Source of the DNA: Xenophilus azovorans DSM 13620
GTDB lineage: Bacteria; Pseudomonadota; Gammaproteobacteria; Burkholderiales; Burkholderiaceae_C
Direction: 5' to 3'
Assembly: GCF_000745855.1 (NCBI RefSeq)
Contig: NZ_JQKD01000004.1
Coordinates: 62,001-126,000, forward strand
DNA: 64,000 nucleotides
The first letter of the stretch is position 1; every line of letters begins with the position of its first letter. The notes beneath the pieces are model-generated. The model had not been told where the DNA came from. It did not search any database and saw nothing but the letters and a program-made list of their open reading frames with translations. Shown piece after piece: positions 1 through 64,000 of the stretch. Position numbers and translations under genes: made by a program.

Positions 1-522
1 GTAGGCGTACATGCCGGCGGCGATGTCGGCGATCGACAGGCCCGCTTTGGACGGCTGCTCCGGCGTGCCGGTCACCGACACGAAGCCCGATTCGCTCTGG
101 ATCAGCAGGTCGTAGGCCTTCTTCTCGGTGAACGGCCCGCCGTCGCCGTAGCCCGAGATGTCGCAGACCACGAGCTTCGGATTGCGCGGCGCGAGGCTGG
201 CGTGGTCCAGGCCCATGCGCGCCGCAGCGCCCGGCGCCAGGTTCTGCACCAGCACGTCGGCGCGTTCCACCAGTTCCTGGAGCACTGCACGCGAGGCGGC
301 ATGCTTGAGGTTGAGCGTCAGACTCTCCTTGCCGCGGTTGCACCACACGAAGTGCGAGGCCGAGCCTTTCGCACGCGTGTCGTAGGCGCGCGCGAAGTCC
401 CCTTCGCCGGGGCGCTCGACCTTGATCACGCGCGCCCCCAGGTCGGCGAGCTGGCGGGTGCAGAACGGGGCGGCGATGGCGTGCTCGAGGGTGACGACGA
501 GCATCCCTTGCAACGGAAGCAT
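1..522 (-). CDS. CaiB/BaiF family CoA-transferase, N-terminal part (runs off window)
   Basis: Class III CoA-transferase, which moves CoA between carboxylic acids to activate a substrate in the cytoplasm. The visible 174 residues start at an ATG (complement of 520-522). They show the family's N-terminal Rossmann-like half (LADLGARVIKVERPGEGD near residue 27) and the segment GLSIADIAAG, whose Asp, about residue 166, matches the catalytic aspartate of formyl-CoA transferase. The frame is open to the window edge, so the C-terminal half is missing only because of the cut. It lies 11 bases downstream of an acyl-CoA dehydrogenase gene on the same strand, probably in one operon. Substrate unknown; a succinyl-CoA-dependent activation step is plausible. 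Confidence 0.85.
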   Translation of the reverse strand, partial: MLPLQGMLVVTLEHAIAAPFCTRQLADLGARVIKVERPGEGDFARAYDTRAKGSASHFVWCNRGKESLTLNLKHAASRAVLQELVERADVLVQNLAPGAAARMGLDHASLAPRNPKLVVCDISGYGDGGPFTEKKAYDLLIQSESGFVSVTGTPEQPSKAGLSIADIAAGMYAY

Positions 523-533
523 GGTGCAGGCCT

Positions 534-1694
534 TCAGAACGAGCGCGGCAGCCCGAGCACATGCTCGGCCACGTACGACAGGATAAGGTTGGTCGAGATC
601 GGCGCCACCTGGTACAGCCGCGTCTCGCGGAACTTGCGCTCCACGTCGTATTCGCAGGCGAAGCCGAAGCCGCCGTGCGTCTGGATGGCCACGTTGGCGG
701 CCTCGAACGACGCCTTGGCGGCGAGGTACTTGGCCATGTTGGCCTCGGCGCCGCAGGGCTGCTTGGCGTCGAAGAGGTCGCAGGCCCGCCAGCGCATCAG
801 GTCGGCGGCCTCGGTCTCGATGTGATTCTCGGCGATCGGGAACTGCACGCCCTGGTTCTGGCCGATCGGGCGGTCGAACACGCGCCGCTCGCGCGCATAG
901 GCCGCGCTGCGCGCGACGAACCAGCGCGCGTCGCCGATGCACTCGGCCGCGATCAGCGTGCGCTCGGCGTTGAGCCCGTCGAGGATGTACTTGAAGCCCT
1001 TGCCCTCCTCGCCGATCAGGTTCTCGGCCGGGATCTCCAGGTTCTCGAAGAACAGCTCGTTGGTCTCGTGGTTGACCATGTTCGGGATCGGGCGCACCGT
1101 CAGGCCCTTGCCGACGGCCTCGCGCAGGTCGACGAGGAAGATCGACATGCCCTCGGACTTGCGCTTCACATCGCCCAGCGGCGTGGTGCGCGCGAGCAGG
1201 ATCATCAGATCGCTGTGCTGGATGCGAGAGATCCACACCTTCTGCCCGTTGACCACGTAGCGGTCGCCCTTGCGGACGGCGGTGGTCTTGAGCTGCGTCG
1301 TGTCGGTGCCGGTGGTCGGCTCGGTGACGCCCATGCTCTGCAGCCGCAGCTTGCCGCTCGCGATGCCCGGCAGGTACAGCCGCTTCTGCTCGGCCGAGCC
1401 GTGGCGCAGCAGCGTGCCCATGTTGTACATCTGGCCGTGGCAGGCGCCCGCGTTGCCGCCGCAGCGATTGACTTCCTCCATCACGACCGAGGCTTCGGCC
1501 AGGCCGAGCCCGGCGCCGCCGAACTCCTCGGGGATCATTACCGCCAGCCAGCCGGCGCCGGTGAGCGCATCGACGAATTCCTCCGGGTAGCCGCGTGCCG
1601 CGTCGACGCGGCGGAAATACTCGTCGGGAAAACGCTTGAACAGGTCGCGCAGCGCGGCGCGCAGTTCGGGGTGGCGTTCGGTCGGGGAGGTCAT
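534..1694 (-). CDS. Acyl-CoA dehydrogenase, 'GLPRSF' C-terminal type
   Basis: FAD enzyme of 386 residues that introduces an alpha,beta double bond into an acyl-CoA and passes electrons to ETF. The FAD/substrate motif GVTEPTTGTDTT is near residue 122, and a helix-G glutamate (E244 in GLNAERTL) is the likely catalytic base. The usual C-terminal Y-E/G-G-T motif is absent; the protein ends EHVLGLPRSF, an ending shared with the products at 21240, 33690 and 39086. The start is the ATG at 1692-1694, because an upstream extension runs through the A/T-rich promoter region. It lies downstream of etfBA on the same strand with a possible terminator hairpin between. Substrate chain type cannot be read from sequence. 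Confidence 0.9.
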   Translation of the reverse strand: MTSPTERHPELRAALRDLFKRFPDEYFRRVDAARGYPEEFVDALTGAGWLAVMIPEEFGGAGLGLAEASVVMEEVNRCGGNAGACHGQMYNMGTLLRHGSAEQKRLYLPGIASGKLRLQSMGVTEPTTGTDTTQLKTTAVRKGDRYVVNGQKVWISRIQHSDLMILLARTTPLGDVKRKSEGMSIFLVDLREAVGKGLTVRPIPNMVNHETNELFFENLEIPAENLIGEEGKGFKYILDGLNAERTLIAAECIGDARWFVARSAAYARERRVFDRPIGQNQGVQFPIAENHIETEAADLMRWRACDLFDAKQPCGAEANMAKYLAAKASFEAANVAIQTHGGFGFACEYDVERKFRETRLYQVAPISTNLILSYVAEHVLGLPRSF

Positions 1695-1761
1695 GCTGGG
1701 GCAGCCGGGGCGCGGTGGGGTCGACAGTCCAAAAAAATAAACGTTAGGCCGGTCGTGGCGG

Positions 1762-1790
1762 ACCCGGCGCATCGCTGCGCGGCGCCGGGT
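1762..1790 (-). terminator. Hairpin after etfA, possible terminator
   Basis: A perfect 9-base inverted repeat (ACCCGGCGC at 1762-1770, GCGCCGGGT at 1782-1790) with an 11-base loop starts 7 bases after the etfA stop. On the transcribed strand the T-rich tract (complement of 1731-1740) comes only about 20 bases later, so this is not a textbook intrinsic terminator. It may attenuate read-through from etfA into the acyl-CoA dehydrogenase. Confidence 0.4.
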
Positions 1791-1796
1791 TGGGCC

Positions 1797-2738
1797 TCAG
1801 ATCGCGGCGGTAAGCTCGGGCACCGCGACGAACAGGTCGGCCACCAGTCCGTAGTCGGCCACCTGAAAGATCGGCGCCTCGGCATCCTTGTTGATCGCCA
1901 CGATCACCTTGCTGTCCTTCATGCCGGCGAGGTGCTGGATCGCACCCGAGATGCCCACCGCCACGTAGAGCTGCGGCGCGACGATCTTCCCCGTCTGGCC
2001 GACCTGGTAGTCGTTCGGCGCGTAGCCGGCGTCCACCGCCGCGCGCGACGCGCCGAGCGCCGCGCCGAGCTTGTCGGCCAGCGGCTCGAGCACCGCATGG
2101 AACTTGTCCGCGGCGCCGAGGCCGCGCCCCCCGGAGACGATGATCGAGGCCGCCGTCAGCTCGGGGCGCTCGAGCTTGACGACCTCGCGGCCTACCAGTT
2201 CGGTGAGCCCGAGGTCAGGCCCTGCGGGCAAGCTCTGCACGGCCGCGCTGCCGCCGCTGGCGGCCACCGCATCGAAGGCCGTGGTGCGAACACTCAGCAC
2301 CTTCACCTTGTCCTTGGACTGCACGAGCGCGATGGCGTTGCCGGCATAGAAGGGCCGGCGAAAGGTGTCCGGCGACTCGATGGCGATGACGTCGGAGATC
2401 TGCGAGCTGTCCAGCAGCGCCGCCACGCGCGGCAGCACGTTTCGGCCGAACGGCGTGGCCGGCGCGAGCACGTGCGTGTACCCGGCATCGGCCTGGATGA
2501 AGCCCTCCACGAGCGCCGCGAGGTTCTCGGCGCCCTGGTCGCCGTAGTGCGCGGCATCGGCGTGCAGCACCTTGGCCACGCCGGACGCGGCCGCCGCCGT
2601 TTTCGCGGCAGCGCCGCAGTCGTGGCCGGCCACCAGGACGTGGACGTCGCCGCCCAGGCGCTGGGCCGCGGCCACGGTGTTGAGCGTCGCGGCCTTCAGC
2701 GCGGCGCCGTCGTGTTCGGCAATGATGAGGATAGTCAT
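1797..2738 (-). CDS. etfA: Electron transfer flavoprotein, alpha subunit
   Basis: FAD-binding subunit of the soluble ETF heterodimer, which collects electrons from acyl-CoA dehydrogenases and hands them to ETF:ubiquinone oxidoreductase. It has 313 residues, normal for the family. The N-terminal alpha/beta domain starts [11 protein letters not shown], and the C-terminal half carries the FAD domain, including [12 protein letters not shown] near 204 and [24 protein letters not shown] near 255, a region typical of the alpha subunit's flavin site. Its ATG lies 2 bases after the etfB stop, so the two are co-translated. The eleven dehydrogenases in this window explain a local ETF. Confidence 0.97.
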
Positions 2739-2740
2739 GT

Positions 2741-3490
2741 TCAGATCACCTTCGCTTCTTCCTTGAGCCGCTTGACCAGGTCGGCCACGTCGGCCACCTT
2801 GATACCGGCCTTGCGCGCCGCAGGTTCCTCCACGCGCAGCGTGCTCGTGCGCGGCTCGATGTCGATGCCCAGCGCCGCGGCGTCGATCACCTCGAGCGGC
2901 TTCTTCTTGGCCTTCATGATGTTCGGCAGCGTGATGAAGCGCGGCTCGTTCAGGCGCAGGTCGGTGGTCACCACCACGGGCAGCTTCATGCGCAGCTTCT
3001 CGAGGCCGCCGTCGATCTCGCGCGTGACCGACGCGGTGCCATCGGCAATGCTCACCTTGGATGCGAAGGTGGCCTGCGCCCAGCCCATGAGCGCGGCGAA
3101 CATCTGGCCCGCCTGCCCGGCGTCGTCGTCGATCGCCTGCTTGCCGAAGATGGCTAGCTGCACGCCTTCCCTCTGCGCCACGTGGCGTATCAGCTTGGCC
3201 ACGGCCAGCGGCTCCAGCGGCGCGTCGGTCTGCACCAGCACGGCGCGGTCGGCGCCGATGGCCATCGCGCTGCGCAGCGTCTCCTGGCAGCCGGCGGAGC
3301 CGCAGGAGACGGCGATCACCTCGGTGACGGCACCGGCCTCCTTCAGGCGCACCGCCTCCTCGCAGGCGATCTCGTCGAAGGGGTTCATCGACAACTTCTG
3401 GTTCGCGAGGTCGACGCCCGAACCGTCGGACTTCACGCGGGCCTTGACGTTGTAGTCGAGCACACGCTTCACGGCGACAAGCACTTTCAC
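2741..3490 (-). CDS. etfB: Electron transfer flavoprotein, beta subunit
   Basis: AMP-binding beta subunit of ETF, partner of the etfA product. It has 249 residues, the usual length. It begins [17 protein letters not shown], the typical start, from a GTG codon at 3488-3490 with an AGGAGA ribosome site just upstream. The segment [16 protein letters not shown] near residue 38 is conserved in beta subunits. The GTG overlaps the stop of the upstream TetR gene (GTGA), indicating translational coupling: regulator and electron carrier are made from one message. Confidence 0.97.
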
Positions 3491-4158
3491 TTTGCAATCT
3501 CTCCTTCTGGGGATCGGACTTCGCAGCGTTCCGCTCCGGTCGGAACGACGGCTTGGACAGCAGCCTCTTCGTCCAACAGCACGAAGAGGCGGGGAAAGAG
3601 CATCTCGAACATGCGCAGCGCCAGCTCGTCCACCTGCAAACGGCGGTCGGAGCGGTACCACTGCCCGGTCCAATTCAGGGCGCCGAGCACGGTCTGACGG
3701 ACCAGCACGGTGTCGGAATCGACCCAACGCCAAGCCGCGGCGGCGGACAGTTCGCGGTCCCAGAGATCCTCGTAGCGATTGCGCCACTCCAGCACGCGCC
3801 GCATCGCCGGGGCCGAGAGGCTGCGCCACTCGTACACCAGCACCATCAAGGCGTCGAGGTTGGGGCCGAGCAGGCCAGCCAGGTGGCATCGCACCATCGC
3901 CAGCAGCCTCCGCGGCAGCTCGCGCTCTTTGGCCACGCCCAGCTGAACCGCGCCGAACACGTCGCGGATGCCCTCTTCCATCACCGCCACCAGGATCTCT
4001 TCCTTCGAGGCGAAGTGATAGAAGAGCGAGCCCGACTTGATGCCCAGCGCGTCGGCGATCTGGCGCACCGACGTACGCTCGTAGCCGCGGTGCCTGAACA
4101 GGCCCGCCGCGACATGCAGGATGTCGCGCCGACGATGGCTTTCTGACTTTTCCGCCAT
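3487..4158 (-). CDS. TetR/AcrR family transcriptional regulator
   Basis: DNA-binding repressor, probably responding to an acyl-CoA, of 223 residues. The N-terminal helix-turn-helix (about 10-58) contains [21 protein letters not shown], the classic TetR recognition segment. The C-terminal ligand domain includes [20 protein letters not shown] near 165-184, a stretch resembling TetR regulators of lipid/steroid catabolism such as KstR2. I chose the ATG at 4156-4158; an upstream start would run into the promoter and operator. It is divergent from the acyl-CoA dehydrogenase at 4240, with a perfect palindrome (4176-4189) between, and translationally coupled to etfB. As the only TetR gene here, it is the best candidate to bind the seven related palindromes. 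That link is inference. Confidence 0.93.
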
Positions 4159-4175
4159 GGCGTACACTGTAGCAG

Positions 4176-4189
4176 CTAACAAGCGTTAG
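4176..4189. promoter_or_regulatory. Palindromic operator CTAACAAGCGTTAG between tetR and acyl-CoA dehydrogenase
   Basis: Perfect 5-base arms (CTAAC/GTTAG) with a 4-base centre in the 81-base divergent region. Possible -10 elements flank it on both sides: TAAATT at 4195-4200 for the plus-strand operon and TACAGT (complement of 4166-4171) for tetR. A bound repressor would therefore block both promoters. The -35 regions are weak. The same motif recurs at 27435, 31547, 42172, 47951, 49068 and 60459. Autoregulation by the adjacent TetR protein is inferred. Confidence 0.75.
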
Positions 4190-4239
4190 GTCGATAAATT
4201 GTCGGCCGGCGCCTTTCTTCAGTCGCCCAAGTTGATGCC

Positions 4240-5376
4240 ATGCTGCAACGCCCGCTCTTCACCGCCGAGCACGACCTCTTCCGCGAGCAGGTCAGGCGCT
4301 TCTTCGACCGCGAGGTCACGCCCCACCACGCGCGCTGGGAGGCCGAGGGCATCGTGCCGCGAGCCGTCTGGCGCGCGGCCGGCGAGGCCGGGCTGCTCTG
4401 CCCTGCCATCCCCGAGGCCTATGGCGGCGGCGGCGGCAGCCGGCTGCACAGCGCGGTGCTGATCGAGGAGGTGGCCCGCGCCGGCGCCAGCGGCATCGGC
4501 TTCGGGCTGCACTCGGACATCGTCGCCCCTTACATCCTGGCCTACGGCAACGAGGAGCAGAAGCGGCGCTGGCTGCCGCCGATGGCGCGTGGCGAGGTCA
4601 TCGGCGCCATCGCGATGACCGAGCCCGGCGCCGGCAGCGACCTGCAGGCGGTGCACACCACCGCGCTGCGAGACGGCGATGACTACCTCGTCAACGGCCA
4701 GAAGACCTTCATCACCAACGGCCAGAACGCCGACCTCGTGATCGTGGTCGCCAAGACCGACCCGTCCGTCGGCGCCAAGGGCACCTCGCTGGTGCTGGTG
4801 GAGACCGACCGGGCCGGCTTCAAGCGCGGCCGCAACCTCGAGAAGATCGGCATGAAGGCGCAGGACACGTCGGAGCTGTTCTTCGACGGCGTGCGCGTGC
4901 CGGCCGCCAACATCCTCGGCGGCGAAGGCAAGGGCTTCGTCCTGCTGATGCAGGAGCTGGCCTGGGAGCGCATGCAGATCGCCATCGGCGCAGCCGCCGG
5001 CGCCGAGGCCGCGCTGCAGTGGACGCTGGACTACACCAAGGAGCGCAGGGCCTTCGGCCAGCGCATCATCGACTTCCAGCACAACCGTTTCCGCCTGGCC
5101 GAATGGAAGACGCAGGTGCAGGTGATGCGCGTCTTCGTCGATCGGCTGATGGACGAACTGCTGCACGGACAGCTCGACGCCGCGACCGCCGCCATGGCCA
5201 AGTACTGGACCACCGACCTGCACTGCCGGCTGCTCGACGACTGCCTGCAGATGTTCGGCGGCTTCGGCTACATGTGGGAGTACCCGATCGCGCGCGCCTA
5301 TGCCGACGCCCGCGTCTCCCGCATCTACGGCGGCACGAACGAGATCATGAAGGAGATCGTCGGCCGCACGCTGTGA
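4240..5376 (+). CDS. Acyl-CoA dehydrogenase
   Basis: FAD-dependent acyl-CoA dehydrogenase of 378 residues. The substrate/FAD loop [12 protein letters not shown] is at about 125-136, the likely catalytic glutamate E243 in LAWERMQ (isovaleryl/long-chain type position), and the C-terminal signature [11 protein letters not shown] has Gly where short- and medium-chain enzymes have the catalytic Glu. The overall form resembles LCAD/FadE-like enzymes. It is the first gene of the long plus-strand operon reaching about 23.6 kb and lies directly under the tetR-side operator. Thiolase and FadB-like genes follow, giving a complete beta-oxidation spiral. Confidence 0.93.
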
Positions 5377-5439
5377 CGCGCCGCGCGGCCGAAGCGCCGG
5401 TGGGCCGTCGTCCCACCCTCACCCCAACCCCATCAGCCC

Positions 5440-6648
5440 ATGACCGAAGCATTCATCTACGACGCCGTGCGCACCCCGCGCGGCAAGGGCCGCGCCTCCG
5501 GCGCGCTGCACGGCAGCACGCCGATCCACCTGGCCGTCACCGCGCTGCAGGCGCTGCGCGATCGCAACCGGCTCGACACCGCGCTGGTCGACGACGTGAT
5601 CCTCGGCTGTGTGGAGCCGGTCGGCGAACAGGGCGCCAACATCGCCCGCGTCGCGGCGCTGGTGGCCGGCTACGACGAGTCGGCGCCGGGGGTGCAGATC
5701 AACCGCTACTGCGCCTCGGGCCTGGAGGCCTGTAACATGGCCACGGCCAAGGTGATGTCGGGCCAGTCGCCGCTGGCCGTCGGCGGCGGCGTCGAGAGCA
5801 TGAGCCGCGTGCCCATGGGCACCGGCGGCGGCGCCTGGCCGGCCGACCCGGCGGTGGCGCTGCCCACCTACTTCGTGCCGCAGGGCATCTCCGCCGACCT
5901 GATCGCGTCGCTGTACGGGCATTCGCGCGCCGATGTCGACGCCTATGCGCTGGAAAGCCAGCGCCGCGCCGCCGCCGCGTGGGCCGAGGGCCGCTTCGCG
6001 CGCTCGATCGTCCCGGTGTGCGACGTCAACGGCCTGGTGGTGCTGGACCGCGACGAACACATGCGCCCCGAGACCACGATCGAATCGCTGGCCAAGCTCG
6101 AACCCTCGTTCAAGCTCCAGGGCGAGCGTGCCGGCTTCGACGCGGTGGCGCTGCAGCGCTACCCGCAGCTCGAACGCATCGAACACGTGCACCACGCCGG
6201 CAACTCCTCGGGCATCGTCGACGGCGCTGCCGCCGTGCTGATCGGCAACGCCGAGGTCGGCCAGCGGCTGGGCCTGGAGCCGCGCGCGCGCATCCGCTCG
6301 TTCGCCTCCGTCGGCAGCGAGCCGACCATCATGCTCACCGGCCCGTCGTTCTCGGCCGAGAAGGCGCTCAAGCTCGCCGGCATGTCCTGCTCCGACATCG
6401 ATCTGTTCGAGCTCAACGAGGCCTTCGCATCGGTGGTGCTGCGCTTCATGGAGGTGATGAACGTGCCGCACGCGCGCATGAACGTCAACGGCGGTGCCAT
6501 CGCGATGGGCCATCCGCTGGGTGCCACCGGGGCCATGATCCTCGGCACCCTGCTCGACGAGCTCGAGCGCCGCAACCTTGCCACCGGGCTGGCCACGCTG
6601 TGCGTGGGCGCCGGCATGGGCACCGCCACCATCATCGAGCGCGTCTGA
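5440..6648 (+). CDS. Acetyl-CoA acyltransferase (thiolase)
   Basis: Thiolytic cleavage of 3-oxoacyl-CoA to acetyl-CoA and a shortened acyl-CoA. It has 402 residues with all catalytic residues: nucleophile C91 in [11 protein letters not shown]358 in [11 protein letters not shown] and C388 in [10 protein letters not shown]. It starts at the ATG at 5440, 63 bases after the dehydrogenase. The next gene encodes the hydratase/hydroxyacyl-CoA dehydrogenase, so this is the FadA-like partner of a FadB-like protein. A biosynthetic acetoacetyl-CoA thiolase is less likely in this context. Confidence 0.95.
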
Positions 6649-6673
6649 ACCGCGCCGATCGGGAATCCTCACC

Positions 6674-8809
6674 ATGAGCATCGACTACCAAGCAGGCGCC
6701 GACGGCATCGCCACATTGACGTGGCAGATGAGCGATGCGCCGATGAACGTCCTCAACGCGGCCTCGATGGCCGCCTATGCGGCCGCGGTGCGGCGCGCCA
6801 TCGCCGATCCCGCCGTCAAGGGCGTGATCGTCACCTCGGCCAAGCCGGAGTTCATCGCCGGCGGCGACCTGAACATGCTGCTGGCCTTCAGCGACGCGCA
6901 GGCCATGACCCGCTTCACCGAAGAGCTGCACGCCCTGATGCGCGGCATCGAGAAGAGCGGCAAGCCCTTCGTCGCGGCGCTCAACGGCAGCGCGCTGGGC
7001 GGCGGCTACGAGGTGGCGCTGAGCTGCCACCGCCGCATCGCCGCCGACAACCCGAAGGCGCAGATCGGCCTGCCCGAGGTGGGCCTGGGCCTGCTGCCCG
7101 GCGGCGGCGGCACGCAGCGTCTGCCGCGGCTGATCGGCATCCGGCCCGCCCTGCCCTACCTGCTGGAAGGCAAGAAGGTCTCGCCGGCGCAGGCGTTGAA
7201 GGCCGGCATGGTGGACGAGGTCGTGCCGCCGGCCGAGCTGCTGGCGCGCGCACGCGCCTGGCTACTGGCGGCGAAGCCCGAGGACGCGGTGCAGCCCTGG
7301 GACCGCAAGGGATTCAAGCTTCCCGGCGGTCCGGTGCAAAGCCCCGCCGGATACGAGACCTTCACCGCCGGCAATGCGCTGCTGCGCGCCAGGACCTTCG
7401 GCAACTACCAGGCGCCCGAAGCGATCATGAGCTGCGTCTACAACGGCTGCCAGGTCGACATCGACACCGCCCTGAAGATCGAGGGGCGCGAGTTCGTCAA
7501 GCTCACCGTCGGCCCGGTGTCGAAGAACATGATCCGTACGCTGTTCTTCGGCATCGGCGAAGCCAACAAGCTCGCCGCCCGGCCCAAGGGCGTGCCGCCG
7601 GCCAGCTACCGCCGCGTCGGCATCCTCGGCGCCGGCATGATGGGTGCCGGCATCGCCTGCGCGGCGGCCGAGGCCGGGCTCGATGTGGTGCTGCTGGATA
7701 CCACGTCCGAGCTCGCGGCGCGCGGCAAGGCCTATGGCGAGGCGCGCTGGGCCAAGCAGGCCGAGCAGGGCCGCCTGAGCGCCGAGAAATGCGCCGCGCT
7801 GGCGGCCCGCATTTGCCCCACGGCCGACTTCGCGGCGCTGGACGGCTGCGACATCGTGGTCGAGGCCGTGTTCGAGGACCGCGCCCTGAAGGCCGACGTG
7901 ACCCGCAAGGCCGAGGCCCAGCTCGCGCCCGACGCCATCTTCGCCAGCAACACCTCGACGCTTCCCATCAGCGGCCTGGCGCAGGCCTCGGCGCGGCCGG
8001 CCAACTTCATCGGCCTGCACTTCTTCTCGCCGGCCGAGAAGATGCCGCTGGTCGAGGTCATCGTCGGCAAGGCGACGAGCGAATCCTGCCTGGCCCGCGC
8101 GCTCGACTTCGTGAAGGCGCTGCACAAGACGCCCATCGTCGTGAACGACAGCCGAGGCTTCTACACCAGCCGCGTGTTCTCCACCTATGTCGGCGAAGGC
8201 CTGACGCTGCTGGCCGAAGGCGTGGCGCCGGCCTTGATCGAGAACGCCGGCCGCATGGCCGGCATGCCGGTGGGGCCGCTGGCCCTGGCCGACGAGGTCT
8301 CACTCGAACTGATGGCCCGCATCCGCCGCCAGACCGCCGCCGACCTGGGCTCGGCCTACCAGCGCAGCGCCATCGACGAGGTCTGCGAGCGCATGGTCGA
8401 CAGCGCCCTCGGCCGCCTTGGCAAGAAGGCCGGCAAGGGCTTCTACGAGTATCCGCAGGGTGCCACCAAGCACCTGTGGTCCGGCCTGGCCGGCCTGTGG
8501 AAGCCGGCGTCGGTGCAGCCGGGCGTGGCCGAGGTCAAGCAGCGGCTGATGGCGATCCAGTCCATCGAAACCGTGCGCTGCCTCGAGGAAGCTGTGCTGC
8601 GAGCGCCGATCGACGCCGACGTCGGCGCCATCCTCGGCTGGGGTTTCCCGGCCTACCTTGGCGGCCCGATCGGACAGATCCACAGCCGCGGCGTTGCTGC
8701 CTTCGTGGCCGACTGCGACGAGTTGGCACGCCGCCACGGCCCGCGCTTCGAGCCGCCGAAGAGCCTGCGCGCGATGGCCGCCGAAGGCAAGACCTTCTTC
8801 GCGCGCTGA
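6674..8809 (+). CDS. FadB-like fusion: enoyl-CoA hydratase / 3-hydroxyacyl-CoA dehydrogenase
   Basis: Two-domain beta-oxidation enzyme of 711 residues. The N-terminal crotonase domain (about 1-190) has the oxyanion segment FIAGGDLNM and both catalytic glutamates, E113 in GGGYEVALSC and E135 in GLPEVGLGLLPGGGG. The C-terminal dehydrogenase (from about 310) has the NAD loop GAGMMGAGIA at 319-328 and the catalytic histidine H449 in IGLHFFSPAEKMPLVEV. Length and order match the alpha subunit of the fatty-acid oxidation complex. The ATG at 6674 is chosen because homology starts there (MSIDYQ). The thiolase gene ends 25 bases upstream; together they can form the trifunctional complex. Confidence 0.95.
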   Translation: MSIDYQAGADGIATLTWQMSDAPMNVLNAASMAAYAAAVRRAIADPAVKGVIVTSAKPEFIAGGDLNMLLAFSDAQAMTRFTEELHALMRGIEKSGKPFVAALNGSALGGGYEVALSCHRRIAADNPKAQIGLPEVGLGLLPGGGGTQRLPRLIGIRPALPYLLEGKKVSPAQALKAGMVDEVVPPAELLARARAWLLAAKPEDAVQPWDRKGFKLPGGPVQSPAGYETFTAGNALLRARTFGNYQAPEAIMSCVYNGCQVDIDTALKIEGREFVKLTVGPVSKNMIRTLFFGIGEANKLAARPKGVPPASYRRVGILGAGMMGAGIACAAAEAGLDVVLLDTTSELAARGKAYGEARWAKQAEQGRLSAEKCAALAARICPTADFAALDGCDIVVEAVFEDRALKADVTRKAEAQLAPDAIFASNTSTLPISGLAQASARPANFIGLHFFSPAEKMPLVEVIVGKATSESCLARALDFVKALHKTPIVVNDSRGFYTSRVFSTYVGEGLTLLAEGVAPALIENAGRMAGMPVGPLALADEVSLELMARIRRQTAADLGSAYQRSAIDEVCERMVDSALGRLGKKAGKGFYEYPQGATKHLWSGLAGLWKPASVQPGVAEVKQRLMAIQSIETVRCLEEAVLRAPIDADVGAILGWGFPAYLGGPIGQIHSRGVAAFVADCDELARRHGPRFEPPKSLRAMAAEGKTFFAR

Positions 8810-8864
8810 GGGCCCCATCCGCGCGCTGTCCGCCCAACGCCCTCTTCGAGAAAACCAAGACCGC

Positions 8865-10484
8865 ATGTCCACCATCGAGTCCGCCATCGACCGGCAGTCC
8901 GAAGCCTTCCAGGCACAGCGCCAGCAGATGCTGGCCTTGATCGACAACTTCCGCGACCTGGAAGGTCGCGTGCGCGACACCTCCAACGCGATGGAGTCGC
9001 GCTTTCGCGAGCGCCGGCAACTGCTGCCGCGCGAACGCGTGTCGCTGCTGCTGGACCGCGGCTCGCCGTGGCTGGAGCTGTCCACGCTGGCCGGCCTGCG
9101 CCTGCACGACGACGACGGCGAGAAGAACGTGCTCGGCGGGGCGCTGATCACCGGCATCGGCATCGTCTCGGGCATCCGCTGCATGGTCATCGCCTCCGAC
9201 AGCGCCATCAAGGGCGGCACCATCACGCCGATGGGCATGCGCAAGAGCCTGCGCGCCGAGGCCATCGCGCTGGAGAACCGCCTGCCGGTGGTGCGGCTGG
9301 TCGAATCGGGAGGCGCCAATCTGATGCACGTGGGCGAGGTGTTCATCGAAGGCGGCCGCGGCTTCGCCAACCAGGCGCGGCTGTCGGCCGCCGGCATTCC
9401 GCAGGTCACCGTGATGCACGGCCACTCCACTGCCGGCGGCGCGTATCTGCCGGGCATGTCCGACTACGTGATCATGGTGCGCGGCCGCGCCAAGGCCTTC
9501 CTGGCCGGCCCACCGCTGCTGAAGGCGGCCACGGGCGAGATTGCCGGTGACGAGGAACTGGGCGGCGCCGAGATGCACACCCGGGTCTCCGGCGTGGCCG
9601 AGTACCTGGCCGAGGACGATGCCGACGGCATCCGCATCGCGCGCGACGTGCTCGCGCGCATGCCGTGGAACGACAAGCCCGGCCAGGGCACCGGGCGCGG
9701 CTGGAAGCCGCCGCGCTACGCCGCCGAGGAGATTGCCGGCCTGGTGCCGCCGGATTACCGCCAGCCCTACGACGTGCGCGAGTTGCTCGCGCGCCTGATC
9801 GATGATTCGGACTTCCTCGACTTCAAGCCCGAGTTCGGCGCCGCCACCGTGTGCGGACACGGCGCCATCGAGGGCCAGCCCTGCGGCTTCATCGGCAACA
9901 ACGGCCCGATCGACCCGCAGGGCGCGAACAAGGCCACGCAGTTCATGCAGCTGTGCGAGCAGTCCGGCACGCCGCTGATCTACCTGCAGAACACCACCGG
10001 TTTCATGGTCGGCAAGGAGGTCGAGCAGGTCGGCATGATCAAGCACGGCGCGAAGATGATCCAGGCCGTCACCAACTGCAAGGTGCCGCGCATCACGCTG
10101 ATGATCGGCGCCTCCTTTGGTGCCGGCAACTACGGCATGTGCGGGCGCGCCTACGACCCGCAGTTCGTCTTCGCGTGGCCCAACGCGCGCGTGGCGGTGA
10201 TGGGCGGCGAGCAGGCGGCGATGGTGATGCGCATCGTCACCGAGGAGAAGATGGCGCGCGCCGGCAAGGCGCCGCCCGAGGACCTGCTCGAGGGCATGCG
10301 CTCCGAGATCCTGAAGCGCTTCGACATGGAGTCGCACTCGCTGTTCGCCACCGCGCGGCTGTGGGACGACGGCATCATCGACCCGCGCGACACGCGCGCC
10401 GTGCTGTCGCTGGCGCTGGCCGCGTGCCGCGAGGGCCGTGCCCGCAGCGTGCGGCCCAACAGCTTCGGCGTGGCGCGGATGTGA
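8865..10484 (+). CDS. Acyl-CoA carboxylase, carboxyltransferase (beta) subunit
   Basis: Carboxyltransferase half of a biotin-dependent acyl-CoA carboxylase, 539 residues. Both crotonase-fold halves are present, with HGHSTAGGAYLPGMSDY near 185 and KAFLAGPPLLKAATGEI near 212, a stretch typical of 3-methylcrotonyl-CoA and geranyl-CoA carboxylases rather than propionyl-CoA carboxylase. The biotin-carboxylase subunit follows after 11 bases. The enzyme would carboxylate the gamma carbon of a 3-methyl-branched enoyl-CoA so that beta-oxidation can continue. Presence of an AtuA-family gene downstream keeps an isoprenoid substrate open, but leucine catabolism is equally possible from sequence alone. 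Confidence 0.92.
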   Translation: MSTIESAIDRQSEAFQAQRQQMLALIDNFRDLEGRVRDTSNAMESRFRERRQLLPRERVSLLLDRGSPWLELSTLAGLRLHDDDGEKNVLGGALITGIGIVSGIRCMVIASDSAIKGGTITPMGMRKSLRAEAIALENRLPVVRLVESGGANLMHVGEVFIEGGRGFANQARLSAAGIPQVTVMHGHSTAGGAYLPGMSDYVIMVRGRAKAFLAGPPLLKAATGEIAGDEELGGAEMHTRVSGVAEYLAEDDADGIRIARDVLARMPWNDKPGQGTGRGWKPPRYAAEEIAGLVPPDYRQPYDVRELLARLIDDSDFLDFKPEFGAATVCGHGAIEGQPCGFIGNNGPIDPQGANKATQFMQLCEQSGTPLIYLQNTTGFMVGKEVEQVGMIKHGAKMIQAVTNCKVPRITLMIGASFGAGNYGMCGRAYDPQFVFAWPNARVAVMGGEQAAMVMRIVTEEKMARAGKAPPEDLLEGMRSEILKRFDMESHSLFATARLWDDGIIDPRDTRAVLSLALAACREGRARSVRPNSFGVARM

Positions 10485-10495
10485 GGGCGACGGAA

Positions 10496-12466
10496 ATGCG
10501 AACCTCCTTCCACAAGATCCTCATCGCCAACCGCGGCGAGATCGCCTGCCGCGTCATGCGCACCGCCCGCGCGCAGGGTTACCGCACGGTGGCGGTGTAC
10601 AGCGAGGCCGATGCCGGCGCGCTGCACGTTCAGCAGGCCGACGAGGCGCTGTGCATCGGCCCGGCGCCGGTGCGCGAGAGCTACCTCAGCATCGACGTCG
10701 TGCTGCGCGCCGCGGCCGCCAGCGGTGCCGACGCCATCCATCCCGGCTACGGCTTCCTGTCCGAAAACGCCGAGTTCGCGCGCGCCGTGCAGGCTGCCGG
10801 CCTGGTGTTCATCGGCCCCGATCCGCACTCGATCGAACAGATGGGCAACAAGGCCGCCGCCAAGCGGCTGATGCTCGCCGCCGGTGTGCCCTGCGTGCCG
10901 GGCTACCAGGGCAGCGATCAGTCCGACGCCAACCTGCTGCGCCAGGCGCGCGAGATCGGCGCGCCGATCATGGTGAAGGCGGCGGCCGGCGGCGGCGGCC
11001 GCGGCATGCGGCTGGTGCACGACCTGGCCGACCTGCCCGATGCGCTGGCACGCGCCCGCTCGGAGGCCGCGAACGCTTTCGGCTCTGACGAACTGATTCT
11101 GGAGCGCGCGGTGATCGAGCCGCGCCACGTCGAGGTGCAGGTCTTCGGCGACCGCCACGGCCACGTCATCCACCTCGGCGAGCGCGACTGCTCCGTGCAG
11201 CGGCGCCACCAGAAGGTGTTCGAGGAAGCGCCCTCACCGGCCGTCGATGCCGCGCTGCGCGAACGCATGGGCGCGGCGGCCGTCACCGCGGCGCGCGCAG
11301 TGGACTACGTCGGCGCCGGCACGGTGGAGTTCCTGCTCGACCGCGACGGCAACTTCTACTTCCTGGAGATGAACACGCGGCTGCAGGTCGAGCACCCGGT
11401 GACGGAATGCATCACCGGGCTCGACCTCGTGGCCTGGCAGCTCGCCGTGGCGCGCGGCGAGGCGCTGCCGCTGACGCAGGACGAGGTTCACCTCACCGGC
11501 CACGCCATCGAAGTGCGCCTGTATGCCGAAGACCCGGCCAGCGACTTCCTGCCGCAAAGCGGCGAGGTGGCGCTGTGGCAGCCGCCTGCGGGCAGCGGCG
11601 TGCGCGTCGACCACGGCCTGGCGCAGGGGCAGGCGGTCAGCCCCTTCTACGACCCGATGGTCGCCAAGATCATCGCCCACGGCGCCACGCGCGATGAAGC
11701 GCGGCGGCGCCTGGTCGGAGCGCTGGGCAACACCTGCGTGCTGGGCCTGCCCACCAACCTGCGCTTCCTCGCGGACGCGGCGGCGCACCCCGAGTTCGTG
11801 GCCGGCCAGGCGACCACCGCCTTCATCGGCAGGAACTTTCCCCCGGAGCGGCTGCGCGCAGCCGAGGCGAATTCGCGGGCGCTGGCGGTCGCCGCCGCCC
11901 TGTGGTTCGACGCCAGCGCGTACCGAGGCGCGCAGTTCGGCTTCCGCTCCAACGGGCCGGCGCGCTGGCCACTGGTGCTGGGCGCGGACGGGGACCGTGT
12001 CAACGCCCACGTCACCGTGCTCGGTGCCGGGCGGTTCCGCGTCGAGTGCCCCGCGGGTGCCGCACACGACATCGCCCTTCTCGGGCGCGACGCTGCCCAC
12101 CATCGGCTGGCCATCGACGGGCTGCACACGCAGGCCACGGCGGTGTTCGCCGGCGGCCGCCTGCATCTGGCGCTGGACGGCCAGACACGCAGTTTCGATG
12201 ACCTCACCTACGCTCCGCCCCAGCGCGACGACGCCGCCGGCGAATCGAGCGTGCTGGCACCGATGAACGGCCGCCTGCTCGCCGTGTTGGTGTCGGCGGG
12301 CGACAGGGTGGTGAAGGGCCAGCGCGTCGCGGTCCTCGAGGCCATGAAGATGGAACACCAACTGCTGGCGCGTCGCGACGGCGTCGTCGAGCGTGTCGGT
12401 GCCGCGGTGGGCGAACAGCTGGCCACGCGCGCGCTGGTCGTGAAGCTGATCGAGGAAGCCGCTTGA
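10496..12466 (+). CDS. Acyl-CoA carboxylase, biotin carboxylase/BCCP (alpha) subunit
   Basis: ATP-dependent biotin carboxylase fused to the biotin carrier domain, 656 residues, as in methylcrotonyl- and geranyl-CoA carboxylase alpha chains. It begins HKILIANRGEIACRV, has ATP-grasp glycine loop KAAAGGGGRGM near 162 and the catalytic stretch EMNTRLQVEHPVTE near 290. The biotin site EAMKMEH sits near the C-terminus with K618 as the biotinylated lysine. The start is the ATG at 10496, which fits homologous N-termini. It is partnered with the beta subunit immediately upstream. Confidence 0.94.
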   Translation: MRTSFHKILIANRGEIACRVMRTARAQGYRTVAVYSEADAGALHVQQADEALCIGPAPVRESYLSIDVVLRAAAASGADAIHPGYGFLSENAEFARAVQAAGLVFIGPDPHSIEQMGNKAAAKRLMLAAGVPCVPGYQGSDQSDANLLRQAREIGAPIMVKAAAGGGGRGMRLVHDLADLPDALARARSEAANAFGSDELILERAVIEPRHVEVQVFGDRHGHVIHLGERDCSVQRRHQKVFEEAPSPAVDAALRERMGAAAVTAARAVDYVGAGTVEFLLDRDGNFYFLEMNTRLQVEHPVTECITGLDLVAWQLAVARGEALPLTQDEVHLTGHAIEVRLYAEDPASDFLPQSGEVALWQPPAGSGVRVDHGLAQGQAVSPFYDPMVAKIIAHGATRDEARRRLVGALGNTCVLGLPTNLRFLADAAAHPEFVAGQATTAFIGRNFPPERLRAAEANSRALAVAAALWFDASAYRGAQFGFRSNGPARWPLVLGADGDRVNAHVTVLGAGRFRVECPAGAAHDIALLGRDAAHHRLAIDGLHTQATAVFAGGRLHLALDGQTRSFDDLTYAPPQRDDAAGESSVLAPMNGRLLAVLVSAGDRVVKGQRVAVLEAMKMEHQLLARRDGVVERVGAAVGEQLATRALVVKLIEEAA

Positions 12467-12503
12467 ACAGACTGAATTACCCGCATTGGCCCGGAGACCC
12501 ACG

Positions 12504-13652
12504 ATGAGCCGATCCAGCCCCTTCTACACCGCCGAGCACGAGGCCTTCCGGGCCGCCGTGCGGCGTTTCGTCGCGCGCGAAATCACGCCGAACGTCGAGA
12601 CCTGGGAGAACCAGGCGAGCTTCCCGCGCGAGCTGTACCGACAGGCCGCCGAACTCGGGCTGCTGGGCCTGGGCTTTCCCGAGGCGTACGGCGGCAACGA
12701 TGGCGACCTTTTCATGACCATCATCGCCGCCCAGGAGCTCGCACGCTGCGGCGGCGGCGGTGTGCTGGCCAGCCTGCTGTCGCACACCATCGGCTGCCCG
12801 CCGATCGTCAACGCCGGCAGCGAGGCGCTCAAACGCAAGGTGCTGCCACCGGTGATGCGGGGCGAGAAGATCAGCGCGCTGGGCATCACCGAGCCCTCGG
12901 GCGGCTCCGACGTCGCCAACCTGAAGACCACCGCCCGGCGCGACGGCGACCACTACGTCGTCAACGGTTCCAAGACCTTCATCACCTCGGGCATCCGCGC
13001 CGACTTCTACACCGTGGCCGTGCGCACCGGCGGCCAGGGTCCGGCCGGCGTGTCGCTGCTGCTCATCGAGAAGGGCATGCCGGGCTTCACTCAGACGCCG
13101 CTGTCCAAGATGGGCTGGCTGTGCTCGGACACCGCCACGCTGCACTTCGACAACGTGCGCGTGCCGGTGGACAACCTCGTGGGCACCGAGAACCAGGGTT
13201 TCAAGGCCATCATGCAGAACTTCAACCGCGAGCGCATCTTCCTGGCTGCGGGTGCGAACGGCTTCGCGCAGGTGTGCCTGGACGAAGCGCTGGCCTGGGC
13301 GAAGCAGCGCGAGATGTTCGGCGGCAAGCTGATCGACCAGCAGGTCACGCGCCACAAGCTGGCCGACATGGCGATGCGCATCGAAGCCACGCAGGCCATG
13401 CTCGAGACGCTGGCCTGGCGCGTCGAGCACGGCGACGCGCCGGTGGGCGAGATCTGCCTGCTGAAGAACCAGGCCACGCAGACCATGGCCTTCTGCGCCA
13501 ACGAGGCGGTGCAGATGCACGGCGGCGCGGGCTTCATCCGCGGCGTGACGGTGGAGCGCATTTACCGCGAGGTGAAGGTCAACGCCATCGGCGGTGGGGC
13601 CGAGGAGGTGATGCGCGACCTGGCGGCGCGGCAGCTGGGGTTCCACGCATGA
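12504..13652 (+). CDS. Acyl-CoA dehydrogenase
   Basis: FAD acyl-CoA dehydrogenase of 382 residues. It carries GITEPSGGSDVANLKT at about 127-142, the likely base E243 in NRERIFLAAG, and the conserved FAD-adenine motif QMHGGAGFIRG near 342. The C-terminal signature reads NAIGGGAEEVMRD, with Gly in the MCAD-Glu position, as in isovaleryl-like enzymes. An ATG at 12504 is preferred over a TTG 18 bases earlier. Its stop overlaps the start of a second, degenerate dehydrogenase gene (ATGA), so the two may form a heteromer. Confidence 0.92.
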   Translation: MSRSSPFYTAEHEAFRAAVRRFVAREITPNVETWENQASFPRELYRQAAELGLLGLGFPEAYGGNDGDLFMTIIAAQELARCGGGGVLASLLSHTIGCPPIVNAGSEALKRKVLPPVMRGEKISALGITEPSGGSDVANLKTTARRDGDHYVVNGSKTFITSGIRADFYTVAVRTGGQGPAGVSLLLIEKGMPGFTQTPLSKMGWLCSDTATLHFDNVRVPVDNLVGTENQGFKAIMQNFNRERIFLAAGANGFAQVCLDEALAWAKQREMFGGKLIDQQVTRHKLADMAMRIEATQAMLETLAWRVEHGDAPVGEICLLKNQATQTMAFCANEAVQMHGGAGFIRGVTVERIYREVKVNAIGGGAEEVMRDLAARQLGFHA

Positions 13653-14839
13653 AGACCTCGCCAGCTGCCGAGCTCCCGCCGGCCGAGGGCCTGGTGCGGG
13701 CGCTGCGCCAGGCGTTGCGTGGTGCGCCCGCGGTGGCGCGCGAAGCCGGCTTTCCGCGCACCTGGTGGCGCCACCTGGGTGAGCAGGGCCTGCTGGGCCT
13801 GTCGTTCGATCTCGACGGGCGCGGCCCACGTGCCGACTGGCCCACCATCGCCCGGCTTGCCGGCGGCATGGCGCGCGAGACCGGCAGCCTCGGCCTCACG
13901 CTCGGCTGGATGCTCAACGAGATGCTGGGGCGCTGCGTCATCGGCGGCGCGGGGATCGAATCGGAACGGGTGCGCGCACTGCTGCGGCGCATGGCCGCCG
14001 GCCAGGCCATCGTGGGCCTGGCCGTCTCCGAGCCCGACGCCGGCGCGCACCCGAAACGCCTGCGCTGCAGCGCCCGCCGAGAACAGGACGCGCAGGGCGA
14101 GCGCTGGCTGCTCGACGGCAGCAAGTCGCACGTCAGCAATGGCCCGGCGGCCGATGTCTTCGTGGTGCTGGCGGTCACGGCGGATGACGGCCTGCGCAAG
14201 GCCTTCGACGCCTTCTTGGTCGAAGCCGGCACGCCGGGCCTTGCGCTTCAGCCTTCGGCTGGCGCCGGCTCTGGCCCGATCAGCGCACCCGCTGCCGCGG
14301 TGCTGGCGCCCTTGCAGCACGCCGGCCTGCAATTCGAAGCCTGCGCCGTGCCCGCCGGCTCCCGGCTCGGCCCGGGTGGCACCGCCTTCGACCGCATCGC
14401 CAGGCCCGTGCGCGTGGTCGAGGACGCGCTGCTCACGAGCGCGGTGGTCGGCGCGATGCGCGCCGAGCTTGACGCACTGGCGCGCTGGTTGCGCCCGACC
14501 CAGCCCGCGCCGGCACTGCTGCGCCGGCTGGGCGCGTTGCGGCTCGAGCTCGATGCCCTGCAGGCGGTGGCCGACCAGGCGGCCCGCCGCCTCGAAGCCG
14601 AAGGCCCGGGCACAGGCCTGGCGCAGTTCAACGCCGGCAGCCGGCGCCTGCTGGAACGCTGGCAGGCCGAGTTCGAATCTCTCGCCGCAACGCTCGACGA
14701 TCTGGGCGACGCCATCGCGTCTCTGAGCCGCGACATCCGTTGCGTGCTGGGCATCGCCCGCAGCGTCGGCGAGACGCGCCAGCTCGAAGCCGGCCAACGC
14801 ATGCTGCTCACAGAGGAGTCCGATGAAGTCCCTGCATGA
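13649..14839 (+). CDS. Divergent acyl-CoA dehydrogenase-like protein
   Basis: A 396-residue protein with the N-terminal helical domain of acyl-CoA dehydrogenases (HLGEQGLLGLSFDLDG near 35) and a middle segment VGLAVSEPDAGAHPKRLR near 122 followed by GSKSHVSNGPAADVFVV, recognisable as the family's beta domain. The C-terminal domain is poorly conserved: I find no ER-type glutamate in helix G, no HGG.G FAD-adenine motif and no Y-x-G-T signature. It is probably non-catalytic alone. The 4-base ATGA overlap with the intact dehydrogenase upstream suggests a regulatory or structural second subunit. Its 3' end overlaps the MoxR gene by 17 bases. Confidence 0.75.
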   Translation: MKTSPAAELPPAEGLVRALRQALRGAPAVAREAGFPRTWWRHLGEQGLLGLSFDLDGRGPRADWPTIARLAGGMARETGSLGLTLGWMLNEMLGRCVIGGAGIESERVRALLRRMAAGQAIVGLAVSEPDAGAHPKRLRCSARREQDAQGERWLLDGSKSHVSNGPAADVFVVLAVTADDGLRKAFDAFLVEAGTPGLALQPSAGAGSGPISAPAAAVLAPLQHAGLQFEACAVPAGSRLGPGGTAFDRIARPVRVVEDALLTSAVVGAMRAELDALARWLRPTQPAPALLRRLGALRLELDALQAVADQAARRLEAEGPGTGLAQFNAGSRRLLERWQAEFESLAATLDDLGDAIASLSRDIRCVLGIARSVGETRQLEAGQRMLLTEESDEVPA

Positions 14840-15791
14840 CACCCACTTCGCGAGCGTGGACGTGGTTTCGTCTCGCCTGGCGGACGCCGACTACATCGCC
14901 AGCCGGCAACTCGCCACTGCGGTCTACCTGGCCTTCAACCTCGAGAAGCCCGTGCTGGTCGAAGGCCCGGCCGGGGTCGGCAAGACCGAGCTGGCCAAGA
15001 CCATGGCCGGCATCCTCGACGTGCCGCTGATTCGCATGCAGTGCTACGAGGGCCTGGACGAATCGAAGGCGCTGTACGAATGGAAGTACGGCAAGCAACT
15101 GCTGTACACGCAGCTGCTGAAGGACAAGCTGGCCGAGCTGATGCAGGGCGCAGTGGGGCTGGCGGCCTCGATCGAGAAGCTGCACGCGCACGACGACCTG
15201 TTCTTCTCCGAGCACTTCCTTGAGCCGCGGCCGCTGTACCAGGCGCTGCACCAGGAGCGCGGCTGCGTGCTGCTGATCGACGAGGTCGACAAGTCCGATC
15301 CCGAGTTCGAGGCCTTCCTGCTCGAGGTGCTGTCGGACTTCCAGGTCTCGGTGCCCGAGCTCGGCACCATCGCGGCCAAGGTCAAGCCGCTGGTCTTCCT
15401 CACCAGCAACAACACGCGAGAGATGAGCGATGCGCTCAAGCGCCGCTGCCTGCACCTGCACATCCCCTTCCCCGACGCCGCCATCGAGCGCCGCATCCTC
15501 GAGCGGCGGGTGCCGGGGCTGAGCAGCAAGCTCAACCGCGATCTCGTCGCCTTCGTGCAGGCGGTGCGCGAGCTGGAGCTGAAGAAGCAGCCCTCGGTCA
15601 GCGAGACGATCGACTGGGCCAGGACGCTGCTGCTGCTGAACTCCGAGCACCTGAGCCTGGACCTGGTGCGCGACACGCTCAACGTGTTCCTGAAGTTCGA
15701 GCAGGACATTGCCACCGCCGCCGAACAGTTGCCCACCTTGATGGACAAGGCGCGCAAGAACGCGGAGTTCCCTCATGCAAGCCACGCTTGA
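14823..15791 (+). CDS. MoxR-family AAA+ ATPase
   Basis: AAA+ ATPase of 322 residues, of the type that acts as a chaperone for complex assembly or metal-cofactor insertion. Walker A EGPAGVGKTE is at 47-56 (K54), Walker B LLIDEVDKSD at about 150-159, and sensor-1 TSNNTRE near 194. Start: ATG at 14823, preceded by GAGGAG. It overlaps the ACAD-like gene before it and the VWA gene after it by 17 bases each, a strong sign of coupled expression. A MoxR/VWA pair resembles CoxD/CoxE of CO dehydrogenase maturation; the client in this operon is unknown. Confidence 0.92.
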   Translation: MKSLHDTHFASVDVVSSRLADADYIASRQLATAVYLAFNLEKPVLVEGPAGVGKTELAKTMAGILDVPLIRMQCYEGLDESKALYEWKYGKQLLYTQLLKDKLAELMQGAVGLAASIEKLHAHDDLFFSEHFLEPRPLYQALHQERGCVLLIDEVDKSDPEFEAFLLEVLSDFQVSVPELGTIAAKVKPLVFLTSNNTREMSDALKRRCLHLHIPFPDAAIERRILERRVPGLSSKLNRDLVAFVQAVRELELKKQPSVSETIDWARTLLLLNSEHLSLDLVRDTLNVFLKFEQDIATAAEQLPTLMDKARKNAEFPHASHA

Positions 15792-17181
15792 GGACTTCTT
15801 CAAGGCGCTGCGCGGCAGCGACCTCGACGTGAGCCTGAACGCGCAGATCGACGCAGCGCGCGCCACCGCGCTGGTGGGCTGGGGCGAGCGCGAGCTGCTC
15901 AAGTCGGCGCTGGGCGCGACGCTGGCCAAGACGCTGCCCGACCGCGCCATCTTCGACGAGACCTTCGATCGCTTCTTCCACTTCGATTCCTTCGGCACCA
16001 CCGCCGCATCGGCTGGCCCGCCGGCCGTCGACGCCTCGCAGCCGCAGACGCAGACGCCGACACGCGAAAGCAGTGGCCAGGGCAGCGGTGGCCCCGGCGG
16101 CTGCCACGGCAGCGCCGGGCAGGCCTTGTCCCAGCTGCTGATGTCGGGCGACTCGGCGGCACTGTCGCGCCGCATGCAGCAGGCGGCGCGCGAGGTCGGC
16201 CTGACCGACATCTGGTTCTTCACCCAGAAGGGCCACTACACGCAGAAGATCCAGCAGGCCATGGGGCTGGAGCTGCTGGACCGCGAGATCAGCGAGGCGC
16301 GCCGCCAGACGCTGGCTCCCCAGCGCCACGCCGACCTGGAGCTGGCGCGCAAGCGGCTCTTCAACGAGGTGCGCAACTTCGTCGAGCGCAAGCTCGCGAT
16401 GTACGGCACCGCGGCCACCCGCGAGCTGCACGACGAATTCCTGCAGTCGCAGAAGCTGTCCACCATCGATCGCCGCGACTTCGCGCGGATGCACGAGATC
16501 GTGCGCAAGATCGCGCGTCGGCTGGCGGAGCGCCACGCCCGGCGCAAGCGCCGCGAGCAGCGCGGCCAGCTCGACTTCCGCCGCACCATGCGCGCCAATG
16601 CGGCCTATGGCGGCGTGATGTTCGAGACCCACTGGCGCAGCACGCGCGTCGAGCGACCCAAGGTGGTGGCCATCTGCGACGTGAGCGGTTCGGTGCGCCA
16701 GTACGCGCGCTTCCTTCTGCTGTTCCTGTACAGCCTGGACGAGTTGCTGTCGGACGTGCAGTCCTACGCGTTCACGAACCACCTGGTCGACGTCAGCGCC
16801 ACGTTCGAGTCGCTGTCGGTGGAGCAGGCCGTGGACAGGGTCATGCAGGCCGTGGGCGGCTCGGGCACCGACTACGGCCAGATGCTGCTCGACCTGGACG
16901 CGCAGCTGATGCACCGCATCGATCACCGCACGACCGTGCTCGTGCTCGGCGATGCGCGCAACAACCGCGGCCATCCGCGCAGCGAGATCATGAAGACGCT
17001 GCATGGCCGCGCGCGGCGCGTCATCTGGCTCAATCCCGAGCCGCGCTCGTTCTGGGGCCTGGGCGATTCGGAGATGAAGCGCTACGCGCCCTACTGCCAC
17101 ATCGCGCGCGAGTGCAACTCGCTGCGGCACCTGGAGCGCACTCTCGACGAGCTGCTTCGTTCGAACAGCGCGAGCGCCTGA
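15775..17181 (+). CDS. CoxE-like von Willebrand factor A domain protein
   Basis: A 468-residue partner of the MoxR ATPase. A low-complexity Gly/Ser/Gln linker (about 88-115) separates a helical N-terminal region from an Arg-rich helical middle. The C-terminal VWA domain has a complete metal-ion site: D302-V-S-G-S, T365 in GGSGTDYG and D393 in VLGDARNN. CoxE-like proteins work with a MoxR ATPase in maturation of molybdenum enzymes or other complexes. Here the pair lies inside a fatty-acid-type operon, which does not reveal a metalloenzyme client; the nearest oxidative enzymes are the dehydrogenases. Confidence 0.9.
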   Translation: MQATLEDFFKALRGSDLDVSLNAQIDAARATALVGWGERELLKSALGATLAKTLPDRAIFDETFDRFFHFDSFGTTAASAGPPAVDASQPQTQTPTRESSGQGSGGPGGCHGSAGQALSQLLMSGDSAALSRRMQQAAREVGLTDIWFFTQKGHYTQKIQQAMGLELLDREISEARRQTLAPQRHADLELARKRLFNEVRNFVERKLAMYGTAATRELHDEFLQSQKLSTIDRRDFARMHEIVRKIARRLAERHARRKRREQRGQLDFRRTMRANAAYGGVMFETHWRSTRVERPKVVAICDVSGSVRQYARFLLLFLYSLDELLSDVQSYAFTNHLVDVSATFESLSVEQAVDRVMQAVGGSGTDYGQMLLDLDAQLMHRIDHRTTVLVLGDARNNRGHPRSEIMKTLHGRARRVIWLNPEPRSFWGLGDSEMKRYAPYCHIARECNSLRHLERTLDELLRSNSASA

Positions 17182-17194
17182 AGGCCGTTGAGTC

Positions 17195-18844
17195 ATGGTC
17201 CGCGCCGCCACCCAGCTCCATCCACCGCGCACGCCCGTCGCGCCGCGGCCGGCAGCCACGCTGATGTGGCTGCGCGACACGGCCTCCGGCCCCGAAGTAC
17301 TGCTGACGCGGCGCTCGCCGAGCGCCAGCTTCCTGCCCGGCGTGTTCGTGTTCCCGGGTGGCCGCGTCGACGATGCCGATGCGGCGGTGGCCGACCTCGC
17401 AGGCGCGGCCGCAGCCGCGCTGCCCCACCTGCCCGCCGCGATGGCCGCGCTCCGCGAGAGCTTCGAGGAACTCGGCGTGCTGCATGCGCACGACGCGGAT
17501 GGCCGCCCGCTGACCGCGCAGGATCTGGCCACGCTGGAGCGCCGGGAGCCGCTGTACCCGCAGCTGCGCACACGCGGCCTGCGCCTGGCCGCCGACGCGC
17601 TGCGCGTCGCCGTGCGCTGGACCACCGACCGCGACGTGCAGCCGCGCCGCTTCGACACGCTGTTCCTGATCGGCCGCATGCCCGAAGCCCAGACGCCGGT
17701 GGCCGACGACAGCGAGCAGTTCGAGCCGGTGTGGCTGCGCGCCACTGACGCGCTGGCGCACCACGAGGCGGGCACGCTGCCGATGATCTTCCCGACCCTG
17801 CGCACGCTGCGCTGGCTGGCGGGCTTTGCCAGCGTCGACGCCGCGCTGGCCGCCTGCGCCAGCAACCGGCCGCACTGGGAGTCGTGCCCGCGCGGTGCGC
17901 TCGTCGGCGGCAAGCCGCAGCGCTACATGGAGAGCGACCTGCCGTTCGGCGAGCTCGAACTCGTCTGCCCCGACGGGCAACTGCTGCATGTACTCGACTG
18001 GCAGAGCGAACGTCCGGTGCAGCTGCTGCGGCACCTGTGGCGCTTCACCGCGCCCAACCCGGGCGTGATGACGGGGCCGGGGACGAATGCGTACATCCTG
18101 GGCAGCGCGGCGGCAGGCTTCATTGTCATCGACCCCGGGCCCCCGGACGACGCCCACGTCACACGCCTGCTCGAATTCACCGGCGGCAAGGTGCAGACCA
18201 TCGTCTGCACGCACTCGCACCCCGACCATTCGCCCGCCGCGCGGCCGCTGGCGCAGGCGTGCGAAGCCGCTACCGGGCACCGCCCGCCGATCCTCGGCCT
18301 GCCGTCGGAGGCCACGGCGCGTGCGCATTCCGAATTCACGCCCGACCGCGTGCTCGCCGATGGTGAACGCGTCGTGCTCGACGCCCCGGAGCAACGCGTC
18401 ACGCTGCGCGCGGCGCACACGCCCGGCCATGCCGCCAACCACGTGTGCCTGGTGCTCGAGGAGGATGGGCTGCTGTTCTCCGGCGACCACGTGCTCAACG
18501 GCAGCACGACGGTGATCGACCCGCCCGACGGCAACATGGCCGCCTACATCGACTCGCTCGACCGGCTGCTGCGCGAATGCGCGCAGCACGACATCCGCTT
18601 CATCCTGCCGGCGCACGGCCACGTCGTCGGCTCGGCGCCGCAGGCCATCGCGTGGCTGAAGGCGCACCGGCTGGCGCGCGAGGCGAAGGTGCTCGCCGCG
18701 ATGCGCCAGCGTCCCGACGGTGACCCGGAAGACTGGGTTCCGATCGCCTATGCCGACACGCCCAGGCAGCTCTGGCCGGTGGCCAAGCGCTCGCTGATCG
18801 CGCATGTCGAGCGCATCGAGGCGCTCGGACTCGCGCGCCCTTGA
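17195..18844 (+). CDS. NUDIX domain fused to metallo-beta-lactamase-fold hydrolase
   Basis: A 549-residue two-domain protein. Residues about 15-200 form a NUDIX-like domain: GGRVDD at 55 and the box end RESFEELGVL at 87-96, the standard 23-residue box being stretched by an Ala-rich insert. Residues about 285-540 are an MBL hydrolase of the LACTB2/glyoxalase-II type, with zinc ligands in THSHPDH (H340, H342, D344, H345), GHAANH near 424 and FSGDHVL near 443. The pairing suggests hydrolysis of a CoA-derived diphosphate plus a thioester or similar bond. The role is unproven. The preceding gene ends 13 bases upstream. Confidence 0.85.
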   Translation: MVRAATQLHPPRTPVAPRPAATLMWLRDTASGPEVLLTRRSPSASFLPGVFVFPGGRVDDADAAVADLAGAAAAALPHLPAAMAALRESFEELGVLHAHDADGRPLTAQDLATLERREPLYPQLRTRGLRLAADALRVAVRWTTDRDVQPRRFDTLFLIGRMPEAQTPVADDSEQFEPVWLRATDALAHHEAGTLPMIFPTLRTLRWLAGFASVDAALAACASNRPHWESCPRGALVGGKPQRYMESDLPFGELELVCPDGQLLHVLDWQSERPVQLLRHLWRFTAPNPGVMTGPGTNAYILGSAAAGFIVIDPGPPDDAHVTRLLEFTGGKVQTIVCTHSHPDHSPAARPLAQACEAATGHRPPILGLPSEATARAHSEFTPDRVLADGERVVLDAPEQRVTLRAAHTPGHAANHVCLVLEEDGLLFSGDHVLNGSTTVIDPPDGNMAAYIDSLDRLLRECAQHDIRFILPAHGHVVGSAPQAIAWLKAHRLAREAKVLAAMRQRPDGDPEDWVPIAYADTPRQLWPVAKRSLIAHVERIEALGLARP

Positions 18845-18878
18845 CGTCCAAGTCACTCTCTGCAACAGGAACCCGACC

Positions 18879-19370
18879 TTGACCGATCAGCCCCCCCTTC
18901 CCCCCGCCGTCGTCGACGCCTTCTGGCAGCGCTGGGGCAGCAACACCTTCCTCAGCGCGCAGGGCCTGGAGCTGGAACTCGCCGGCGTGGGGCGTGCCGT
19001 CGTGCACCTGCGCAAGCCCACCGTGATGCAGCGCGGCGGCGGCGGCTCGGCCGACGTGATCAACGGCGGCGTCATCGCCTACATGTTCGACGCCGCGCTC
19101 GGCTGCGCCATCGCCTCGGCCAACCTGGCACGGCCCGAGATGCGCAGCATCGCGCCACACGAACTGCGCCAGTCGACCATCAACCTCGACATCACCTACG
19201 TCGATGCCGCCACCGGCCCGCGCTTCGAAGCCCATGGCCGGGTGGTGCGCTCGGGGCGCAGCGTGGCCTTTGCCGAAGGCGAGCTGCGCGACGGCCAGGG
19301 TCGCGTCTGCGCCACCGCCAAGGGCATCTGGCGCGTCATGTGGCCGCAACCGGACGGCGCCGGCCGCTGA
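18879..19370 (+). CDS. PaaI-type hotdog thioesterase
   Basis: A 163-residue hotdog-fold protein of the PaaI/acyl-CoA thioesterase group, likely hydrolysing acyl-CoA to spare CoA when intermediates accumulate. The active-site helix reads VINGGVIAYMFDAALG, with the conserved GG and Asp pattern. No ATG fits the homologous start. A TTG at 18879 (TTG ACC GAT CAG) lies about 8 bases after an AGGA ribosome site and is my choice. It sits between the NUDIX-MBL gene and the AtuA-family gene on the same strand. Confidence 0.85.
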   Translation: MTDQPPLPPAVVDAFWQRWGSNTFLSAQGLELELAGVGRAVVHLRKPTVMQRGGGGSADVINGGVIAYMFDAALGCAIASANLARPEMRSIAPHELRQSTINLDITYVDAATGPRFEAHGRVVRSGRSVAFAEGELRDGQGRVCATAKGIWRVMWPQPDGAGR

Positions 19371-19419
19371 AACGGCTGCGCACGCCCTCCAACAACCGCT
19401 CGCGAAAGGACCTATCGGC

Positions 19420-21201
19420 ATGAGCAAGGACACCCTGCGCATCGGCTGCGCCTCCGGCTTCTGGGGCGACACCGAGTTTTCCGCTGCACAACTGGTCGAG
19501 CACGGCGACATTGACGTGCTGGTCTTCGACTACCTGGCCGAGATCACGATGTCTCTGCTGATCCGCGCCCGTGCGAAAGATCCGGCGCAGGGCTACGCGC
19601 CGGACTTCGTCGCCACCATGAAGCCCCTGATGAAGCAGTTGAAGGCGCGCGGCATCCAGGTGGTGGCCAATGCCGGCGGGGTGAACCCGTCGGCCTGCCG
19701 CGATGCGCTCGTCGCTGCGGCCGCGGCCGAGGGCGTGGACCTGAAGATCGCCGCCGTCCTCGGCGACGACCTGATGCCGCAAGTCGAGGCGCTGCGCGCG
19801 GCCGGCACGAAGGAGATGTTCTCCGGCGCAACTTTCCCCGCCAAGGTCATGAGCGCCAACGCCTACCTGGGCGCCTTCCCCATCGCCGCAGCGCTGTCCG
19901 CGGGCGCCGACATCGTGGTCACCGGACGCTGCGTGGACAGCGCGGTGACGCTGGCTCCGCTGATCGCGCGCTTCGGTTGGACCGCCGACGACCTGGACAA
20001 GCTGGCGCAAGGCAGCCTCGCCGGCCACCTGATCGAATGCGGCACGCAGGCCACCGGCGGCAACTACACCGATTGGGCCAGCGTGCCCGGCTGGGACGAC
20101 ATGGGCTTCCCGATCGCCGAGTGCAGCGCCGAAGGCGGCTTCGTCATCACCAAGCCGCCGGGCACCGGCGGGCTGGTGTGCCCCTCCACCGTGGGCGAGC
20201 AGATGCTCTACGAGATCGGCGACCCGCGCGCCTACATCCTGCCCGACGTGGTGTGCGACTTCACCGACGTCACGCTCACGCAGGTGGGGCCCGACCGCGT
20301 GGAAGTGCGCGGCGCGCGCGGGCTGCCGCCCACCGACCAGGCGAAGGTGAGCGTCACCTGTGCCGACGGCTTCCGCGCGATGAGCCTTTTCATGATCGGC
20401 GGCATCGACGCCGGCGCCAAGGCGCGCCGTGTCGGCGCTTCGATGCTGGCGCGCATGCGGCGCAAGTTCGCCGAGCGTGGCTGGCCCGACTTCACCGAGG
20501 CCTGCGTCGAAGCCATCGGCGCCGAGGATACCTACGGCCCTCATGGCCGAGTGTCCGCGCGCGAGGTGATGCTCAAGGTGGGCGTGCGCCACCCGTTGAA
20601 AGACGCGCTCGAGCTGTTCTCGCGCGAGGTCGCGCCGATGGCGCTGATGTCCGCGCCGGCGATCACCGGCTTCACCGGCGGGCGGCCGAAGGTGCAGCCC
20701 GTGGTGCGGCTCTTCTCCTGCCTCGTGCCGAAAGCGAAGCTCGCGGTGAGCATCGACATGGGTGCGCAGAAGGTCGCCGCGCCCGCGCTGGCCGGGGTGC
20801 CCTTCGACGCCGCGGCGCTGCGGGCGGTGGATGGCCCGCTGCCCGCCGCCGATGCCTTCGCCCGCGGCGCACGCAGCGTGCCGCTGGTGCAGCTGGCCTG
20901 GGGCCGCAGCGGCGACAAGGGCGACGCCGCCAACATCGGCATCATCGCCCGCAAGCCCGAATACCTGCCCTTCATCCGTGCCGCCATCACCGAGCAGGCA
21001 GTGGCGCGCTGGTTCGCGCACCTCGTGCACGGCGAGGTGCGCCGCTACGATCTGCCGGGCACGCATGCGCTCAACTTCACGCTGCAGGAAGCACTGGGCG
21101 GCGGCGGCATCGCCTCGGTGCGCATGGATCCGCAGGGCAAGGCCTATGCGCAGATGCTGCTCGACCATCCGGTGGAGATCCCCGCCGAACTTGCTCTCTG
21201 A
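19420..21201 (+). CDS. AtuA-family protein (DUF1446), acyclic terpene utilisation type
   Basis: A 593-residue protein of the DUF1446/AtuA family, first named from the Pseudomonas citronellol/geraniol (atu) cluster, whose biochemical role is still unclear. It starts MSKDTLRIGCASGFWGD and contains VVANAGGVNPSACRDA near 85 and VTGRCVDSAVTLAPLI near 167, both characteristic. The last 120 residues (QLAWGRSGDKGDAANIGIIA from about 488) form the separate small AtuA-like C-terminal domain. In this operon it accompanies a geranyl/methylcrotonyl-type carboxylase and several ACADs, consistent with branched-chain or isoprenoid acid breakdown. The family is common in Burkholderiales outside terpene loci, so function stays open. 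Confidence 0.88.
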   Translation: MSKDTLRIGCASGFWGDTEFSAAQLVEHGDIDVLVFDYLAEITMSLLIRARAKDPAQGYAPDFVATMKPLMKQLKARGIQVVANAGGVNPSACRDALVAAAAAEGVDLKIAAVLGDDLMPQVEALRAAGTKEMFSGATFPAKVMSANAYLGAFPIAAALSAGADIVVTGRCVDSAVTLAPLIARFGWTADDLDKLAQGSLAGHLIECGTQATGGNYTDWASVPGWDDMGFPIAECSAEGGFVITKPPGTGGLVCPSTVGEQMLYEIGDPRAYILPDVVCDFTDVTLTQVGPDRVEVRGARGLPPTDQAKVSVTCADGFRAMSLFMIGGIDAGAKARRVGASMLARMRRKFAERGWPDFTEACVEAIGAEDTYGPHGRVSAREVMLKVGVRHPLKDALELFSREVAPMALMSAPAITGFTGGRPKVQPVVRLFSCLVPKAKLAVSIDMGAQKVAAPALAGVPFDAAALRAVDGPLPAADAFARGARSVPLVQLAWGRSGDKGDAANIGIIARKPEYLPFIRAAITEQAVARWFAHLVHGEVRRYDLPGTHALNFTLQEALGGGGIASVRMDPQGKAYAQMLLDHPVEIPAELAL

Positions 21202-21239
21202 CCCCACCCGCCCTGCCCCGAAACCCCAAGGAGTGATCC

Positions 21240-22436
21240 ATGAACGCCCCGACCACGCCGACCGGCCGCACCACCGCCTCCTCGATCATCCAGTCGCGCA
21301 TCCGCGACATTCAGGAGGCCGCGCGCGGCGTCACCAAGCAATACCCTCGCAGCTACATCCTGCAGTGCATCAAGGAAGACCGCTTCCCCGACGAGCTGTG
21401 GCGCGAGCTGGGCAAGTTCGGTCTTCTCGGGCTGTCGATCCCGGAGGAGCACGGCGGCTCCGGCGGCGGCGTGCTCGAAATCACCGCGCTCAATGAGGCG
21501 CTGGCGCTGGCCGGCGTGCCGACGCTGTTCCTCGTCGTCACCGGCCTGGCGCGGGTGCCGATCGTGCGCCACGGCACCCAGGAGCAGATCGCCCGGTACG
21601 TGACGCCCACCTGCACCGGCGAGAAGAAGATGTGCTTCGCCATCACCGAGCCCAACGCCGGCACCAACAGCTTCGCCATGTCCACGCTGGCCACCCGCAA
21701 CGCCGACGGCGGCTGGACGCTCAACGGCCAGAAGGTCTTCATCTCCGGCGCGCGCGATGCCGACTACATGCAGGTGGTGGCGCGCACCTCCAAGGTCGGC
21801 GAGGTGGCGCACCGCACCGACGGCATGTCGCTGTTCGTGCTGGACATGAAGACGCCGGGCATCAAGCTGCAGCAGCTCAACATCCAGGTCGAGACCGCCG
21901 AGCGCCAGTACATGGTGTTCTTCGACAACGTGCAGCTGCCCGCCGACGCGGTGATCGGCGAGCCCGGCAAGGGAGCCAAGCTGATGTTCGAGGGCCTGAA
22001 CTCGGAGCGGCTGCTGGCCGCCGGCGCGGCGCTTGGCCTGGGGGACTACGCGCTCAGCAAGGCGGTGGCGTACTCGAAGGACCGCAAGCCCTTCGGCAAG
22101 CCCATCGGCAGCTACCAGTCGCTGCAGCACCGCATGGCCCTGGCCAAGGCCGAACTCGAAGCCGCGCGGCTGATGACCTACGACGCCGCCGACCGCTTCG
22201 ACAACGGCGAGGACGCCGGCGCGCAGGCCAACATGGCCAAGCTGCTGGCCTCGCGCGCCGCGGTGGCGGCCATCGAGGCCACGCTGCAGGTGCACGGGGG
22301 CTACGGCTTCGACCGCGACTACGACGTGGTGACGCTGTGGCCGATGACGCGCCTGCTCGAGATCGCGCCCATCAACAACGAGATGCTGATGAACTACATC
22401 GGCGAGCACGTGCTCGGCCTGCCCAAGTCGTACTGA
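21240..22436 (+). CDS. Acyl-CoA dehydrogenase, 'GLPKSY' C-terminal type
   Basis: A 398-residue FAD dehydrogenase with FAITEPNAGTNSFAM near 133, likely base E256 in GLNSERLLAAG, and VHGGYGFDRDYDV near 353. It ends GEHVLGLPKSY and lacks the usual Y-x-G-T element, matching the products at 534, 33690 and 39086. This places it in one clade of paralogues. It directly follows the AtuA-family gene (39-base gap with an AAGGAG ribosome site) and is itself abutted by a MerR gene. The context suggests a branched acyl-CoA such as a citronellyl-type ester, but that is inference. Confidence 0.92.
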   Translation: MNAPTTPTGRTTASSIIQSRIRDIQEAARGVTKQYPRSYILQCIKEDRFPDELWRELGKFGLLGLSIPEEHGGSGGGVLEITALNEALALAGVPTLFLVVTGLARVPIVRHGTQEQIARYVTPTCTGEKKMCFAITEPNAGTNSFAMSTLATRNADGGWTLNGQKVFISGARDADYMQVVARTSKVGEVAHRTDGMSLFVLDMKTPGIKLQQLNIQVETAERQYMVFFDNVQLPADAVIGEPGKGAKLMFEGLNSERLLAAGAALGLGDYALSKAVAYSKDRKPFGKPIGSYQSLQHRMALAKAELEAARLMTYDAADRFDNGEDAGAQANMAKLLASRAAVAAIEATLQVHGGYGFDRDYDVVTLWPMTRLLEIAPINNEMLMNYIGEHVLGLPKSY

Positions 22437-22859
22437 GTGGCCGTGCCGAAACATCGAGCCGAGCGGGCTGGGCAGGCGCAGGCATCCGCGCCGCTGGGCA
22501 TCTCCGAGGCCTGCAGGCGCGTCGGCATCACGCTGCGCGCCATCCGGCACTACGAATCGCTGGGGTTGGTGCTGCCGCAGCGAATGGGCGGTGCGCGTGT
22601 GTATGGCGCGGCCGAGCTTCGGACGCTGGAACTGCTGCAACGCTTCCAGGCCCTGGGGTTCTCTTTGCAGGAGTGCCGCATCGGACTGCATGGGTTGGGT
22701 CAGCCGACGTCCGGCCCACCCACCGATCCCGGAACCGGGCTGCAAGCCTTCGTCGATTCGTTGCAGCACCGCCGCGACGCGGTTGGTTCGATGCTTGCGG
22801 AGCTGCGTGTCATCCGCGATGCCGCATCGGCAGCGCTGGCGGCAGGAGAACGGTGTTGA
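22437..22859 (+). CDS. MerR-family transcriptional regulator
   Basis: A 140-residue regulator with an N-terminal winged helix (GISEACRRVGITLRAIRHYE at about 20-39, then GLVLPQR and ARVYGAAELRTLELL). A C-terminal helix (about 95-135) would form the dimer coiled coil. No metal-binding cysteine cluster is visible, so an organic effector is likely. The GTG start at 22437 follows the dehydrogenase stop with no gap (TGAGTG); a second GTG 6 bases on is also possible. MerR regulators such as LiuR control leucine/isovalerate genes in proteobacteria, a possible parallel given the carboxylase upstream. Confidence 0.88.
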   Translation: MAVPKHRAERAGQAQASAPLGISEACRRVGITLRAIRHYESLGLVLPQRMGGARVYGAAELRTLELLQRFQALGFSLQECRIGLHGLGQPTSGPPTDPGTGLQAFVDSLQHRRDAVGSMLAELRVIRDAASAALAAGERC

Positions 22860-22873
22860 GCGAGGGGCCGCGC

Positions 22874-23662
22874 ATGGAGCAGCACCTCCTGGTTGCCGGC
22901 GGTCGCAGCCTGGCGGCGACCGCCTGGGGCCGGATCGACAGTGAAGCGCCGGTGATCGTCATGATGCACGGGGGCCTGGACTGCACGAGCACCTGGAAGG
23001 ACCTGCCCGAGGCCATTGCCCGGACGAGCGGTCTGGCCGTGCTGTCCTACGACCGCTGGGGCTACGGCGGCTCGGAGGCCTACGTCGGTCGGCGCGAACG
23101 CTCCTATCGCTTCGAGGAGTCGGGGCCTGTGTTTGCCGAGGTGCTGCGCCACTTCGGCATTCGGCACAGCGTGGTCTTCGGCCACAGCGATGGCGGCGCC
23201 ATGGGCCTGCTCGCCGCCGCCGCCCACCCTGACGCGGTGCGCGGCGTTTGCGCCTGCTCGCCCACCGTGGCGCTGGACCTGCCGATGGTGCGGGCCATGG
23301 CCTCGGCGCGCCAAGCCTTCGAGCACGGCGGCCTGCGGGAGAAACTCGTTCGCCACCATGGCGACAAGACCGATGCGATGTTCTGGGCCTGGTACGAGCC
23401 CTGGGCCGACGAAGCCGCGATCGCGTGGTCCATGGCAAAACAGGTGGCCGAAGTGCGCTGCCCGGTGGCCGCGCTGTTCGGTCAGGATGACGACTACGGC
23501 TGGCGTGCGAGCGCGCGGCTGCTGGTGGACCACGGCCGCATGCCGCTGGAGTTGACGGCAATCCCTGCGGTCGGCCACGATCCGCAGCACCGGGCTCGCG
23601 CCGAAGTGCTGGCGGCGCTGGCCCGCGTCGCTAGCGCGGCGGGCATCGCCATCGAGCGCTGA
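22874..23662 (+). CDS. Alpha/beta-fold hydrolase
   Basis: A 262-residue hydrolase. The oxyanion segment is MMHGGLDCTSTW near residue 33, the nucleophile elbow GHSDGGAMG near 106 (Ser), an acidic residue lies in FGQDDDYG near 203, and the terminal His is in VGHDPQ near 235. Ester, lactone or thioester substrates are possible. Two starts compete: this ATG, and an in-frame TTG at 22856 with a good AGGAGA site that overlaps the MerR stop. It is the last gene of the long plus-strand run and is convergent with the dioxygenase gene. Confidence 0.82.
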   Translation: MEQHLLVAGGRSLAATAWGRIDSEAPVIVMMHGGLDCTSTWKDLPEAIARTSGLAVLSYDRWGYGGSEAYVGRRERSYRFEESGPVFAEVLRHFGIRHSVVFGHSDGGAMGLLAAAAHPDAVRGVCACSPTVALDLPMVRAMASARQAFEHGGLREKLVRHHGDKTDAMFWAWYEPWADEAAIAWSMAKQVAEVRCPVAALFGQDDDYGWRASARLLVDHGRMPLELTAIPAVGHDPQHRARAEVLAALARVASAAGIAIER

Positions 23663-23669
23663 TGCCTCG

Positions 23670-23684
23670 CGGACCTGCGGTCCG
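23670..23684. terminator. Hairpin between convergent genes
   Basis: CGGACC-TGC-GGTCCG forms a perfect 6-base stem with a 3-base loop, lying exactly between the stop of the hydrolase (23662) and the stop of the dioxygenase (23685). There is no T-tract, so it may slow or end transcription from both sides only partly. Confidence 0.4.
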
Positions 23685-24527
23685 TCAGACGGCGCGCGGC
23701 ACGTCACCCGCCAGCGTGATGCGGTGCATCACGCGGCGGAACCCGTGGTAGTCGTTGATCGGGTAATGCTGCGTGCTGCGGTTGTCCCATAGGGCCAGCG
23801 TGCCGGGCGCCCAGCGCACGCGGCAGGTGAACTCCTCCTTGCGCTGGTGCTCGTGCAGGAAGCGCAGCAGCGGCGCGCTTTCCTCCTCGGTCAGGCCAGC
23901 GAACTGCACAGTGTGCGCCACGTTCATGTACAGCGCGCGGCGTCCCGTCTCGGGGTGCAGCCGCACCGCCGGATGTTCGGCGTCGTAGACGCGGCGTTCG
24001 CTGCGGCCGGCTTCGGCAATACGGTCCTCGCGCGTGCGCGAGGTGTCGGCCTTGGCCGAGCTGTTGACGCAGCGCAGACCGGCCAGCAGCCGTTGCATGC
24101 CCTCGGACAGAGCTTCGTAGGCCGCCGTCTGGCTGGCGAAGAGGGTGTCGCCACCGTGTGGCGGCACCTCGCGCGCGAGCAACAGCGTGGCCATCGGCGG
24201 CTGTTCCAGGTAGGCGGTGTCGCTGTGCCAGACGCCGCCGAAGTTGACACGCTCGTGCTCGAGCTTCTTCACTTCGATGATGGTTGGCCAACCGTCGAGG
24301 CCCTTGACGAAGGGATACTCCACCGGCGTGCCGATGGTGGCGGCGAAGGCCATGAACTCGTCGCTGCTCAGCATCTGGCCGGGCAGCACGATCACGCCGT
24401 GCTCGAGCCACACGCGCCGCAGCTCGACCGTCTGCGCCGCTGCAAGGGGCCGGCGCAGATCGAGCCCGGTCACCTCGGCGCCGATGGCTCCGGCCAGGCG
24501 CCTGATCTCCATCGCGGATTTCCCCAT
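23685..24527 (-). CDS. TauD/TfdA-family 2-oxoglutarate-dependent dioxygenase
   Basis: Fe(II)/2-oxoglutarate oxygenase of 280 residues. The iron site is complete: H101 and D103 in VWHSDTAY, and H254 in STQHYPINDY. R269, 15 residues after the distal His, is the probable 2-oxoglutarate anchor. Family members hydroxylate next to sulfonate, ether or amine groups, or act on alkyl and aryl-oxy acids. It ends the minus operon 27402-23685 with a thiolase-like protein, a DUF35 protein and an ACAD, so its substrate may belong to the same acid pathway. The start at 24527 has a GGAGG site; an ATG 15 bases in is the alternative. Confidence 0.9.
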   Translation of the reverse strand: MGKSAMEIRRLAGAIGAEVTGLDLRRPLAAAQTVELRRVWLEHGVIVLPGQMLSSDEFMAFAATIGTPVEYPFVKGLDGWPTIIEVKKLEHERVNFGGVWHSDTAYLEQPPMATLLLAREVPPHGGDTLFASQTAAYEALSEGMQRLLAGLRCVNSSAKADTSRTREDRIAEAGRSERRVYDAEHPAVRLHPETGRRALYMNVAHTVQFAGLTEEESAPLLRFLHEHQRKEEFTCRVRWAPGTLALWDNRSTQHYPINDYHGFRRVMHRITLAGDVPRAV

Positions 24528-24561
24528 CGTCGCTTCGCCTCCAGAGCTCAGTATCGGCGTT

Positions 24562-25797
24562 CTACAGATCCGTTGCCCGCCCGCCCAGCAGCTGGCGCGC
24601 GATGGTGCGCCGCTGGATCTCGGCCGTGCCGTCGGGGATGCGCATCACACGCGCGAAGCGCCAGCCCTCCTCGATGCGCAGCTCGTTGGTCAAGCCCATC
24701 GCGCCATGCACCTGGATGCTGCGATCCATCACGCGACCGAGCATCTCGGTGGCGAAGGCCTTGACCATGCTCACCTGCGCGGTGGCCGCTTCGCCTCGGT
24801 CGATGCGCCAGGCGCAGTTCTGGATCATCGACTTGGCGGCGTAGATGTCCATCGCGCTGTCGGCCAGCATGAACTGGATCGCCTGATGCTCGGCGATGGG
24901 AACGCCCTGCGTCTTGCGCACCTTGGCGTACGCGAGCGCCTGGTCCAGCGCCCAGCGCGCCAGCCCCAGGCAGGTGGCTGCCATGCCGATACGGCCGGCG
25001 TTCACGCCGTCCATCGCCACCGCCAGGCCGCGGCCCACGGCGCCCAGCCGGTGGTCGTCGGGCACCCGCACGCCGTCGAGCACCACGACGCCGGTGTCAC
25101 CGCCCAGATGGCCCATGGTGTTGATCAGGCGCGGCACCGAGAAGCCAGGCGTCTTCGTGTCGATGAAAAACCCGGTCACGCCACCTTGGTGGCGGGCCGC
25201 AGCCTCGGGGTCGGTCAGCGCGAAGATCATCGCGTGGTCGGCGTAAGGCGAGTTGGTGATCCACTGCTTGGTGCCGCTCAGCACCCAGTGGTCGCCGTCG
25301 CGCACGGCGCGCGTCTTCATTGCGAACACGTCGGAGCCGGCATCGGGTTCGCTCAGGCCGAAGCACAGCGTCTTGTCGCCGCTGGCGATGCCCTCGCGAT
25401 AGCGCGCGAAGGCGGCCGGCGTCAGCTGCCGCAGCACCGGCGACAGGCCATTGGTGAAGGGCGATGGCAGCACCACGGTCTGGATCAGCGGCCGGCCGGG
25501 TCCGAAGCGGTGGTTCAGCACCTCCTGGATGTGCGCCATCGCCTGCGCCCCCAACCCCGCACCGCCCAGCGCCTCGGCACCGAACAGGTTGTAGTAGCCC
25601 AGTTCCGCCGAGCGCATGCGGATGCGACGTCGCAACGCCAGCAGCTCGGGCACGAAGCGGCCATCGGGCTGAAACAGCGTGCGTTCGTTGGCGAGCACCG
25701 TGCGGTGCTCGTCCTCCAGTGGCAGCACTTCGCGCTCGACGAAGCGCAGCACGGCCTCGCCGATGGCCCGGGTGTCGGCGTCGACTTCGAAGTCCAT
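24562..25797 (-). CDS. Acyl-CoA dehydrogenase, ACAD10/11-like
   Basis: A 411-residue dehydrogenase with FGLSEPDAGSDVFAMKT near 152 and QVHGAMGLTNEL near 366. The C-terminal signature is IPDGTAEIQRR: Asp replaces the catalytic Glu of the YEGT motif, as in the ACAD10/11 group, and the helix-G position is NAGR rather than NxER. The long insertion after the first helix (about 40-60) also fits that group. It lies between the DUF35 gene (15-base gap) and the dioxygenase gene on the same strand. A branched or bulky acyl-CoA is likely but not provable here. Confidence 0.9.
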   Translation of the reverse strand: MDFEVDADTRAIGEAVLRFVEREVLPLEDEHRTVLANERTLFQPDGRFVPELLALRRRIRMRSAELGYYNLFGAEALGGAGLGAQAMAHIQEVLNHRFGPGRPLIQTVVLPSPFTNGLSPVLRQLTPAAFARYREGIASGDKTLCFGLSEPDAGSDVFAMKTRAVRDGDHWVLSGTKQWITNSPYADHAMIFALTDPEAAARHQGGVTGFFIDTKTPGFSVPRLINTMGHLGGDTGVVVLDGVRVPDDHRLGAVGRGLAVAMDGVNAGRIGMAATCLGLARWALDQALAYAKVRKTQGVPIAEHQAIQFMLADSAMDIYAAKSMIQNCAWRIDRGEAATAQVSMVKAFATEMLGRVMDRSIQVHGAMGLTNELRIEEGWRFARVMRIPDGTAEIQRRTIARQLLGGRATDL

Positions 25798-25811
25798 GAC
25801 CGTAAGCTCGT

Positions 25812-26213
25812 TCAGGCCGCCTTGAACTTGGGCAGCGTGATCTCGTCGGTGACCGCCTCGAAGGCCACCGCCACGCGCTGGCCGATGCGCACCGAATCGA
25901 CGTCCTCGGTGACGATGTTGGTCATCATGCGCGCGCCTTCGTCGAGCTCGACCACCGCCACCACATAGGGCGCGTCGGCCTTAAAGGCCGGGCCGGCCGG
26001 GCGTCGCGCCACCGTGTAGCTGTAGATGCTGCCGGTGCCACGGGCGTCGGACCACTCCAGCGCGTCGCTGTGGCAGTGCGGACACAGTGCGCGCGGGTAG
26101 AAGTGGTGCCGTCCGCAGTCGCGGCAGCGCTTGAGGATCAGGCGGCGCTCCTTCAGCGCGGCCCAGTAGGGCGCGCTCTCGGGGTCGACGACGGGCAGGG
26201 GCTTCTCGTACAT
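25812..26213 (-). CDS. DUF35 zinc-ribbon/OB-fold protein (partner of thiolase-like protein)
   Basis: A 133-residue protein with a rubredoxin-like zinc ribbon (C30, C33, C44, C47 in CRDCG and CPHCHS) followed by an OB fold. Proteins of this family bind CoA esters and partner thiolase-fold enzymes. In actinobacterial steroid catabolism the DUF35 part of ChsH2 is required by the Ltp2 aldolase. The gene starts 16 bases after the thiolase-like gene, exactly the arrangement expected for such a complex. Confidence 0.9.
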   Translation of the reverse strand: MYEKPLPVVDPESAPYWAALKERRLILKRCRDCGRHHFYPRALCPHCHSDALEWSDARGTGSIYSYTVARRPAGPAFKADAPYVVAVVELDEGARMMTNIVTEDVDSVRIGQRVAVAFEAVTDEITLPKFKAA

Positions 26214-26229
26214 GGCAGGTGGTCCGATG

Positions 26230-27402
26230 TCAGTGCGTCGAAAGAATGCAGGTGGCGCCGCTGGAGAGCGTGCCGCCGGTGCCGTGCACCAGCGCGGTGG
26301 CAGCGTCCTGCACCTGCCGCGGGCCGCACTCGCCGCGCAGTTGCCGAACGGCCTCGATCAGCAGGAAGATGCCGTACATGCCCGGGTGCGCATACGACAG
26401 TCCTCCGCCGTTGGTGTTCATCGGAAACGCGCCGCCCGGCGCCGTGCGCTGGTTGGCCACGAAGGCTCCGCCTTCGCCCCGCTTGCAGAAGCCTAGCGCC
26501 TCGAGCGTGAGCAGCACGGTGATGGTGAAGGAGTCGTAGACCTCGACCACGTCGATGCCGTCGGGCCGTACGCCAGCCATCGCGAAGGCCTCGCGGCCGG
26601 CGATCTCGGCGGCCGCCAGGCGCGCGAGGTCGGGCATCGCGGCAATCGTCCAGTGCGTGTGCGCCTCGCCATAGCCGCGCACGTGCACCGGCTTGCGGTG
26701 ACCGATGGCGCGCGCGTGCTCGGCGGTGGTCATCACGACGGCGCCGGCGCCGTCGGTGACCAGGCAGGCGTCGAGCAGGTGCAGCGGGTCCGAGATCATC
26801 GGACTGGCCAGCACGTCGTCGATCGACAGCGGCCCGCGCATCGTCGCCGCCGGGTTCAGCGCTGCCCACCTGCGTGTGGCGACGGCGATCTCGGCCAGTT
26901 GCTGGGACGTGGTGCCGTGCTCATGCATGTGCCGCATGGCCGCCAGTGCATAGCCACCCACCGGTGTGGGCATGCCCCAGGGCGTCTCGTACTGCATCGT
27001 CAGCACCGAGGGCCGCCCCGCGAGGTTGCGGCTGGCCTCGCTGCGCTGCAGGCTACCGTAGGTGATCAGCGCCACCTCGCAGCGCCCAGCCTCGAGGGCC
27101 GTGGCAGCGTGCGCCACATGCGCCTCGAAGGCCGAGCCGCCGATGTTGGTGCCATCGACGAAGCGCGGCGCGAGGCCGAGGTACTCCGACAGCGTCACCG
27201 TGGCCAGCTGGCCCGGGCCCGGCACGCCCCACATGCCGGCGGTGAGCAGACCGTCCACCTCGCGCATGGCGATGCCCGCGTCGGCCAGCGCGTCGCGTGC
27301 GCACAGCGCCTGCGCCTGCAGCACCGACATCGGCGCCATCACCTTGCCGTCCTTCAACGGCAGGTCGGCCACGCCGACGATCACCGCCTCACGTTTGCCC
27401 AT
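26230..27402 (-). CDS. SCP2/Ltp2-type thiolase-fold protein lacking the nucleophilic cysteine
   Basis: A 390-residue thiolase-superfamily protein of the lipid-transfer (SCP-x/Ltp) branch. The nucleophile position reads TNIGGSAF, with G88 where thiolases have Cys, and the second catalytic Cys motif is replaced by VHGTGG (H373). Tyrosines at 289 (VEVYDSFT) and 337 (LSYAHPG) lie where Ltp2 retro-aldolase uses tyrosines. So this is probably not a thiolase but an aldolase-like C-C lyase, or an inactive scaffold, working with the DUF35 protein encoded next. It is first in the minus operon to 23685 and lies under the operator at 27435. Annotation pipelines would likely call it acetyl-CoA acetyltransferase. 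Confidence 0.88.
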   Translation of the reverse strand: MGKREAVIVGVADLPLKDGKVMAPMSVLQAQALCARDALADAGIAMREVDGLLTAGMWGVPGPGQLATVTLSEYLGLAPRFVDGTNIGGSAFEAHVAHAATALEAGRCEVALITYGSLQRSEASRNLAGRPSVLTMQYETPWGMPTPVGGYALAAMRHMHEHGTTSQQLAEIAVATRRWAALNPAATMRGPLSIDDVLASPMISDPLHLLDACLVTDGAGAVVMTTAEHARAIGHRKPVHVRGYGEAHTHWTIAAMPDLARLAAAEIAGREAFAMAGVRPDGIDVVEVYDSFTITVLLTLEALGFCKRGEGGAFVANQRTAPGGAFPMNTNGGGLSYAHPGMYGIFLLIEAVRQLRGECGPRQVQDAATALVHGTGGTLSSGATCILSTH

Positions 27403-27434
27403 GACCGTGGCTCTCCTTCACAATGGCCGTCTGT

Positions 27435-27448
27435 CAAACAAATGTTAG
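27435..27448. promoter_or_regulatory. Operator-like palindrome CAAACAAATGTTAG
   Basis: Matches the window-wide pattern CNAAC-N4-GTTNG in the 56-base divergent region between the thiolase-like gene (minus) and the SDR gene (plus). It lies only 10 bases before the SDR ATG, so a bound repressor would cover that start. The arms match at four of five base pairs. Confidence 0.6.
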
Positions 27449-27458
27449 GTTGAAGTGT

Positions 27459-28280
27459 ATGACGTCCACACCGTCCCGGCAATCGCCCCGGCCATCGCCC
27501 CCGCTCTCCGCCGCCATCGCACTGGTCACCGGCGCCACCGCCTACATCGGCCGCGCCATCGCGCTCGAGCTGGCGCGGCGCGGCGCCCACGTGGTGGTCA
27601 GCGGGCGCAACGCTGCCGCCGGTCAGGCGGTGGCCAACGAGATCGCCGCCACCGGCGGGCGCGCCGAGTTCGCTGCTGCCGACCTGACCGATCGCGCCGC
27701 CGTGCAGGCGCTGGTCGGTGGCATCGTGCAGCGCCACGGCCGGCTGGACGTGCTGGCCGCCAGCGGCGCCGGCGCCAGCAGTGATTCGCTGGCCTTCAAG
27801 CTGTTCATGGACATGAGCGGCGAGGACTTCGACACCTACATCCGCTCGCACTGGCTGGCGCGCGCACACGTCATCCAGGCGGCCGCGGCGGCCATGCGCG
27901 CCAACCAGCACGGCAAGATCGTCGCCATCGGCACCGACGCCGGCCGCGTGGCCACGGTGGGCGAGTCGTTCATCGGTGGCGCCACCGGCGGCATGATGCA
28001 GATGTGCCGCGTGCTGGCGCGCGAACTTGGCCGCGACGGCATCCGCATCAACGCGGTGGCGATGAGCTACATCGCCGACGCCGAGCCGCGCTGGGGCGGC
28101 GCCTCGCCGGAGCTGGCGAGCCACGAGCGCGGCATGCTGCAGCAGTTGAAGAAGCGCATGCTGTTCCCGGTGCACTGCGCCGACATCGCGCAGGCGGCGG
28201 CCTTCTTTGCCGGGCCCGAGTCGGACGCGATCACCGGGCAGACGCTCAGCGTCAACGGCGGGCTGAGCACGCCGGGCTGA
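27459..28280 (+). CDS. Short-chain dehydrogenase/reductase-like protein without catalytic Tyr/Lys
   Basis: A 273-residue Rossmann protein of the SDR family. The cofactor loop is VTGATAYIGRAIA (23-35), and the C-terminal SDR ending ITGQTLSVNGGLS is intact. The active site is not: the YxxxK element reads F171-IGG-A175, and the upstream Ser is in the context AIGTDAG (Thr). A normal hydride-transfer role is therefore doubtful; it may be a binding or structural homologue, or an unusual reductase. The start is the ATG at 27459, since an upstream GTG would place the operator inside the gene. It is divergent from the thiolase-like operon and convergent with the ligase gene. Confidence 0.85.
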   Translation: MTSTPSRQSPRPSPPLSAAIALVTGATAYIGRAIALELARRGAHVVVSGRNAAAGQAVANEIAATGGRAEFAAADLTDRAAVQALVGGIVQRHGRLDVLAASGAGASSDSLAFKLFMDMSGEDFDTYIRSHWLARAHVIQAAAAAMRANQHGKIVAIGTDAGRVATVGESFIGGATGGMMQMCRVLARELGRDGIRINAVAMSYIADAEPRWGGASPELASHERGMLQQLKKRMLFPVHCADIAQAAAFFAGPESDAITGQTLSVNGGLSTPG

Positions 28281-28319
28281 GCGGGGCGGGTAGCCGAGCG
28301 CCGGCAGCGTCGCTCAGCC
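28275..28319. terminator. Inverted repeat spanning two convergent stop codons
   Basis: GGCTGAGCG (28275-28283) and CGCTCAGCC (28311-28319) are perfect 9-base complements separated by 27 GC-rich bases. Each arm contains the stop codon of one of the two convergent genes. It probably acts as a shared terminator-like hairpin, though no T-tract follows on either strand. Confidence 0.4.
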
Positions 28320-29819
28320 GCCGTGCGCGGCCTTCACGGCTGCCCGGTCGACCGCGCCGGCGGCGGTGCGCGGCAGCCGCTCGACGAAGACCACGTGCTT
28401 GGGCTTCTTGTAGCGCGCGATGCGCTGGCCGACGAACTCGATCAGCGCCTCGCTCGCGACGCTCGTGCCCGGCCTGGCCTCGCAGACGGCCTTCACCGCC
28501 TCGCCCCACTGCGCGTCGGGCACGCCGAACACCACCGCGGCGGCCACCGCCGGGTGCTCGGCGAGGGTGCGTTCCACTTCGGCCGGGTAGACGTTCTCGC
28601 CGCCCGGCTTGATCAGTTCCTTGGCCGGCGAGCGCCCCGTGTACCAGAGGTAGCCGTCGGCATCCAGGCGCCCCATGTCGCCGGTGTGGTGCCAGCCGTT
28701 GCGCAAGGTGAACGCGTTGTCTGGATCGCGCTGCCAGTAGCCCAGGAACACCATCGGGCCGCGCACGACGATCTCGCCGGTGGCGCCAGTGGGCAAGGAA
28801 TGGTCTTCGTCGTCGACGATGGCCACGACGTGGCCGTCCGCTGGAAGCCCGGCGCTGCCCGGGCGTTCGGACAGCCGCGCCGTGGAGATCGAGCCCGAGG
28901 TCTCGGTCTGCCCGTAGCCGACCCAGAACTCGGCGTGCGGGCAAGCGGCGGCAAATCGCGCCAGCGTCTCGGGCGACTCCAGTCCGCTGACCACGCGCAG
29001 CGCCTTCAGCGCCGACCCGGCCGCCGCCGCCGCGTCCAGCACGCCGGCCAGCATGGGCGGGAACGATCCCATCACGCTGCCGCCTTCGCGCTCGATCGCC
29101 TCCACCACCGCCGTCGGGTCGAAGCGCGGCAGCACGATCGTGGAGCCGCCGGCCGCCTGCAGTGCCATCCACATCGCGATCCCGGCGATGTGGAACAGCG
29201 GCAGCACGCCCACATGCACGTCCTGCGGCGTCAGCCCCCAGCCCTGCGCGGCGCGTGCCGCGCCCTCGAGCAGGCCGCGGTGCGACAGCAGGGCACCACG
29301 CGCCTTGCCGCCGACGGCTGCGGTGTGGACGATGAGCAGCCCGGCGGTGTCGTCGATGACGGCCGGCGGTGGCGCAGCGCCATCCCGGTACAGCGTGGCC
29401 GCTGCCGGCCAGCCGGCCGCGTCGACCCCGGCGGAAAACGTGCGCATGGCGGAGAGATCGGCGTTCGCCAACGACGCCAGGAGGTCGGGCGCCGCGATCA
29501 CCACCCGGGGCGCGGTGTCGGCCAGCACATGGGCCACCTCGTCGGCCGCCAGGCGCCAGTTCACCGGCACGACGATGGCGCCCAGGCGCGCAGCGGCGCC
29601 GAACAGGTCCAGGTAGAGCGCTCCGTTGTGGGCGACGATGGCGATGCGGTCGCCTGCGGACACCCCGGCGGCGGCCAAGCCGCAGGACAGCCGTTGCACA
29701 CGCTGGGCGTACTCGGCGTGCGTCACGCGGACACCGTCGGCGCTGTAGGCCGTGCGCCGCCCGTGCAGGCGGGCGTTGCGCTCGATCCGATCGAACAGGG
29801 TGAAGGAGCGAAGGCTCAC
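28314..29819 (-). CDS. AMP-dependent synthetase/ligase-like protein with degenerate catalytic motifs
   Basis: A 501-residue ANL-superfamily protein, similar in layout to medium-chain acyl-CoA ligases. The ATP loop, normally a T-S-G-T-T-G-x-P-K-G element, reads VHTAAVGGKARGALLSH (164-180). The A5 motif VGYGQTETSG and the A8 hinge WHHTGDMGRLDADGYLWYTGR are good. The A10 element reads LPRTAAGAVDR, with A489 in place of the adenylation lysine. It may have lost adenylation activity, or use an already adenylated or otherwise different substrate. Its ATG overlaps the stop of the hydrolase gene (ATGA); it is third in the operon from 31415. Confidence 0.87.
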   Translation of the reverse strand: MSLRSFTLFDRIERNARLHGRRTAYSADGVRVTHAEYAQRVQRLSCGLAAAGVSAGDRIAIVAHNGALYLDLFGAAARLGAIVVPVNWRLAADEVAHVLADTAPRVVIAAPDLLASLANADLSAMRTFSAGVDAAGWPAAATLYRDGAAPPPAVIDDTAGLLIVHTAAVGGKARGALLSHRGLLEGAARAAQGWGLTPQDVHVGVLPLFHIAGIAMWMALQAAGGSTIVLPRFDPTAVVEAIEREGGSVMGSFPPMLAGVLDAAAAAGSALKALRVVSGLESPETLARFAAACPHAEFWVGYGQTETSGSISTARLSERPGSAGLPADGHVVAIVDDEDHSLPTGATGEIVVRGPMVFLGYWQRDPDNAFTLRNGWHHTGDMGRLDADGYLWYTGRSPAKELIKPGGENVYPAEVERTLAEHPAVAAAVVFGVPDAQWGEAVKAVCEARPGTSVASEALIEFVGQRIARYKKPKHVVFVERLPRTAAGAVDRAAVKAAHGG

Positions 29820-30664
29820 GCGGTGCTCTCCTTGGGCGTTGCAGACGCTGCCGTAGCGCCCGCGCGGGCGGCGGGCATGGCGGTGTCGAGGAAGTCGATC
29901 AGGCTCGCCGTGAACACGTCGTTGGCGTCGCCGGCCACCATGTGGCCGGCCTGGGCCAGCTCATAGAAGCGCGCGCGCGGGAACTCGGCGCAAAAGCGCG
30001 CCGCCCCGGCGGCGCTGATGACGTCGCTGCGGCCGCCCCGCACCAGCGCCACCTGCCCGCGGTAGCGCGCGAGCGAGCGCGCGAGGTAGTCCGGGTCGTT
30101 GCGGTGGCTGTGGTTCTCGTCGTTCATGAGCCGCGGATCCCAATGCCACACCCAGCGCCCGGCGGCGTTGCGTCGCAGGTTCTTGCCCAGCCCGCGCGGA
30201 TGCGCCTGCACCGGCCGGCCTCGGTAGGCCGCGATGTGTTGCGCCGCCTCTTCGAGCGAGGCGAACCCGTCGGGGTGGGCGCGCATGAAGCCGACGATGC
30301 GATCGACCCCCGCCGATTCGAGCCAGGGGCCCACGTCCACCAGCGCCAGCGCGGCAACGGCCGGTGCATCGGCGCGGCCGACCAGCGCCATGCCGATCAT
30401 GCCGCCGAGCGACGCGCCGACGATGGCCAGCGGCGAACCGAGTTCACCGCACAGCCGCGCCACATCGGCCGCCAGCTTGTCGACGTGGTAGTCGCCCTGA
30501 GGCGACCACGCCGATTCGCCATGGCCCGGCAGGTCCAGCGCCACCGCGCGCCAGCCGGCCCGCGTCAGCGCCAGCGCCGTGCCCTGCCAGGCATGGCGGG
30601 TCTGGCCCCCGCCGTGCATCAGCAGCACGGTCGGCGCCTGCTGCGGCCCGGCGACATCGGCCAC
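29816..30664 (-). CDS. Alpha/beta hydrolase
   Basis: A 282-residue hydrolase. The oxyanion strand is LLMHGGGQTRHAW near residue 14, the nucleophile elbow GASLGGMIG near 84, a probable acid lies in RGGRSDV near 224, and the terminal His is in AGHMVAG near 251. Possible roles are lactone, ester or C-C hydrolysis. The annotated GTG start (30662-30664) probably trims the first strand: the frame stays open upstream, encoding QRVEFAGFDGGAW, which fits the fold. An AGGAGG site sits just before a CTG at 30737-30739. A start at that CTG, overlapping the upstream gene, is therefore plausible. Confidence 0.85.
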   Translation of the reverse strand: MADVAGPQQAPTVLLMHGGGQTRHAWQGTALALTRAGWRAVALDLPGHGESAWSPQGDYHVDKLAADVARLCGELGSPLAIVGASLGGMIGMALVGRADAPAVAALALVDVGPWLESAGVDRIVGFMRAHPDGFASLEEAAQHIAAYRGRPVQAHPRGLGKNLRRNAAGRWVWHWDPRLMNDENHSHRNDPDYLARSLARYRGQVALVRGGRSDVISAAGAARFCAEFPRARFYELAQAGHMVAGDANDVFTASLIDFLDTAMPAARAGATAASATPKESTA

Positions 30665-30722
30665 CCAGGCGCCGCCGTCGAAGCCCGCAAACTCGACGCG
30701 CTGCGCCCGCGCCGCAGGCCCT

Positions 30723-31415
30723 TCAGTTGGCGGCGCCAGGGCTCACCTCCTGCTCGAAGTCGCCGCCGCCGGCATTGCTCATCCAGCTTTCGAAGGCGGG
30801 GTAGGTCTGCGCGAAGACGGCGAGCATCTCGCGCCGGGGAATGTCGGCAAAACTGCCGCGCTCGCGGATGTATTCCATGTGGCGGCGACCCTGCGTGTCG
30901 AACTCGTGGAAGATCGAATCGGCCGTGCCGTCGAACTCCAGCGGCTTGACGCCGGCCTTCTCGCACAAGGCCAGATTGAAGGCCGGCGTCGCCTTGACCC
31001 ATTGGCCGTTGATCAGCAGTTCGGCGAAGCCGTGGAACGCGAAGACATCGGTCTTCATCATCGCCAGCAGCCGCGGGCTCGTCAGGTGGTTGCGCACGTC
31101 GGCGAAGCCCAGGCGCGCCGGAACGCCCATCGCACGCGCCGATGCCGCGAGCAGCGCCGCCTTCGGCACGCAGAAGCCGCGGCCGTTGGCGATGACGTGG
31201 CTGGCCTTGAGCCCCTGTTCCGACATGTCGAAGAAATACGGGTCGTAGCGAAAGCCGTCGCGCACCGCGTAGTACAGGCGCACGGCGATTTCGCGCGCGG
31301 GCATCGAGCTGCTCACGTGTTCGCGCGCGAAGGCCTGGACCGCGGGGTGATCGCTGTCGACGCAGCGCCCGGGCGCAAGGTAGAGGTCGGGGGAAGGGTT
31401 CGAAGCGCTGGACAT
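30723..31415 (-). CDS. Transglutaminase-like domain protein
   Basis: A 230-residue protein with a transglutaminase/cysteine-protease-like core. The probable nucleophile Cys is in NGRGFCVPKAALLAASAR (near residue 97), a conserved segment ARLGFADVRNH follows, and the His lies in FAFHGFAELLINGQWVKATP near 140. The third residue, usually Asp, reads Thr. No signal peptide is evident with the ATG at 31413-31415; a longer open frame upstream would cross the promoter. It leads the minus operon with a hydrolase and a ligase-like protein, under the operator at 31547. Its task in acid catabolism is unknown; amidase or acyl-transfer activity is possible. Confidence 0.82.
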   Translation of the reverse strand: MSSASNPSPDLYLAPGRCVDSDHPAVQAFAREHVSSSMPAREIAVRLYYAVRDGFRYDPYFFDMSEQGLKASHVIANGRGFCVPKAALLAASARAMGVPARLGFADVRNHLTSPRLLAMMKTDVFAFHGFAELLINGQWVKATPAFNLALCEKAGVKPLEFDGTADSIFHEFDTQGRRHMEYIRERGSFADIPRREMLAVFAQTYPAFESWMSNAGGGDFEQEVSPGAAN

Positions 31416-31546
31416 GCGGGTGGGCGGCAAGCGGTGGAGGGAGGCGGCGCAGCGCGGCTCGGCGCTGCCTGTTCGACGCTGCGGGCAAACCCGTAGCGCA
31501 TTGCAGCGACGATACCCGTCGCAAAGCGCTAGGATAGCATACCTAT

Positions 31547-31560
31547 CGAACATTCGTTAG
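31547..31560. promoter_or_regulatory. Operator-like palindrome CGAACATTCGTTAG
   Basis: Fits CNAAC-N4-GTTNG within the 171-base divergent region between the transglutaminase-like operon (minus) and fadH (plus), 26 bases before the fadH ATG. A possible -10 for the minus direction is TATGCT (complement of 31536-31541). The rest of the region (31416-31530) shows no other clear signal. Confidence 0.65.
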
Positions 31561-31586
31561 TTGCCTCACAGCTCAACTGGATTGCG

Positions 31587-33671
31587 ATGCGCCCGTCGAC
31601 ACCCGCGTTCCCCCATCTGCTCGCCCCTCTGCAGGCCGGGCGCCACACCCTGCGCAACCGCACGCTGATGGGCTCCATGCACACCGGCCTGGAGCACCTG
31701 GATGGCAGCACGGCGCGCCTGGCCGCCTTCTACGCCGAGCGCGCGCGCGGCGGTGCCGGCCTGATCGCCACCGGCGGCTACGCCATGAACTCCGAGGCCC
31801 GGCTGGATGAACACGGACCGATGCTGGCCACGCCCGAGCAGGCCGACGCCTTGCGCCCGATCCCCGACGCGGTGCATGCCGAGGGCGGCAAAATCGTGCT
31901 GCAGGTCCTGCATACCGGCCGCTACGGCAAGATCGGCAACCTTGTCGGCGCCTCGGGCATCCCCTCGCCCATCAACCGACGCGTGCCGCGCACGCTGGCC
32001 ACGGAGGAGGTCTGGCGCACCATCGATGACTACGTTCGCTGTGCCGAGTTGGCCGTGCACGCCGGCTTCGACGGCGTGGAGGTGATGGGCTCCGAGGGCT
32101 ACCTCATCAGCCAGTTCAGCACCACGCGCTGCAACGACCGCAGCGACGAGTTCGGCGGCAGCGTCGAGAACCGCCACCGCCTGCCGGTGGAGATCGTGCG
32201 GCGCACGCGCGAGCGCCTGGGGCCGCAGGCGCTGATCATGTACCGCCTGTCGGCGCTCGACCTGGTGGACGGCGGCGCGCCGGCCGACGAGGTGATCGCG
32301 CTCGCCCGCGCCATCGAAGCCGCCGGCGCCGACCTCATCAACACCGGCTTCGGCTGGCATGAAGCCAAGGTGCCGACCATCGCCTACCTCGTGCCCCGCG
32401 CGGCCTTCCGCACCGTCGGAGCGCGCATCAAGCGCGCGCTGAAGATTCCGCTGATCCTGTCCAACCGCATCAACACGCCGGAGGTGGCCGAGGACATCAT
32501 CGCGTCGGGCGACGCCGACATGGTGTCGATGGCGCGCCCCTTCCTCGCCGACGCCGATTTCGTGCGCAAGGCCGCGGCCGGCCGGCCGCAGGCCATCAAC
32601 ACCTGCATCGCCTGCAACCAGGCCTGCCTGGACTTCATCTTCACCGGCAAGCCCACGTCGTGCCTGGTGAACCCGCGCGCCGGGCGCGAGCTGGAGTTCG
32701 CCGCCATGCCCGCGCCGAAGGCGAAGCGCCGGGTGGCGGTGGTGGGCGCCGGCGCGGCCGGCCTGGCCTGCGCAGTCACGGCCGCCGAACGAGGCCACGC
32801 CGTCACCCTGTTCGAGGCCGGAGCGGCCATTGGCGGCCAGCTCAACCTGGCGCGCGCCGTTCTCGGCAAGGAAGAATTCCATGAGCTGCTGCGCTACTTC
32901 GACACGCGCGTGGCCGAGCAGGACGTGCAGCTGCGGCTGGGCGTGCGCCCGACCGCCGCCGAGATAGCCGCCGGCGGCTTCGACCGCGTTGTGGTCGCCA
33001 CTGGCGTGCGTGCGCGCTGGCCCGACATCGCCGGCATCGACCACCCCAAGGTCGTCGGCTACGCCGAGCTGCTGTCGGGGCGCCGCACTGCGGGCCGACG
33101 GGTGGCCGTCATCGGCGCAGGCGGCATCGGCTTCGACGTCGCCGAATACCTGCTGCACGCCGAGTGTGATCCCGCGGCCGATCCGCAGGACCCGGGGCAG
33201 GCCCCTGAGCAGCCGGGTGGCGACGGCGCTGCGAACCAGTTCTTCGCCGACTGGGGCGTCGACCTCGCCGAGCAGAACCCGGGCGGGTTGCGCGAGCCGC
33301 ATCGCCCCGCCCCCTGGCGCTCGGTGACGCTGCTGCAGCGCAAGCCCAACAAGCCCGGTGCCACGCTGGGCCTCACCACCGGCTGGGCGCTGCGCGCGCG
33401 CCTGGAGCAGCGCGGGCTGAAGGCGCTGAGCGGATGCACCTACGAGCGCATCGACGATGCCGGGCTGCACCTGCGCATCAACGGCGAGCCGCGGCTGCTG
33501 GAGGTTGACACGGTGGTCGTGTGCGCCGGCCAGGAGCCCGAGGCCGGATTGGCTGACGAGCTGCGCGAGCTCGGCGTCGAGCCGGCGGTGATCGGCGGCG
33601 CCGAGCTCGCGGCCGAACTCGACGCGCTGCGCGCCATCGACCAGGGCACGCGCCTGGCCATGACGTTTTGA
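31587..33671 (+). CDS. fadH: 2,4-dienoyl-CoA reductase (NADPH), FadH type
   Basis: Iron-sulfur flavoenzyme of 694 residues that reduces 2,4-dienoyl-CoA so that unsaturated chains can enter beta-oxidation. It has a TIM-barrel FMN domain (1-370), a 4Fe-4S cluster with C340, C343, C347 and C359 (CIACNQAC and SCLVNP), and a C-terminal FAD/NADPH domain with VVGAGAAGLACA near 385 and VIGAGGIGFDVAEYL near 505. Active-site Y172 (EGYLISQF) and H258 (GFGWHEAK) match Tyr166 and His252 of the E. coli enzyme. It is first in the plus operon to 41252. Confidence 0.95.
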   Translation: MRPSTPAFPHLLAPLQAGRHTLRNRTLMGSMHTGLEHLDGSTARLAAFYAERARGGAGLIATGGYAMNSEARLDEHGPMLATPEQADALRPIPDAVHAEGGKIVLQVLHTGRYGKIGNLVGASGIPSPINRRVPRTLATEEVWRTIDDYVRCAELAVHAGFDGVEVMGSEGYLISQFSTTRCNDRSDEFGGSVENRHRLPVEIVRRTRERLGPQALIMYRLSALDLVDGGAPADEVIALARAIEAAGADLINTGFGWHEAKVPTIAYLVPRAAFRTVGARIKRALKIPLILSNRINTPEVAEDIIASGDADMVSMARPFLADADFVRKAAAGRPQAINTCIACNQACLDFIFTGKPTSCLVNPRAGRELEFAAMPAPKAKRRVAVVGAGAAGLACAVTAAERGHAVTLFEAGAAIGGQLNLARAVLGKEEFHELLRYFDTRVAEQDVQLRLGVRPTAAEIAAGGFDRVVVATGVRARWPDIAGIDHPKVVGYAELLSGRRTAGRRVAVIGAGGIGFDVAEYLLHAECDPAADPQDPGQAPEQPGGDGAANQFFADWGVDLAEQNPGGLREPHRPAPWRSVTLLQRKPNKPGATLGLTTGWALRARLEQRGLKALSGCTYERIDDAGLHLRINGEPRLLEVDTVVVCAGQEPEAGLADELRELGVEPAVIGGAELAAELDALRAIDQGTRLAMTF

Positions 33672-33689
33672 GTTTGGAGCGCCCCGACG

Positions 33690-34856
33690 ATGGACTTTAC
33701 CGACAACCGCGAGCACGAGGCGATCCGCGAAGCGATCGGCAAGATCTGCGATCGTTTCGGCGACGATTACTGGCTCGCGCACGACCGCAACGGCGGCTTC
33801 CCATTCGAGCTGTACGACGCGCTCGCCGCCGGTGGCTGGCTGGGCATCTGCATGCCGGCCGAGTACGGCGGCAGCGGCATGGGCATTTCCGAGGCCACCG
33901 TGATGATGGCCGCCATCGCGCGTTCGGGCGCGGGCCTGTCGGGCTGTTCGTCGGTGCACATGAACATCTTCGGCTTGCAGCCGGTCGTGGTGTTCGGCAC
34001 CGACGAGCAGAAGCGCCGCATGCTGCCGCCGCTGATCGCCGGCCAGCACAAGGCCTGCTTCGCGGTGACCGAGCCGAACACCGGCCTCAACACCACCAAG
34101 CTCAAGACGCGCGCCGAGCGCAGCGGCGAGCACTACGTGCTGAGCGGCCAGAAGGTGTGGATTTCCACCGCGCAGGTCGCCAACAAGATGCTGATCCTGG
34201 CGCGCACGACGCCAGTGGAACAGTGCGCCAAGCCCACGCTGGGGCTGAGCCTGTTCTATACCGACCTCGACCGCCGGTTCGTCGAGGTGCGCGAGATCGA
34301 GAAGATGGGCCGCCACGCGGTGGACTCCAACCAGCTCTTCATCGACGGCCTGAAAGTGCCGGTGGAAGACCGCATCGGCGAAGAAGGCCGGGGCTTCGAG
34401 TACATCCTGCACGGCATGAATCCGGAGCGCATCCTGATCGCCGGCGAGGCGGTCGGGCTCGGGCAGGCCGCGCTCGAACGCGCCACCCGCTACGCGCGCG
34501 AGCGCATCGTCTTCGACCGCCCGATCGGCCAGAACCAGGCCATCCAGCATCCGCTGGCGCAGAGCTGGATGGAGCTGGAAGCGGCGTGGCTGATGGCGAT
34601 GCGCGGGGCCTGGAAGTACGACCAGAAGCTCGACTGCGGCGCCGATGCCAATGCCGCCAAGTACATGGCCGCGGAAGCCGGCTTCGCCGCCTGCCAGCGC
34701 GCCATGGCCACGCTGGGCGGCTTCGGCTACGCCAAGGAGTACCAGGTCGAACGTTATCTGCGCGAGATGCTGATCCCGCGCGTCGCGCCGATCAGCCCGC
34801 AGCTGATCCTGTGTTTCATCGCCGAGAAAGTACTCGGCCTGCCCAAGTCGTATTGA
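33690..34856 (+). CDS. Acyl-CoA dehydrogenase, 'GLPKSY' C-terminal type
   Basis: A 388-residue FAD dehydrogenase with FAVTEPNTGLNTTKLKT near 124, likely base E246 in GMNPERILIAG, and ATLGGFGYAKEYQVE near 343. It ends EKVLGLPKSY and has PISPQLIL where other ACADs carry the Y-x-G-T signature; the products at 534, 21240 and 39086 share this. It follows fadH by 18 bases in the same operon and precedes the heteromeric pair at 34875-37246. Confidence 0.92.
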   Translation: MDFTDNREHEAIREAIGKICDRFGDDYWLAHDRNGGFPFELYDALAAGGWLGICMPAEYGGSGMGISEATVMMAAIARSGAGLSGCSSVHMNIFGLQPVVVFGTDEQKRRMLPPLIAGQHKACFAVTEPNTGLNTTKLKTRAERSGEHYVLSGQKVWISTAQVANKMLILARTTPVEQCAKPTLGLSLFYTDLDRRFVEVREIEKMGRHAVDSNQLFIDGLKVPVEDRIGEEGRGFEYILHGMNPERILIAGEAVGLGQAALERATRYARERIVFDRPIGQNQAIQHPLAQSWMELEAAWLMAMRGAWKYDQKLDCGADANAAKYMAAEAGFAACQRAMATLGGFGYAKEYQVERYLREMLIPRVAPISPQLILCFIAEKVLGLPKSY

Positions 34857-34874
34857 TCGACAAGCTTTCGCCTC

Positions 34875-36083
34875 ATGACCGCTGCCACCCTGGCCTCACC
34901 GGCCGATCGATTCGAAGAACGCGCCCTGCTGCGCGCGAGTGCCTCTGCCTTCGTCGGCAAGGAAGCTCCCGCCTCCCGTTCCCGCGCCCTGCGCGGCAAG
35001 GCCCCCGGGTTCGACCTGCGGTTCTGGGCGGCGCTGGCCCAGCAGGGCTGGACCGGGTTGCTCGCGCCGGAGTCGGCCGGTGGTTATGGTCAGGGCCTGA
35101 CCGAAATGGCCGAGGTGGTCTCGGCGCTGTCGGCGCAGGCAGCGCCCGAGCCGGTGACGCCGGTCATCGTGTTCGCCGGTCGCCTGCTGGCGCGCTGCGG
35201 TGACGGCGGCCTGGCCGCGCAACTGCTGGAACGGACGGCAGCGGGGCAGTTGCTGCCTGCCGTGGCCTGGCAGGAGGACGCCGCCGGGGCCGCCAGCTTC
35301 GACCGCCATGGCCACCCCGCAGAGCCGGCCGTTGTGTGTGCGCGCCACGAGTCCGGGCTGCGACTGAGCGGCCGCAAGCTGCATGTGCGGCCCGGAGCGG
35401 GCGCGAACGGCTACATCGTCACCGCGTCGTCGTCCGACGGTCTGGCGCTGGTCTGGCTGCCGGCCGAAGCCGTGGGGTCCGGCCGCGAACTGCAGCGCCA
35501 GGCCGACGGCAGCTTCGCGGCCCGCCTCGAACTCGACAACGTGGTTCTGCCAGCCAGCCACCTGCTGGCCAGCGGCGAGCGGGCGCGTGCGGCCTTCGCC
35601 GCCGCCTGCGACGAGACTCTCGTCATGGCCGGGGTGGAACTGCTCGCCTGCGCGCGTCGGATGCTGGACATGACCCTGGACTACCTGCGCACGCGCAAGC
35701 AGTTCGGCAAGCCGATCGGCAGCTACCAGGCCCTGCAGCACCGTGCCGTCGACCTGCTCATCCAGCGCGAGCTGAGCAGCGCGCTGCTCGAGCACGCGCT
35801 GGCCGAGCTCGACCGCGGCATCACCGGCGACGAGCGCGCGCAACTGGCGGCGCGCGTGAAGGCGCGCTGCTCGGAGGGGGCGCTGACCATCGGACGCGAG
35901 GCGGTGCAGATGCACGGCGCGATCGGCGTCACCGACGAACACGACCTCGGGCTCTACCTTCAGCGCGCGCTCGTGCTGTCAGCCTGGCTCGGCAACGCCG
36001 CGCAGCAGCGGCGCCGCTACGCCGCGCTGACACGAGACCATGGCGATGGCGGCAGCGCTGGCGCGGAGGGAACGGCACGATGA
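34875..36083 (+). CDS. Acyl-CoA dehydrogenase, small-subunit (PimD-like) member of a heteromeric pair
   Basis: A 402-residue ACAD-like protein. The middle domain is poorly conserved (AVAWQEDAAGAASF replaces the usual TEP..G.D motif). The C-terminal half keeps RKQFGKPIGSYQALQHRAVD near 275 and QMHGAIGVTDEHDLGLYLQRA near 344, a combination typical of pimeloyl-CoA dehydrogenase small subunits and of FadE partners in mycobacterial heterotetramers. No candidate catalytic Glu is visible. The ATGA overlap with the next gene supports an alpha2-beta2 complex with the PimC-like protein. The substrate could be a dicarboxyl-CoA or a ring-derived acyl-CoA. Confidence 0.85.
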   Translation: MTAATLASPADRFEERALLRASASAFVGKEAPASRSRALRGKAPGFDLRFWAALAQQGWTGLLAPESAGGYGQGLTEMAEVVSALSAQAAPEPVTPVIVFAGRLLARCGDGGLAAQLLERTAAGQLLPAVAWQEDAAGAASFDRHGHPAEPAVVCARHESGLRLSGRKLHVRPGAGANGYIVTASSSDGLALVWLPAEAVGSGRELQRQADGSFAARLELDNVVLPASHLLASGERARAAFAAACDETLVMAGVELLACARRMLDMTLDYLRTRKQFGKPIGSYQALQHRAVDLLIQRELSSALLEHALAELDRGITGDERAQLAARVKARCSEGALTIGREAVQMHGAIGVTDEHDLGLYLQRALVLSAWLGNAAQQRRRYAALTRDHGDGGSAGAEGTAR

Positions 36084-37246
36084 GCGCGTCGAGCATGGTC
36101 CGAGACTGGAACGCGATGGACACCGAGGCCTTCCGTGCCGAGGTGCGCGCCTTCTTCCAGCAGCACTACCCCGAACACCTGCGCTACCCCAAGCGGCGCC
36201 TGCGCTGGGACGAGATCCGCCCTTGGACGCTGAAGCTCGCCGCCCACGGCTGGCTCGCCCCGAGCTGGCCCGCGCGGCACGGCGGGATGGGGCTGGCGCC
36301 GGACAAGCTGATCGCGTTCATCGAGGAGCAGGAGCGCCACGGCGTGACCCGCGCCCCCGACATGGGCATCCAGATGGTCGGCCCGCTGCTCATCCAGCAC
36401 GGCACCGACGCGCAGCGCGCCCACTACCTGCCGCGCATCCTGGCCTGCCAGGACATCTGGTGCCAGGGCTACTCGGAGCCGAACTCCGGCTCCGACCTCG
36501 CCAGCCTGCGCACCGAGGCGGTGGCCGACGGCGATGACTTCATCGTCACCGGGCAGAAGATCTGGACCACGCTGGCGCAGGACGCAACCCACATCTTCCT
36601 GCTCGTGCGCACCGACAAGGCGGCCAAGAAGCAGGAAGGCATCAGCTTCCTGCTCGCCGACATGGGCAGCCCCGGCATCACGGTGCGGCCCATCCGCAAC
36701 ATCGCGGGCGCTGAAGACTTCTGCGAGGTCTTCCTCGACAAGGTGCGTGTCCCGCGCGCCAACATCGTCGGCGAGCTGAACAAGGGCTGGACGACTGCCA
36801 AGGCGCTGCTCGGCTTCGAGCGCATCTTCCTGGGCAGCCCCAAGCAGAGCCAGTACGCGCTGTCGCGCGTCGAAGAGGCCGCAGCGGCGCTGGGGCTGCT
36901 CGACGATCCGGTGTTCAGCGACCGCTTCACGCAGCTGGCGCTGGACGTGGCCGACCTGGGCACGCTCTACGCGCGCTTCGTCGAGCAGGTCAAGCGCGGC
37001 GAGGCACTTGGCCCCGAGGTCTCGATGCTCAAGATCTTCGCCACCGAAACGTACTCGCGGCTGGCCAACCTGCTGGTCGAGATCGCCGGCGCCAGCGGCG
37101 GCACGCCGGGCGACGTGCCCACCGACGGCGGCACGATCGATGTGCTCACCACCTTCTACAACGCGCGCCCGGCCACGATCTACGGCGGTAGCAACGAGGT
37201 CCAGCGCAACATCCTGGCAGGCGCGGTGCTTCAGCTTGCCAGCTGA
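36080..37246 (+). CDS. Acyl-CoA dehydrogenase, large-subunit (PimC-like) member of a heteromeric pair
   Basis: A 388-residue dehydrogenase with WCQGYSEPNSGSDLASLRT at about 127-145 and the likely base E247 in LLGFERIFLGSPKQ. The C-terminal signature ATIYGGSNEVQRNI is intact. The WCQGYSEP and GFERIFLG elements are characteristic of pimeloyl-CoA dehydrogenase large subunits and the FadE26/28-like chains. The start is the ATG at 36080, overlapping the small-subunit stop. With the ring-opening BadI homologue at 49956 producing a pimeloyl-CoA-type product, this pair would be the next enzyme; that functional link is inferred. Confidence 0.9.
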   Translation: MSASSMVRDWNAMDTEAFRAEVRAFFQQHYPEHLRYPKRRLRWDEIRPWTLKLAAHGWLAPSWPARHGGMGLAPDKLIAFIEEQERHGVTRAPDMGIQMVGPLLIQHGTDAQRAHYLPRILACQDIWCQGYSEPNSGSDLASLRTEAVADGDDFIVTGQKIWTTLAQDATHIFLLVRTDKAAKKQEGISFLLADMGSPGITVRPIRNIAGAEDFCEVFLDKVRVPRANIVGELNKGWTTAKALLGFERIFLGSPKQSQYALSRVEEAAAALGLLDDPVFSDRFTQLALDVADLGTLYARFVEQVKRGEALGPEVSMLKIFATETYSRLANLLVEIAGASGGTPGDVPTDGGTIDVLTTFYNARPATIYGGSNEVQRNILAGAVLQLAS

Positions 37247-37297
37247 TCGCGCGCACGCCGTCCCCCATTCGTTCATCCGCACAAAGGAAACATCGCC

Positions 37298-38218
37298 GTG
37301 CACAAAGGCAGCATGCTGAAAGACAAGGTGGCCGTGGTCACCGGATCGGGCCGGGGCATCGGCCGCGACATCGCGCTCGAGATGGCCGCCCAGGGCGCCA
37401 AGGTCGTCGTCAACGACATCGGCGCCTCGGTCGCCGGCGAAGGCCAGGACGCGAGCCTGGGCCAGCAGGTGGTCGACGAGATCAAGGCCATGGGCGGCCA
37501 CGCCGCGCTGTCCACCGACAGCGTGTCCACCTGGGCTTCGGCCGGCCGCATCGTGCAGTGCGCGCTGGACCACTTCGGCCGCATCGACATCGTCGTCAAC
37601 AACGCCGGCATCCTGCGCGACCGCTTCTTCTTCGCCATGTCGGAAGAAGAGTGGAAGGCCGTCATCGACGTGCACCTCAACGGCTGCTTCTACGTCTCGC
37701 GCGCGGCAGCCACGCACTTCAAGGCCCAGAACTCGGGCGCCTACGTGCACATGACCTCCACCTCGGGCCTGATCGGCAACTTGGGCCAGGCCAACTACGG
37801 CGCGGCCAAGCTGGGGATCGTCGCGCTCTCGCGCTCGATCGCCGGCGACATGAAGCGCTACAACGTGCGCTCCAACTGCATCTCGCCGTTCGCGTGGAGC
37901 CGCATGATCGGCTCGATCCCGACCGACACGCCCGAGCAGCAGGCCCGCGTGGAGAAGCTCAAGAAGCTCGACACCGCGCAGATCGCGCCGATGGCCGCCT
38001 TCCTGGCCAGCGACGCTGCGGCCGAGGTCACCTCTCAGATCTTCGCCGTGCGCGGCAACGAGATCTTCCTGATGAGCCAGCCGCGGCCCGTGCGCGGCAT
38101 GCACACCTCCGAGGGCTGGACGCCCGAGACGATCGCCGAGCGCGTGCTGCCCGCGATGAGGCCCAACTTCTTCCCGCTCGAGAGCTCGGCCGTCGTGTTC
38201 TCGTGGGATCCCGTCTGA
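37298..38218 (+). CDS. SDR, MFE-2-like (3R)-hydroxyacyl-CoA dehydrogenase
   Basis: A 306-residue short-chain dehydrogenase. The cofactor loop is VTGSGRGIGRDIA (14-26), NNAG lies at 101, and the catalytic S154, Y167 and K171 are present (NYGAAKLG). The C-terminal 60 residues after the SDR core (GNEIFLMSQPRPVRGMHTSE and on) resemble the dehydrogenase part of peroxisomal multifunctional enzyme 2, so a (3R)-hydroxyacyl-CoA substrate is likely. It starts with a GTG at 37298 after an AAAGGAAA site. A crotonase gene follows on the same strand. Confidence 0.9.
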   Translation: MHKGSMLKDKVAVVTGSGRGIGRDIALEMAAQGAKVVVNDIGASVAGEGQDASLGQQVVDEIKAMGGHAALSTDSVSTWASAGRIVQCALDHFGRIDIVVNNAGILRDRFFFAMSEEEWKAVIDVHLNGCFYVSRAAATHFKAQNSGAYVHMTSTSGLIGNLGQANYGAAKLGIVALSRSIAGDMKRYNVRSNCISPFAWSRMIGSIPTDTPEQQARVEKLKKLDTAQIAPMAAFLASDAAAEVTSQIFAVRGNEIFLMSQPRPVRGMHTSEGWTPETIAERVLPAMRPNFFPLESSAVVFSWDPV

Positions 38219-38262
38219 ATTCGCCCCCTCCCCTTCCAGCTTCTTGCACAAGGAATGCTTCA

Positions 38263-39066
<804 letters not shown>

Positions 39067-39085
39067 GTTTCCAGGAGGCAACGCC

Positions 39086-40252
39086 ATGGACTTCGCCCTG
39101 AGCCAGGAACAGCGTATGGTCTACGAGTACGGCGACCGCGTGTCGCAGCGCTTCGACCATGCGTACTGGAAGAAGTACGCCGAGAAGAGCGAGCCGCCGG
39201 CCGAGCTGTACAAGCAGATCACCGGCGACGGCTTCCTCGGCATCATGGTGCCCGAGGCCTACGGTGGCGCCGGCCAGGGCATGACCGAGATGCTGCTGTT
39301 CATGGAGGGCCTGGCCAACAACGGCATCCCGCTGCTGAACCTCGTGGTCGGCCCGACGATGACCATGGGCCTGATGGCCAAGCACGCCAGCGAGGCGATG
39401 AAGCGCCGACTGCTGCCGGGCGGATGCGCCGGCGAGATCCGCTTCTGCTTCGCGATCACCGAGCCGAACGCCGGCTCGAACTCGATGGAGATCACCAGCA
39501 TCGCCAAGACCGACGGCAAGGGCGGCTTCCGGCTGACCGGGCAGAAGGTCTTCATCACCGACGCCAACCACGCCGACTACGCGATGGTGGTCACCCGCAC
39601 CACGCCGCGCGCCGACGTGAAGAAGAAGACCGACGGCTTCACCATCTTCATGGTCGACATGAAGAAGAAGGGCATCAGCAAGACGCTGATCCCGGTGGCC
39701 TTCCCGGTGCCCGAGACGCAGTGGCAGGTGTTCTTCGACGACGTGGCGCTGACCGAGGATGACGTGCTCGGCGAGGTCGGCAAGGGTTTCGGCATCCTGT
39801 TCGACACGCTCAACCCGGAGCGCATCATCCTGGCGGGCCTGTGCACCGGCGTCGGCCGCTTCGCGCTCAAGAAGGCGGTGGCCTATGCCAACGACCGCAA
39901 ACTCTTCAACAAGACGCCGATCGGCGCCTACCAGGGCGTGCAGCATCCGCTGGCCATCGCGCGCAGCGAGATCGAGATGGCCTCGCTGATGGCGCTGAAG
40001 GCGGCCTGGGCCTTCGACCAGGGGCTGCCGGCGGGCGAATTCGCCAACATCGCCAAGTACGCCGGTGCCGAAGCCGGCATCCACGCGGTGGACGCCACCA
40101 TCCAGACCCACGGCGGCAACGGCTTCACCAAGGAGTACGGCATCTACGACCTGTACGGCCTGGTGCGGCTGCTGCGCACCGCGCCGCTGAACCGCGAGAT
40201 GGTGCTGAACTACATCGCCGAGCACGTGATGGGATTGCCACGCTCGTATTGA
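39086..40252 (+). CDS. Acyl-CoA dehydrogenase, 'GLPRSY' C-terminal type
   Basis: A 388-residue FAD dehydrogenase with FAITEPNAGSNSMEIT near 122, likely base E245 in TLNPERIILAG, and QTHGGNGFTKEYGI near 344. It ends EHVMGLPRSY, placing it with the products at 534, 21240 and 33690. The ATG at 39086 follows a strong CCAGGAGG site; a longer frame upstream overlaps the crotonase gene and is unlikely. The Bug-type receptor gene follows after 22 bases. Confidence 0.92.
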   Translation: MDFALSQEQRMVYEYGDRVSQRFDHAYWKKYAEKSEPPAELYKQITGDGFLGIMVPEAYGGAGQGMTEMLLFMEGLANNGIPLLNLVVGPTMTMGLMAKHASEAMKRRLLPGGCAGEIRFCFAITEPNAGSNSMEITSIAKTDGKGGFRLTGQKVFITDANHADYAMVVTRTTPRADVKKKTDGFTIFMVDMKKKGISKTLIPVAFPVPETQWQVFFDDVALTEDDVLGEVGKGFGILFDTLNPERIILAGLCTGVGRFALKKAVAYANDRKLFNKTPIGAYQGVQHPLAIARSEIEMASLMALKAAWAFDQGLPAGEFANIAKYAGAEAGIHAVDATIQTHGGNGFTKEYGIYDLYGLVRLLRTAPLNREMVLNYIAEHVMGLPRSY

Positions 40253-40274
40253 GAGAGCTGCACGGGAGCTTCGA

Positions 40275-41252
40275 ATGGACCGTTCGCGTCGCCACTGCCT
40301 GCTCGGCGGCCTTGCCGCTGCGCTGCTGCCCCGGGCCGCTGGCGCGCAGGAAGCCGCCTATCCATCGCGCCCGCTGCGTTTCCTGGTCGGCTTCGCCCCC
40401 GGCGGGCCGGCTGACGGCGTGACGCGCCTGTTCGCGAGCCGCCTGCAGGCGCAGCTCGGCCAGACCGTCATCGTCGAGAACGTGCCGGGCGCCGGCAGCA
40501 CGCTGGCCGTCGCGCGCTTGTCGAAGATGGCCGCCGACGGCTACGCGATCGGTTTTGCGCACACGGCGTCGCTCAGCATCGGGCCGAGCCTGTACAAGAG
40601 CGTCGGCTACGAACCACTCAAGGACCTCACGCCAGTGGCCAAGGTCTGCGACTACGTCAACGTGCTGGCGGTGCGCGCCGACAGCCCCTGGCGCTCGCTG
40701 GCCGACCTGCTCGCGGCCGCGCGTGCGCAGCCCGGCACGCTGAGCTACGGCTCGGCCGGCATCGGTTCGACCAACCACCTGAGCGGCGAACTGCTCGCGG
40801 CCAAGGCCGGCGTGAAGCTCACGCACGTGCCCTACCGCGGCACGGCGCTGGCGATCAACGACCTGATGGGCGGCGCCCTGCAGTTCGTCTTCGACGCGCC
40901 CAACAGCGCGGGGCCGCTGGCGGCCGCCGGCAAGCTGCGCCTGCTGGCCGCGACGGGGCGCAGCCGCCACAAACTCTACCCCGACCTGCCCGCCATCGCC
41001 GAGACCGTGCCCGAGTATGAGTTTCGGGGCTGGATGGGCGTGGTGGCGCCGCCCGGGTTGCCGCCGGGCGTTCACCAACGGCTGACACGCGAACTGGAGT
41101 TGGCCGCCGCCGCGCCGGACACGGGCAAGCGCCTCGCGGCGCTGGGCCTGGACGTGGCGTTCGCCGGGCCCCAGGAGATGACGCGGGTGATCGCCGCGGA
41201 GATCGCGTTGTGGGACCCGCTGACAAAGTCACTCAACCTCAGCGCGCAGTAG
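40275..41252 (+). CDS. Bug/TctC-family periplasmic solute-binding protein (Tat-type signal)
   Basis: A 325-residue receptor of the tripartite tricarboxylate transporter family. The N-terminus MDRSRRHCLLGGLAAALL has a twin-arginine motif and hydrophobic stretch, with cleavage likely after AAGA (about residue 24). Family motifs include RFLVGFAPGGPADGVTRLFA near 35, VENVPGAGSTLAVARLSK near 67 and HVPYRGTALAINDLMGG near 182. No TctA or TctB membrane genes are in the window, typical of the many orphan Bug receptors of Burkholderiales. It probably binds a carboxylate substrate of this pathway and closes the fadH operon. Confidence 0.92.
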   Translation: MDRSRRHCLLGGLAAALLPRAAGAQEAAYPSRPLRFLVGFAPGGPADGVTRLFASRLQAQLGQTVIVENVPGAGSTLAVARLSKMAADGYAIGFAHTASLSIGPSLYKSVGYEPLKDLTPVAKVCDYVNVLAVRADSPWRSLADLLAAARAQPGTLSYGSAGIGSTNHLSGELLAAKAGVKLTHVPYRGTALAINDLMGGALQFVFDAPNSAGPLAAAGKLRLLAATGRSRHKLYPDLPAIAETVPEYEFRGWMGVVAPPGLPPGVHQRLTRELELAAAAPDTGKRLAALGLDVAFAGPQEMTRVIAAEIALWDPLTKSLNLSAQ

Positions 41253-41328
41253 CACCGATCGTATGCGTCCGCTGGGCGCATCGATGGCGGAGTCCGGAAT
41301 GCGATACCTGCTGGCGCTTGCGCCGGGC

Positions 41329-42117
41329 TCAGTGCCCTTCGAAGCGCGGCACGCGGCGTTCGGCCATCGCCTTGACGCCTTCGGCGAAATCCGCGGTCTT
41401 GAAGTGCGCGTTCTGCTCGATGCTTTCGCGCGCCACCGCCAGGCGGAACTGTTCCACGAACCCGGCGCGCAGCGTCGCACGAGTGGACTGCACCGCGATC
41501 GGCGACGATACCGCGATCTCCGCGGCCAGTTCGATGGCCTTCGCGCGCACCTGCGCCTGCTCGACCAGCCTGTCGGCCAGGCCGATGCGCAACGCCTCTT
41601 CGCCGCCGATGCGCCGCCCGGTGTAGAACAGCAGCGCGGCCTGCTGCGCGCCGACAAGCCGCGGCAGCGTGAACGACAGTCCGAAGCCGGGGTGGAAACC
41701 GAGGCGGTTGAAGTTGACCGAGAAGCGCGCCTCGGCGCAGGTGACGCGGAAGTCGGCCACCAGCGCGAGGCCCATGCCGCCGCCGATGGCCGGGCCATGC
41801 ACCGCCGCCACCACCGGCTTGGCGCACGAGACGAGGCGGATCGCCTCGAAGTACAGCGGGTTCACCGCGCGCGGGCTCTTCTGCGGCGGCGTGGCGTCGC
41901 GGTTGGCGAAGTTGGCACCGGCGCAGAACGAACTGCCCTGCGCGCACAGCACGATGGCGCGGCAGCGCGGGTCGGCGTCCAGCGCCTCGAACGCGTCGGC
42001 CAGGCCCTGGATCATCGGGATGTCGAAGAAGTTGTGCGGCGGGCGGCGGATCTCCACCAGTGCCACGTTGCCTTCGAAATCCACGCCCACGATCGGGCTG
42101 CCCGCAGTGTCGTTCAT
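41329..42117 (-). CDS. Enoyl-CoA hydratase/isomerase family protein
   Basis: A 262-residue crotonase with SSFCAGANFANRD near 62 and HGPAIGGGMGLALVADFRV near 107. Where classical hydratases have FGxPE..LG..PG.GGT it reads FSVNFNRLGFHPGFGLSFTL, losing the catalytic Glu. This subtype is usually annotated as hydratase/isomerase, but true chemistry is uncertain. It is a single minus-strand gene divergent from the MmgE/PrpD operon, with the operator at 42172 between, so it is likely controlled with that operon. Confidence 0.9.
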   Translation of the reverse strand: MNDTAGSPIVGVDFEGNVALVEIRRPPHNFFDIPMIQGLADAFEALDADPRCRAIVLCAQGSSFCAGANFANRDATPPQKSPRAVNPLYFEAIRLVSCAKPVVAAVHGPAIGGGMGLALVADFRVTCAEARFSVNFNRLGFHPGFGLSFTLPRLVGAQQAALLFYTGRRIGGEEALRIGLADRLVEQAQVRAKAIELAAEIAVSSPIAVQSTRATLRAGFVEQFRLAVARESIEQNAHFKTADFAEGVKAMAERRVPRFEGH

Positions 42118-42171
42118 CGTCGCTCCTCGCTGCTGTCGATGGGGACATCGTAGCCCAAACGGCCGCGTTAC

Positions 42172-42185
42172 CTAACAACCGTTTG
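42172..42185. promoter_or_regulatory. Operator-like palindrome CTAACAACCGTTTG
   Basis: Fits CNAAC-N4-GTTNG; with flanking bases CCTAAC/GTTTGG, five of six arm pairs match. It lies in the 122-base divergent region between the crotonase (minus) and MmgE/PrpD (plus), immediately before a clear -10 (TATACT at 42188-42193), and so within the promoter spacer. A related half-site pair (CAAAC...GTTAC) lies just upstream at about 42156-42171. Confidence 0.7.
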
Positions 42186-42187
42186 GC

Positions 42188-42193
42188 TATACT
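42188..42193 (+). promoter_or_regulatory. Putative -10 element of the MmgE/PrpD operon
   Basis: TATACT, one mismatch from TATAAT, 46 bases before the ATG at 42240. The -35 region 17 bases upstream (GCGTTA) is weak. The operator palindrome fills the spacer, which fits repression by steric block. Confidence 0.5.
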
Positions 42194-42239
42194 GGACCAC
42201 GCAACCACGGCCACTGCGGCCACTTCGAGGAGCTCGTCC

Positions 42240-43643
42240 ATGGGCAACGACCGCGTGCCGACCATCGCCGATGCGCTTGCCGACTTTGTCGCGTCGCTGC
42301 GGCCGAACGACATTCCCGAGCCCGTGCGCGAACGCGCCCGCCACCTGATCCTCGACGCCGTCGGCATCGCCCATGCGTCCACGCACTACGAGTTCGCGCA
42401 CCGCTCCCTGTCGGCGGCGCAGGAACTGTCGGGCGGCGCTGGCGCCACGCCGGTGATCGCGTTGGCCGCGCGCCTGGCGCCGCGCGACGCGATGCTGATG
42501 AACGGCCTGCTGATCCACGGCCTGGACTACGACGACACGCACGCCGCCGGCGTCATCCATGCCACCGCCAGCACGTTCCCGTGCGCGCTCGGGACCGCCG
42601 CGCTGGCCGGCGCGGACGGCGAAGCGCTCCTGGACGCCTACGTGGCCGGCATGGAGGTCGGCGCGCGGCTCGCCTCGGTGTCCAAGGGTGGCTTCCATCA
42701 GGTCGGTTTCCACCCCACGGGCCTGGTCGGCGCGTTCGCCTGCACACTGGTTGCCGGGCGGCTGCTCGGGCTCAACGCGGCGCAGCTCGCATCGGCGCAA
42801 GGCATCGCGCTGTCGATGGGCTCGGGCAGCCTGGAGTTCCTGCAGGACGGCGCCTGGACCAAGCGCATGCACCCGGGCTGGGCGGCAGGCGCCGGGCTGA
42901 CCGCGGCGACGATGGCGCGCCATGGCTTCGTCGGCCCCAGGCAGGCCTACGAGGGCCGCTTCGGCCTCTTCAACAGCCACCTCGGGCCGCTCGCGCGCGA
43001 CGGCGACCTGGGCCTGGCCATCGCCGGCCTGGGCGAGGTGTGGGAACTGGCGAAGGTGAACGTCAAGCCGCTGCCGGCCTGCCACTTCACGCACGCCTGT
43101 GCCGACGCGGCGGCGATCCTGCGCGAACGCCACGGCCCGCGCCCGCAGCAGATCCGCAGCGTGCGCGCGCTCGTGCCGGCCGAGGTGGTGAAGACGGTGT
43201 GCGAGCCGGTGGCCACGAAGAAGCGCCCGCAGAACAGCTACGACGCGCAGTTCAGCATCCCCTACATCGTGGCGACGGCGCTGATCCGGGGCCGCTTCGG
43301 CCTGGCCGAGCTGGACGAATCGGCGCTGCGCGACGAAGCCACGCTCGCGCTCGCCGCGAAGGTGGAGTACGAGGTGGACCCCGACTCGCCCTTCCCGAAG
43401 TACTACTCGGGCGAAGTGATCGTCACGCTGGACGACGGGCGCGAACTGCGCCATCGCGAGCACGTCAACCGCGGCGGCGAGGAACGCCCGATCACGAACG
43501 CCGAGGTGGTGCGCAAGTACGACGAGAACATGGCGCTGGTCGCGTCGCCGGCGCGTGCGGCGCAGGTGCGCGAACGGGTGCTCGCGATCGGCAAGGGCTG
43601 CGCCGCCGCCGAGCTGCAGGCTGGGCTCGCGGCGCGCGGATGA
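42240..43643 (+). CDS. MmgE/PrpD family protein
   Basis: A 467-residue protein of the MmgE/PrpD family, which includes 2-methylcitrate dehydratase and cis-aconitate decarboxylase. Conserved stretches include ARHLILDAVGIAHAS near 33, NGLLIHGLDYDDTH near 86 and KPLPACHFTHACADAA near 280. The methylcitrate cycle genes prpB and prpC are absent nearby, so it may dehydrate or decarboxylate another polycarboxylate, possibly the substrate of the neighbouring transporter. The ATG at 42240 follows a CGAGGAGC site. The next gene overlaps it by 4 bases. Confidence 0.88.
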   Translation: MGNDRVPTIADALADFVASLRPNDIPEPVRERARHLILDAVGIAHASTHYEFAHRSLSAAQELSGGAGATPVIALAARLAPRDAMLMNGLLIHGLDYDDTHAAGVIHATASTFPCALGTAALAGADGEALLDAYVAGMEVGARLASVSKGGFHQVGFHPTGLVGAFACTLVAGRLLGLNAAQLASAQGIALSMGSGSLEFLQDGAWTKRMHPGWAAGAGLTAATMARHGFVGPRQAYEGRFGLFNSHLGPLARDGDLGLAIAGLGEVWELAKVNVKPLPACHFTHACADAAAILRERHGPRPQQIRSVRALVPAEVVKTVCEPVATKKRPQNSYDAQFSIPYIVATALIRGRFGLAELDESALRDEATLALAAKVEYEVDPDSPFPKYYSGEVIVTLDDGRELRHREHVNRGGEERPITNAEVVRKYDENMALVASPARAAQVRERVLAIGKGCAAAELQAGLAARG

Positions 43644-44803
43644 CGCGCACGATGGACGCTGGCAACGAAACCGACGGCGCGATCCTCGACGCGATCGACC
43701 GCTTCCTGCGCGTCGAGGTGCGCCCGCACGTGAAGCGGCTGGAGCAGGCCGACGAGTACCCGACGGCGATCGTCGAGGGCATGAAGGCGATGGGCCTGTT
43801 CGGCTGCATCATCCCGGTCGAGTACGGCGGCCTCGGCCTGAGCACCGCGACCTACGCGGCCGTGGTGGCGCGCATCGCGTCGGTGTGGATGTCGCTGTCG
43901 GGCATCATCAACTCGCACCTCATCATGGCCGCCGCGGTGCTGCGTAGCGGCACCGCGGAGCAGAAGCGTGAACTGCTGCCGCGCTTCGCCAGCGGCGAGC
44001 TGCGCGGCGGCATCGGCCTGACCGAACCCGACGCCGGAACCGACCTGCAGGCCATCCGCACCCGCGCCGTGCGCGACGGCGATTACTACGTCGTCAACGG
44101 CAACAAGACCTGGATCACCAACAGCGGCCAGGGCGGCTGCATCGCGCTGCTGGTCAAGACCGACCACGCGGCCGAGCCGCGCCACAAGGGCATGAGCCTG
44201 TTCATCGCCGAGAAGGGCCCGGGCTTCATCGTCTCGCGCAAGCTGAAGAAGCTGGGCTACCGCGGCATCGACACCTGCGAGCTGCGCTTCGACGACTACC
44301 GCGTGCCGGCCTCGCGGCTGGTCGGCGGCGTCGAGGGGCGCGGGCTGCAGCAGGTGCTGTCGGGCCTGGAACTCGGGCGCATCAACGTCGCCGCGCGCGG
44401 CCTGGGCGTGGCCACCGCGGCGCTCACCGACGCGGTGGCCTACGCGCAGCAGCGCAAGACCTTCGGCAAGCCGATCTGCGAGCACCAGGCCATCCAGTTG
44501 AAGCTCGGCGAGATGGGCACGCGCGTGGAGGCGGCCAAGCTGCTCGTGCAGTCGGCCGCGCGCGCCTACGACCGGGGCGAGCGCTGCGACATGGAAGCCG
44601 GCATGGCCAAGTACTTCGCCACCGAGGCGGCGATGGAGAATGCGCTGGAGTGCATGCGCATCCACGGCGCCTACGGCTACTCGCCCGAGTTCGACGTCGA
44701 GCGCTACTTCCGCGACGCGCCGCTGCTGCTGATCGGCGAAGGCACCAACGAGATGCAGCGCATCATCATCGCGCGCCAACTCGTGCAGCGGAACCCGGTG
44801 TGA
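43640..44803 (+). CDS. Acyl-CoA dehydrogenase, short/medium-chain type
   Basis: A 387-residue FAD dehydrogenase. GLTEPDAGTDLQAIRT is near 125 and IHGAYGYSPEFDVE near 339. The C-terminal signature LLLIGEGTNEMQR contains the classical catalytic glutamate, E367, making this the most canonical short/medium-chain ACAD in the window. Its start overlaps the MmgE/PrpD stop (ATGA) and its stop overlaps the MFS start, so all three are translationally coupled. A dicarboxyl-CoA (glutaryl-like) or short acyl-CoA substrate is possible. Confidence 0.92.
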   Translation: MTRTMDAGNETDGAILDAIDRFLRVEVRPHVKRLEQADEYPTAIVEGMKAMGLFGCIIPVEYGGLGLSTATYAAVVARIASVWMSLSGIINSHLIMAAAVLRSGTAEQKRELLPRFASGELRGGIGLTEPDAGTDLQAIRTRAVRDGDYYVVNGNKTWITNSGQGGCIALLVKTDHAAEPRHKGMSLFIAEKGPGFIVSRKLKKLGYRGIDTCELRFDDYRVPASRLVGGVEGRGLQQVLSGLELGRINVAARGLGVATAALTDAVAYAQQRKTFGKPICEHQAIQLKLGEMGTRVEAAKLLVQSAARAYDRGERCDMEAGMAKYFATEAAMENALECMRIHGAYGYSPEFDVERYFRDAPLLLIGEGTNEMQRIIIARQLVQRNPV

Positions 44804-45984
44804 CGCATCGCCCGGGCATCGCGGCGGCCGTCATCGCCATGCTGGCGGCGCAGGCGCTGATGTCGGCCGCCACCGTGGCCCTGCCGGTGCTGGCGCCGAA
44901 GGCGGCTCCGGACCTCGGCGTGCCCGCGGCCTGGGTGGGGCTGTTCGTGGCGCTGGTGTACGGCAGCAGCATGGTGTGCGGCCTGGCCGGTGGCTCGCTG
45001 CTGCGGCGCTGGGGCGCCGTGCGGACCAGCCAGGTCAGCCTGCTGTGCGCTTGCGCCGCGCTGCTGCTGGTGGCGCTGCCCCATCCGCTGGCCACCGTGT
45101 CCGGCGCCCTGGTGCTGGGTCTCGGCTACGGTCCACTGAACCCGGCCAGTTCGCACCTGCTCGATCGCGTGGCACCACCGCAGCGGCGCGCCACGATCTT
45201 CTCGATCAAGCAGACCGGCGTGCCGCTCGGCGCGGTGCTGGCCGGCGCGCTGCTGCCCTCGCTGGCACTGGAGGCCGGCTGGCCGACGGCGGTGGCAGCG
45301 CTGGCCGCCGCCTGCGTCATGCTCGCGGCGCTGCTGCAGCCGCTGCGCGCGGCGTTCGACGATGACCGGCAGCCGCGCGCCCCCGTGCGGCTCTCGGACC
45401 TGGCGCAACCGGCGAAGCATGCATGGGCCGATCGCCCCGGCTGGCTGTTGGCCGCCAGTTCGTTCTGCTTCGCGGCGCTGCAATTGTGCCTGGGCACCTA
45501 CCTGGTGACCTACCTCACCAGCCAAATGGGCTACGACCTCGTGCTCGCCGGCCTGGTGCTCGCCGCAACGCAGGCCGCCGGGGTCGCCGGCCGCCTGGTG
45601 GCGGGCGCCCTGGCCGACCGGCTGGGCGCCCGGCCCGTGATGGCGGGCATGGGCCTGTCGATGGCGGCCTGCGCGTTCGCCAGCGCAGGCGCCGCCGCGT
45701 GGCCGATGGCGGCCATGCTAGCGCTCTACATGCTGTTCGGCGCCAGCGCCATCGGCTGGAACGGCGTCTACCTGGCCGACGTGGCGCGGCGGGCACCGCC
45801 GGGCGGTGTGGGCACGGCCACGTCCGCGGCACTGGTCATCACCTTCGGCGGCGTGATGGCCGGCCCCGCGCTCTTCGGCGCACTACTCCAGCTGGGCCTC
45901 ACCTATGGCACGGCCTTCATGGTGATGGGGCTTCCCGCGCTGGTCTGCGGCCTGCGCCTTGCGCGGGCCGCGGTCAGGCGCTGA
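44800..45984 (+). CDS. MFS transporter
   Basis: A 394-residue integral membrane protein with about 12 hydrophobic segments, of the CynX/NimT-like or carboxylate-importer type. The loop after the second helix reads GGSLLRRWGAVRTSQ, a version of the MFS G-x-x-x-D/R-R-x-G-R/A signature, and recurs in the second half as GALADRLGARPVMAG. The GTG start at 44800 overlaps the dehydrogenase stop. Likely inner-membrane import of the compound metabolised by the upstream genes. Its 3' end overlaps the convergent monooxygenase gene by 11 bases. Confidence 0.9.
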   Translation: MTHRPGIAAAVIAMLAAQALMSAATVALPVLAPKAAPDLGVPAAWVGLFVALVYGSSMVCGLAGGSLLRRWGAVRTSQVSLLCACAALLLVALPHPLATVSGALVLGLGYGPLNPASSHLLDRVAPPQRRATIFSIKQTGVPLGAVLAGALLPSLALEAGWPTAVAALAAACVMLAALLQPLRAAFDDDRQPRAPVRLSDLAQPAKHAWADRPGWLLAASSFCFAALQLCLGTYLVTYLTSQMGYDLVLAGLVLAATQAAGVAGRLVAGALADRLGARPVMAGMGLSMAACAFASAGAAAWPMAAMLALYMLFGASAIGWNGVYLADVARRAPPGGVGTATSAALVITFGGVMAGPALFGALLQLGLTYGTAFMVMGLPALVCGLRLARAAVRR

Positions 45985-47893
45985 CGGGTGCCTGCCGCGT
46001 GCAGTGGAAGTCCGCCAGATCGGCGTCGTGCGCCGCTTGCCAGTAGTCCACCAGCCGCCAGGGCAGCACCGTGAAGACACGGCCGTGGCGATTGCGGTAG
46101 TAGGTGGACATGCCGGGATGCGACCAGATCAGCGTCTCGTGTTCGGCGTCGAAGCGGCGCTGGTAGTCGTCGAGCACCTGAGGCCGCACGTCGATCGCAC
46201 CGACACCCTGCTCGGCCATGCGCACCAGGCAGGAGGTGATGTAGCGCGCCTGGCACTCGGACTGGAAGGTGATGCTGCCGCCGTGGCCGGAGGAAGTGCC
46301 CGGCCCGATCATGCAGAAGAAGTTGGGGAATCCGGGCACCATCACGCCGAGGTAGGCGCGCAGGTCATCGTCACCCCAGGCCTGCGCCAGGCTGCGCCCG
46401 CCGCGACCGATGATGTTCAGCCGCGCCGCCATCTCGGTGAGCTTGAAGCCGGTGGCGTAGACGATCACGTCGGCCTCGCGCAGCGTTCCGTCGGCGGTTT
46501 CGATGCCGGCGCCGGCGATGCGCCGGATCGGCTCGGTCACCAGTTCGACGCCGGGCTTCCTCAGCATGCGGTACCAGTCGTTGTCGAGCAGGATGCGCTT
46601 GCCGTAGGGCGGATAGTCCGGGATGCACTTGGCCAGCAGGTCGGGCCGGCCTTCCAATTCGGCGTGGATGAAGTCGGTCAGTTCGCGGCGGTGGCGGTCG
46701 TTGACTGCGTTGACGGCGCGCTGCGGGTGCGGCCAATCCGGGTCCTTTTTCAGCGTCTTGAGCAAACCGTCGCCGTAGCGCCAGAACATCGTGAAGCGGA
46801 ACCACTCGGCGTAGTACGGCACGTGCGCCAGCAGCCACTGCGCCTCGGGCCCGATCGGATCACGATAACCGGGAATCGGGCGCGCCCATTGCGGCGAGCG
46901 CTGGTAGATGGCCAGCGAGCGCACCGTGTCGGCGATCTCCGGCGCGAGCTGCATCACGGTGGCGCCGGTGCCGATGATGGCCACGCGCCGGCCCTCGACC
47001 TTCAAGCCCTGGGGCCAGTTCGCCGAGTGGAAGCTCTCGCCCGCGAACGTGCCGGCGCCCTCGATGTGCGGCAGCTGCGGATCGCTCAGCTGGCCGATGG
47101 CGCTGACGAGGACGCGAGAGCGCAGCTCGCTGTCGCCTTCCGGCCCGCGCAGGCGCGCGACCCACTGCTGCGCCTCCTCGTCCCAGGTGGCGCCCATCAA
47201 CTGGGTCGAAAGGCGGATGTGCCATCGCAAGCCCACAGCCTCGACAACCTGCCGCAGGTACGCCAGCACTTCCTCGCGGCGCGAGAAGTGGCGCGGCCAC
47301 AGGAAGCGAGGCCCGAACGAGAATGAATAGGCGTGGTTGGGGGTATCGACCCCGCAGCCTGGATAGCGGTTGACGAACCACGCACCGCCCACGTCGCCGG
47401 CCTTCTCGACGATGGTGAACGGCACCCCCAGCTCGATCAGGCTGGCGCCCAGGGCGATGCCACTGACGCCAGCGCCAACGATCAACACATGGTCATCTCG
47501 TCCCGCGGGGCGCGTCACGCTCGCCGGCCAGCCGAGACGCCGCGGCACCAGCGCCATCTCTTCGCGCGTCAGGCGCGCGTACTCCGGCGGCACGCTCTCG
47601 CCCAGGCAGACGGACATCATGCGTTGCATCAGCGTGTCGCCAGGGTCGTGGATGGCGGGCGGGGTGCCGACTGCAAGCATCTCCACCGCCGCCTGCCGGA
47701 TGCGCTGCTGCACGTCCGGCGGCAGCCCCGCGGCCGGGTCAGCGACCAGGTTCACGTCGCGTCGCGGGCAGAACGGTGGTTCAAGCCAGCCCAGATCGCC
47801 GCTGGCGTGAACCAGCACCATGAGCAGCACGCGCAGATCGGCAGCCGCCACGGCGCCTTCGAGCTGCTGATGGTCGATTCGTGCTCCGGTCAT
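45974..47893 (-). CDS. Type I Baeyer-Villiger flavin monooxygenase (HAPMO-like, with N-terminal extension)
   Basis: A 639-residue FAD/NADPH monooxygenase that inserts oxygen next to a ketone, giving an ester or lactone. The FAD loop is VGAGVSG (139-145), the NADPH loop IGTGAT (307-312), and between them lies the exact Baeyer-Villiger fingerprint FAGESFHSANWP (F283, G285, H289, W293, P294). About 130 residues precede the FAD domain, as in 4-hydroxyacetophenone monooxygenase, which has a similar total length. It stands alone on the minus strand with an operator palindrome in its promoter. Cyclic or aryl ketones are the likely substrates. Confidence 0.93.
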   Translation of the reverse strand: MTGARIDHQQLEGAVAAADLRVLLMVLVHASGDLGWLEPPFCPRRDVNLVADPAAGLPPDVQQRIRQAAVEMLAVGTPPAIHDPGDTLMQRMMSVCLGESVPPEYARLTREEMALVPRRLGWPASVTRPAGRDDHVLIVGAGVSGIALGASLIELGVPFTIVEKAGDVGGAWFVNRYPGCGVDTPNHAYSFSFGPRFLWPRHFSRREEVLAYLRQVVEAVGLRWHIRLSTQLMGATWDEEAQQWVARLRGPEGDSELRSRVLVSAIGQLSDPQLPHIEGAGTFAGESFHSANWPQGLKVEGRRVAIIGTGATVMQLAPEIADTVRSLAIYQRSPQWARPIPGYRDPIGPEAQWLLAHVPYYAEWFRFTMFWRYGDGLLKTLKKDPDWPHPQRAVNAVNDRHRRELTDFIHAELEGRPDLLAKCIPDYPPYGKRILLDNDWYRMLRKPGVELVTEPIRRIAGAGIETADGTLREADVIVYATGFKLTEMAARLNIIGRGGRSLAQAWGDDDLRAYLGVMVPGFPNFFCMIGPGTSSGHGGSITFQSECQARYITSCLVRMAEQGVGAIDVRPQVLDDYQRRFDAEHETLIWSHPGMSTYYRNRHGRVFTVLPWRLVDYWQAAHDADLADFHCTRQAPVSA

Positions 47894-47950
47894 GGTGCTC
47901 CCAAGCCCCTTCGGTCACGGTAGGTATGTGGCGGCACATTCTAATTCCAA

Positions 47951-47964
47951 CTAACAGCCGTTAG
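47951..47964. promoter_or_regulatory. Palindromic operator CTAACAGCCGTTAG
   Basis: Perfect CTAAC/GTTAG arms in the 165-base divergent region between the monooxygenase (minus) and the Bug receptor (plus). A possible -10 for the monooxygenase is TAGAAT (complement of 47938-47943), 7 bases from the palindrome. The remainder of the gap to 48058 has a good ribosome site (CCAGGAGCGG) but no other clear element. Confidence 0.72.
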
Positions 47965-48058
47965 GACATTTCCGCATGGAGCTCCGCGCGCGCGCTCCGT
48001 ACATTGCGCCGGCATGCGCCCGACGGTCGGCGCGGGTCGACTCCAGGAGCGGTCCACC

Positions 48059-49030
48059 ATGATCAGAGCCCTGCTCGCCTTCGTCGTTGCGCTGACGCTC
48101 GCCGGCCCGTCGCTCGCCCAGACGGCAGCCGTGAGCTACCCCAGCAAGCCGATCCGCTTCATCGTGCCCTACGCCCCGGGCGGCAGCACCAGCTACGTGG
48201 CGCGCCTGGTGGGCGCGAAGCTGACCGAGGCCTGGGGGCAGCAGGTGCTGATCGACAACAAGCCCGGCGCGAACACCGTCATCGGCACGGAGGCGCTGGC
48301 CAGGTCGGCGCCCGACGGCTACACCATCTCGCTGGCCGCCTCGACGCACGTGACGGTGCCGCACCTCGTGTCCAGCCTGCCCTTTGATGTGCTGCGCGAC
48401 TTCACGCCGGTGGCGAACCTGGTGACGACGCAGCTCGTGCTGGTGGTGCACCCGTCGGTGCCCGCATCCAATGTGTCGGAGTTCATCGCGCTGGCCAAGG
48501 CCAGGCCGAACGAGCTGAACTTCGCGGCAGTGGGCACCGGCAGTTCGACCCACCTCGCCGGCGAGTACTTCAAGAGCGTGGCCGGGGTGAAGATGCAACA
48601 TGTGCCGTACAAAGGTACTGCGCCGGCTCTGACCGACCTGATCGGTGGCCAGATCCAGCTCAATTTCGACACGCCGGTGACCTCGATTCCGCACGTCAAG
48701 GCGGGGCGCCTGCGCGCCCTGGCGATCACCGGAACCAGGCGGCTTGCCACCCTGCCCGACGTGCCCACCTTCGCCGAGGCCGGGCTGCCGGCGTACGACT
48801 TCCAGCTCTGGTTCGGCGTGCTCGCGCCCGCGGGCACGCCGCGCCCGATCATCGAGAAGCTGTCGGCCGAGATCGCGCGCATCCTCGCCATGCCCGATGT
48901 GAAGCAGCAGTTGGCCGAGCAGGGCCTGGACACCGCGTACCGGCCATCGGCCGAATTCGATGCGCTGCTGCGGACCGACCACGAGCGCTTCGGCAAGCTC
49001 ATCAGCTCGGCGGGCATCAAGATCGAGTAG
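48059..49030 (+). CDS. Bug/TctC-family periplasmic solute-binding protein
   Basis: A 323-residue receptor with a Sec signal peptide (MIRALLAFVVALTLAGPSLAQ, cleavage after SLA or LAQ). Typical motifs: RFIVPYAPGGSTSYVARLVG near 32, DNKPGANTVIGTEALARS near 64 and HVPYKGTAPALTDLIGGQ near 180. Like the receptor at 40275 it has no TctAB partner here. It is divergent from the monooxygenase and followed by the badH promoter, so uptake of the same ring compound is a reasonable guess. Confidence 0.92.
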   Translation: MIRALLAFVVALTLAGPSLAQTAAVSYPSKPIRFIVPYAPGGSTSYVARLVGAKLTEAWGQQVLIDNKPGANTVIGTEALARSAPDGYTISLAASTHVTVPHLVSSLPFDVLRDFTPVANLVTTQLVLVVHPSVPASNVSEFIALAKARPNELNFAAVGTGSSTHLAGEYFKSVAGVKMQHVPYKGTAPALTDLIGGQIQLNFDTPVTSIPHVKAGRLRALAITGTRRLATLPDVPTFAEAGLPAYDFQLWFGVLAPAGTPRPIIEKLSAEIARILAMPDVKQQLAEQGLDTAYRPSAEFDALLRTDHERFGKLISSAGIKIE

Positions 49031-49067
49031 CGCCCGGCCACTGGCCATTTCGTCAATGGACATTTCC

Positions 49068-49081
49068 CTACCAAGCGTTTG
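49068..49081. promoter_or_regulatory. Operator-like palindrome CTACCAAGCGTTTG
   Basis: Fits the window pattern with one change (CTACC for CTAAC); an overlapping reading, ACCAA-GCGT-TTGGT, is also a perfect inverted repeat. It precedes the -10 at 49087 by 5 bases, the same spacing as at the tetR-side operator (4176 to 4195). It lies in the 116-base gap before badH. Confidence 0.6.
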
Positions 49082-49086
49082 GTCGA

Positions 49087-49092
49087 TATACT
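49087..49092 (+). promoter_or_regulatory. Putative -10 element of the badHI-liv operon
   Basis: TATACT, 54 bases before the badH ATG, in the context GGTCGATATACT. The tetR-side promoter has the parallel GGTCGATAAATT. The -35 (about 49064-49069) is weak, and the palindrome occupies the spacer. Confidence 0.5.
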
Positions 49093-49146
49093 TCCAGGAC
49101 TGCGCCCCGCGTGCGCGGCAGAAACAAACAGCGAAAGGTTGACGAC

Positions 49147-49941
49147 ATGGATCTCGAACTCAAGGACAAGTCGGTCATCGTGACCGGCGGCGGCTCGAAC
49201 ATCGGCCGCGCCATCGTGCTGGCCTTCGCCGCCGAAGGCGCACATCTGACCATCGGCGACATCGACATCGCGCAGGCCGAGAAAACGGCCGAGTTCGCGA
49301 AGAAGCTCGGCGCCGCCTCGGCCCAGGTGGTGAAGACCGACGTCACGCAGCTCGATCAGGTGCAGGCGATGTTCAAGGCCGCCACCGACAAGCACGGCCG
49401 CGTCGACGTGCTGGTCAACAACGTCGGCTGGGACAACCTGATGTTCTTCACCCAGACCACGCCCGAGTTCTGGCGCAAGGTCATCGACATCAACTACGTG
49501 GGGGTGCTGAACTGCACCAAGACCGCGCTGGACGTCATGGTCAAGCAGAACAGCGGCGCCATTGTCTCGATCAGCTCCGACGCCAGCCGCCAGGGCGAGC
49601 CGCGCGAGGCCGTCTATGGCGGCGTGAAGGCCGCGGTCAACAGCTTCATGAAGACCATCGCCAAGGAGAACGGCCGCTTCGGCATCCGCTGCAACGTGGT
49701 CTGCCCGGGCGTGACGATCCCCTCCAGCGCCGACGAGGTGGGCGGCAGCAGCATGTGGACCAACGCCGACAGCATGTTCTCGCCCGAGCAGATCGAGAAG
49801 GCCGCCAAGGCCATGCCGCTGCGCAAGGTCGGCCGCCCGCAGGATGTGGCCAATGCCGTGGTGTTTCTCGCCTCGGGCAAGGCCGGCCACGTGACCGGCC
49901 AAGTGCTCAGCGTCTCGGGCGGTTACAGCATGATCGGCTGA
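49147..49941 (+). CDS. badH: BadH-like 2-hydroxycyclohexanecarboxyl-CoA dehydrogenase (SDR)
   Basis: A 264-residue SDR with TGGGSNIG (13-20), NNVGWDNLMFF near 91, and the catalytic S144, Y157 and K161. The NN.GWD...F context and the Ser-Asp-Ala-Ser-Arg segment resemble BadH of Rhodopseudomonas palustris, which oxidises 2-hydroxycyclohexane-1-carboxyl-CoA to the 2-keto ester. The assignment rests mainly on the next gene, a clear BadI, 14 bases downstream. The start is the ATG at 49147 after a GAAAGG site. It is first in the plus operon to 59068. Confidence 0.82.
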   Translation: MDLELKDKSVIVTGGGSNIGRAIVLAFAAEGAHLTIGDIDIAQAEKTAEFAKKLGAASAQVVKTDVTQLDQVQAMFKAATDKHGRVDVLVNNVGWDNLMFFTQTTPEFWRKVIDINYVGVLNCTKTALDVMVKQNSGAIVSISSDASRQGEPREAVYGGVKAAVNSFMKTIAKENGRFGIRCNVVCPGVTIPSSADEVGGSSMWTNADSMFSPEQIEKAAKAMPLRKVGRPQDVANAVVFLASGKAGHVTGQVLSVSGGYSMIG

Positions 49942-49955
49942 GGGGGACTGCGACG

Positions 49956-50741
49956 ATGAACTACACGGACATCCTCTACGAGGAGCGCGACCAGATCGCG
50001 ACCATCGCCATCAACCGGCCCTCGGTGATGAACGCCTTCCGCGGCCAGACGATCGAGGAGATGCTGCACGCGATGATGAAGGCGGGCTGGGACAAGAAGA
50101 TCGCTGCCATCGTGATCACCGGCACCGGGGACCGCGCCTTCTGCACCGGCGGCGACCAGTCGGCGCACTCCGGCCAGTACGACGGCCGTGGCACCGCCGG
50201 CCTGCCGATCGAGGAACTGCACAGCGCCATCCGCGACGTGCCCAAGCCCGTGATCGCCCGCGTGCAGGGCTTCGCCATCGGCGGCGGCAACGTCATCGCC
50301 ACGCTGTGCGACATGACCATCGCCTCCGACAAGGCGGTGTTCGGCCAGGTCGGCCCCAAGGTCGGCTCGGTCGACCCCGGCTGGGGCACGGCCTACCTGG
50401 CCGCCGTGGTCGGCGAGAAGAAGGCGCGCGAGATCTGGTACATGTGCCGCCGCTACAGCGCGCAGGAGGCGCTGGCCATGGGCCTGTGCAACGTGGTGGT
50501 GCCGCACGAGCAGCTCGACGCCGAAGTGGCCAGGTGGGGCCGCGAACTGGTCGAGAAGAGCCCCACCGCGATCGCCATCGCCAAGCGCTCGTTCAACGCC
50601 TCCACCGAGCACATCCGCGGCATCGGCAGCCTGGGCATGCAGGCGCTGAGCCTGTACTACGACACCGACGAGTCGAAGGAAGGCGTGCGCGCCTTCCTCG
50701 AGAAGCGCAAGCCCGACTTCCGCAAGTTCGCCGGCGGCTGA
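49956..50741 (+). CDS. badI: 2-ketocyclohexanecarboxyl-CoA hydrolase (ring-opening, BadI)
   Basis: A 261-residue crotonase of the MenB/BadI branch that hydrolytically opens 2-ketocyclohexane-1-carboxyl-CoA to pimeloyl-CoA. Segments AFCTGGDQSAHSG (61-73), YDGRGT, EELHSAIRDVPKPVIARVQG (87-106) and VGEKKAREIWYMC match the R. palustris enzyme as I remember it. S138 and D140 (VGSVDPG) and Y235 (LSLYYDTDES) fall at the residue numbers proposed there for catalysis. This is the most specific functional call in the window and marks an alicyclic-acid pathway. Naphthoyl-CoA synthase (MenB) is less likely, because no menaquinone genes are near. Confidence 0.9.
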   Translation: MNYTDILYEERDQIATIAINRPSVMNAFRGQTIEEMLHAMMKAGWDKKIAAIVITGTGDRAFCTGGDQSAHSGQYDGRGTAGLPIEELHSAIRDVPKPVIARVQGFAIGGGNVIATLCDMTIASDKAVFGQVGPKVGSVDPGWGTAYLAAVVGEKKAREIWYMCRRYSAQEALAMGLCNVVVPHEQLDAEVARWGRELVEKSPTAIAIAKRSFNASTEHIRGIGSLGMQALSLYYDTDESKEGVRAFLEKRKPDFRKFAGG

Positions 50742-50762
50742 ACTGCAACGAGTGCAAATGGC

Positions 50763-51554
50763 ATGCTCGCGCTGACCAACGTCCAGATCGTCTACGACAA
50801 CACCATCGAGGCGGTGCGCGAGGTGTCGCTCACGCTCGGCAAGGGCCGCATCGTGGCGCTGCTGGGCGCCAACGGCGCCGGCAAGTCCACCACGCTGAAG
50901 GCCATCTCCGGCGTGCTCTATCCGGAAGACGGCGAAGTCAAAGCCGGGCAGATCAGCTTCGAGGGCCGCCCGCTGGCCGGCATGGCGCCAGACCGCATCG
51001 TCCGGCAGGGCATCGTGATGGTGCCCGAGGGGCGGCGGCTGTTCGACCAGCTCACGGTCGAAGAGAACCTGCTGATGGGCGGCTACACGCGCAGCGCCGC
51101 CGACTCCCGCCGCGGCCTGGAGCGGGCCTACGCCCTGTTCCCGCGCCTGACGCAGAAGCGAACGACGATCTCGGGCTACCTGTCCGGCGGCGAGCAGCAG
51201 ATGGTGGCGATCGGCCGTGCGTTGATGTCCGAGCCCAAGGTGCTGATGCTCGACGAACCCACGCTGGGCCTGGCGCCGCAGATCTGCGAGGAGATCTTCG
51301 GCATCGTCACGCAGTTGCGGCGCGACAGCGGCGTGAGCATCCTGCTGGTCGAGCAGAACGCCCAGGCCGCGCTGGCCGTGGCCGACGAGGGCTACATCAT
51401 GGAAAACGGACGCATCGTGCTCGACGGCCCGGCCGACAAGCTGCTGCGCAACGAGGATGTGCGCGAGTTCTACCTCGGCTTCGCAGAAGGCGGCACACGC
51501 AAGAGCATGCGCGAGGTCAAACACTACAAGCGCCGCAAGCGCTGGCTGTCCTGA
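50763..51554 (+). CDS. livF: Branched-chain-type ABC transporter ATPase (LivF)
   Basis: A 263-residue cytoplasmic ATPase of the hydrophobic amino acid/aromatic acid uptake (HAAT) family. Walker A is GANGAGKST at 35-43, the signature LSGGEQQ lies near 141, and Walker B is VLMLDEPTLG near 160. A basic C-terminal tail (KHYKRRKRWLS) extends beyond the usual end. It lies 21 bases after badI. The ligase in the same operon shows that the cargo is an acid to be CoA-activated, not an amino acid. Confidence 0.93.
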   Translation: MLALTNVQIVYDNTIEAVREVSLTLGKGRIVALLGANGAGKSTTLKAISGVLYPEDGEVKAGQISFEGRPLAGMAPDRIVRQGIVMVPEGRRLFDQLTVEENLLMGGYTRSAADSRRGLERAYALFPRLTQKRTTISGYLSGGEQQMVAIGRALMSEPKVLMLDEPTLGLAPQICEEIFGIVTQLRRDSGVSILLVEQNAQAALAVADEGYIMENGRIVLDGPADKLLRNEDVREFYLGFAEGGTRKSMREVKHYKRRKRWLS

Positions 51555-51561
51555 GGCGCGT

Positions 51562-52341
51562 ATGCGGCACGAGAGTCTGCTCAGGGTCGAAGGCCTGACC
51601 AAGCGCTTCGGCGGTGTCGAAGCGGTTTCCGGCGTGAGCTTCCATGTCGGCCGCGGCGAGATCTACTCGCTGATCGGCCCCAACGGCGCCGGCAAGACGA
51701 CCACGTTCAACATGATCAGCGGCATCGTGCCCCCATCGGCCGGCACGGTCCACTACGACGGCCGCGACATCACGGGCATGCCCTCGCACCGCATGCCGCT
51801 GAGGGGCATCGGGCGCACCTTCCAGAACCTGGCCGTGTTCAAGCACGCCAGCGTGGTGGAGAACCTGCTCGTGGGGCGCCACTGCCACATGCGCACCAAC
51901 GTCTTCGACGCCGCCTGGTTCCTCGGCCGCGCGCGGCGCGAGGAGCTGGAACACCGCCGAAAGGTGGAGGAGATCATCGACTTCCTCGAGATCGAGGACA
52001 TCCGCGACATGCCGGTGGGCGCGCTGTCCTACGGCATGCAAAAGCGCGTCGAACTGGGCCGTGCGCTGGCCACCGAGCCCAGGCTGCTGCTGCTGGACGA
52101 GATGGTCTCGGGCATGAACACCGAAGAGACCGAGGACATCGCGCGCTTCGTACTCGACATCCGCGACGAACTCGGCGTCACCGTGCTGATGGTCGAGCAC
52201 GACATGGGCATCGTGATGGACATCTCCGACCGCGTCTGCGTGCTGAACTTCGGCCGCAAGATCGCCGAAGGCACACCGGCGCAGGTCTCGGCCGACCCGG
52301 CCGTGATCGAGGCCTATCTGGGCGGGGCGAAGGCCGCATGA
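51562..52341 (+). CDS. livG: Branched-chain-type ABC transporter ATPase (LivG)
   Basis: A 259-residue second ATPase of the same HAAT transporter. Walker A GPNGAGKTT is at 39-47. The signature is LSYGMQKRVE instead of LSGGQQ, as is normal for LivG, and Walker B reads LLLLDEMVSGMN with Met in place of the common Pro. The C-terminal EGTPAQVSADPAVIEAYLG is typical. Its stop overlaps the ligase start (ATGA), linking uptake with activation. Confidence 0.93.
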   Translation: MRHESLLRVEGLTKRFGGVEAVSGVSFHVGRGEIYSLIGPNGAGKTTTFNMISGIVPPSAGTVHYDGRDITGMPSHRMPLRGIGRTFQNLAVFKHASVVENLLVGRHCHMRTNVFDAAWFLGRARREELEHRRKVEEIIDFLEIEDIRDMPVGALSYGMQKRVELGRALATEPRLLLLDEMVSGMNTEETEDIARFVLDIRDELGVTVLMVEHDMGIVMDISDRVCVLNFGRKIAEGTPAQVSADPAVIEAYLGGAKAA

Positions 52342-54218
52342 GCTTCACCAGCGACAGCGGCCTGGACGCCGCGCTCAACAACGGCGAGCACACGCTGCCC
52401 AAGCTGCTGCAGCACTGGGCGCGCACGACGCCCGACGCACTGGCGCTGCGCGAGAAGGACCTCGGCATCTGGAACCGGATGACCTGGGCTGACTATCACG
52501 ACGCCGCTCGGCGCTTCGCGCTCGGCCTGCTGAAGCTGGGCTTCCGGCGCGGCGAGCGCCTGGCCATCGCCAGCGAGGACACGCCGCAGTGGATGTTCGC
52601 CGACCTGGGCACACAGGCCATCGGCGGTGTGGTGGTCGGCATCTACCCCACCAACCCCTGGCCGGAGCTGCAGTACATCGTCCACCACTCCAACAGCCGC
52701 TTCGTGGTGTGCGGCGACCAGGAGCAGGTCGACAAGGTGCTGGACGCGATGAGCAAGCACGAGGTCGGGCTGCCCGACGTGGCCAAGATCATCGCGGTGG
52801 ACATGAAGGGCATGCGCGGCTATCCGCGCGACAAGCTGCTGTCCTTCGACGAGGTGCTCGAGCTGGGAGATCAATACGCCGCCGAGTCGCCGGAGCAGGC
52901 GCGTGCCTTCGATGACGGCATCGCCGCGACGCAGCCCGACGACACCTGCATGCTGGTCTATACCTCGGGCACCACCGGGCCGCCCAAGGGCGCGATGCTG
53001 TCGCACCGCAACCTGCTCGTCACGACCGACAAGCTGCGCCGCTGCTTCGGCCTGGACCGGCACAACATGGAAGTGCTGTGCTACCTGCCGCTCTGCCACG
53101 TGGCCGAGCGCGCTTTCTCGACGGTGATGCACATGATGACCGGCGGCGTGGTCAACTACGCCGAGTCGATCGACACCGTGGCCGCCAACCTGCGCGAAAT
53201 CGCGCCCAAGGTGTTCCTCGGCGTGCCGCGCATCTGGGAGAAGCTGCAGCAGGGCATCCTGATGCGCATGCAGGACGCCACGCGCCTGCAGCGCTGGGCT
53301 TTCGCGCGCTGCTTCGAGTCGGGCAAGACGCTGTTCGAGCGCGTCGAGCAGCGTGGCGGGCAGCGCACGCTGGCCGACCGGCTGCAGTTCGGCCTGCTGT
53401 GGCTGCTGATGTTCCGCAACCTGCAGAAGTTCGTCGGGCTGGACCGCATGCGCTGCGGCTTCTGTGGCGGCGCCAGCGTCTCGCCCGAGGTGCTGAAGTT
53501 CTTCCGCATCCTGGGCCTGCCGGTCTATCAGGTGTACGGCATGACGGAATCGGGCGGCGTGATCTTCCACCAGCACGCGAAGGCCGAGCGCCTGGGCGCC
53601 ACCGGCACCCCGATCGAAAGCCTGAACTGGAAGATCGCCGAGGACGGCGAGCTGGTCGTCAAACACCCGGCCGTCTTCAAGGGCTACATCCACGACAACA
53701 ACGCCACCGCGCTGACGGTGCAGGACGGCTGGCTGCACACCGGCGACATCGTGGCGCTGGCACCCAACCAGGAGTTGATGATCGTCGACCGCAAGAAGGC
53801 CATCATCATCACCAGCGGCGGCAAGAACATCTCGCCCTCCGAGATCGAGAACGCGCTGAAGGACAGCCTGTACATCCGCGAGGCCATCGTGCTGGGCGAC
53901 GGGCGGCACTTCCTCTCGGCGCTGGTGCAGATCGACTACGACACCGTCGGCAAGTGGGCACAGGAGAAGCGCCTGGCCTTCACCACCTACCGCAGCCTGT
54001 CGCAGCTGCCCGAGGTGCGCGAGCTGGTCGACATGGAGGTGCGGCGTGTGAACAAGCTCTTCGCGCGGGTGGAGAACATCCGCAAGTTTCTCATCCTCGA
54101 GAAGGAACTCGACCACGACGACGGCGAGCTGACCGCCACGCAGAAGGTGCGCCGCAACATCATCGGCAAGAAGTTCGCGCGAGAGATCGAAGTGATCTAC
54201 GGCGGGGGCACGGCCTGA
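52338..54218 (+). CDS. AMP-forming acyl-CoA synthetase (FAA1-type) within transporter operon
   Basis: A 626-residue long-chain-type acyl-CoA ligase. The P-loop is VYTSGTTGPPKGAML near 210, QVYGMTESGG near 397, the hinge GWLHTGDIVAL near 463 with DRKKAIIITSGGKNISP, and the A10 element is TATQKVRR with its catalytic Lys. It would activate the incoming acid (vectorial acylation). It sits between livG and livH, overlapping both neighbours (ATGA and TGATG). The same gene order around a ligase is common in Burkholderiales uptake loci for aromatic or alicyclic acids. With BadH and BadI, a cyclohexanecarboxylate-like acid is the first candidate. Confidence 0.92.
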   Translation: MSFTSDSGLDAALNNGEHTLPKLLQHWARTTPDALALREKDLGIWNRMTWADYHDAARRFALGLLKLGFRRGERLAIASEDTPQWMFADLGTQAIGGVVVGIYPTNPWPELQYIVHHSNSRFVVCGDQEQVDKVLDAMSKHEVGLPDVAKIIAVDMKGMRGYPRDKLLSFDEVLELGDQYAAESPEQARAFDDGIAATQPDDTCMLVYTSGTTGPPKGAMLSHRNLLVTTDKLRRCFGLDRHNMEVLCYLPLCHVAERAFSTVMHMMTGGVVNYAESIDTVAANLREIAPKVFLGVPRIWEKLQQGILMRMQDATRLQRWAFARCFESGKTLFERVEQRGGQRTLADRLQFGLLWLLMFRNLQKFVGLDRMRCGFCGGASVSPEVLKFFRILGLPVYQVYGMTESGGVIFHQHAKAERLGATGTPIESLNWKIAEDGELVVKHPAVFKGYIHDNNATALTVQDGWLHTGDIVALAPNQELMIVDRKKAIIITSGGKNISPSEIENALKDSLYIREAIVLGDGRHFLSALVQIDYDTVGKWAQEKRLAFTTYRSLSQLPEVRELVDMEVRRVNKLFARVENIRKFLILEKELDHDDGELTATQKVRRNIIGKKFAREIEVIYGGGTA

Positions 54219-55090
54219 TGGACTACTTCCTTCAACTGCTGATCTCGGGCGTGGCGGTGGGGCTGGTGTACGGCTTCATCGGCATGGGCTTCGCGATGAT
54301 CTTCCGCGCCACCGGCGTCGTGAACTTCGCCCAGGGCGAATTGATGATGCTGGTGGCCTACATCGGCTTCACGCTGGTGGGCACCTTCAAGCTCGGCTTC
54401 TGGCCGCTGCTGCTGGCGTCGATCGGGGTCTCGGTGCTCATCGGCCTCTTGGTCGAGGTGCTGCTGATCCGCCCGATGCTGGGGCAGCCGGTGTTCTCCA
54501 CCGTCATGGTGACGATCGGCCTGGCGGTCATCATCCGCTCGGTGGTGGTGCTGATCTGGGGCGCCGACCCGATGCCGCTGGCCACCGGCCTGTCCACCAC
54601 GCCCATCCGCATCGGCCCGGCAGGGCTGTATCCGGCGCAGCTCTACGCGCTGGGCATCATGGCCTGCGTGGTCGGCGGGCTGTGGGCCTTCTTCCGCTTC
54701 TCGCGCACCGGCATCGCGATGCGGGCCACCGCCAACCTGCAGACGACGGCGCTGCTGATGGGCATCAACGTCAAGCGCATCTTCGCGTTGTCGTGGGCGC
54801 TGTCGGCGGGTCTGGCAGCCATCGCCGGCGTGCTGGTGGGCGTGATCTACGACCTCAACCCAGGCATGTGGCTGACGGGCTTGCGCAGCTTCCCTGCCGT
54901 GATCCTCGGCGGGCTGGACTCGGTGTTCGGCGCCGCGCTCGGCGGCGTGCTGATCGGCGTGGCCGAGAACCTCTCCGAAGGCTACATCGGCCGCGGCATG
55001 AAGGAGATCGCCGGCTTCGTGCTGATCCTGGTGGTTCTGATGGTCCGGCCCTACGGCCTGTTCGGCAAAGCCGAGATCGAGCGAGTCTGA
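54218..55090 (+). CDS. livH: Branched-chain-type ABC transporter permease (LivH)
   Basis: A 290-residue inner-membrane permease with about eight hydrophobic helices, starting MDYFLQLLISGVAVGLVYG. The family motif GVVNFAQGELMML is near 37, and RSFPAVILGGLDSVFGAALG near 225. The start overlaps the ligase stop (TGATG), and the stop overlaps the livM start in the same way. Confidence 0.94.
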   Translation: MDYFLQLLISGVAVGLVYGFIGMGFAMIFRATGVVNFAQGELMMLVAYIGFTLVGTFKLGFWPLLLASIGVSVLIGLLVEVLLIRPMLGQPVFSTVMVTIGLAVIIRSVVVLIWGADPMPLATGLSTTPIRIGPAGLYPAQLYALGIMACVVGGLWAFFRFSRTGIAMRATANLQTTALLMGINVKRIFALSWALSAGLAAIAGVLVGVIYDLNPGMWLTGLRSFPAVILGGLDSVFGAALGGVLIGVAENLSEGYIGRGMKEIAGFVLILVVLMVRPYGLFGKAEIERV

Positions 55091-56127
55091 TGCGCAGCGG
55101 CAACTTCAAGGAAGACTACCGCCAGTTGCTGGCGCTGACCGACTCGGTGCCGGTGATCGTCTGGTCACTGGTGCTGGTGGCGGCGATCGCGCTCGCGCCG
55201 CTGCTCATCGGCAAGTACTTCGTCTCGCTGCTGCTGCTGCTGATGGTCACGGCCGTCGGCGTGCTGGGACTGAACATCCTCACCGGCACCACCGGCCTCA
55301 TCTCGCTGGGCCACGCCGGCTTCCTGGCGGTGGGCGCGTATGCGGCCGGCATCGTGGCCGGACGCTACGGCTGGCCGATGCCCGCGGCGCTGCTGGCCGG
55401 TGGTGCCGCTGCCGCGGCCGCCGGCCTGGTGGTGGGCGTGCCCTCGCTGCGTCTGAAGGGCCTGTACCTCGCGATCACGACGATGGCCTTCGCGGTGATC
55501 ATCAACCACCTCATCCTCAACGGTGGCGAGTTGACCGGCGGCTCCGAGGGCTTGAAGGTGCCGCAGCCGGCGTTGCTCGGCCAGCCACTCGCGGCCGAAG
55601 GCGGCTACTACTACGTGGTGCTGGCGGTGTTGCTGCTGGCAGTGTTCGCCACGCTGAACCTGCAGCGCAGCCGCGTCGGCAGGGCGCTGATGGCGATCCG
55701 CGAGCACGACATCGCCGCGCGCGCGATGGGGGTGAACCTGGTGCGCTGGCGCCTGCTCGCCTTCACCGTGAGCGCCTTCTACACCGGCGTGGCCGGTGCG
55801 CTGCTGGCCTTCTACACCCGCTACCTCAACGTCGACAGCTTCAGCCTGCTGGTGTCGATCGAGGCGCTGTCGATGCTGATCGTCGGCGGCCTGGGCACGG
55901 TGTCGGGCGCGCTGCTGGGCGCGGTTTTCATCTTCGTGCTCAACGAGGGCCTGGGCCTGCTGTTCAGCGCGCTCGGCTCGGGCGCGCTGTCCACGGCCGC
56001 CTTCGAGATCAAGGGCATCGTCTATGGCCTGGCCATCGTGCTCTTCCTGCGCTTCGAGCCCGACGGCCTGGTCGGCCGCTGGCGCGACCTCAAGCACTAC
56101 TGGACGCACTGGCCGTTCCGCTACTGA
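55090..56127 (+). CDS. livM: Branched-chain-type ABC transporter permease (LivM)
   Basis: A 345-residue second permease with about ten hydrophobic segments. LNILTGTTGLISLGHAGFLA is near 61 and GLGTVSGALLGAVF near 268, both standard in LivM. A charged N-terminal tail of about 20 residues precedes the first helix. The start overlaps livH (TGATG); the receptor gene follows after 52 bases. Confidence 0.94.
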   Translation: MRSGNFKEDYRQLLALTDSVPVIVWSLVLVAAIALAPLLIGKYFVSLLLLLMVTAVGVLGLNILTGTTGLISLGHAGFLAVGAYAAGIVAGRYGWPMPAALLAGGAAAAAAGLVVGVPSLRLKGLYLAITTMAFAVIINHLILNGGELTGGSEGLKVPQPALLGQPLAAEGGYYYVVLAVLLLAVFATLNLQRSRVGRALMAIREHDIAARAMGVNLVRWRLLAFTVSAFYTGVAGALLAFYTRYLNVDSFSLLVSIEALSMLIVGGLGTVSGALLGAVFIFVLNEGLGLLFSALGSGALSTAAFEIKGIVYGLAIVLFLRFEPDGLVGRWRDLKHYWTHWPFRY

Positions 56128-56179
56128 TATCCCCACCGGCCGGGGCCCGCAGCCCCGCTCACCACGAGAGGAGTCCGAC

Positions 56180-57382
56180 ATGAGCACGATCGTTCTTCGC
56201 AGCCTGCGCCCCCTGTGGGCAGCCGCGCTGCTCGCATTCGCCGGCGCCGCGCAGGCCGCGGACCCCGGCGTCTTCGACGACCGCCTCGTCATCGGTGGCG
56301 TACTGCCGCAGACGGGCCCGCCCAGCCTCATCGGCAAGGCCGGCGTGATCGCGCTGCGCGTGTGGGAGAAGGACGTCAACGCGCGTGGCGGCATCCACGG
56401 CCGCAAGATCGACCTGCGCGTGGAGGAAGACGGCTACGTGCCGCAGCGCTCGGTGCAGGCGATCAAGAAGCTCGTCGACGTCGACAAGGTCTTCGCCGTC
56501 ATCGGCACCTCGGGCTCCTCGCACTTGATGGCGATGATGCCCACGATCGAGGAGAACCAGCTCCCGGCAATCAATTTCGCCGCCGTCGCCGGCACGCACT
56601 TCAACCCGCCGCGCAAGACGGTCTTCAACATCGGTGCCACCTACTGCCAGGAAGTCACTGGCGTGATGAAGCATCTGATCGCCACGCGCAAGCTGCAGAA
56701 GGCCAAGTTCGCGCTGATCTACCAGGACGACGACTTCGGCGCCGATGTCAAGTGCGGCTACGACGCGGCGCTCAAGTCCGCCGGCCTGAGCAGCACGATC
56801 GACGTGCCGTACAAGCGGGCGCAGAAGGACTTCTCGGCCGAGGTGCTGGCAGTGCAGAAGTCAGGCGCCACTTTCGTGCTCGTGGGCGGCATCATCAGTG
56901 AGACCGCCACCATGCTCAAGGAGATCCAGAAGAACGGCATGGACGTCATCCGCCTGGCGGCGCACCCCTCGCACCTGGGCGCGGTGCTGCAACTGGCCGG
57001 CAGCGCCGCCGAGGGCCTGCTGGTGGCCGACTACGTGCCGCCGATCACCGACACCGAGACGCAGGGCATCGGCCGCCTGAACGCGCTGGCCTACAAGTAC
57101 CTCACCGCCGACGACGTGAAGGCGATGAACCGCTACTCGCTCACCGGCTACGTGGCTGCGATGCTGCTGGAGTCGGCCCTGCAGGCCTGCGGCCGCAACC
57201 TGACACGCGCCTGCCTGGTGCAGAAGCTCGAGCAGACCAAGAACTTCGCCAGCGACGGCATCATGGCCCCGCTGACCTTCGGCCCCAACATCCGCCAGAG
57301 CGGCACGCGACCGATCCTGCTGAAAGCCAACGTCGCCAACGGCAAGTTCGAGCGCGCTTCGGACTGGTTGTCGGACAAGTAG
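56180..57382 (+). CDS. Periplasmic substrate-binding protein of the Liv-type transporter (first copy)
   Basis: A 400-residue type I periplasmic binding protein. The signal peptide MSTIVLRSLRPLWAAALLAF ends near AAQAA (residue 27). Motifs: RLVIGGVLPQTGPPSLIGKA near 36, NARGGIHGRKIDLRVEEDGY near 67 and LIYQDDDFGADVKCGYDAAL near 176. Cys pairs near 156 and 189 and at the C-terminus may form disulfides. The ATG follows a GAGAGGAG site. It is a close paralogue of the next gene; both probably feed LivHM-FG. Confidence 0.92.
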   Translation: MSTIVLRSLRPLWAAALLAFAGAAQAADPGVFDDRLVIGGVLPQTGPPSLIGKAGVIALRVWEKDVNARGGIHGRKIDLRVEEDGYVPQRSVQAIKKLVDVDKVFAVIGTSGSSHLMAMMPTIEENQLPAINFAAVAGTHFNPPRKTVFNIGATYCQEVTGVMKHLIATRKLQKAKFALIYQDDDFGADVKCGYDAALKSAGLSSTIDVPYKRAQKDFSAEVLAVQKSGATFVLVGGIISETATMLKEIQKNGMDVIRLAAHPSHLGAVLQLAGSAAEGLLVADYVPPITDTETQGIGRLNALAYKYLTADDVKAMNRYSLTGYVAAMLLESALQACGRNLTRACLVQKLEQTKNFASDGIMAPLTFGPNIRQSGTRPILLKANVANGKFERASDWLSDK

Positions 57383-57428
57383 CCGGCGGCCGCCGTTCCT
57401 GCCCCCTCCCTGCACCCCTGCCCCACCC

Positions 57429-58631
57429 ATGCACAACATTCTCGCCCCGCGCCACCTGATCGCCGCCTTGGCCGCCTCGGCGTTCGCCTTCACTGCCACG
57501 GCCGCGGAGCCGGGTGTCACCGACACGAAGATCATCCTCGGATCCGTGACACCGGTCAGCGGCCCACCCAGCCTGCTCGGCAAGGCCCACATGCTGGCCT
57601 TGAAGGTGTGGGAGCAGGACATCAACGCCCGCGGCGGCATCAATGGCCGCAAGGTCGAGATCCGCCAGGACGACGACGGCTACGTGCCGCAGCGGGCGTT
57701 GCAGGGCGTCAAGCGGCTCAACGAGGTGGAGAACATCTTCGCGCTGCTGGGCACGTCGGGCGCTGCGATGCTCCAGGCGATGCTGCCTTACATCGAGGAG
57801 CAGAAGATCCCCACCATCAACGGCATGGCGGTGTCGGCCTCGCACTTCACGCCGCCGCGCAAGACGGTGTTCATCCTCGGCCCGACCTACTGCCAGGAAC
57901 TGGCCGCCGGCATGGCGCACCTGGTCAGGAGCAAGAACCTGCAGAAGGAGAAGTTCTCGCTGGTCTACCAGGACGACGAGTTCGGCACCGACGTGCGCTG
58001 CGGCTACCAGAAAGCCGTCAAGGCGCTGGGCCTGGCGAGCGTGGCCGAGATCTCCTTCAAGCGCGGCACCAAGGACTTCTCGGCCGAGATGCTGAGCCTG
58101 AAGCAGGCCGGGGCCACCTTCATCGCCTCGGGCGGCGTGGTGGCCGAACACTCGATGCTGCTGAAGGAGGCCGCGAAGAACCAGATGCCCATCACCTTCC
58201 TGGCCATCCACTCGGCACACCTGACGCCGGTGCAGGCCCTGGCCGGCCCGGCCGGAGACGGGTACTACGTGGCCGACTACGTGCCCCCGCTCACCGACCT
58301 GGCCGTGCCTGGCATGGCCAAGTTCATCGCGCTGACGCAAAAGTATCTCAGCGCCGACGAACAGAAACTGCTCAATCGCTACTCCATCACCGCCTACGTC
58401 GGTGCGCTGTTGATGGAAGACGCCATCCGCCGCTGCGGCAAGGCATTGACGCGTTCCTGCGTGGTCGAGAAGCTGGAGACCACCAAGAACCTGGGCACTG
58501 ACGGCCTCACCTCGCCGATCAGCTTCAGCGCCACGCAGCGGCAGTCGCCCAGCAGCGTGCTCGTGCTTCGCTCCGACGCCAAGGGAGGGAAGTTTGACCG
58601 GGTGTCCGATCCGATTCCGGTGACCGATTGA
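57429..58631 (+). CDS. Periplasmic substrate-binding protein of the Liv-type transporter (second copy)
   Basis: Also 400 residues, with a signal peptide ending near TATAA (residue 26). Corresponding motifs are KIILGSVTPVSGPPSLLGKA, NARGGINGRKVEIRQDDDGY and LVYQDDEFGTDVRCGYQKAV, so the two receptors arose by tandem duplication and have diverged moderately. Two receptors on one channel would widen the substrate range. Its stop overlaps the thioesterase start (TTGA). Confidence 0.92.
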   Translation: MHNILAPRHLIAALAASAFAFTATAAEPGVTDTKIILGSVTPVSGPPSLLGKAHMLALKVWEQDINARGGINGRKVEIRQDDDGYVPQRALQGVKRLNEVENIFALLGTSGAAMLQAMLPYIEEQKIPTINGMAVSASHFTPPRKTVFILGPTYCQELAAGMAHLVRSKNLQKEKFSLVYQDDEFGTDVRCGYQKAVKALGLASVAEISFKRGTKDFSAEMLSLKQAGATFIASGGVVAEHSMLLKEAAKNQMPITFLAIHSAHLTPVQALAGPAGDGYYVADYVPPLTDLAVPGMAKFIALTQKYLSADEQKLLNRYSITAYVGALLMEDAIRRCGKALTRSCVVEKLETTKNLGTDGLTSPISFSATQRQSPSSVLVLRSDAKGGKFDRVSDPIPVTD

Positions 58632-59068
58632 GCGACAAGCCTGTGTCTGTCCCGACACATGCGCATGGCCCGTTCCAGGAGTTGGTCGGGTACGAGACCC
58701 TCACTGAAGGGGATCGACCGTACCTGCGGCTGCATCTCAGGCGCGATCTGCTCAACCCGCACGGTGTCCTGCACGGCGGCGTGAGTCTGACGCTGCTGGA
58801 CGCCATCGGCGGCCGCTCCCTGGTTGGCCAGTTGGTGCCCGCCACGGGGCAGCGCATCCTGTCGTCGGTGACCGTCACGCTGACCACCGACTTCATGCTC
58901 GGCGTGCGCGATGGCGTGCTGTTTGCCACTGGCTCGCCCGACCACATCGGGAAGACCGTGGCCTACGTGTCGGTGGAGTTGCGGCACAACGCGATGGACG
59001 GCCCGCTCGTCGCGCGCGGGCTGGGCACCTACCGCGTCTACACGCGCTCCCTGGTGAGCCCGGTGTGA
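58628..59068 (+). CDS. PaaI-type hotdog thioesterase
   Basis: A 146-residue hotdog protein. The active-site segment PHGVLHGGVSLTLLDAIGG matches the H-G-G-x4-L-x-D pattern of PaaI/COG2050 thioesterases. It starts with a TTG at 58628 that overlaps the receptor stop (TTGA), so it is translationally coupled to the transporter operon. It likely releases CoA from dead-end ring acyl-CoAs. It is the last gene of the badHI operon, followed by a long palindrome. Confidence 0.87.
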   Translation: MSDKPVSVPTHAHGPFQELVGYETLTEGDRPYLRLHLRRDLLNPHGVLHGGVSLTLLDAIGGRSLVGQLVPATGQRILSSVTVTLTTDFMLGVRDGVLFATGSPDHIGKTVAYVSVELRHNAMDGPLVARGLGTYRVYTRSLVSPV

Positions 59069-59079
59069 CTGTGGCGGCG

Positions 59080-59099
59080 GCAGCCCGGGCCCGGGTTGC
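59080..59099. terminator. Long GC palindrome between convergent genes
   Basis: A 20-base near-perfect palindrome with core CCCGGGCCCGGG flanked by GCA/TGC and one G-T pair. It lies between the thioesterase stop (59068) and the flavodoxin-like stop (59109). It probably acts as a bidirectional terminator-like hairpin, although no T-tract follows. Confidence 0.4.
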
Positions 59100-59108
59100 A
59101 GGCTTCCG

Positions 59109-59600
59109 TCAGAACACGCCGCTCGCCAGCCCCGCCGCCAGCGCCTGGCCCAGTTCGGCGCAGCGGCGCAGCGCGGCCTCGTCGATGCGTTTGGGCGCGA
59201 GGATGTCTTCGGGGGTCTGCGCCCCCGTGCGCACGATCAGCGGCTCCGCCACCGCGCGCAGCCGCCAGCCGGTGGCGATGCGTTCGATCTGGCGCACCGC
59301 CATGCTGCCGTCGGTGCCGGCACAGACCATCACGGCATAGGGCCGGCCGTTGATGCGGTCGAGCGCGGCGTAGTAGGTTCGGTCGAAGAAGTCCTTCAGC
59401 GCGCCGGACATCGCGGCCAGGTTCTCCGGCGTGGCGAACAGGTAGCCGTCGGCGCCCAGCACGTCGGCTGCGGTGGCCTCGAACGCGCGCCGCAGCGCGA
59501 GCTCGACACCGCCCTCGCTGCGCGCCGCGCACACCGCGGCCTCGACCATCTGCGCGGTGCCGCCCGTCATGGTGTGGTGCACGATGAGCAGCGTCTTCAT
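59109..59600 (-). CDS. Flavodoxin-like NAD(P)H-dependent FMN reductase family protein
   Basis: A 163-residue flavodoxin-fold protein. The phosphate loop is HHTMTGGTAQMV near residue 8. FATPENLAAMSGALKDFFDRT near 55 is the flavin-binding segment typical of FMN reductase-type proteins, followed by PYAVMVCAGTDGS. It may supply reduced flavin or act as a quinone reductase. It follows the nitroreductase gene by 47 bases on the same strand. Confidence 0.85.
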   Translation of the reverse strand: MKTLLIVHHTMTGGTAQMVEAAVCAARSEGGVELALRRAFEATAADVLGADGYLFATPENLAAMSGALKDFFDRTYYAALDRINGRPYAVMVCAGTDGSMAVRQIERIATGWRLRAVAEPLIVRTGAQTPEDILAPKRIDEAALRRCAELGQALAAGLASGVF

Positions 59601-59647
59601 CGGCCTGCCGCCCCCGCCCGGCGTTGGTCAGCCGCGCATGGCGTCCG

Positions 59648-60331
59648 TCAAGGCGCCACCTCGAAGCCCGCAAAGTGCGCAAACTCTTCCGGCTTGGCGC
59701 GCTCGGTGATGAAGGCGTTCTCGGGCGCTGCCAAGTCCTCGTGGCCGAGCGCGATGCCGCACGCCAGGATCTCGTGCTCCGACAGCGGCAGCTGCTCGCG
59801 CACGATCTTGTGGAACCAGGCAAACGCCGCCTGCGCGCAGGTATGCAGGCCCTGGGCCCGGGCCGCGACCATGATGTTCTGGATGAACATGCCCAGGTCC
59901 ATGAAGCTGCCGGTGTTCAGGCGCCGGTCGAGCGTGACGAGCAGGCCCACCGGGGCGTCGAAGAAGACGTAGTTGCGCAGCATCTGCCGTTCGCGCGCGG
60001 CGGCGTCGTCGCGCGCAATGCCCAGCGTGGCGTACAGGCCGAAGCCGCAGCGCCGGCGCCGATCGAGGTAAGGCTCGACCCACTGCGTCGGGTAGTAGGC
60101 GTACTCGGGCTGATGCCGGTCGGCGTCGGTGGTGGCGGCCTGCACGATGGCGTCGCACAGGCGTTGCCGCGGTTCACCGGCAACGGCATAGACGCGCCAG
60201 GGCTGGACGTTGTTGCCGCTCGGCGCATGCGCCGAGACCTGCAGGATATGGTGCACCGTCGACGCGGGCACCGGCGTGGGCAGGAAACGCCGCACGGACT
60301 TGCGGCTGCGGATGGCATCGTCGACGTGCAT
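59648..60331 (-). CDS. Nitroreductase family flavoprotein
   Basis: A 227-residue FMN protein. IRSRKSVRRFLPTPVP near 7 and SGNNVQPWRVYAV near 38 are the FMN-binding motifs, and AQGLHTCAQAAFAWF near 161 is also typical. An ATG at 60329-60331 is chosen; a longer frame upstream has no homology. Nitroreductase-fold proteins here could reduce quinones or enones, or act as an oxidase/desaturase; the true substrate is unknown. It is divergent from the ligase at 60448. Confidence 0.88.
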   Translation of the reverse strand: MHVDDAIRSRKSVRRFLPTPVPASTVHHILQVSAHAPSGNNVQPWRVYAVAGEPRQRLCDAIVQAATTDADRHQPEYAYYPTQWVEPYLDRRRRCGFGLYATLGIARDDAAARERQMLRNYVFFDAPVGLLVTLDRRLNTGSFMDLGMFIQNIMVAARAQGLHTCAQAAFAWFHKIVREQLPLSEHEILACGIALGHEDLAAPENAFITERAKPEEFAHFAGFEVAP

Positions 60332-60447
60332 CGGGGGTTCCTCGTAGCGACCTTGGGCACCGGTTCGGCAGCAGGCATCCGTCGTGCCGCGGCGGCCGTC
60401 GCCGCGCGCGCTGGACGTCGGATGCGCCATGCGCTAATCTCGCGCCA

Positions 60448-62424
60448 ATGGATTCTACCAAACGACCGTTCGATTGGCTGCCCTCGGCGGCCACCATCGC
60501 CGGGTCCAACCTGACGGCCTTCATCCGCCACACGGGCCAGGGCGACCTGCCCAGCCTGCAGCGCCGCGCCGACGCCGACCCGGCCTGGCTGATGGAGCAG
60601 GTGTTCGGGTTCTGCGACTTCCGCTTCTACAAGCCCTGCGAGCGCATGCTCGACACCTCGCGCGGCATCGAGTGGGCGCGCTGGTGCGTCGGCGGCACGA
60701 CCAACATCGTGCTCAACTGCATCGACCGCCACCGCGGCACGCCCGCCTGGGACCGCACCTTCATCACCTGGGAGGGTGAGGACCCCAAGGCCCCGAACGC
60801 GCGTCGCGAACTCAGCTACCGCGAGTTCGACGCCGAGCTCTGCCGGCTGGCCGGCGCGCTCGAGGCGCTGGGCGTGCAGCGCGGCGACCGCGTGGGCTTG
60901 TACATGCCCAACCTGCCCGAGACCTTCATCGCCTTCTTCGCGGTGCTGAAGATCGGCGCCGTCATCATGCCGCTGTTCTCGGGCTTCGGGCCGCAGCCGC
61001 TGGTGGCGCGCCTGAACGACGGCGAGGCCAAGGTCGTGCTCACGGTCGACGGCACTTGGCGCCGCGGCAGCCCCGGCGCGATGAAGTCGGTGCTCGACGA
61101 GGCCTTGGCGTCGACGCCCAGCGTCGAACACGTGCTGGTGCTGCGCCACCTGGGCGATGCCTTGCCCTGCCCGATGACCGCCGGGCGCGACCTCGACTGG
61201 GCCACGGCCGTGGCCGGGCAGGCGGCCGAGCGGCAGACGGCCGAGATGGCCGCCGACGACGCCGCAGTGTTGCTCTACACCTCGGGCACCACCGGCAAGC
61301 CCAAGGGTTGCGTCTGGACGCACGTGGGCTTCCTCGGCTCGATGGTCACGCGCGACATGCACATCTGCGGTGACTTCCGCGCGGATGACCGCTTCTTCTT
61401 CATGAGCGACATGGGCTGGATGGTGGGCGCGATGTGCGCCTGCATCCCCAGCTACTTCGGCGGCAGCCTGCTGGTGGCTGAGGGCACGCCCGACTACCCC
61501 GACACCGGCCGCTTCTGGCGACTGCTGCAGGACCACCGGGTCACCTACCTCGGCGTGGCGCCCACGCTGATCCGTGGACTGATGCGCCACGGCGACCAGG
61601 ACGTCGAGCGCTACGACCTCTCGGCGCTGCGCATCACCGTCTCCGGCGGCGAGGCCTGGACCGAATCGCCTTGGCGCTGGTTCTTCGAGCATGTGTGCAA
61701 GAAGAAACTGCCGTTCCTGAACATCGTCGGCGGCACCGAGGTCGGCGGCTGCAACTTCACCGGCACCGTGCACCACCCGTTGCGCCCGGGCTCCTTCGGC
61801 ATGGGCGGCCTGGGCGTGGGCGTTGACATCGTCGACGAAGCCGGCCAGCCCGTAGGCCCTGGCCAGGTGGGCGAACTGGTGCTGCGCAACCCCAACATCG
61901 GCTTCACCAAGAGCCTGTGGCGCGACGACGAGCGCTATCTCGACAGCTACTGGCGCACCATCCCCGGCCTGTGGGTGCACGGCGACTTCGCGATGCGCGA
62001 CGAGGACGGCCTCGTCTACATCCTCGGCCGCAGCGACGACACCATCAAGGTCTCTGGCAAGCGCACCGGCCCTTCCGAGATCGAAACGCTGCTCACCGGC
62101 ACGGGCAAGGTGTCGGAAGCGGCGGTGATCGGCGTGCCCGATGAGGTCAAGGGCTCGGCCATCGTCTGCGTGTGCGTGCCGATGCCCGGTGTGGCGGCCG
62201 ACGGCACGCTCGAGCAGGAGTTGGCGGCAGCCGTGGTCAAGGGCATGGGCAACTCGTACCGCCCGCGCCAGGTGCTGCTGGTGAGCGACTTGCCCAAGAC
62301 GCGCAACATGAAGATCATGCGGCGCGTGGTGCGCGCGGTATACCGCGGCGACAACCCGGGGGATCTGTCCTCGCTGGTCAACCCGGAGGCCGTGGCGGAT
62401 CTGCGGGCGAGGCTGTCGGCTTGA
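60448..62424 (+). CDS. AMP-forming acyl-CoA synthetase (acetyl/acetoacetyl-CoA synthetase-like)
   Basis: A 658-residue ANL ligase of the acetyl/acetoacetyl-CoA synthetase branch. P-loop LLYTSGTTGKPKGCVWTH is near 272, NIVGGTEVGG near 426, WVHGDFAMRDEDGLVYILGR near 509, DDTIKVSGKRTGPSE near 529, and the A10 element LPKTRNMKIMRR has its catalytic Lys. This type often activates small or branched carboxylic acids. The palindrome at 60459-60472 lies inside codons 4-9, and TAATCT at 60434-60439 would give an almost leaderless message. The upstream 116 bases show no other clear element. Confidence 0.92.
   Translation: MDSTKRPFDWLPSAATIAGSNLTAFIRHTGQGDLPSLQRRADADPAWLMEQVFGFCDFRFYKPCERMLDTSRGIEWARWCVGGTTNIVLNCIDRHRGTPAWDRTFITWEGEDPKAPNARRELSYREFDAELCRLAGALEALGVQRGDRVGLYMPNLPETFIAFFAVLKIGAVIMPLFSGFGPQPLVARLNDGEAKVVLTVDGTWRRGSPGAMKSVLDEALASTPSVEHVLVLRHLGDALPCPMTAGRDLDWATAVAGQAAERQTAEMAADDAAVLLYTSGTTGKPKGCVWTHVGFLGSMVTRDMHICGDFRADDRFFFMSDMGWMVGAMCACIPSYFGGSLLVAEGTPDYPDTGRFWRLLQDHRVTYLGVAPTLIRGLMRHGDQDVERYDLSALRITVSGGEAWTESPWRWFFEHVCKKKLPFLNIVGGTEVGGCNFTGTVHHPLRPGSFGMGGLGVGVDIVDEAGQPVGPGQVGELVLRNPNIGFTKSLWRDDERYLDSYWRTIPGLWVHGDFAMRDEDGLVYILGRSDDTIKVSGKRTGPSEIETLLTGTGKVSEAAVIGVPDEVKGSAIVCVCVPMPGVAADGTLEQELAAAVVKGMGNSYRPRQVLLVSDLPKTRNMKIMRRVVRAVYRGDNPGDLSSLVNPEAVADLRARLSA
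60459..60472. promoter_or_regulatory. Operator-like palindrome CAAACGACCGTTCG inside ligase start
   Basis: Matches CNAAC-N4-GTTNG but lies within the first ten codons of the ligase. If the TAATCT at 60434 is the -10, the site is just downstream of the transcription start, a position where a repressor can still block. A chance coding match cannot be excluded. Confidence 0.4.
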
Positions 62425-62457
62425 CGGGCGGCGGCTCGGCGCTTCGGCCAACCGCGT

Positions 62458-63108
62458 TCACGGAACGCCAAGCGCGGCCAGAGCATCGATGTAGCCGGAC
62501 TCCCGCGACTCGATGCCGCCCACCGCGTCGCTGACCCGGTGCAGCAGCCCGTCTTCGAGCCCGTAGACGAAGCCGTGCACAGCCACCGCCTGGCCTCGGG
62601 CCCAGGCCCGGCGCAGCATCGTGGTACGACACACGTTGCTCACCTGCTCGATCACGTTCAGCTCGCACAGTCTCTGCGCGCGCTCGGCGGGTGACGAAGC
62701 TGCTTCGAGCCGGGCTTCATGCTTGCGCGCGACGTCCTCGATGTGTCGCAGCCAGTTATCGGCCAGCCCGGTGCGGCGCTGCTCGACCACCGCCTGCACT
62801 CCGCCGCAGCCGTAGTGGCCGACCACCAGCACATGCTCGACCTTCAGCACCTCCACGGCGTACTGCAGTACCGTCAGGCAGTTCAGATCCGAGTGCACCA
62901 CCAGGTTGCCGACGTTGCGGTGCACGAAGATCTCGCCCGGCCGCAGGCCGACGATCTCGTTGGCCGGCACGCGGCTGTCGGAACAGCCGATCCACAAGTA
63001 GCGTGGCGTCTGCTGGCCCGCGAGCCGCGTGAAGAACTGCGGGTCCTCGGCGCGGCATCGGGCCGACCACGCGCGGTTGTTGCGGATCAGGGGGTCGATG
63101 CTGCACAT
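62458..63108 (-). CDS. can: Beta-carbonic anhydrase
   Basis: A 216-residue zinc enzyme interconverting CO2 and bicarbonate. Zinc ligands C42, H98 and C101 and the D44/R46 pair are present in GCSDSRVPA and GHYGCGG. The sequence follows E. coli Can closely (FVHRNVGNLVVHSDLNCL near 61). It starts at the ATG at 63106-63108; longer frames lack homology. Bicarbonate supply for the biotin carboxylase encoded at 8865-12466 is a plausible connection, but the gene may be housekeeping. Confidence 0.95.
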   Translation of the reverse strand: MCSIDPLIRNNRAWSARCRAEDPQFFTRLAGQQTPRYLWIGCSDSRVPANEIVGLRPGEIFVHRNVGNLVVHSDLNCLTVLQYAVEVLKVEHVLVVGHYGCGGVQAVVEQRRTGLADNWLRHIEDVARKHEARLEAASSPAERAQRLCELNVIEQVSNVCRTTMLRRAWARGQAVAVHGFVYGLEDGLLHRVSDAVGGIESRESGYIDALAALGVP

Positions 63109-63136
63109 GCGGTTGTTCCTTCGCGGTGCTGCGGGC

Positions 63137-63937
63137 TCAGCGGCCCTTCCACACCGGCTTGCGCTTCTCGGCGAAGGCGCGCGGGCCTTCCTGCGCATCC
63201 TCGCTGGCGTAGGCGGCGCGGTAGATGTTGTGCGCCAGCGCCATGCCGGCGTCGCAGCCCGCGCTCATCGCGGTGAGGATCGACTCCTTGCCCGCCATCA
63301 CCGACAGCGGCGCGTTATCGCGGATGCGCTCGGCGAGCGCCTGTGCGCGGGCGCGCACCGCGTCGGGCGTGTCCTCGAGGTAGTTGATGAAGCGAAGCTC
63401 GTGGAAGGTCTCGATCGGGTACAGCTCACCGGTCAGCACCATCTCCATCAGCAGCGGCTGCGGCAGCATCCACAGCAGCGGAATCGCCCACGGGCTGCCG
63501 CGGCCGGCGATGCGCGTCTCGGTGATACCAACCTGGGTGCCCTTCAGCCCGACGCGCAGGTCGGAGTTGAGCGACAGCATCATGCCGCCGGCGATCAGGT
63601 GCCCGGTCATCGCGGCGATGATCGGCTTGGCGACGCGGCGCTGGCGGGCGTGGAACGGGTCCTTCATCTTCGTGAGGATGTCCACGCCCTCCTCCTTCTT
63701 CACCCGCGAGGCCTCGCGCAGATCGAGCCCGGAGCAGAAGGTGCCGCAGTCGGCCGAGGTGAGGATCGCGACGCGCACGTCCTTGTCGGCATCGACCTGG
63801 TCCCAGCATTCGTACAGGCGGTTGGCTGCCGCCGGCGACAGCGCATTGCGGATCTCGGGGCGGTTGATCTTGACGGTGGCGATGCCGTCACGCACCTCGT
63901 AGAGCACGGTGTCGGCGTCGTTCATGGCGGTACTCAT
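63137..63937 (-). CDS. Enoyl-CoA hydratase/isomerase family protein
   Basis: A 266-residue crotonase. TFCSGLDLREASRV is near 66, and AMTGHLIAGGMMLSLNSDLRV near 109. The catalytic-Glu region reads GITETRIAGRGSPWAIPL, retaining one Glu. It starts MSTAMND; the first ATG overlaps the stop of the upstream crotonase gene, while a second ATG four codons on is possible. Two crotonases in tandem suggest hydration and isomerisation, or hydration and ring/side-chain hydrolysis, in the same pathway. Confidence 0.9.
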   Translation of the reverse strand: MSTAMNDADTVLYEVRDGIATVKINRPEIRNALSPAAANRLYECWDQVDADKDVRVAILTSADCGTFCSGLDLREASRVKKEEGVDILTKMKDPFHARQRRVAKPIIAAMTGHLIAGGMMLSLNSDLRVGLKGTQVGITETRIAGRGSPWAIPLLWMLPQPLLMEMVLTGELYPIETFHELRFINYLEDTPDAVRARAQALAERIRDNAPLSVMAGKESILTAMSAGCDAGMALAHNIYRAAYASEDAQEGPRAFAEKRKPVWKGR

Positions 63938-64000
63938 CGGGCCACCTTCCAGTTGGCTGCGCGCTTGCCCAGGAAGGCGGCGATGCCTTCGGCAGCCTCG
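63934..64000 (-). CDS. Enoyl-CoA hydratase family protein, C-terminal end only
   Basis: Only the last 22 residues are inside the window (ending EGIAAFLGKRAANWKVAR), the usual crotonase tail E-G-x-x-A-F-L-x-K-R-x-P/A-x-W. Its TGA overlaps the ATG of the next crotonase gene, so the two are coupled. The rest lies beyond the right edge. Confidence 0.75.
   Translation of the reverse strand, partial: EAAEGIAAFLGKRAANWKVAR

What the first reader, a model, noticed from the sequence alone, without database searches (positions are those of the whole stretch)
4176..60472. A shared palindromic operator suggests one TetR regulon across the whole window
Seven 14-mers fit CNAAC-N4-GTTNG: CTAACAAGCGTTAG (4176), CAAACAAATGTTAG (27435), CGAACATTCGTTAG (31547), CTAACAACCGTTTG (42172), CTAACAGCCGTTAG (47951), CTACCAAGCGTTTG (49068), CAAACGACCGTTCG (60459). 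Every divergent gene pair of the catabolic region has one, and three lie 2-5 bases from a -10-like element. One lies in the promoter of the only TetR gene here. The arm-and-spacer layout resembles that described for the fatty-acid regulator PsrA, but the TetR protein and the wider gene set look like a steroid/alicyclic-type regulon. Presence of the motif is seen; the regulator assignment is inferred.
Basis: partly seen in the sequence, partly recalled or inferred. Interest (0 to 1): 0.82.

Follow-up and report, generated by a model that had tools for sequence, protein, structure and literature searches.

The report
Mobile catabolic island under one repressor
The repeated 14-base palindrome looks like the genuine switch site of one TetR repressor that controls a roughly 190,000-base block of fat- and terpene-type degradation genes, a block that has recently moved between bacteria and carries its own control system with it.

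Summary
The motif is real. Sharpened to CDAAC-RNNY-GTTHG, it occurs 21 times in the 6.5-Mb genome: 16 on the window's 308-kb contig, 15 within 186 kb.

Sites stand before orthologous operons in three other Burkholderiales, where the island is largely colinear. The cognate regulator is very probably the window's TetR (3487-4158, minus): all 34 clade rows with a promoter carry C[TA]AAC-GCTT-GTTAG. Of 74 rows outside, 31 have AtuR-type CNAGC-N4-GCTNG (shuffles: mean 1.3) and 43 neither. So the operator apparently changed one base per half-site, with residue 40 beside the recognition helix.

About 178 kb is 96-98% identical to Schlegelella koreensis, against 85-89% at rpoB; conjugation genes lie on the same contig.

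PsrA membership fails. "Steroid" is not supported; AtuA and a geranyl-CoA-carboxylase-like subunit suggest branched or acyclic-terpenoid catabolism. Binding, repression and ligand are inferred. A second TetR may share the operator.

The parts
3487..4158 (-). TetR regulator (most likely cognate repressor); probable ATG at 4158, 17 bases from the operator
   Evidence: TetR_N and TetR_C_24; 34 of 34 clade rows with a promoter carry the operator upstream; AlphaFold model pLDDT 87.5
4176..4189 (.). operator CTAACAAGCGTTAG between TetR and an acyl-CoA dehydrogenase gene
   Evidence: exact; site before the orthologous TetR in 3 of 3 compared genomes
27435..27448 (.). operator CAAACAAATGTTAG between thiolase-like gene and SDR
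   Evidence: exact; orthologous site in 3 of 3 genomes
31547..31560 (.). operator CGAACATTCGTTAG between transglutaminase-like gene and OYE-type oxidoreductase
   Evidence: exact; orthologous site in 3 of 3 genomes
42172..42185 (.). operator CTAACAACCGTTTG between enoyl-CoA hydratase and MmgE/PrpD
   Evidence: exact; orthologous site in 2 of 3 genomes
47951..47964 (.). operator CTAACAGCCGTTAG between FMO-like gene and TctC receptor
   Evidence: exact; orthologous site in 1 of 3 genomes
49068..49081 (.). weak operator CTACCAAGCGTTTG before SDR 49147-49941
   Evidence: one mismatch, score 13.6; orthologues score 14.3, 19.7, 21.1
60459..60472 (.). operator CAAACGACCGTTCG overlapping the first codons of an acyl-CoA-synthetase-like gene as called
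   Evidence: exact; orthologous site in 3 of 3 genomes
534..3490 (-). acyl-CoA dehydrogenase (534-1694), ETF alpha (1797-2738), ETF beta (2741-3490), same strand as TetR
4240..12466 (+). acyl-CoA dehydrogenase, thiolase, FadB-like, geranyl-CoA-carboxylase-like beta subunit (8865-10484), biotin carboxylase (10496-12466)
12504..22436 (+). rest of the run: acyl-CoA dehydrogenases, AAA ATPase and VWA/CoxE-like pair, thioesterase, AtuA (19420-21201)
25812..28280 (.). ChsH2-type OB protein and thiolase-like protein (-), SDR (+), on either side of the 27435 operator
31587..37246 (+). OYE-type oxidoreductase and three acyl-CoA-dehydrogenase-type genes behind the 31547 operator
42240..45984 (+). MmgE/PrpD, acyl-CoA dehydrogenase, MFS transporter behind the 42172 operator
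60448..62424 (+). AMP-binding acyl-CoA-synthetase-like protein at the 60459 operator
   Evidence: homologues in Extensimonas and Hydrogenophaga also carry the site

Best explanation
The 14-bp palindrome CDAAC-RNNY-GTTHG is the operator of the TetR protein encoded at 3487-4158. A dimer of it most likely sits over promoter or start regions at about 18 places of a ~190-kb acyl-CoA catabolic island, its own promoter included, and blocks transcription until an acyl-CoA intermediate (probably branched) binds and releases it. The island has its own ETF and ETF-quinone oxidoreductase, acyl-CoA dehydrogenases, carboxylases, CoA ligases and transporters, and was recently exchanged between genera. Shown by computation: operator pattern, intergenic placement, conservation at orthologous promoters, link to this TetR clade, horizontal transfer. 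Inferred: binding, repression, ligand, substrate class.
For: Refined motif: 16 of 21 genome sites on C3, 15 in 186 kb (binomial P about 3e-19; the motif was refined on these same sites, so that P is optimistic). All 12 places in the genome with a CTAAC arm are on C3 between 66 and 242 kb. Promoter pairs (site in both / C3 only / orthologue only / neither): G151 19/4/5/60, p 3e-11; G152 7/2/3/23, p 5e-4; G153 24/1/2/62, p 2e-18 (a site between divergent genes is counted for both genes, so the p values are optimistic). TetR clade: 34 of 34 rows with a promoter carry C[TA]AAC-GCTT-GTTAG, against 0.03 expected in shuffled promoters; clade support 100/100. In G152 the second TetR has no close orthologue (matches of 33% and 37% only), yet its island keeps sites. 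Structure neighbours include AibR with isovaleryl-CoA (TM 0.90 by target) and PfmR, KstR2 and FadR.
Against: No binding or expression data. The second TetR (C3:213808-214431) lies beside a site in 4 of 4 island copies, has Lys at the same position 40, and its neighbour in the tree, L082, has CTAACCTGCGTTAG upstream, so it may bind the same sites. Only 118 of 176 island genes fall in site-led runs by my rule. Site 47951 is conserved in only 1 of 3 genomes. The 34 rows include near-copies.
Confidence: 0.8

Rival explanations
1. Two paralogous TetRs (window 3487-4158 and C3:213808-214431) share and compete for the operator, each answering a different acyl-CoA, so the island is a two-sensor regulon.
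For: 36% identity, both with Lys at position 40; the second gene has the operator 82 bp upstream in C3 and a site in 4 of 4 island copies; L082, which groups with it, has a CTAAC-N4-GTTAG palindrome whose spacer fails the R..Y rule.
Against: Its 7 orthologues outside the islands lack the 14-mer upstream, and G152 keeps the sites without a close orthologue.
Confidence: 0.3
2. The regulator is the beta-proteobacterial fatty-acid repressor FadP under another name, and the island simply extends a known FadP regulon.
For: FadP is a TetR predicted to control fatty-acid degradation in Ralstonia, Burkholderia and Comamonadaceae (PMC5343134 and PMC12543098, passages). In 30 of 34 clade loci the TetR faces an acyl-CoA dehydrogenase like that at 4240, mostly followed by thiolase and FadB-like genes; Extensimonas and Hydrogenophaga have a dispersed version of the regulon.
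Against: No FadP sequence or motif letters were available, so identity is untested. Among 150 genomes of the family 34 match at E 1e-30: the window's own, G135 (58%), G131 (60%, partial) and 31 at 35-44%; of the 27 of these lower matches fetched, 23 have the AGC-type site and 4 none.
Confidence: 0.35
3. The regulator is a PsrA orthologue and the motif a PsrA box.
For: PsrA consensus C/GAAAC-N2-4-GTTTG/C (PMC13104628, passages) overlaps, for example CAAACACTCGTTTG at C3:180147.
Against: PsrA model 35.2 bits against a cut-off of 300 (the model is named for the Vibrio type); most sites have a CTAAC or CGAAC arm.
Confidence: 0.02
4. The palindromes are chance or a compositional feature.
Against: 0 of 100 shuffles reach the exact count; clustering, intergenic placement and conservation.
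Confidence: 0.01

Closest known systems
AtuR / RdmA (TetR repressor of acyclic terpene utilisation, Pseudomonas)
   Same: TetR beside atu-type genes (AtuA, geranyl-CoA-carboxylase-like subunit); the published AtuR 13-mer AGCAAGCGCTTGG (PMC9973270, passages) is the AGC form of the window's AAC-AAGC-GTT core, and occurs exactly upstream of the homologues in L076 and L084
   Different: arms AAC/GTT instead of AGC/GCT; about 18 sites in a mobile island instead of one cluster; the facing gene is an acyl-CoA dehydrogenase
[quoted passage not shown]
   Same: class of target genes and host group; of 23 AGC-type loci of the family, 13 show a carboxylase beta subunit and 3 others an acyl-CoA dehydrogenase nearby
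   Different: identity to a named FadP or LiuQ not tested; the window's regulon is packed in one island
PsrA
   Same: similar arm-spacer-arm operator
   Different: protein fails the PsrA model by a wide margin
KstR / KstR2 (mycobacterial cholesterol catabolism)
   Same: one TetR operator repeated through a large catabolic cluster (recalled); KstR2 is a structural neighbour
   Different: KstR model 24 bits against 280; KstR2 only E 3e-12 by sequence
AibR (TetR solved with isovaleryl-CoA)
   Same: highest TM-score by target (0.90) in the listed matches
   Different: 27-28% identity; ranked below the Pseudomonas TetR 4mo7/4mxm by E-value

Membership tests
TetR family | N-terminal TetR HTH domain and helical ligand domain | tested here: met
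   TetR_N 60.6 bits (cut-off 24), TetR_C_24 57.7 bits (cut-off 26.4); all-helical model
PsrA | score over the curated PsrA model | tested here: not met
   NF053516 35.2 bits against 300; this model is named for the Vibrio type
KstR | score over the curated KstR model | tested here: not met
   NF033703 24 bits against 280
AtuR | operator AGCAAGCGCTTGG | tested here: not met
   the clade carries AAC-GCTT-GTT instead; the AGC form is in homologues outside the clade
AtuR | orthology to Pseudomonas AtuR | not tested
   no AtuR protein sequence was compared; nearest solved relative is the TetR protein 4mxm/4mo7 at 40-42%
AtuR | adjacent acyclic-terpene utilisation genes | tested here: met
   AtuA 19420-21201 and geranyl-CoA-carboxylase-like subunit 8865-10484 on the facing strand
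FadP | orthology to Ralstonia FadP and its motif | not testable with these tools
   Kazakov 2009 not held; no FadP sequence or motif letters in the passages seen
FadP | controls beta-oxidation operons in Comamonadaceae | tested here: inconclusive
   site-led acyl-CoA dehydrogenase, thiolase and FadB-like genes face the TetR; regulation itself not shown

The most novel reading that the evidence does not exclude
A complete, self-regulated acyl-CoA catabolic regulon (one TetR, about 18 copies of its operator, about 150 largely colinear genes with their own ETF/ETF-QO chain) travels between genera as one ~190-kb unit, probably by conjugation. Its operator arose from the AtuR-type operator by one base change per half-site, linked to residue 40 beside the recognition helix (Q/R/H to T/K), so that the regulon became insulated from the AtuR/LiuQ-type regulators of its hosts.
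Probability: 0.45. Interest if true: 0.78.

Novelty: new variant of a known kind. Interest (0 to 1): 0.64.

Why it matters
It gives a case of a transcription factor, its operators and more than a hundred target genes kept together through horizontal transfer, seen in clustered form (window genome, Schlegelella, two MAGs) and dispersed form (Extensimonas, Hydrogenophaga), together with an operator switch that can be tested by changing one residue or one base per half-site in laboratory constructs. It also names a likely regulator and about 18 promoter sites for a large catabolic island of Burkholderiales for which my literature searches found no description.

Tried and rejected
PsrA and KstR membership: rejected on model scores. 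Steroid regulon: no support found; 'alicyclic' left open. The second TetR as sole regulator: disfavoured by its 7 orthologues without the 14-mer. One-mismatch criterion: rejected as not far from chance. A known plasmid carrying the island: the PLSDB search of window 4000-28000 gave 110 records, none covering 80%; best 11% of the query. AtuA against plasmids: 144 records, 25 at 60-80% identity, 119 below 60%. TetR against plasmids: 101 records, all under 60%. TetR beside other relatives of the 4240-5376 acyl-CoA dehydrogenase: of 30 loci only the window's own and L319 (the search found 49 of 100 genomes with a match). Literature searches (listings with abstract starts only) showed no title or abstract on this island or operator; this speaks only for those searches in the held library. 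NCBIfam gave no family for AtuA and no equivalog over its cut-off for the two carboxylase subunits tested.

Limits of the tests. The PWM was built on 14 C3 sites, so scores on C3 are not independent; single-arm searches were made after seeing the C3 sites. For the footprint (flanks 40%, arm positions 98%, spacer and variable positions 71%, 37 pairs) orthologous sites were chosen by score, so the arm figure is partly circular; the flank figure is not. The homologue scan used the peptide patterns SGSLFYHF and LV[AM][VI]MEEG and kept 80 of 98 relatives, so the sample is biased toward that helix. The AGC label let one end base vary. Two clade rows (L065, L119) lack a promoter because the contig ends; L065 was left out of the tree as too short. 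Rows include near-copies (L107 and the window; L063 and L135). Residues 12 and 13 also differ between AAC and AGC rows; I stress 40 because of its place. Gene calls are from my own codon-usage scripts.
Full report
WHAT WAS CHECKED. The window is G000:C3:62001-126000 of a 6.5-Mb, 132-contig genome, GC 0.70. A record with an identical TetR protein is titled Comamonadaceae bacterium ALPHA2B.

THE MOTIF SHARPENED. I fetched all of contig C3 (308,020 bases) and called genes with a codon-usage script (my own, not a standard gene finder). Of 19 exact sites on C3, 14 are intergenic, 1 overlaps a gene end and 4 are coding by that caller. All 15 non-coding ones have a purine at spacer position 1 and a pyrimidine at position 4, and none has C at position 2. 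Of the 4 coding ones only window 60459 fits too; it lies in the first codons of a called gene. The refined pattern CDAAC-RNNY-GTTHG occurs 21 times in the genome: 16 on C3, 15 of them between 66,176 and 252,145; the five on other contigs and the one at C3:1673 all have the CGAAC..GTTCG form; the reversed control has 9. All 12 places with a CTAAC arm are on C3 between 66 and 242 kb. Eighteen island sites checked with a second codon-model caller are outside coding sequence; of the five refined sites on other contigs four are coding.

CONSERVATION. Ten genomes reached through TetR homologues were searched; three show the sites clustered again: G151 (MAG Burkholderiaceae TGS_PRO28), G152 (MAG Rubrivivax ACE_PRO12), G153 (Schlegelella koreensis). 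After fetching those stretches, reciprocal best hits with C3 number 159, 60 and 156, of which 151, 53 and 153 are at least 60% identical. Gene order from g38 to g198 is largely kept; in G152 only g38-g95 is found, and G151 lacks g46-g48. Promoters with a site in C3 tend to have one in the orthologue and the reverse: 19/4/5/60, 7/2/3/23 and 24/1/2/62 (both / C3 only / orthologue only / neither). Sites above score 12 that are not in called genes: 28 of 29 in G151, 12 of 13 in G152, 17 of 21 in the three G153 stretches (some listed sites overlap each other). Within the window 4176, 27435, 31547 and 60459 are found in 3 of 3 genomes, 42172 in 2 of 3, 47951 in 1 of 3; 49068 scores 13.6 in C3 and 14.3, 19.7 and 21.1 in the orthologues.

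THE REGULATOR. The window holds one of 36 TetR_N matches found in the genome. A scan of the species-genome collection kept 80 loci out of 98 relatives; with 30 loci I examined 110 loci. In the 57-100% identity group there are 36 rows; 34 have a promoter, and all 34 carry C[TA]AAC-GCTT-GTTAG, starting 34-54 bases before the codon aligned with query residue 1; the other two end at a contig edge. In a maximum-likelihood tree (L065 left out as too short) they form one clade with support 100/100. Of 74 rows outside it, 31 have CNAGC-N4-GCTNG, 43 have neither form in 300 bases (mostly Neisseriales) and none has the refined AAC form near the start; shuffled promoters give 1.3 AGC labels on average, at most 4. 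One outside row, L082, has CTAACCTGCGTTAG, whose spacer fails the R..Y rule. The AGC form is the AtuR operator: AGCAAGCGCTTGG is given for AtuR in PMC9973270 (passages, quoting Foerster-Fromme and Jendrossek 2010, not seen) and occurs exactly upstream of the homologues in L076 and L084. Residue 40 of the TetR is Thr in 28 and Lys in 6 of the 34 AAC rows, and Gln, Arg or His in all 31 AGC rows; residues 12 and 13 differ as well. Lys is found in the window, ALPHA2B, the two Schlegelella copies and two groundwater MAGs. In the AlphaFold model residue 40 lies just before helix 41-46, the recognition helix by general knowledge of TetR proteins.

A SECOND TETR. C3:213808-214431 is 36% identical, also has Lys 40 and has its own site. 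Of 11 loci of it and its orthologues the site is present in the 4 island copies and absent in the 7 others. G152 has matches of only 33% and 37% to it but has the sites. I therefore take the window's TetR as the cognate regulator and the second as a target, possibly also a sharer, of the operator.

THE ISLAND. By a simple rule (same strand, gaps up to 200 bases, site score above 13) 118 of 176 island genes and 52 of 56 window genes stand in runs headed by a site. Families seen: acyl-CoA dehydrogenases, ETF, thiolases, FadB-like, carboxylase, AtuA, ChsH2-type protein, MmgE/PrpD, CoA ligases, TctC (40 of the window's 55 or so genes were scanned), ETF-QO, HpcH, another carboxyltransferase, CoA-transferase, 2-oxoacid dehydrogenase parts. 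The 8865-10484 carboxylase subunit is closest to geranyl-CoA carboxylase beta 5ikl (742 bits against 545 for the next); two other carboxylase beta subunits are closest to AccD1- and MCC-type chains; an HMG-CoA-lyase subfamily member passes its cut-off. I read this as branched or acyclic-terpenoid-type acyl-CoA catabolism, moderately likely, not shown.

MOBILITY. Schlegelella koreensis contig C40 carries the island inverted and colinear in four blocks of 5.5, 89.9, 39.9 and 42.9 kb at 96.4-98.0% DNA identity, with 18 sites above score 15, while the patch with ETF and most of the TetR region between the blocks is 81%. The rpoB region of the two genomes is 85-89% identical; the only same-genus genome in the samples (G071) is 93.5% there, has no TetR match at E 1e-30 and 4 refined sites. 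Left of the island C3 carries conjugation genes (TrwB-type coupling protein, VirB4-like, CagX, TrbI, secretion ATPase), ParB, KfrA, ArdC and an integrase at 55165-56382. So recent transfer is well supported and conjugation likely; whether C3 is a plasmid is unknown. In Extensimonas, 9 of 13 sites lie by homologues (at least 60% identical) of island genes scattered over the genome, 4 do not; in Hydrogenophaga I fetched 3 of 6 places and all 3 do.

MECHANISM, STATUS OF EACH STEP. Operator: shown by pattern and conservation. Cognate TetR: strongly supported. Autoregulation: supported by the conserved site 17 bases from its ATG. Repression: inferred from family behaviour and from sites near -10-like and start regions. 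Ligand: inferred to be an acyl-CoA, from structural neighbours such as AibR with isovaleryl-CoA.

COMPARISON AND NOVELTY. It works like AtuR-, KstR- or FadP-type regulons but fails the PsrA and KstR tests and has a different operator from AtuR; FadP membership could not be tested. I call it a new variant of a known kind. Papers: passages of PMC13104628, PMC5343134, PMC12543098, PMC9973270 and PMC3511530; Kazakov 2009 and Foerster-Fromme 2010 not seen.

CHANGED ON RE-CHECK. A shuffle control for the AGC and AAC labels was added; the shared DNA was corrected to about 178 kb; counts with misses were added for G152, G153, Extensimonas and Hydrogenophaga.

Noticed in passing
L026:13808-14428 (C3:213808-214431): Second TetR of the island with its own conserved operator; S. 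koreensis C40 encodes a protein 100% identical to it.
   Followed up: partly
C3:63797-65505 (window 1797-3505): The ETF/TetR patch is only 81% identical to S. koreensis C40 although both sides are about 97-98%: looks like local replacement around the regulator.
   Followed up: partly
C3:1-58000 (L016-L018): Conjugation, partition, anti-restriction and integrase genes left of the island; lower GC.
   Followed up: partly
L278-L293 and L237-L247: S. koreensis seems to hold two versions of the island (C40, and C6+C8+C9), with two copies of each TetR.
   Followed up: partly
L251-L254, upstream of the second TetR's orthologues: A CTAACTAAC-like stretch close to the start codon in several Comamonadaceae orthologues, and GTTAGTTAG at the island copies: perhaps that regulator's own site.
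   Followed up: no
Neisseriales loci among L139-L186: TetR homologues at 45-50% identity mostly with no site of either form within 300 bases, so perhaps not autoregulated.
   Followed up: no
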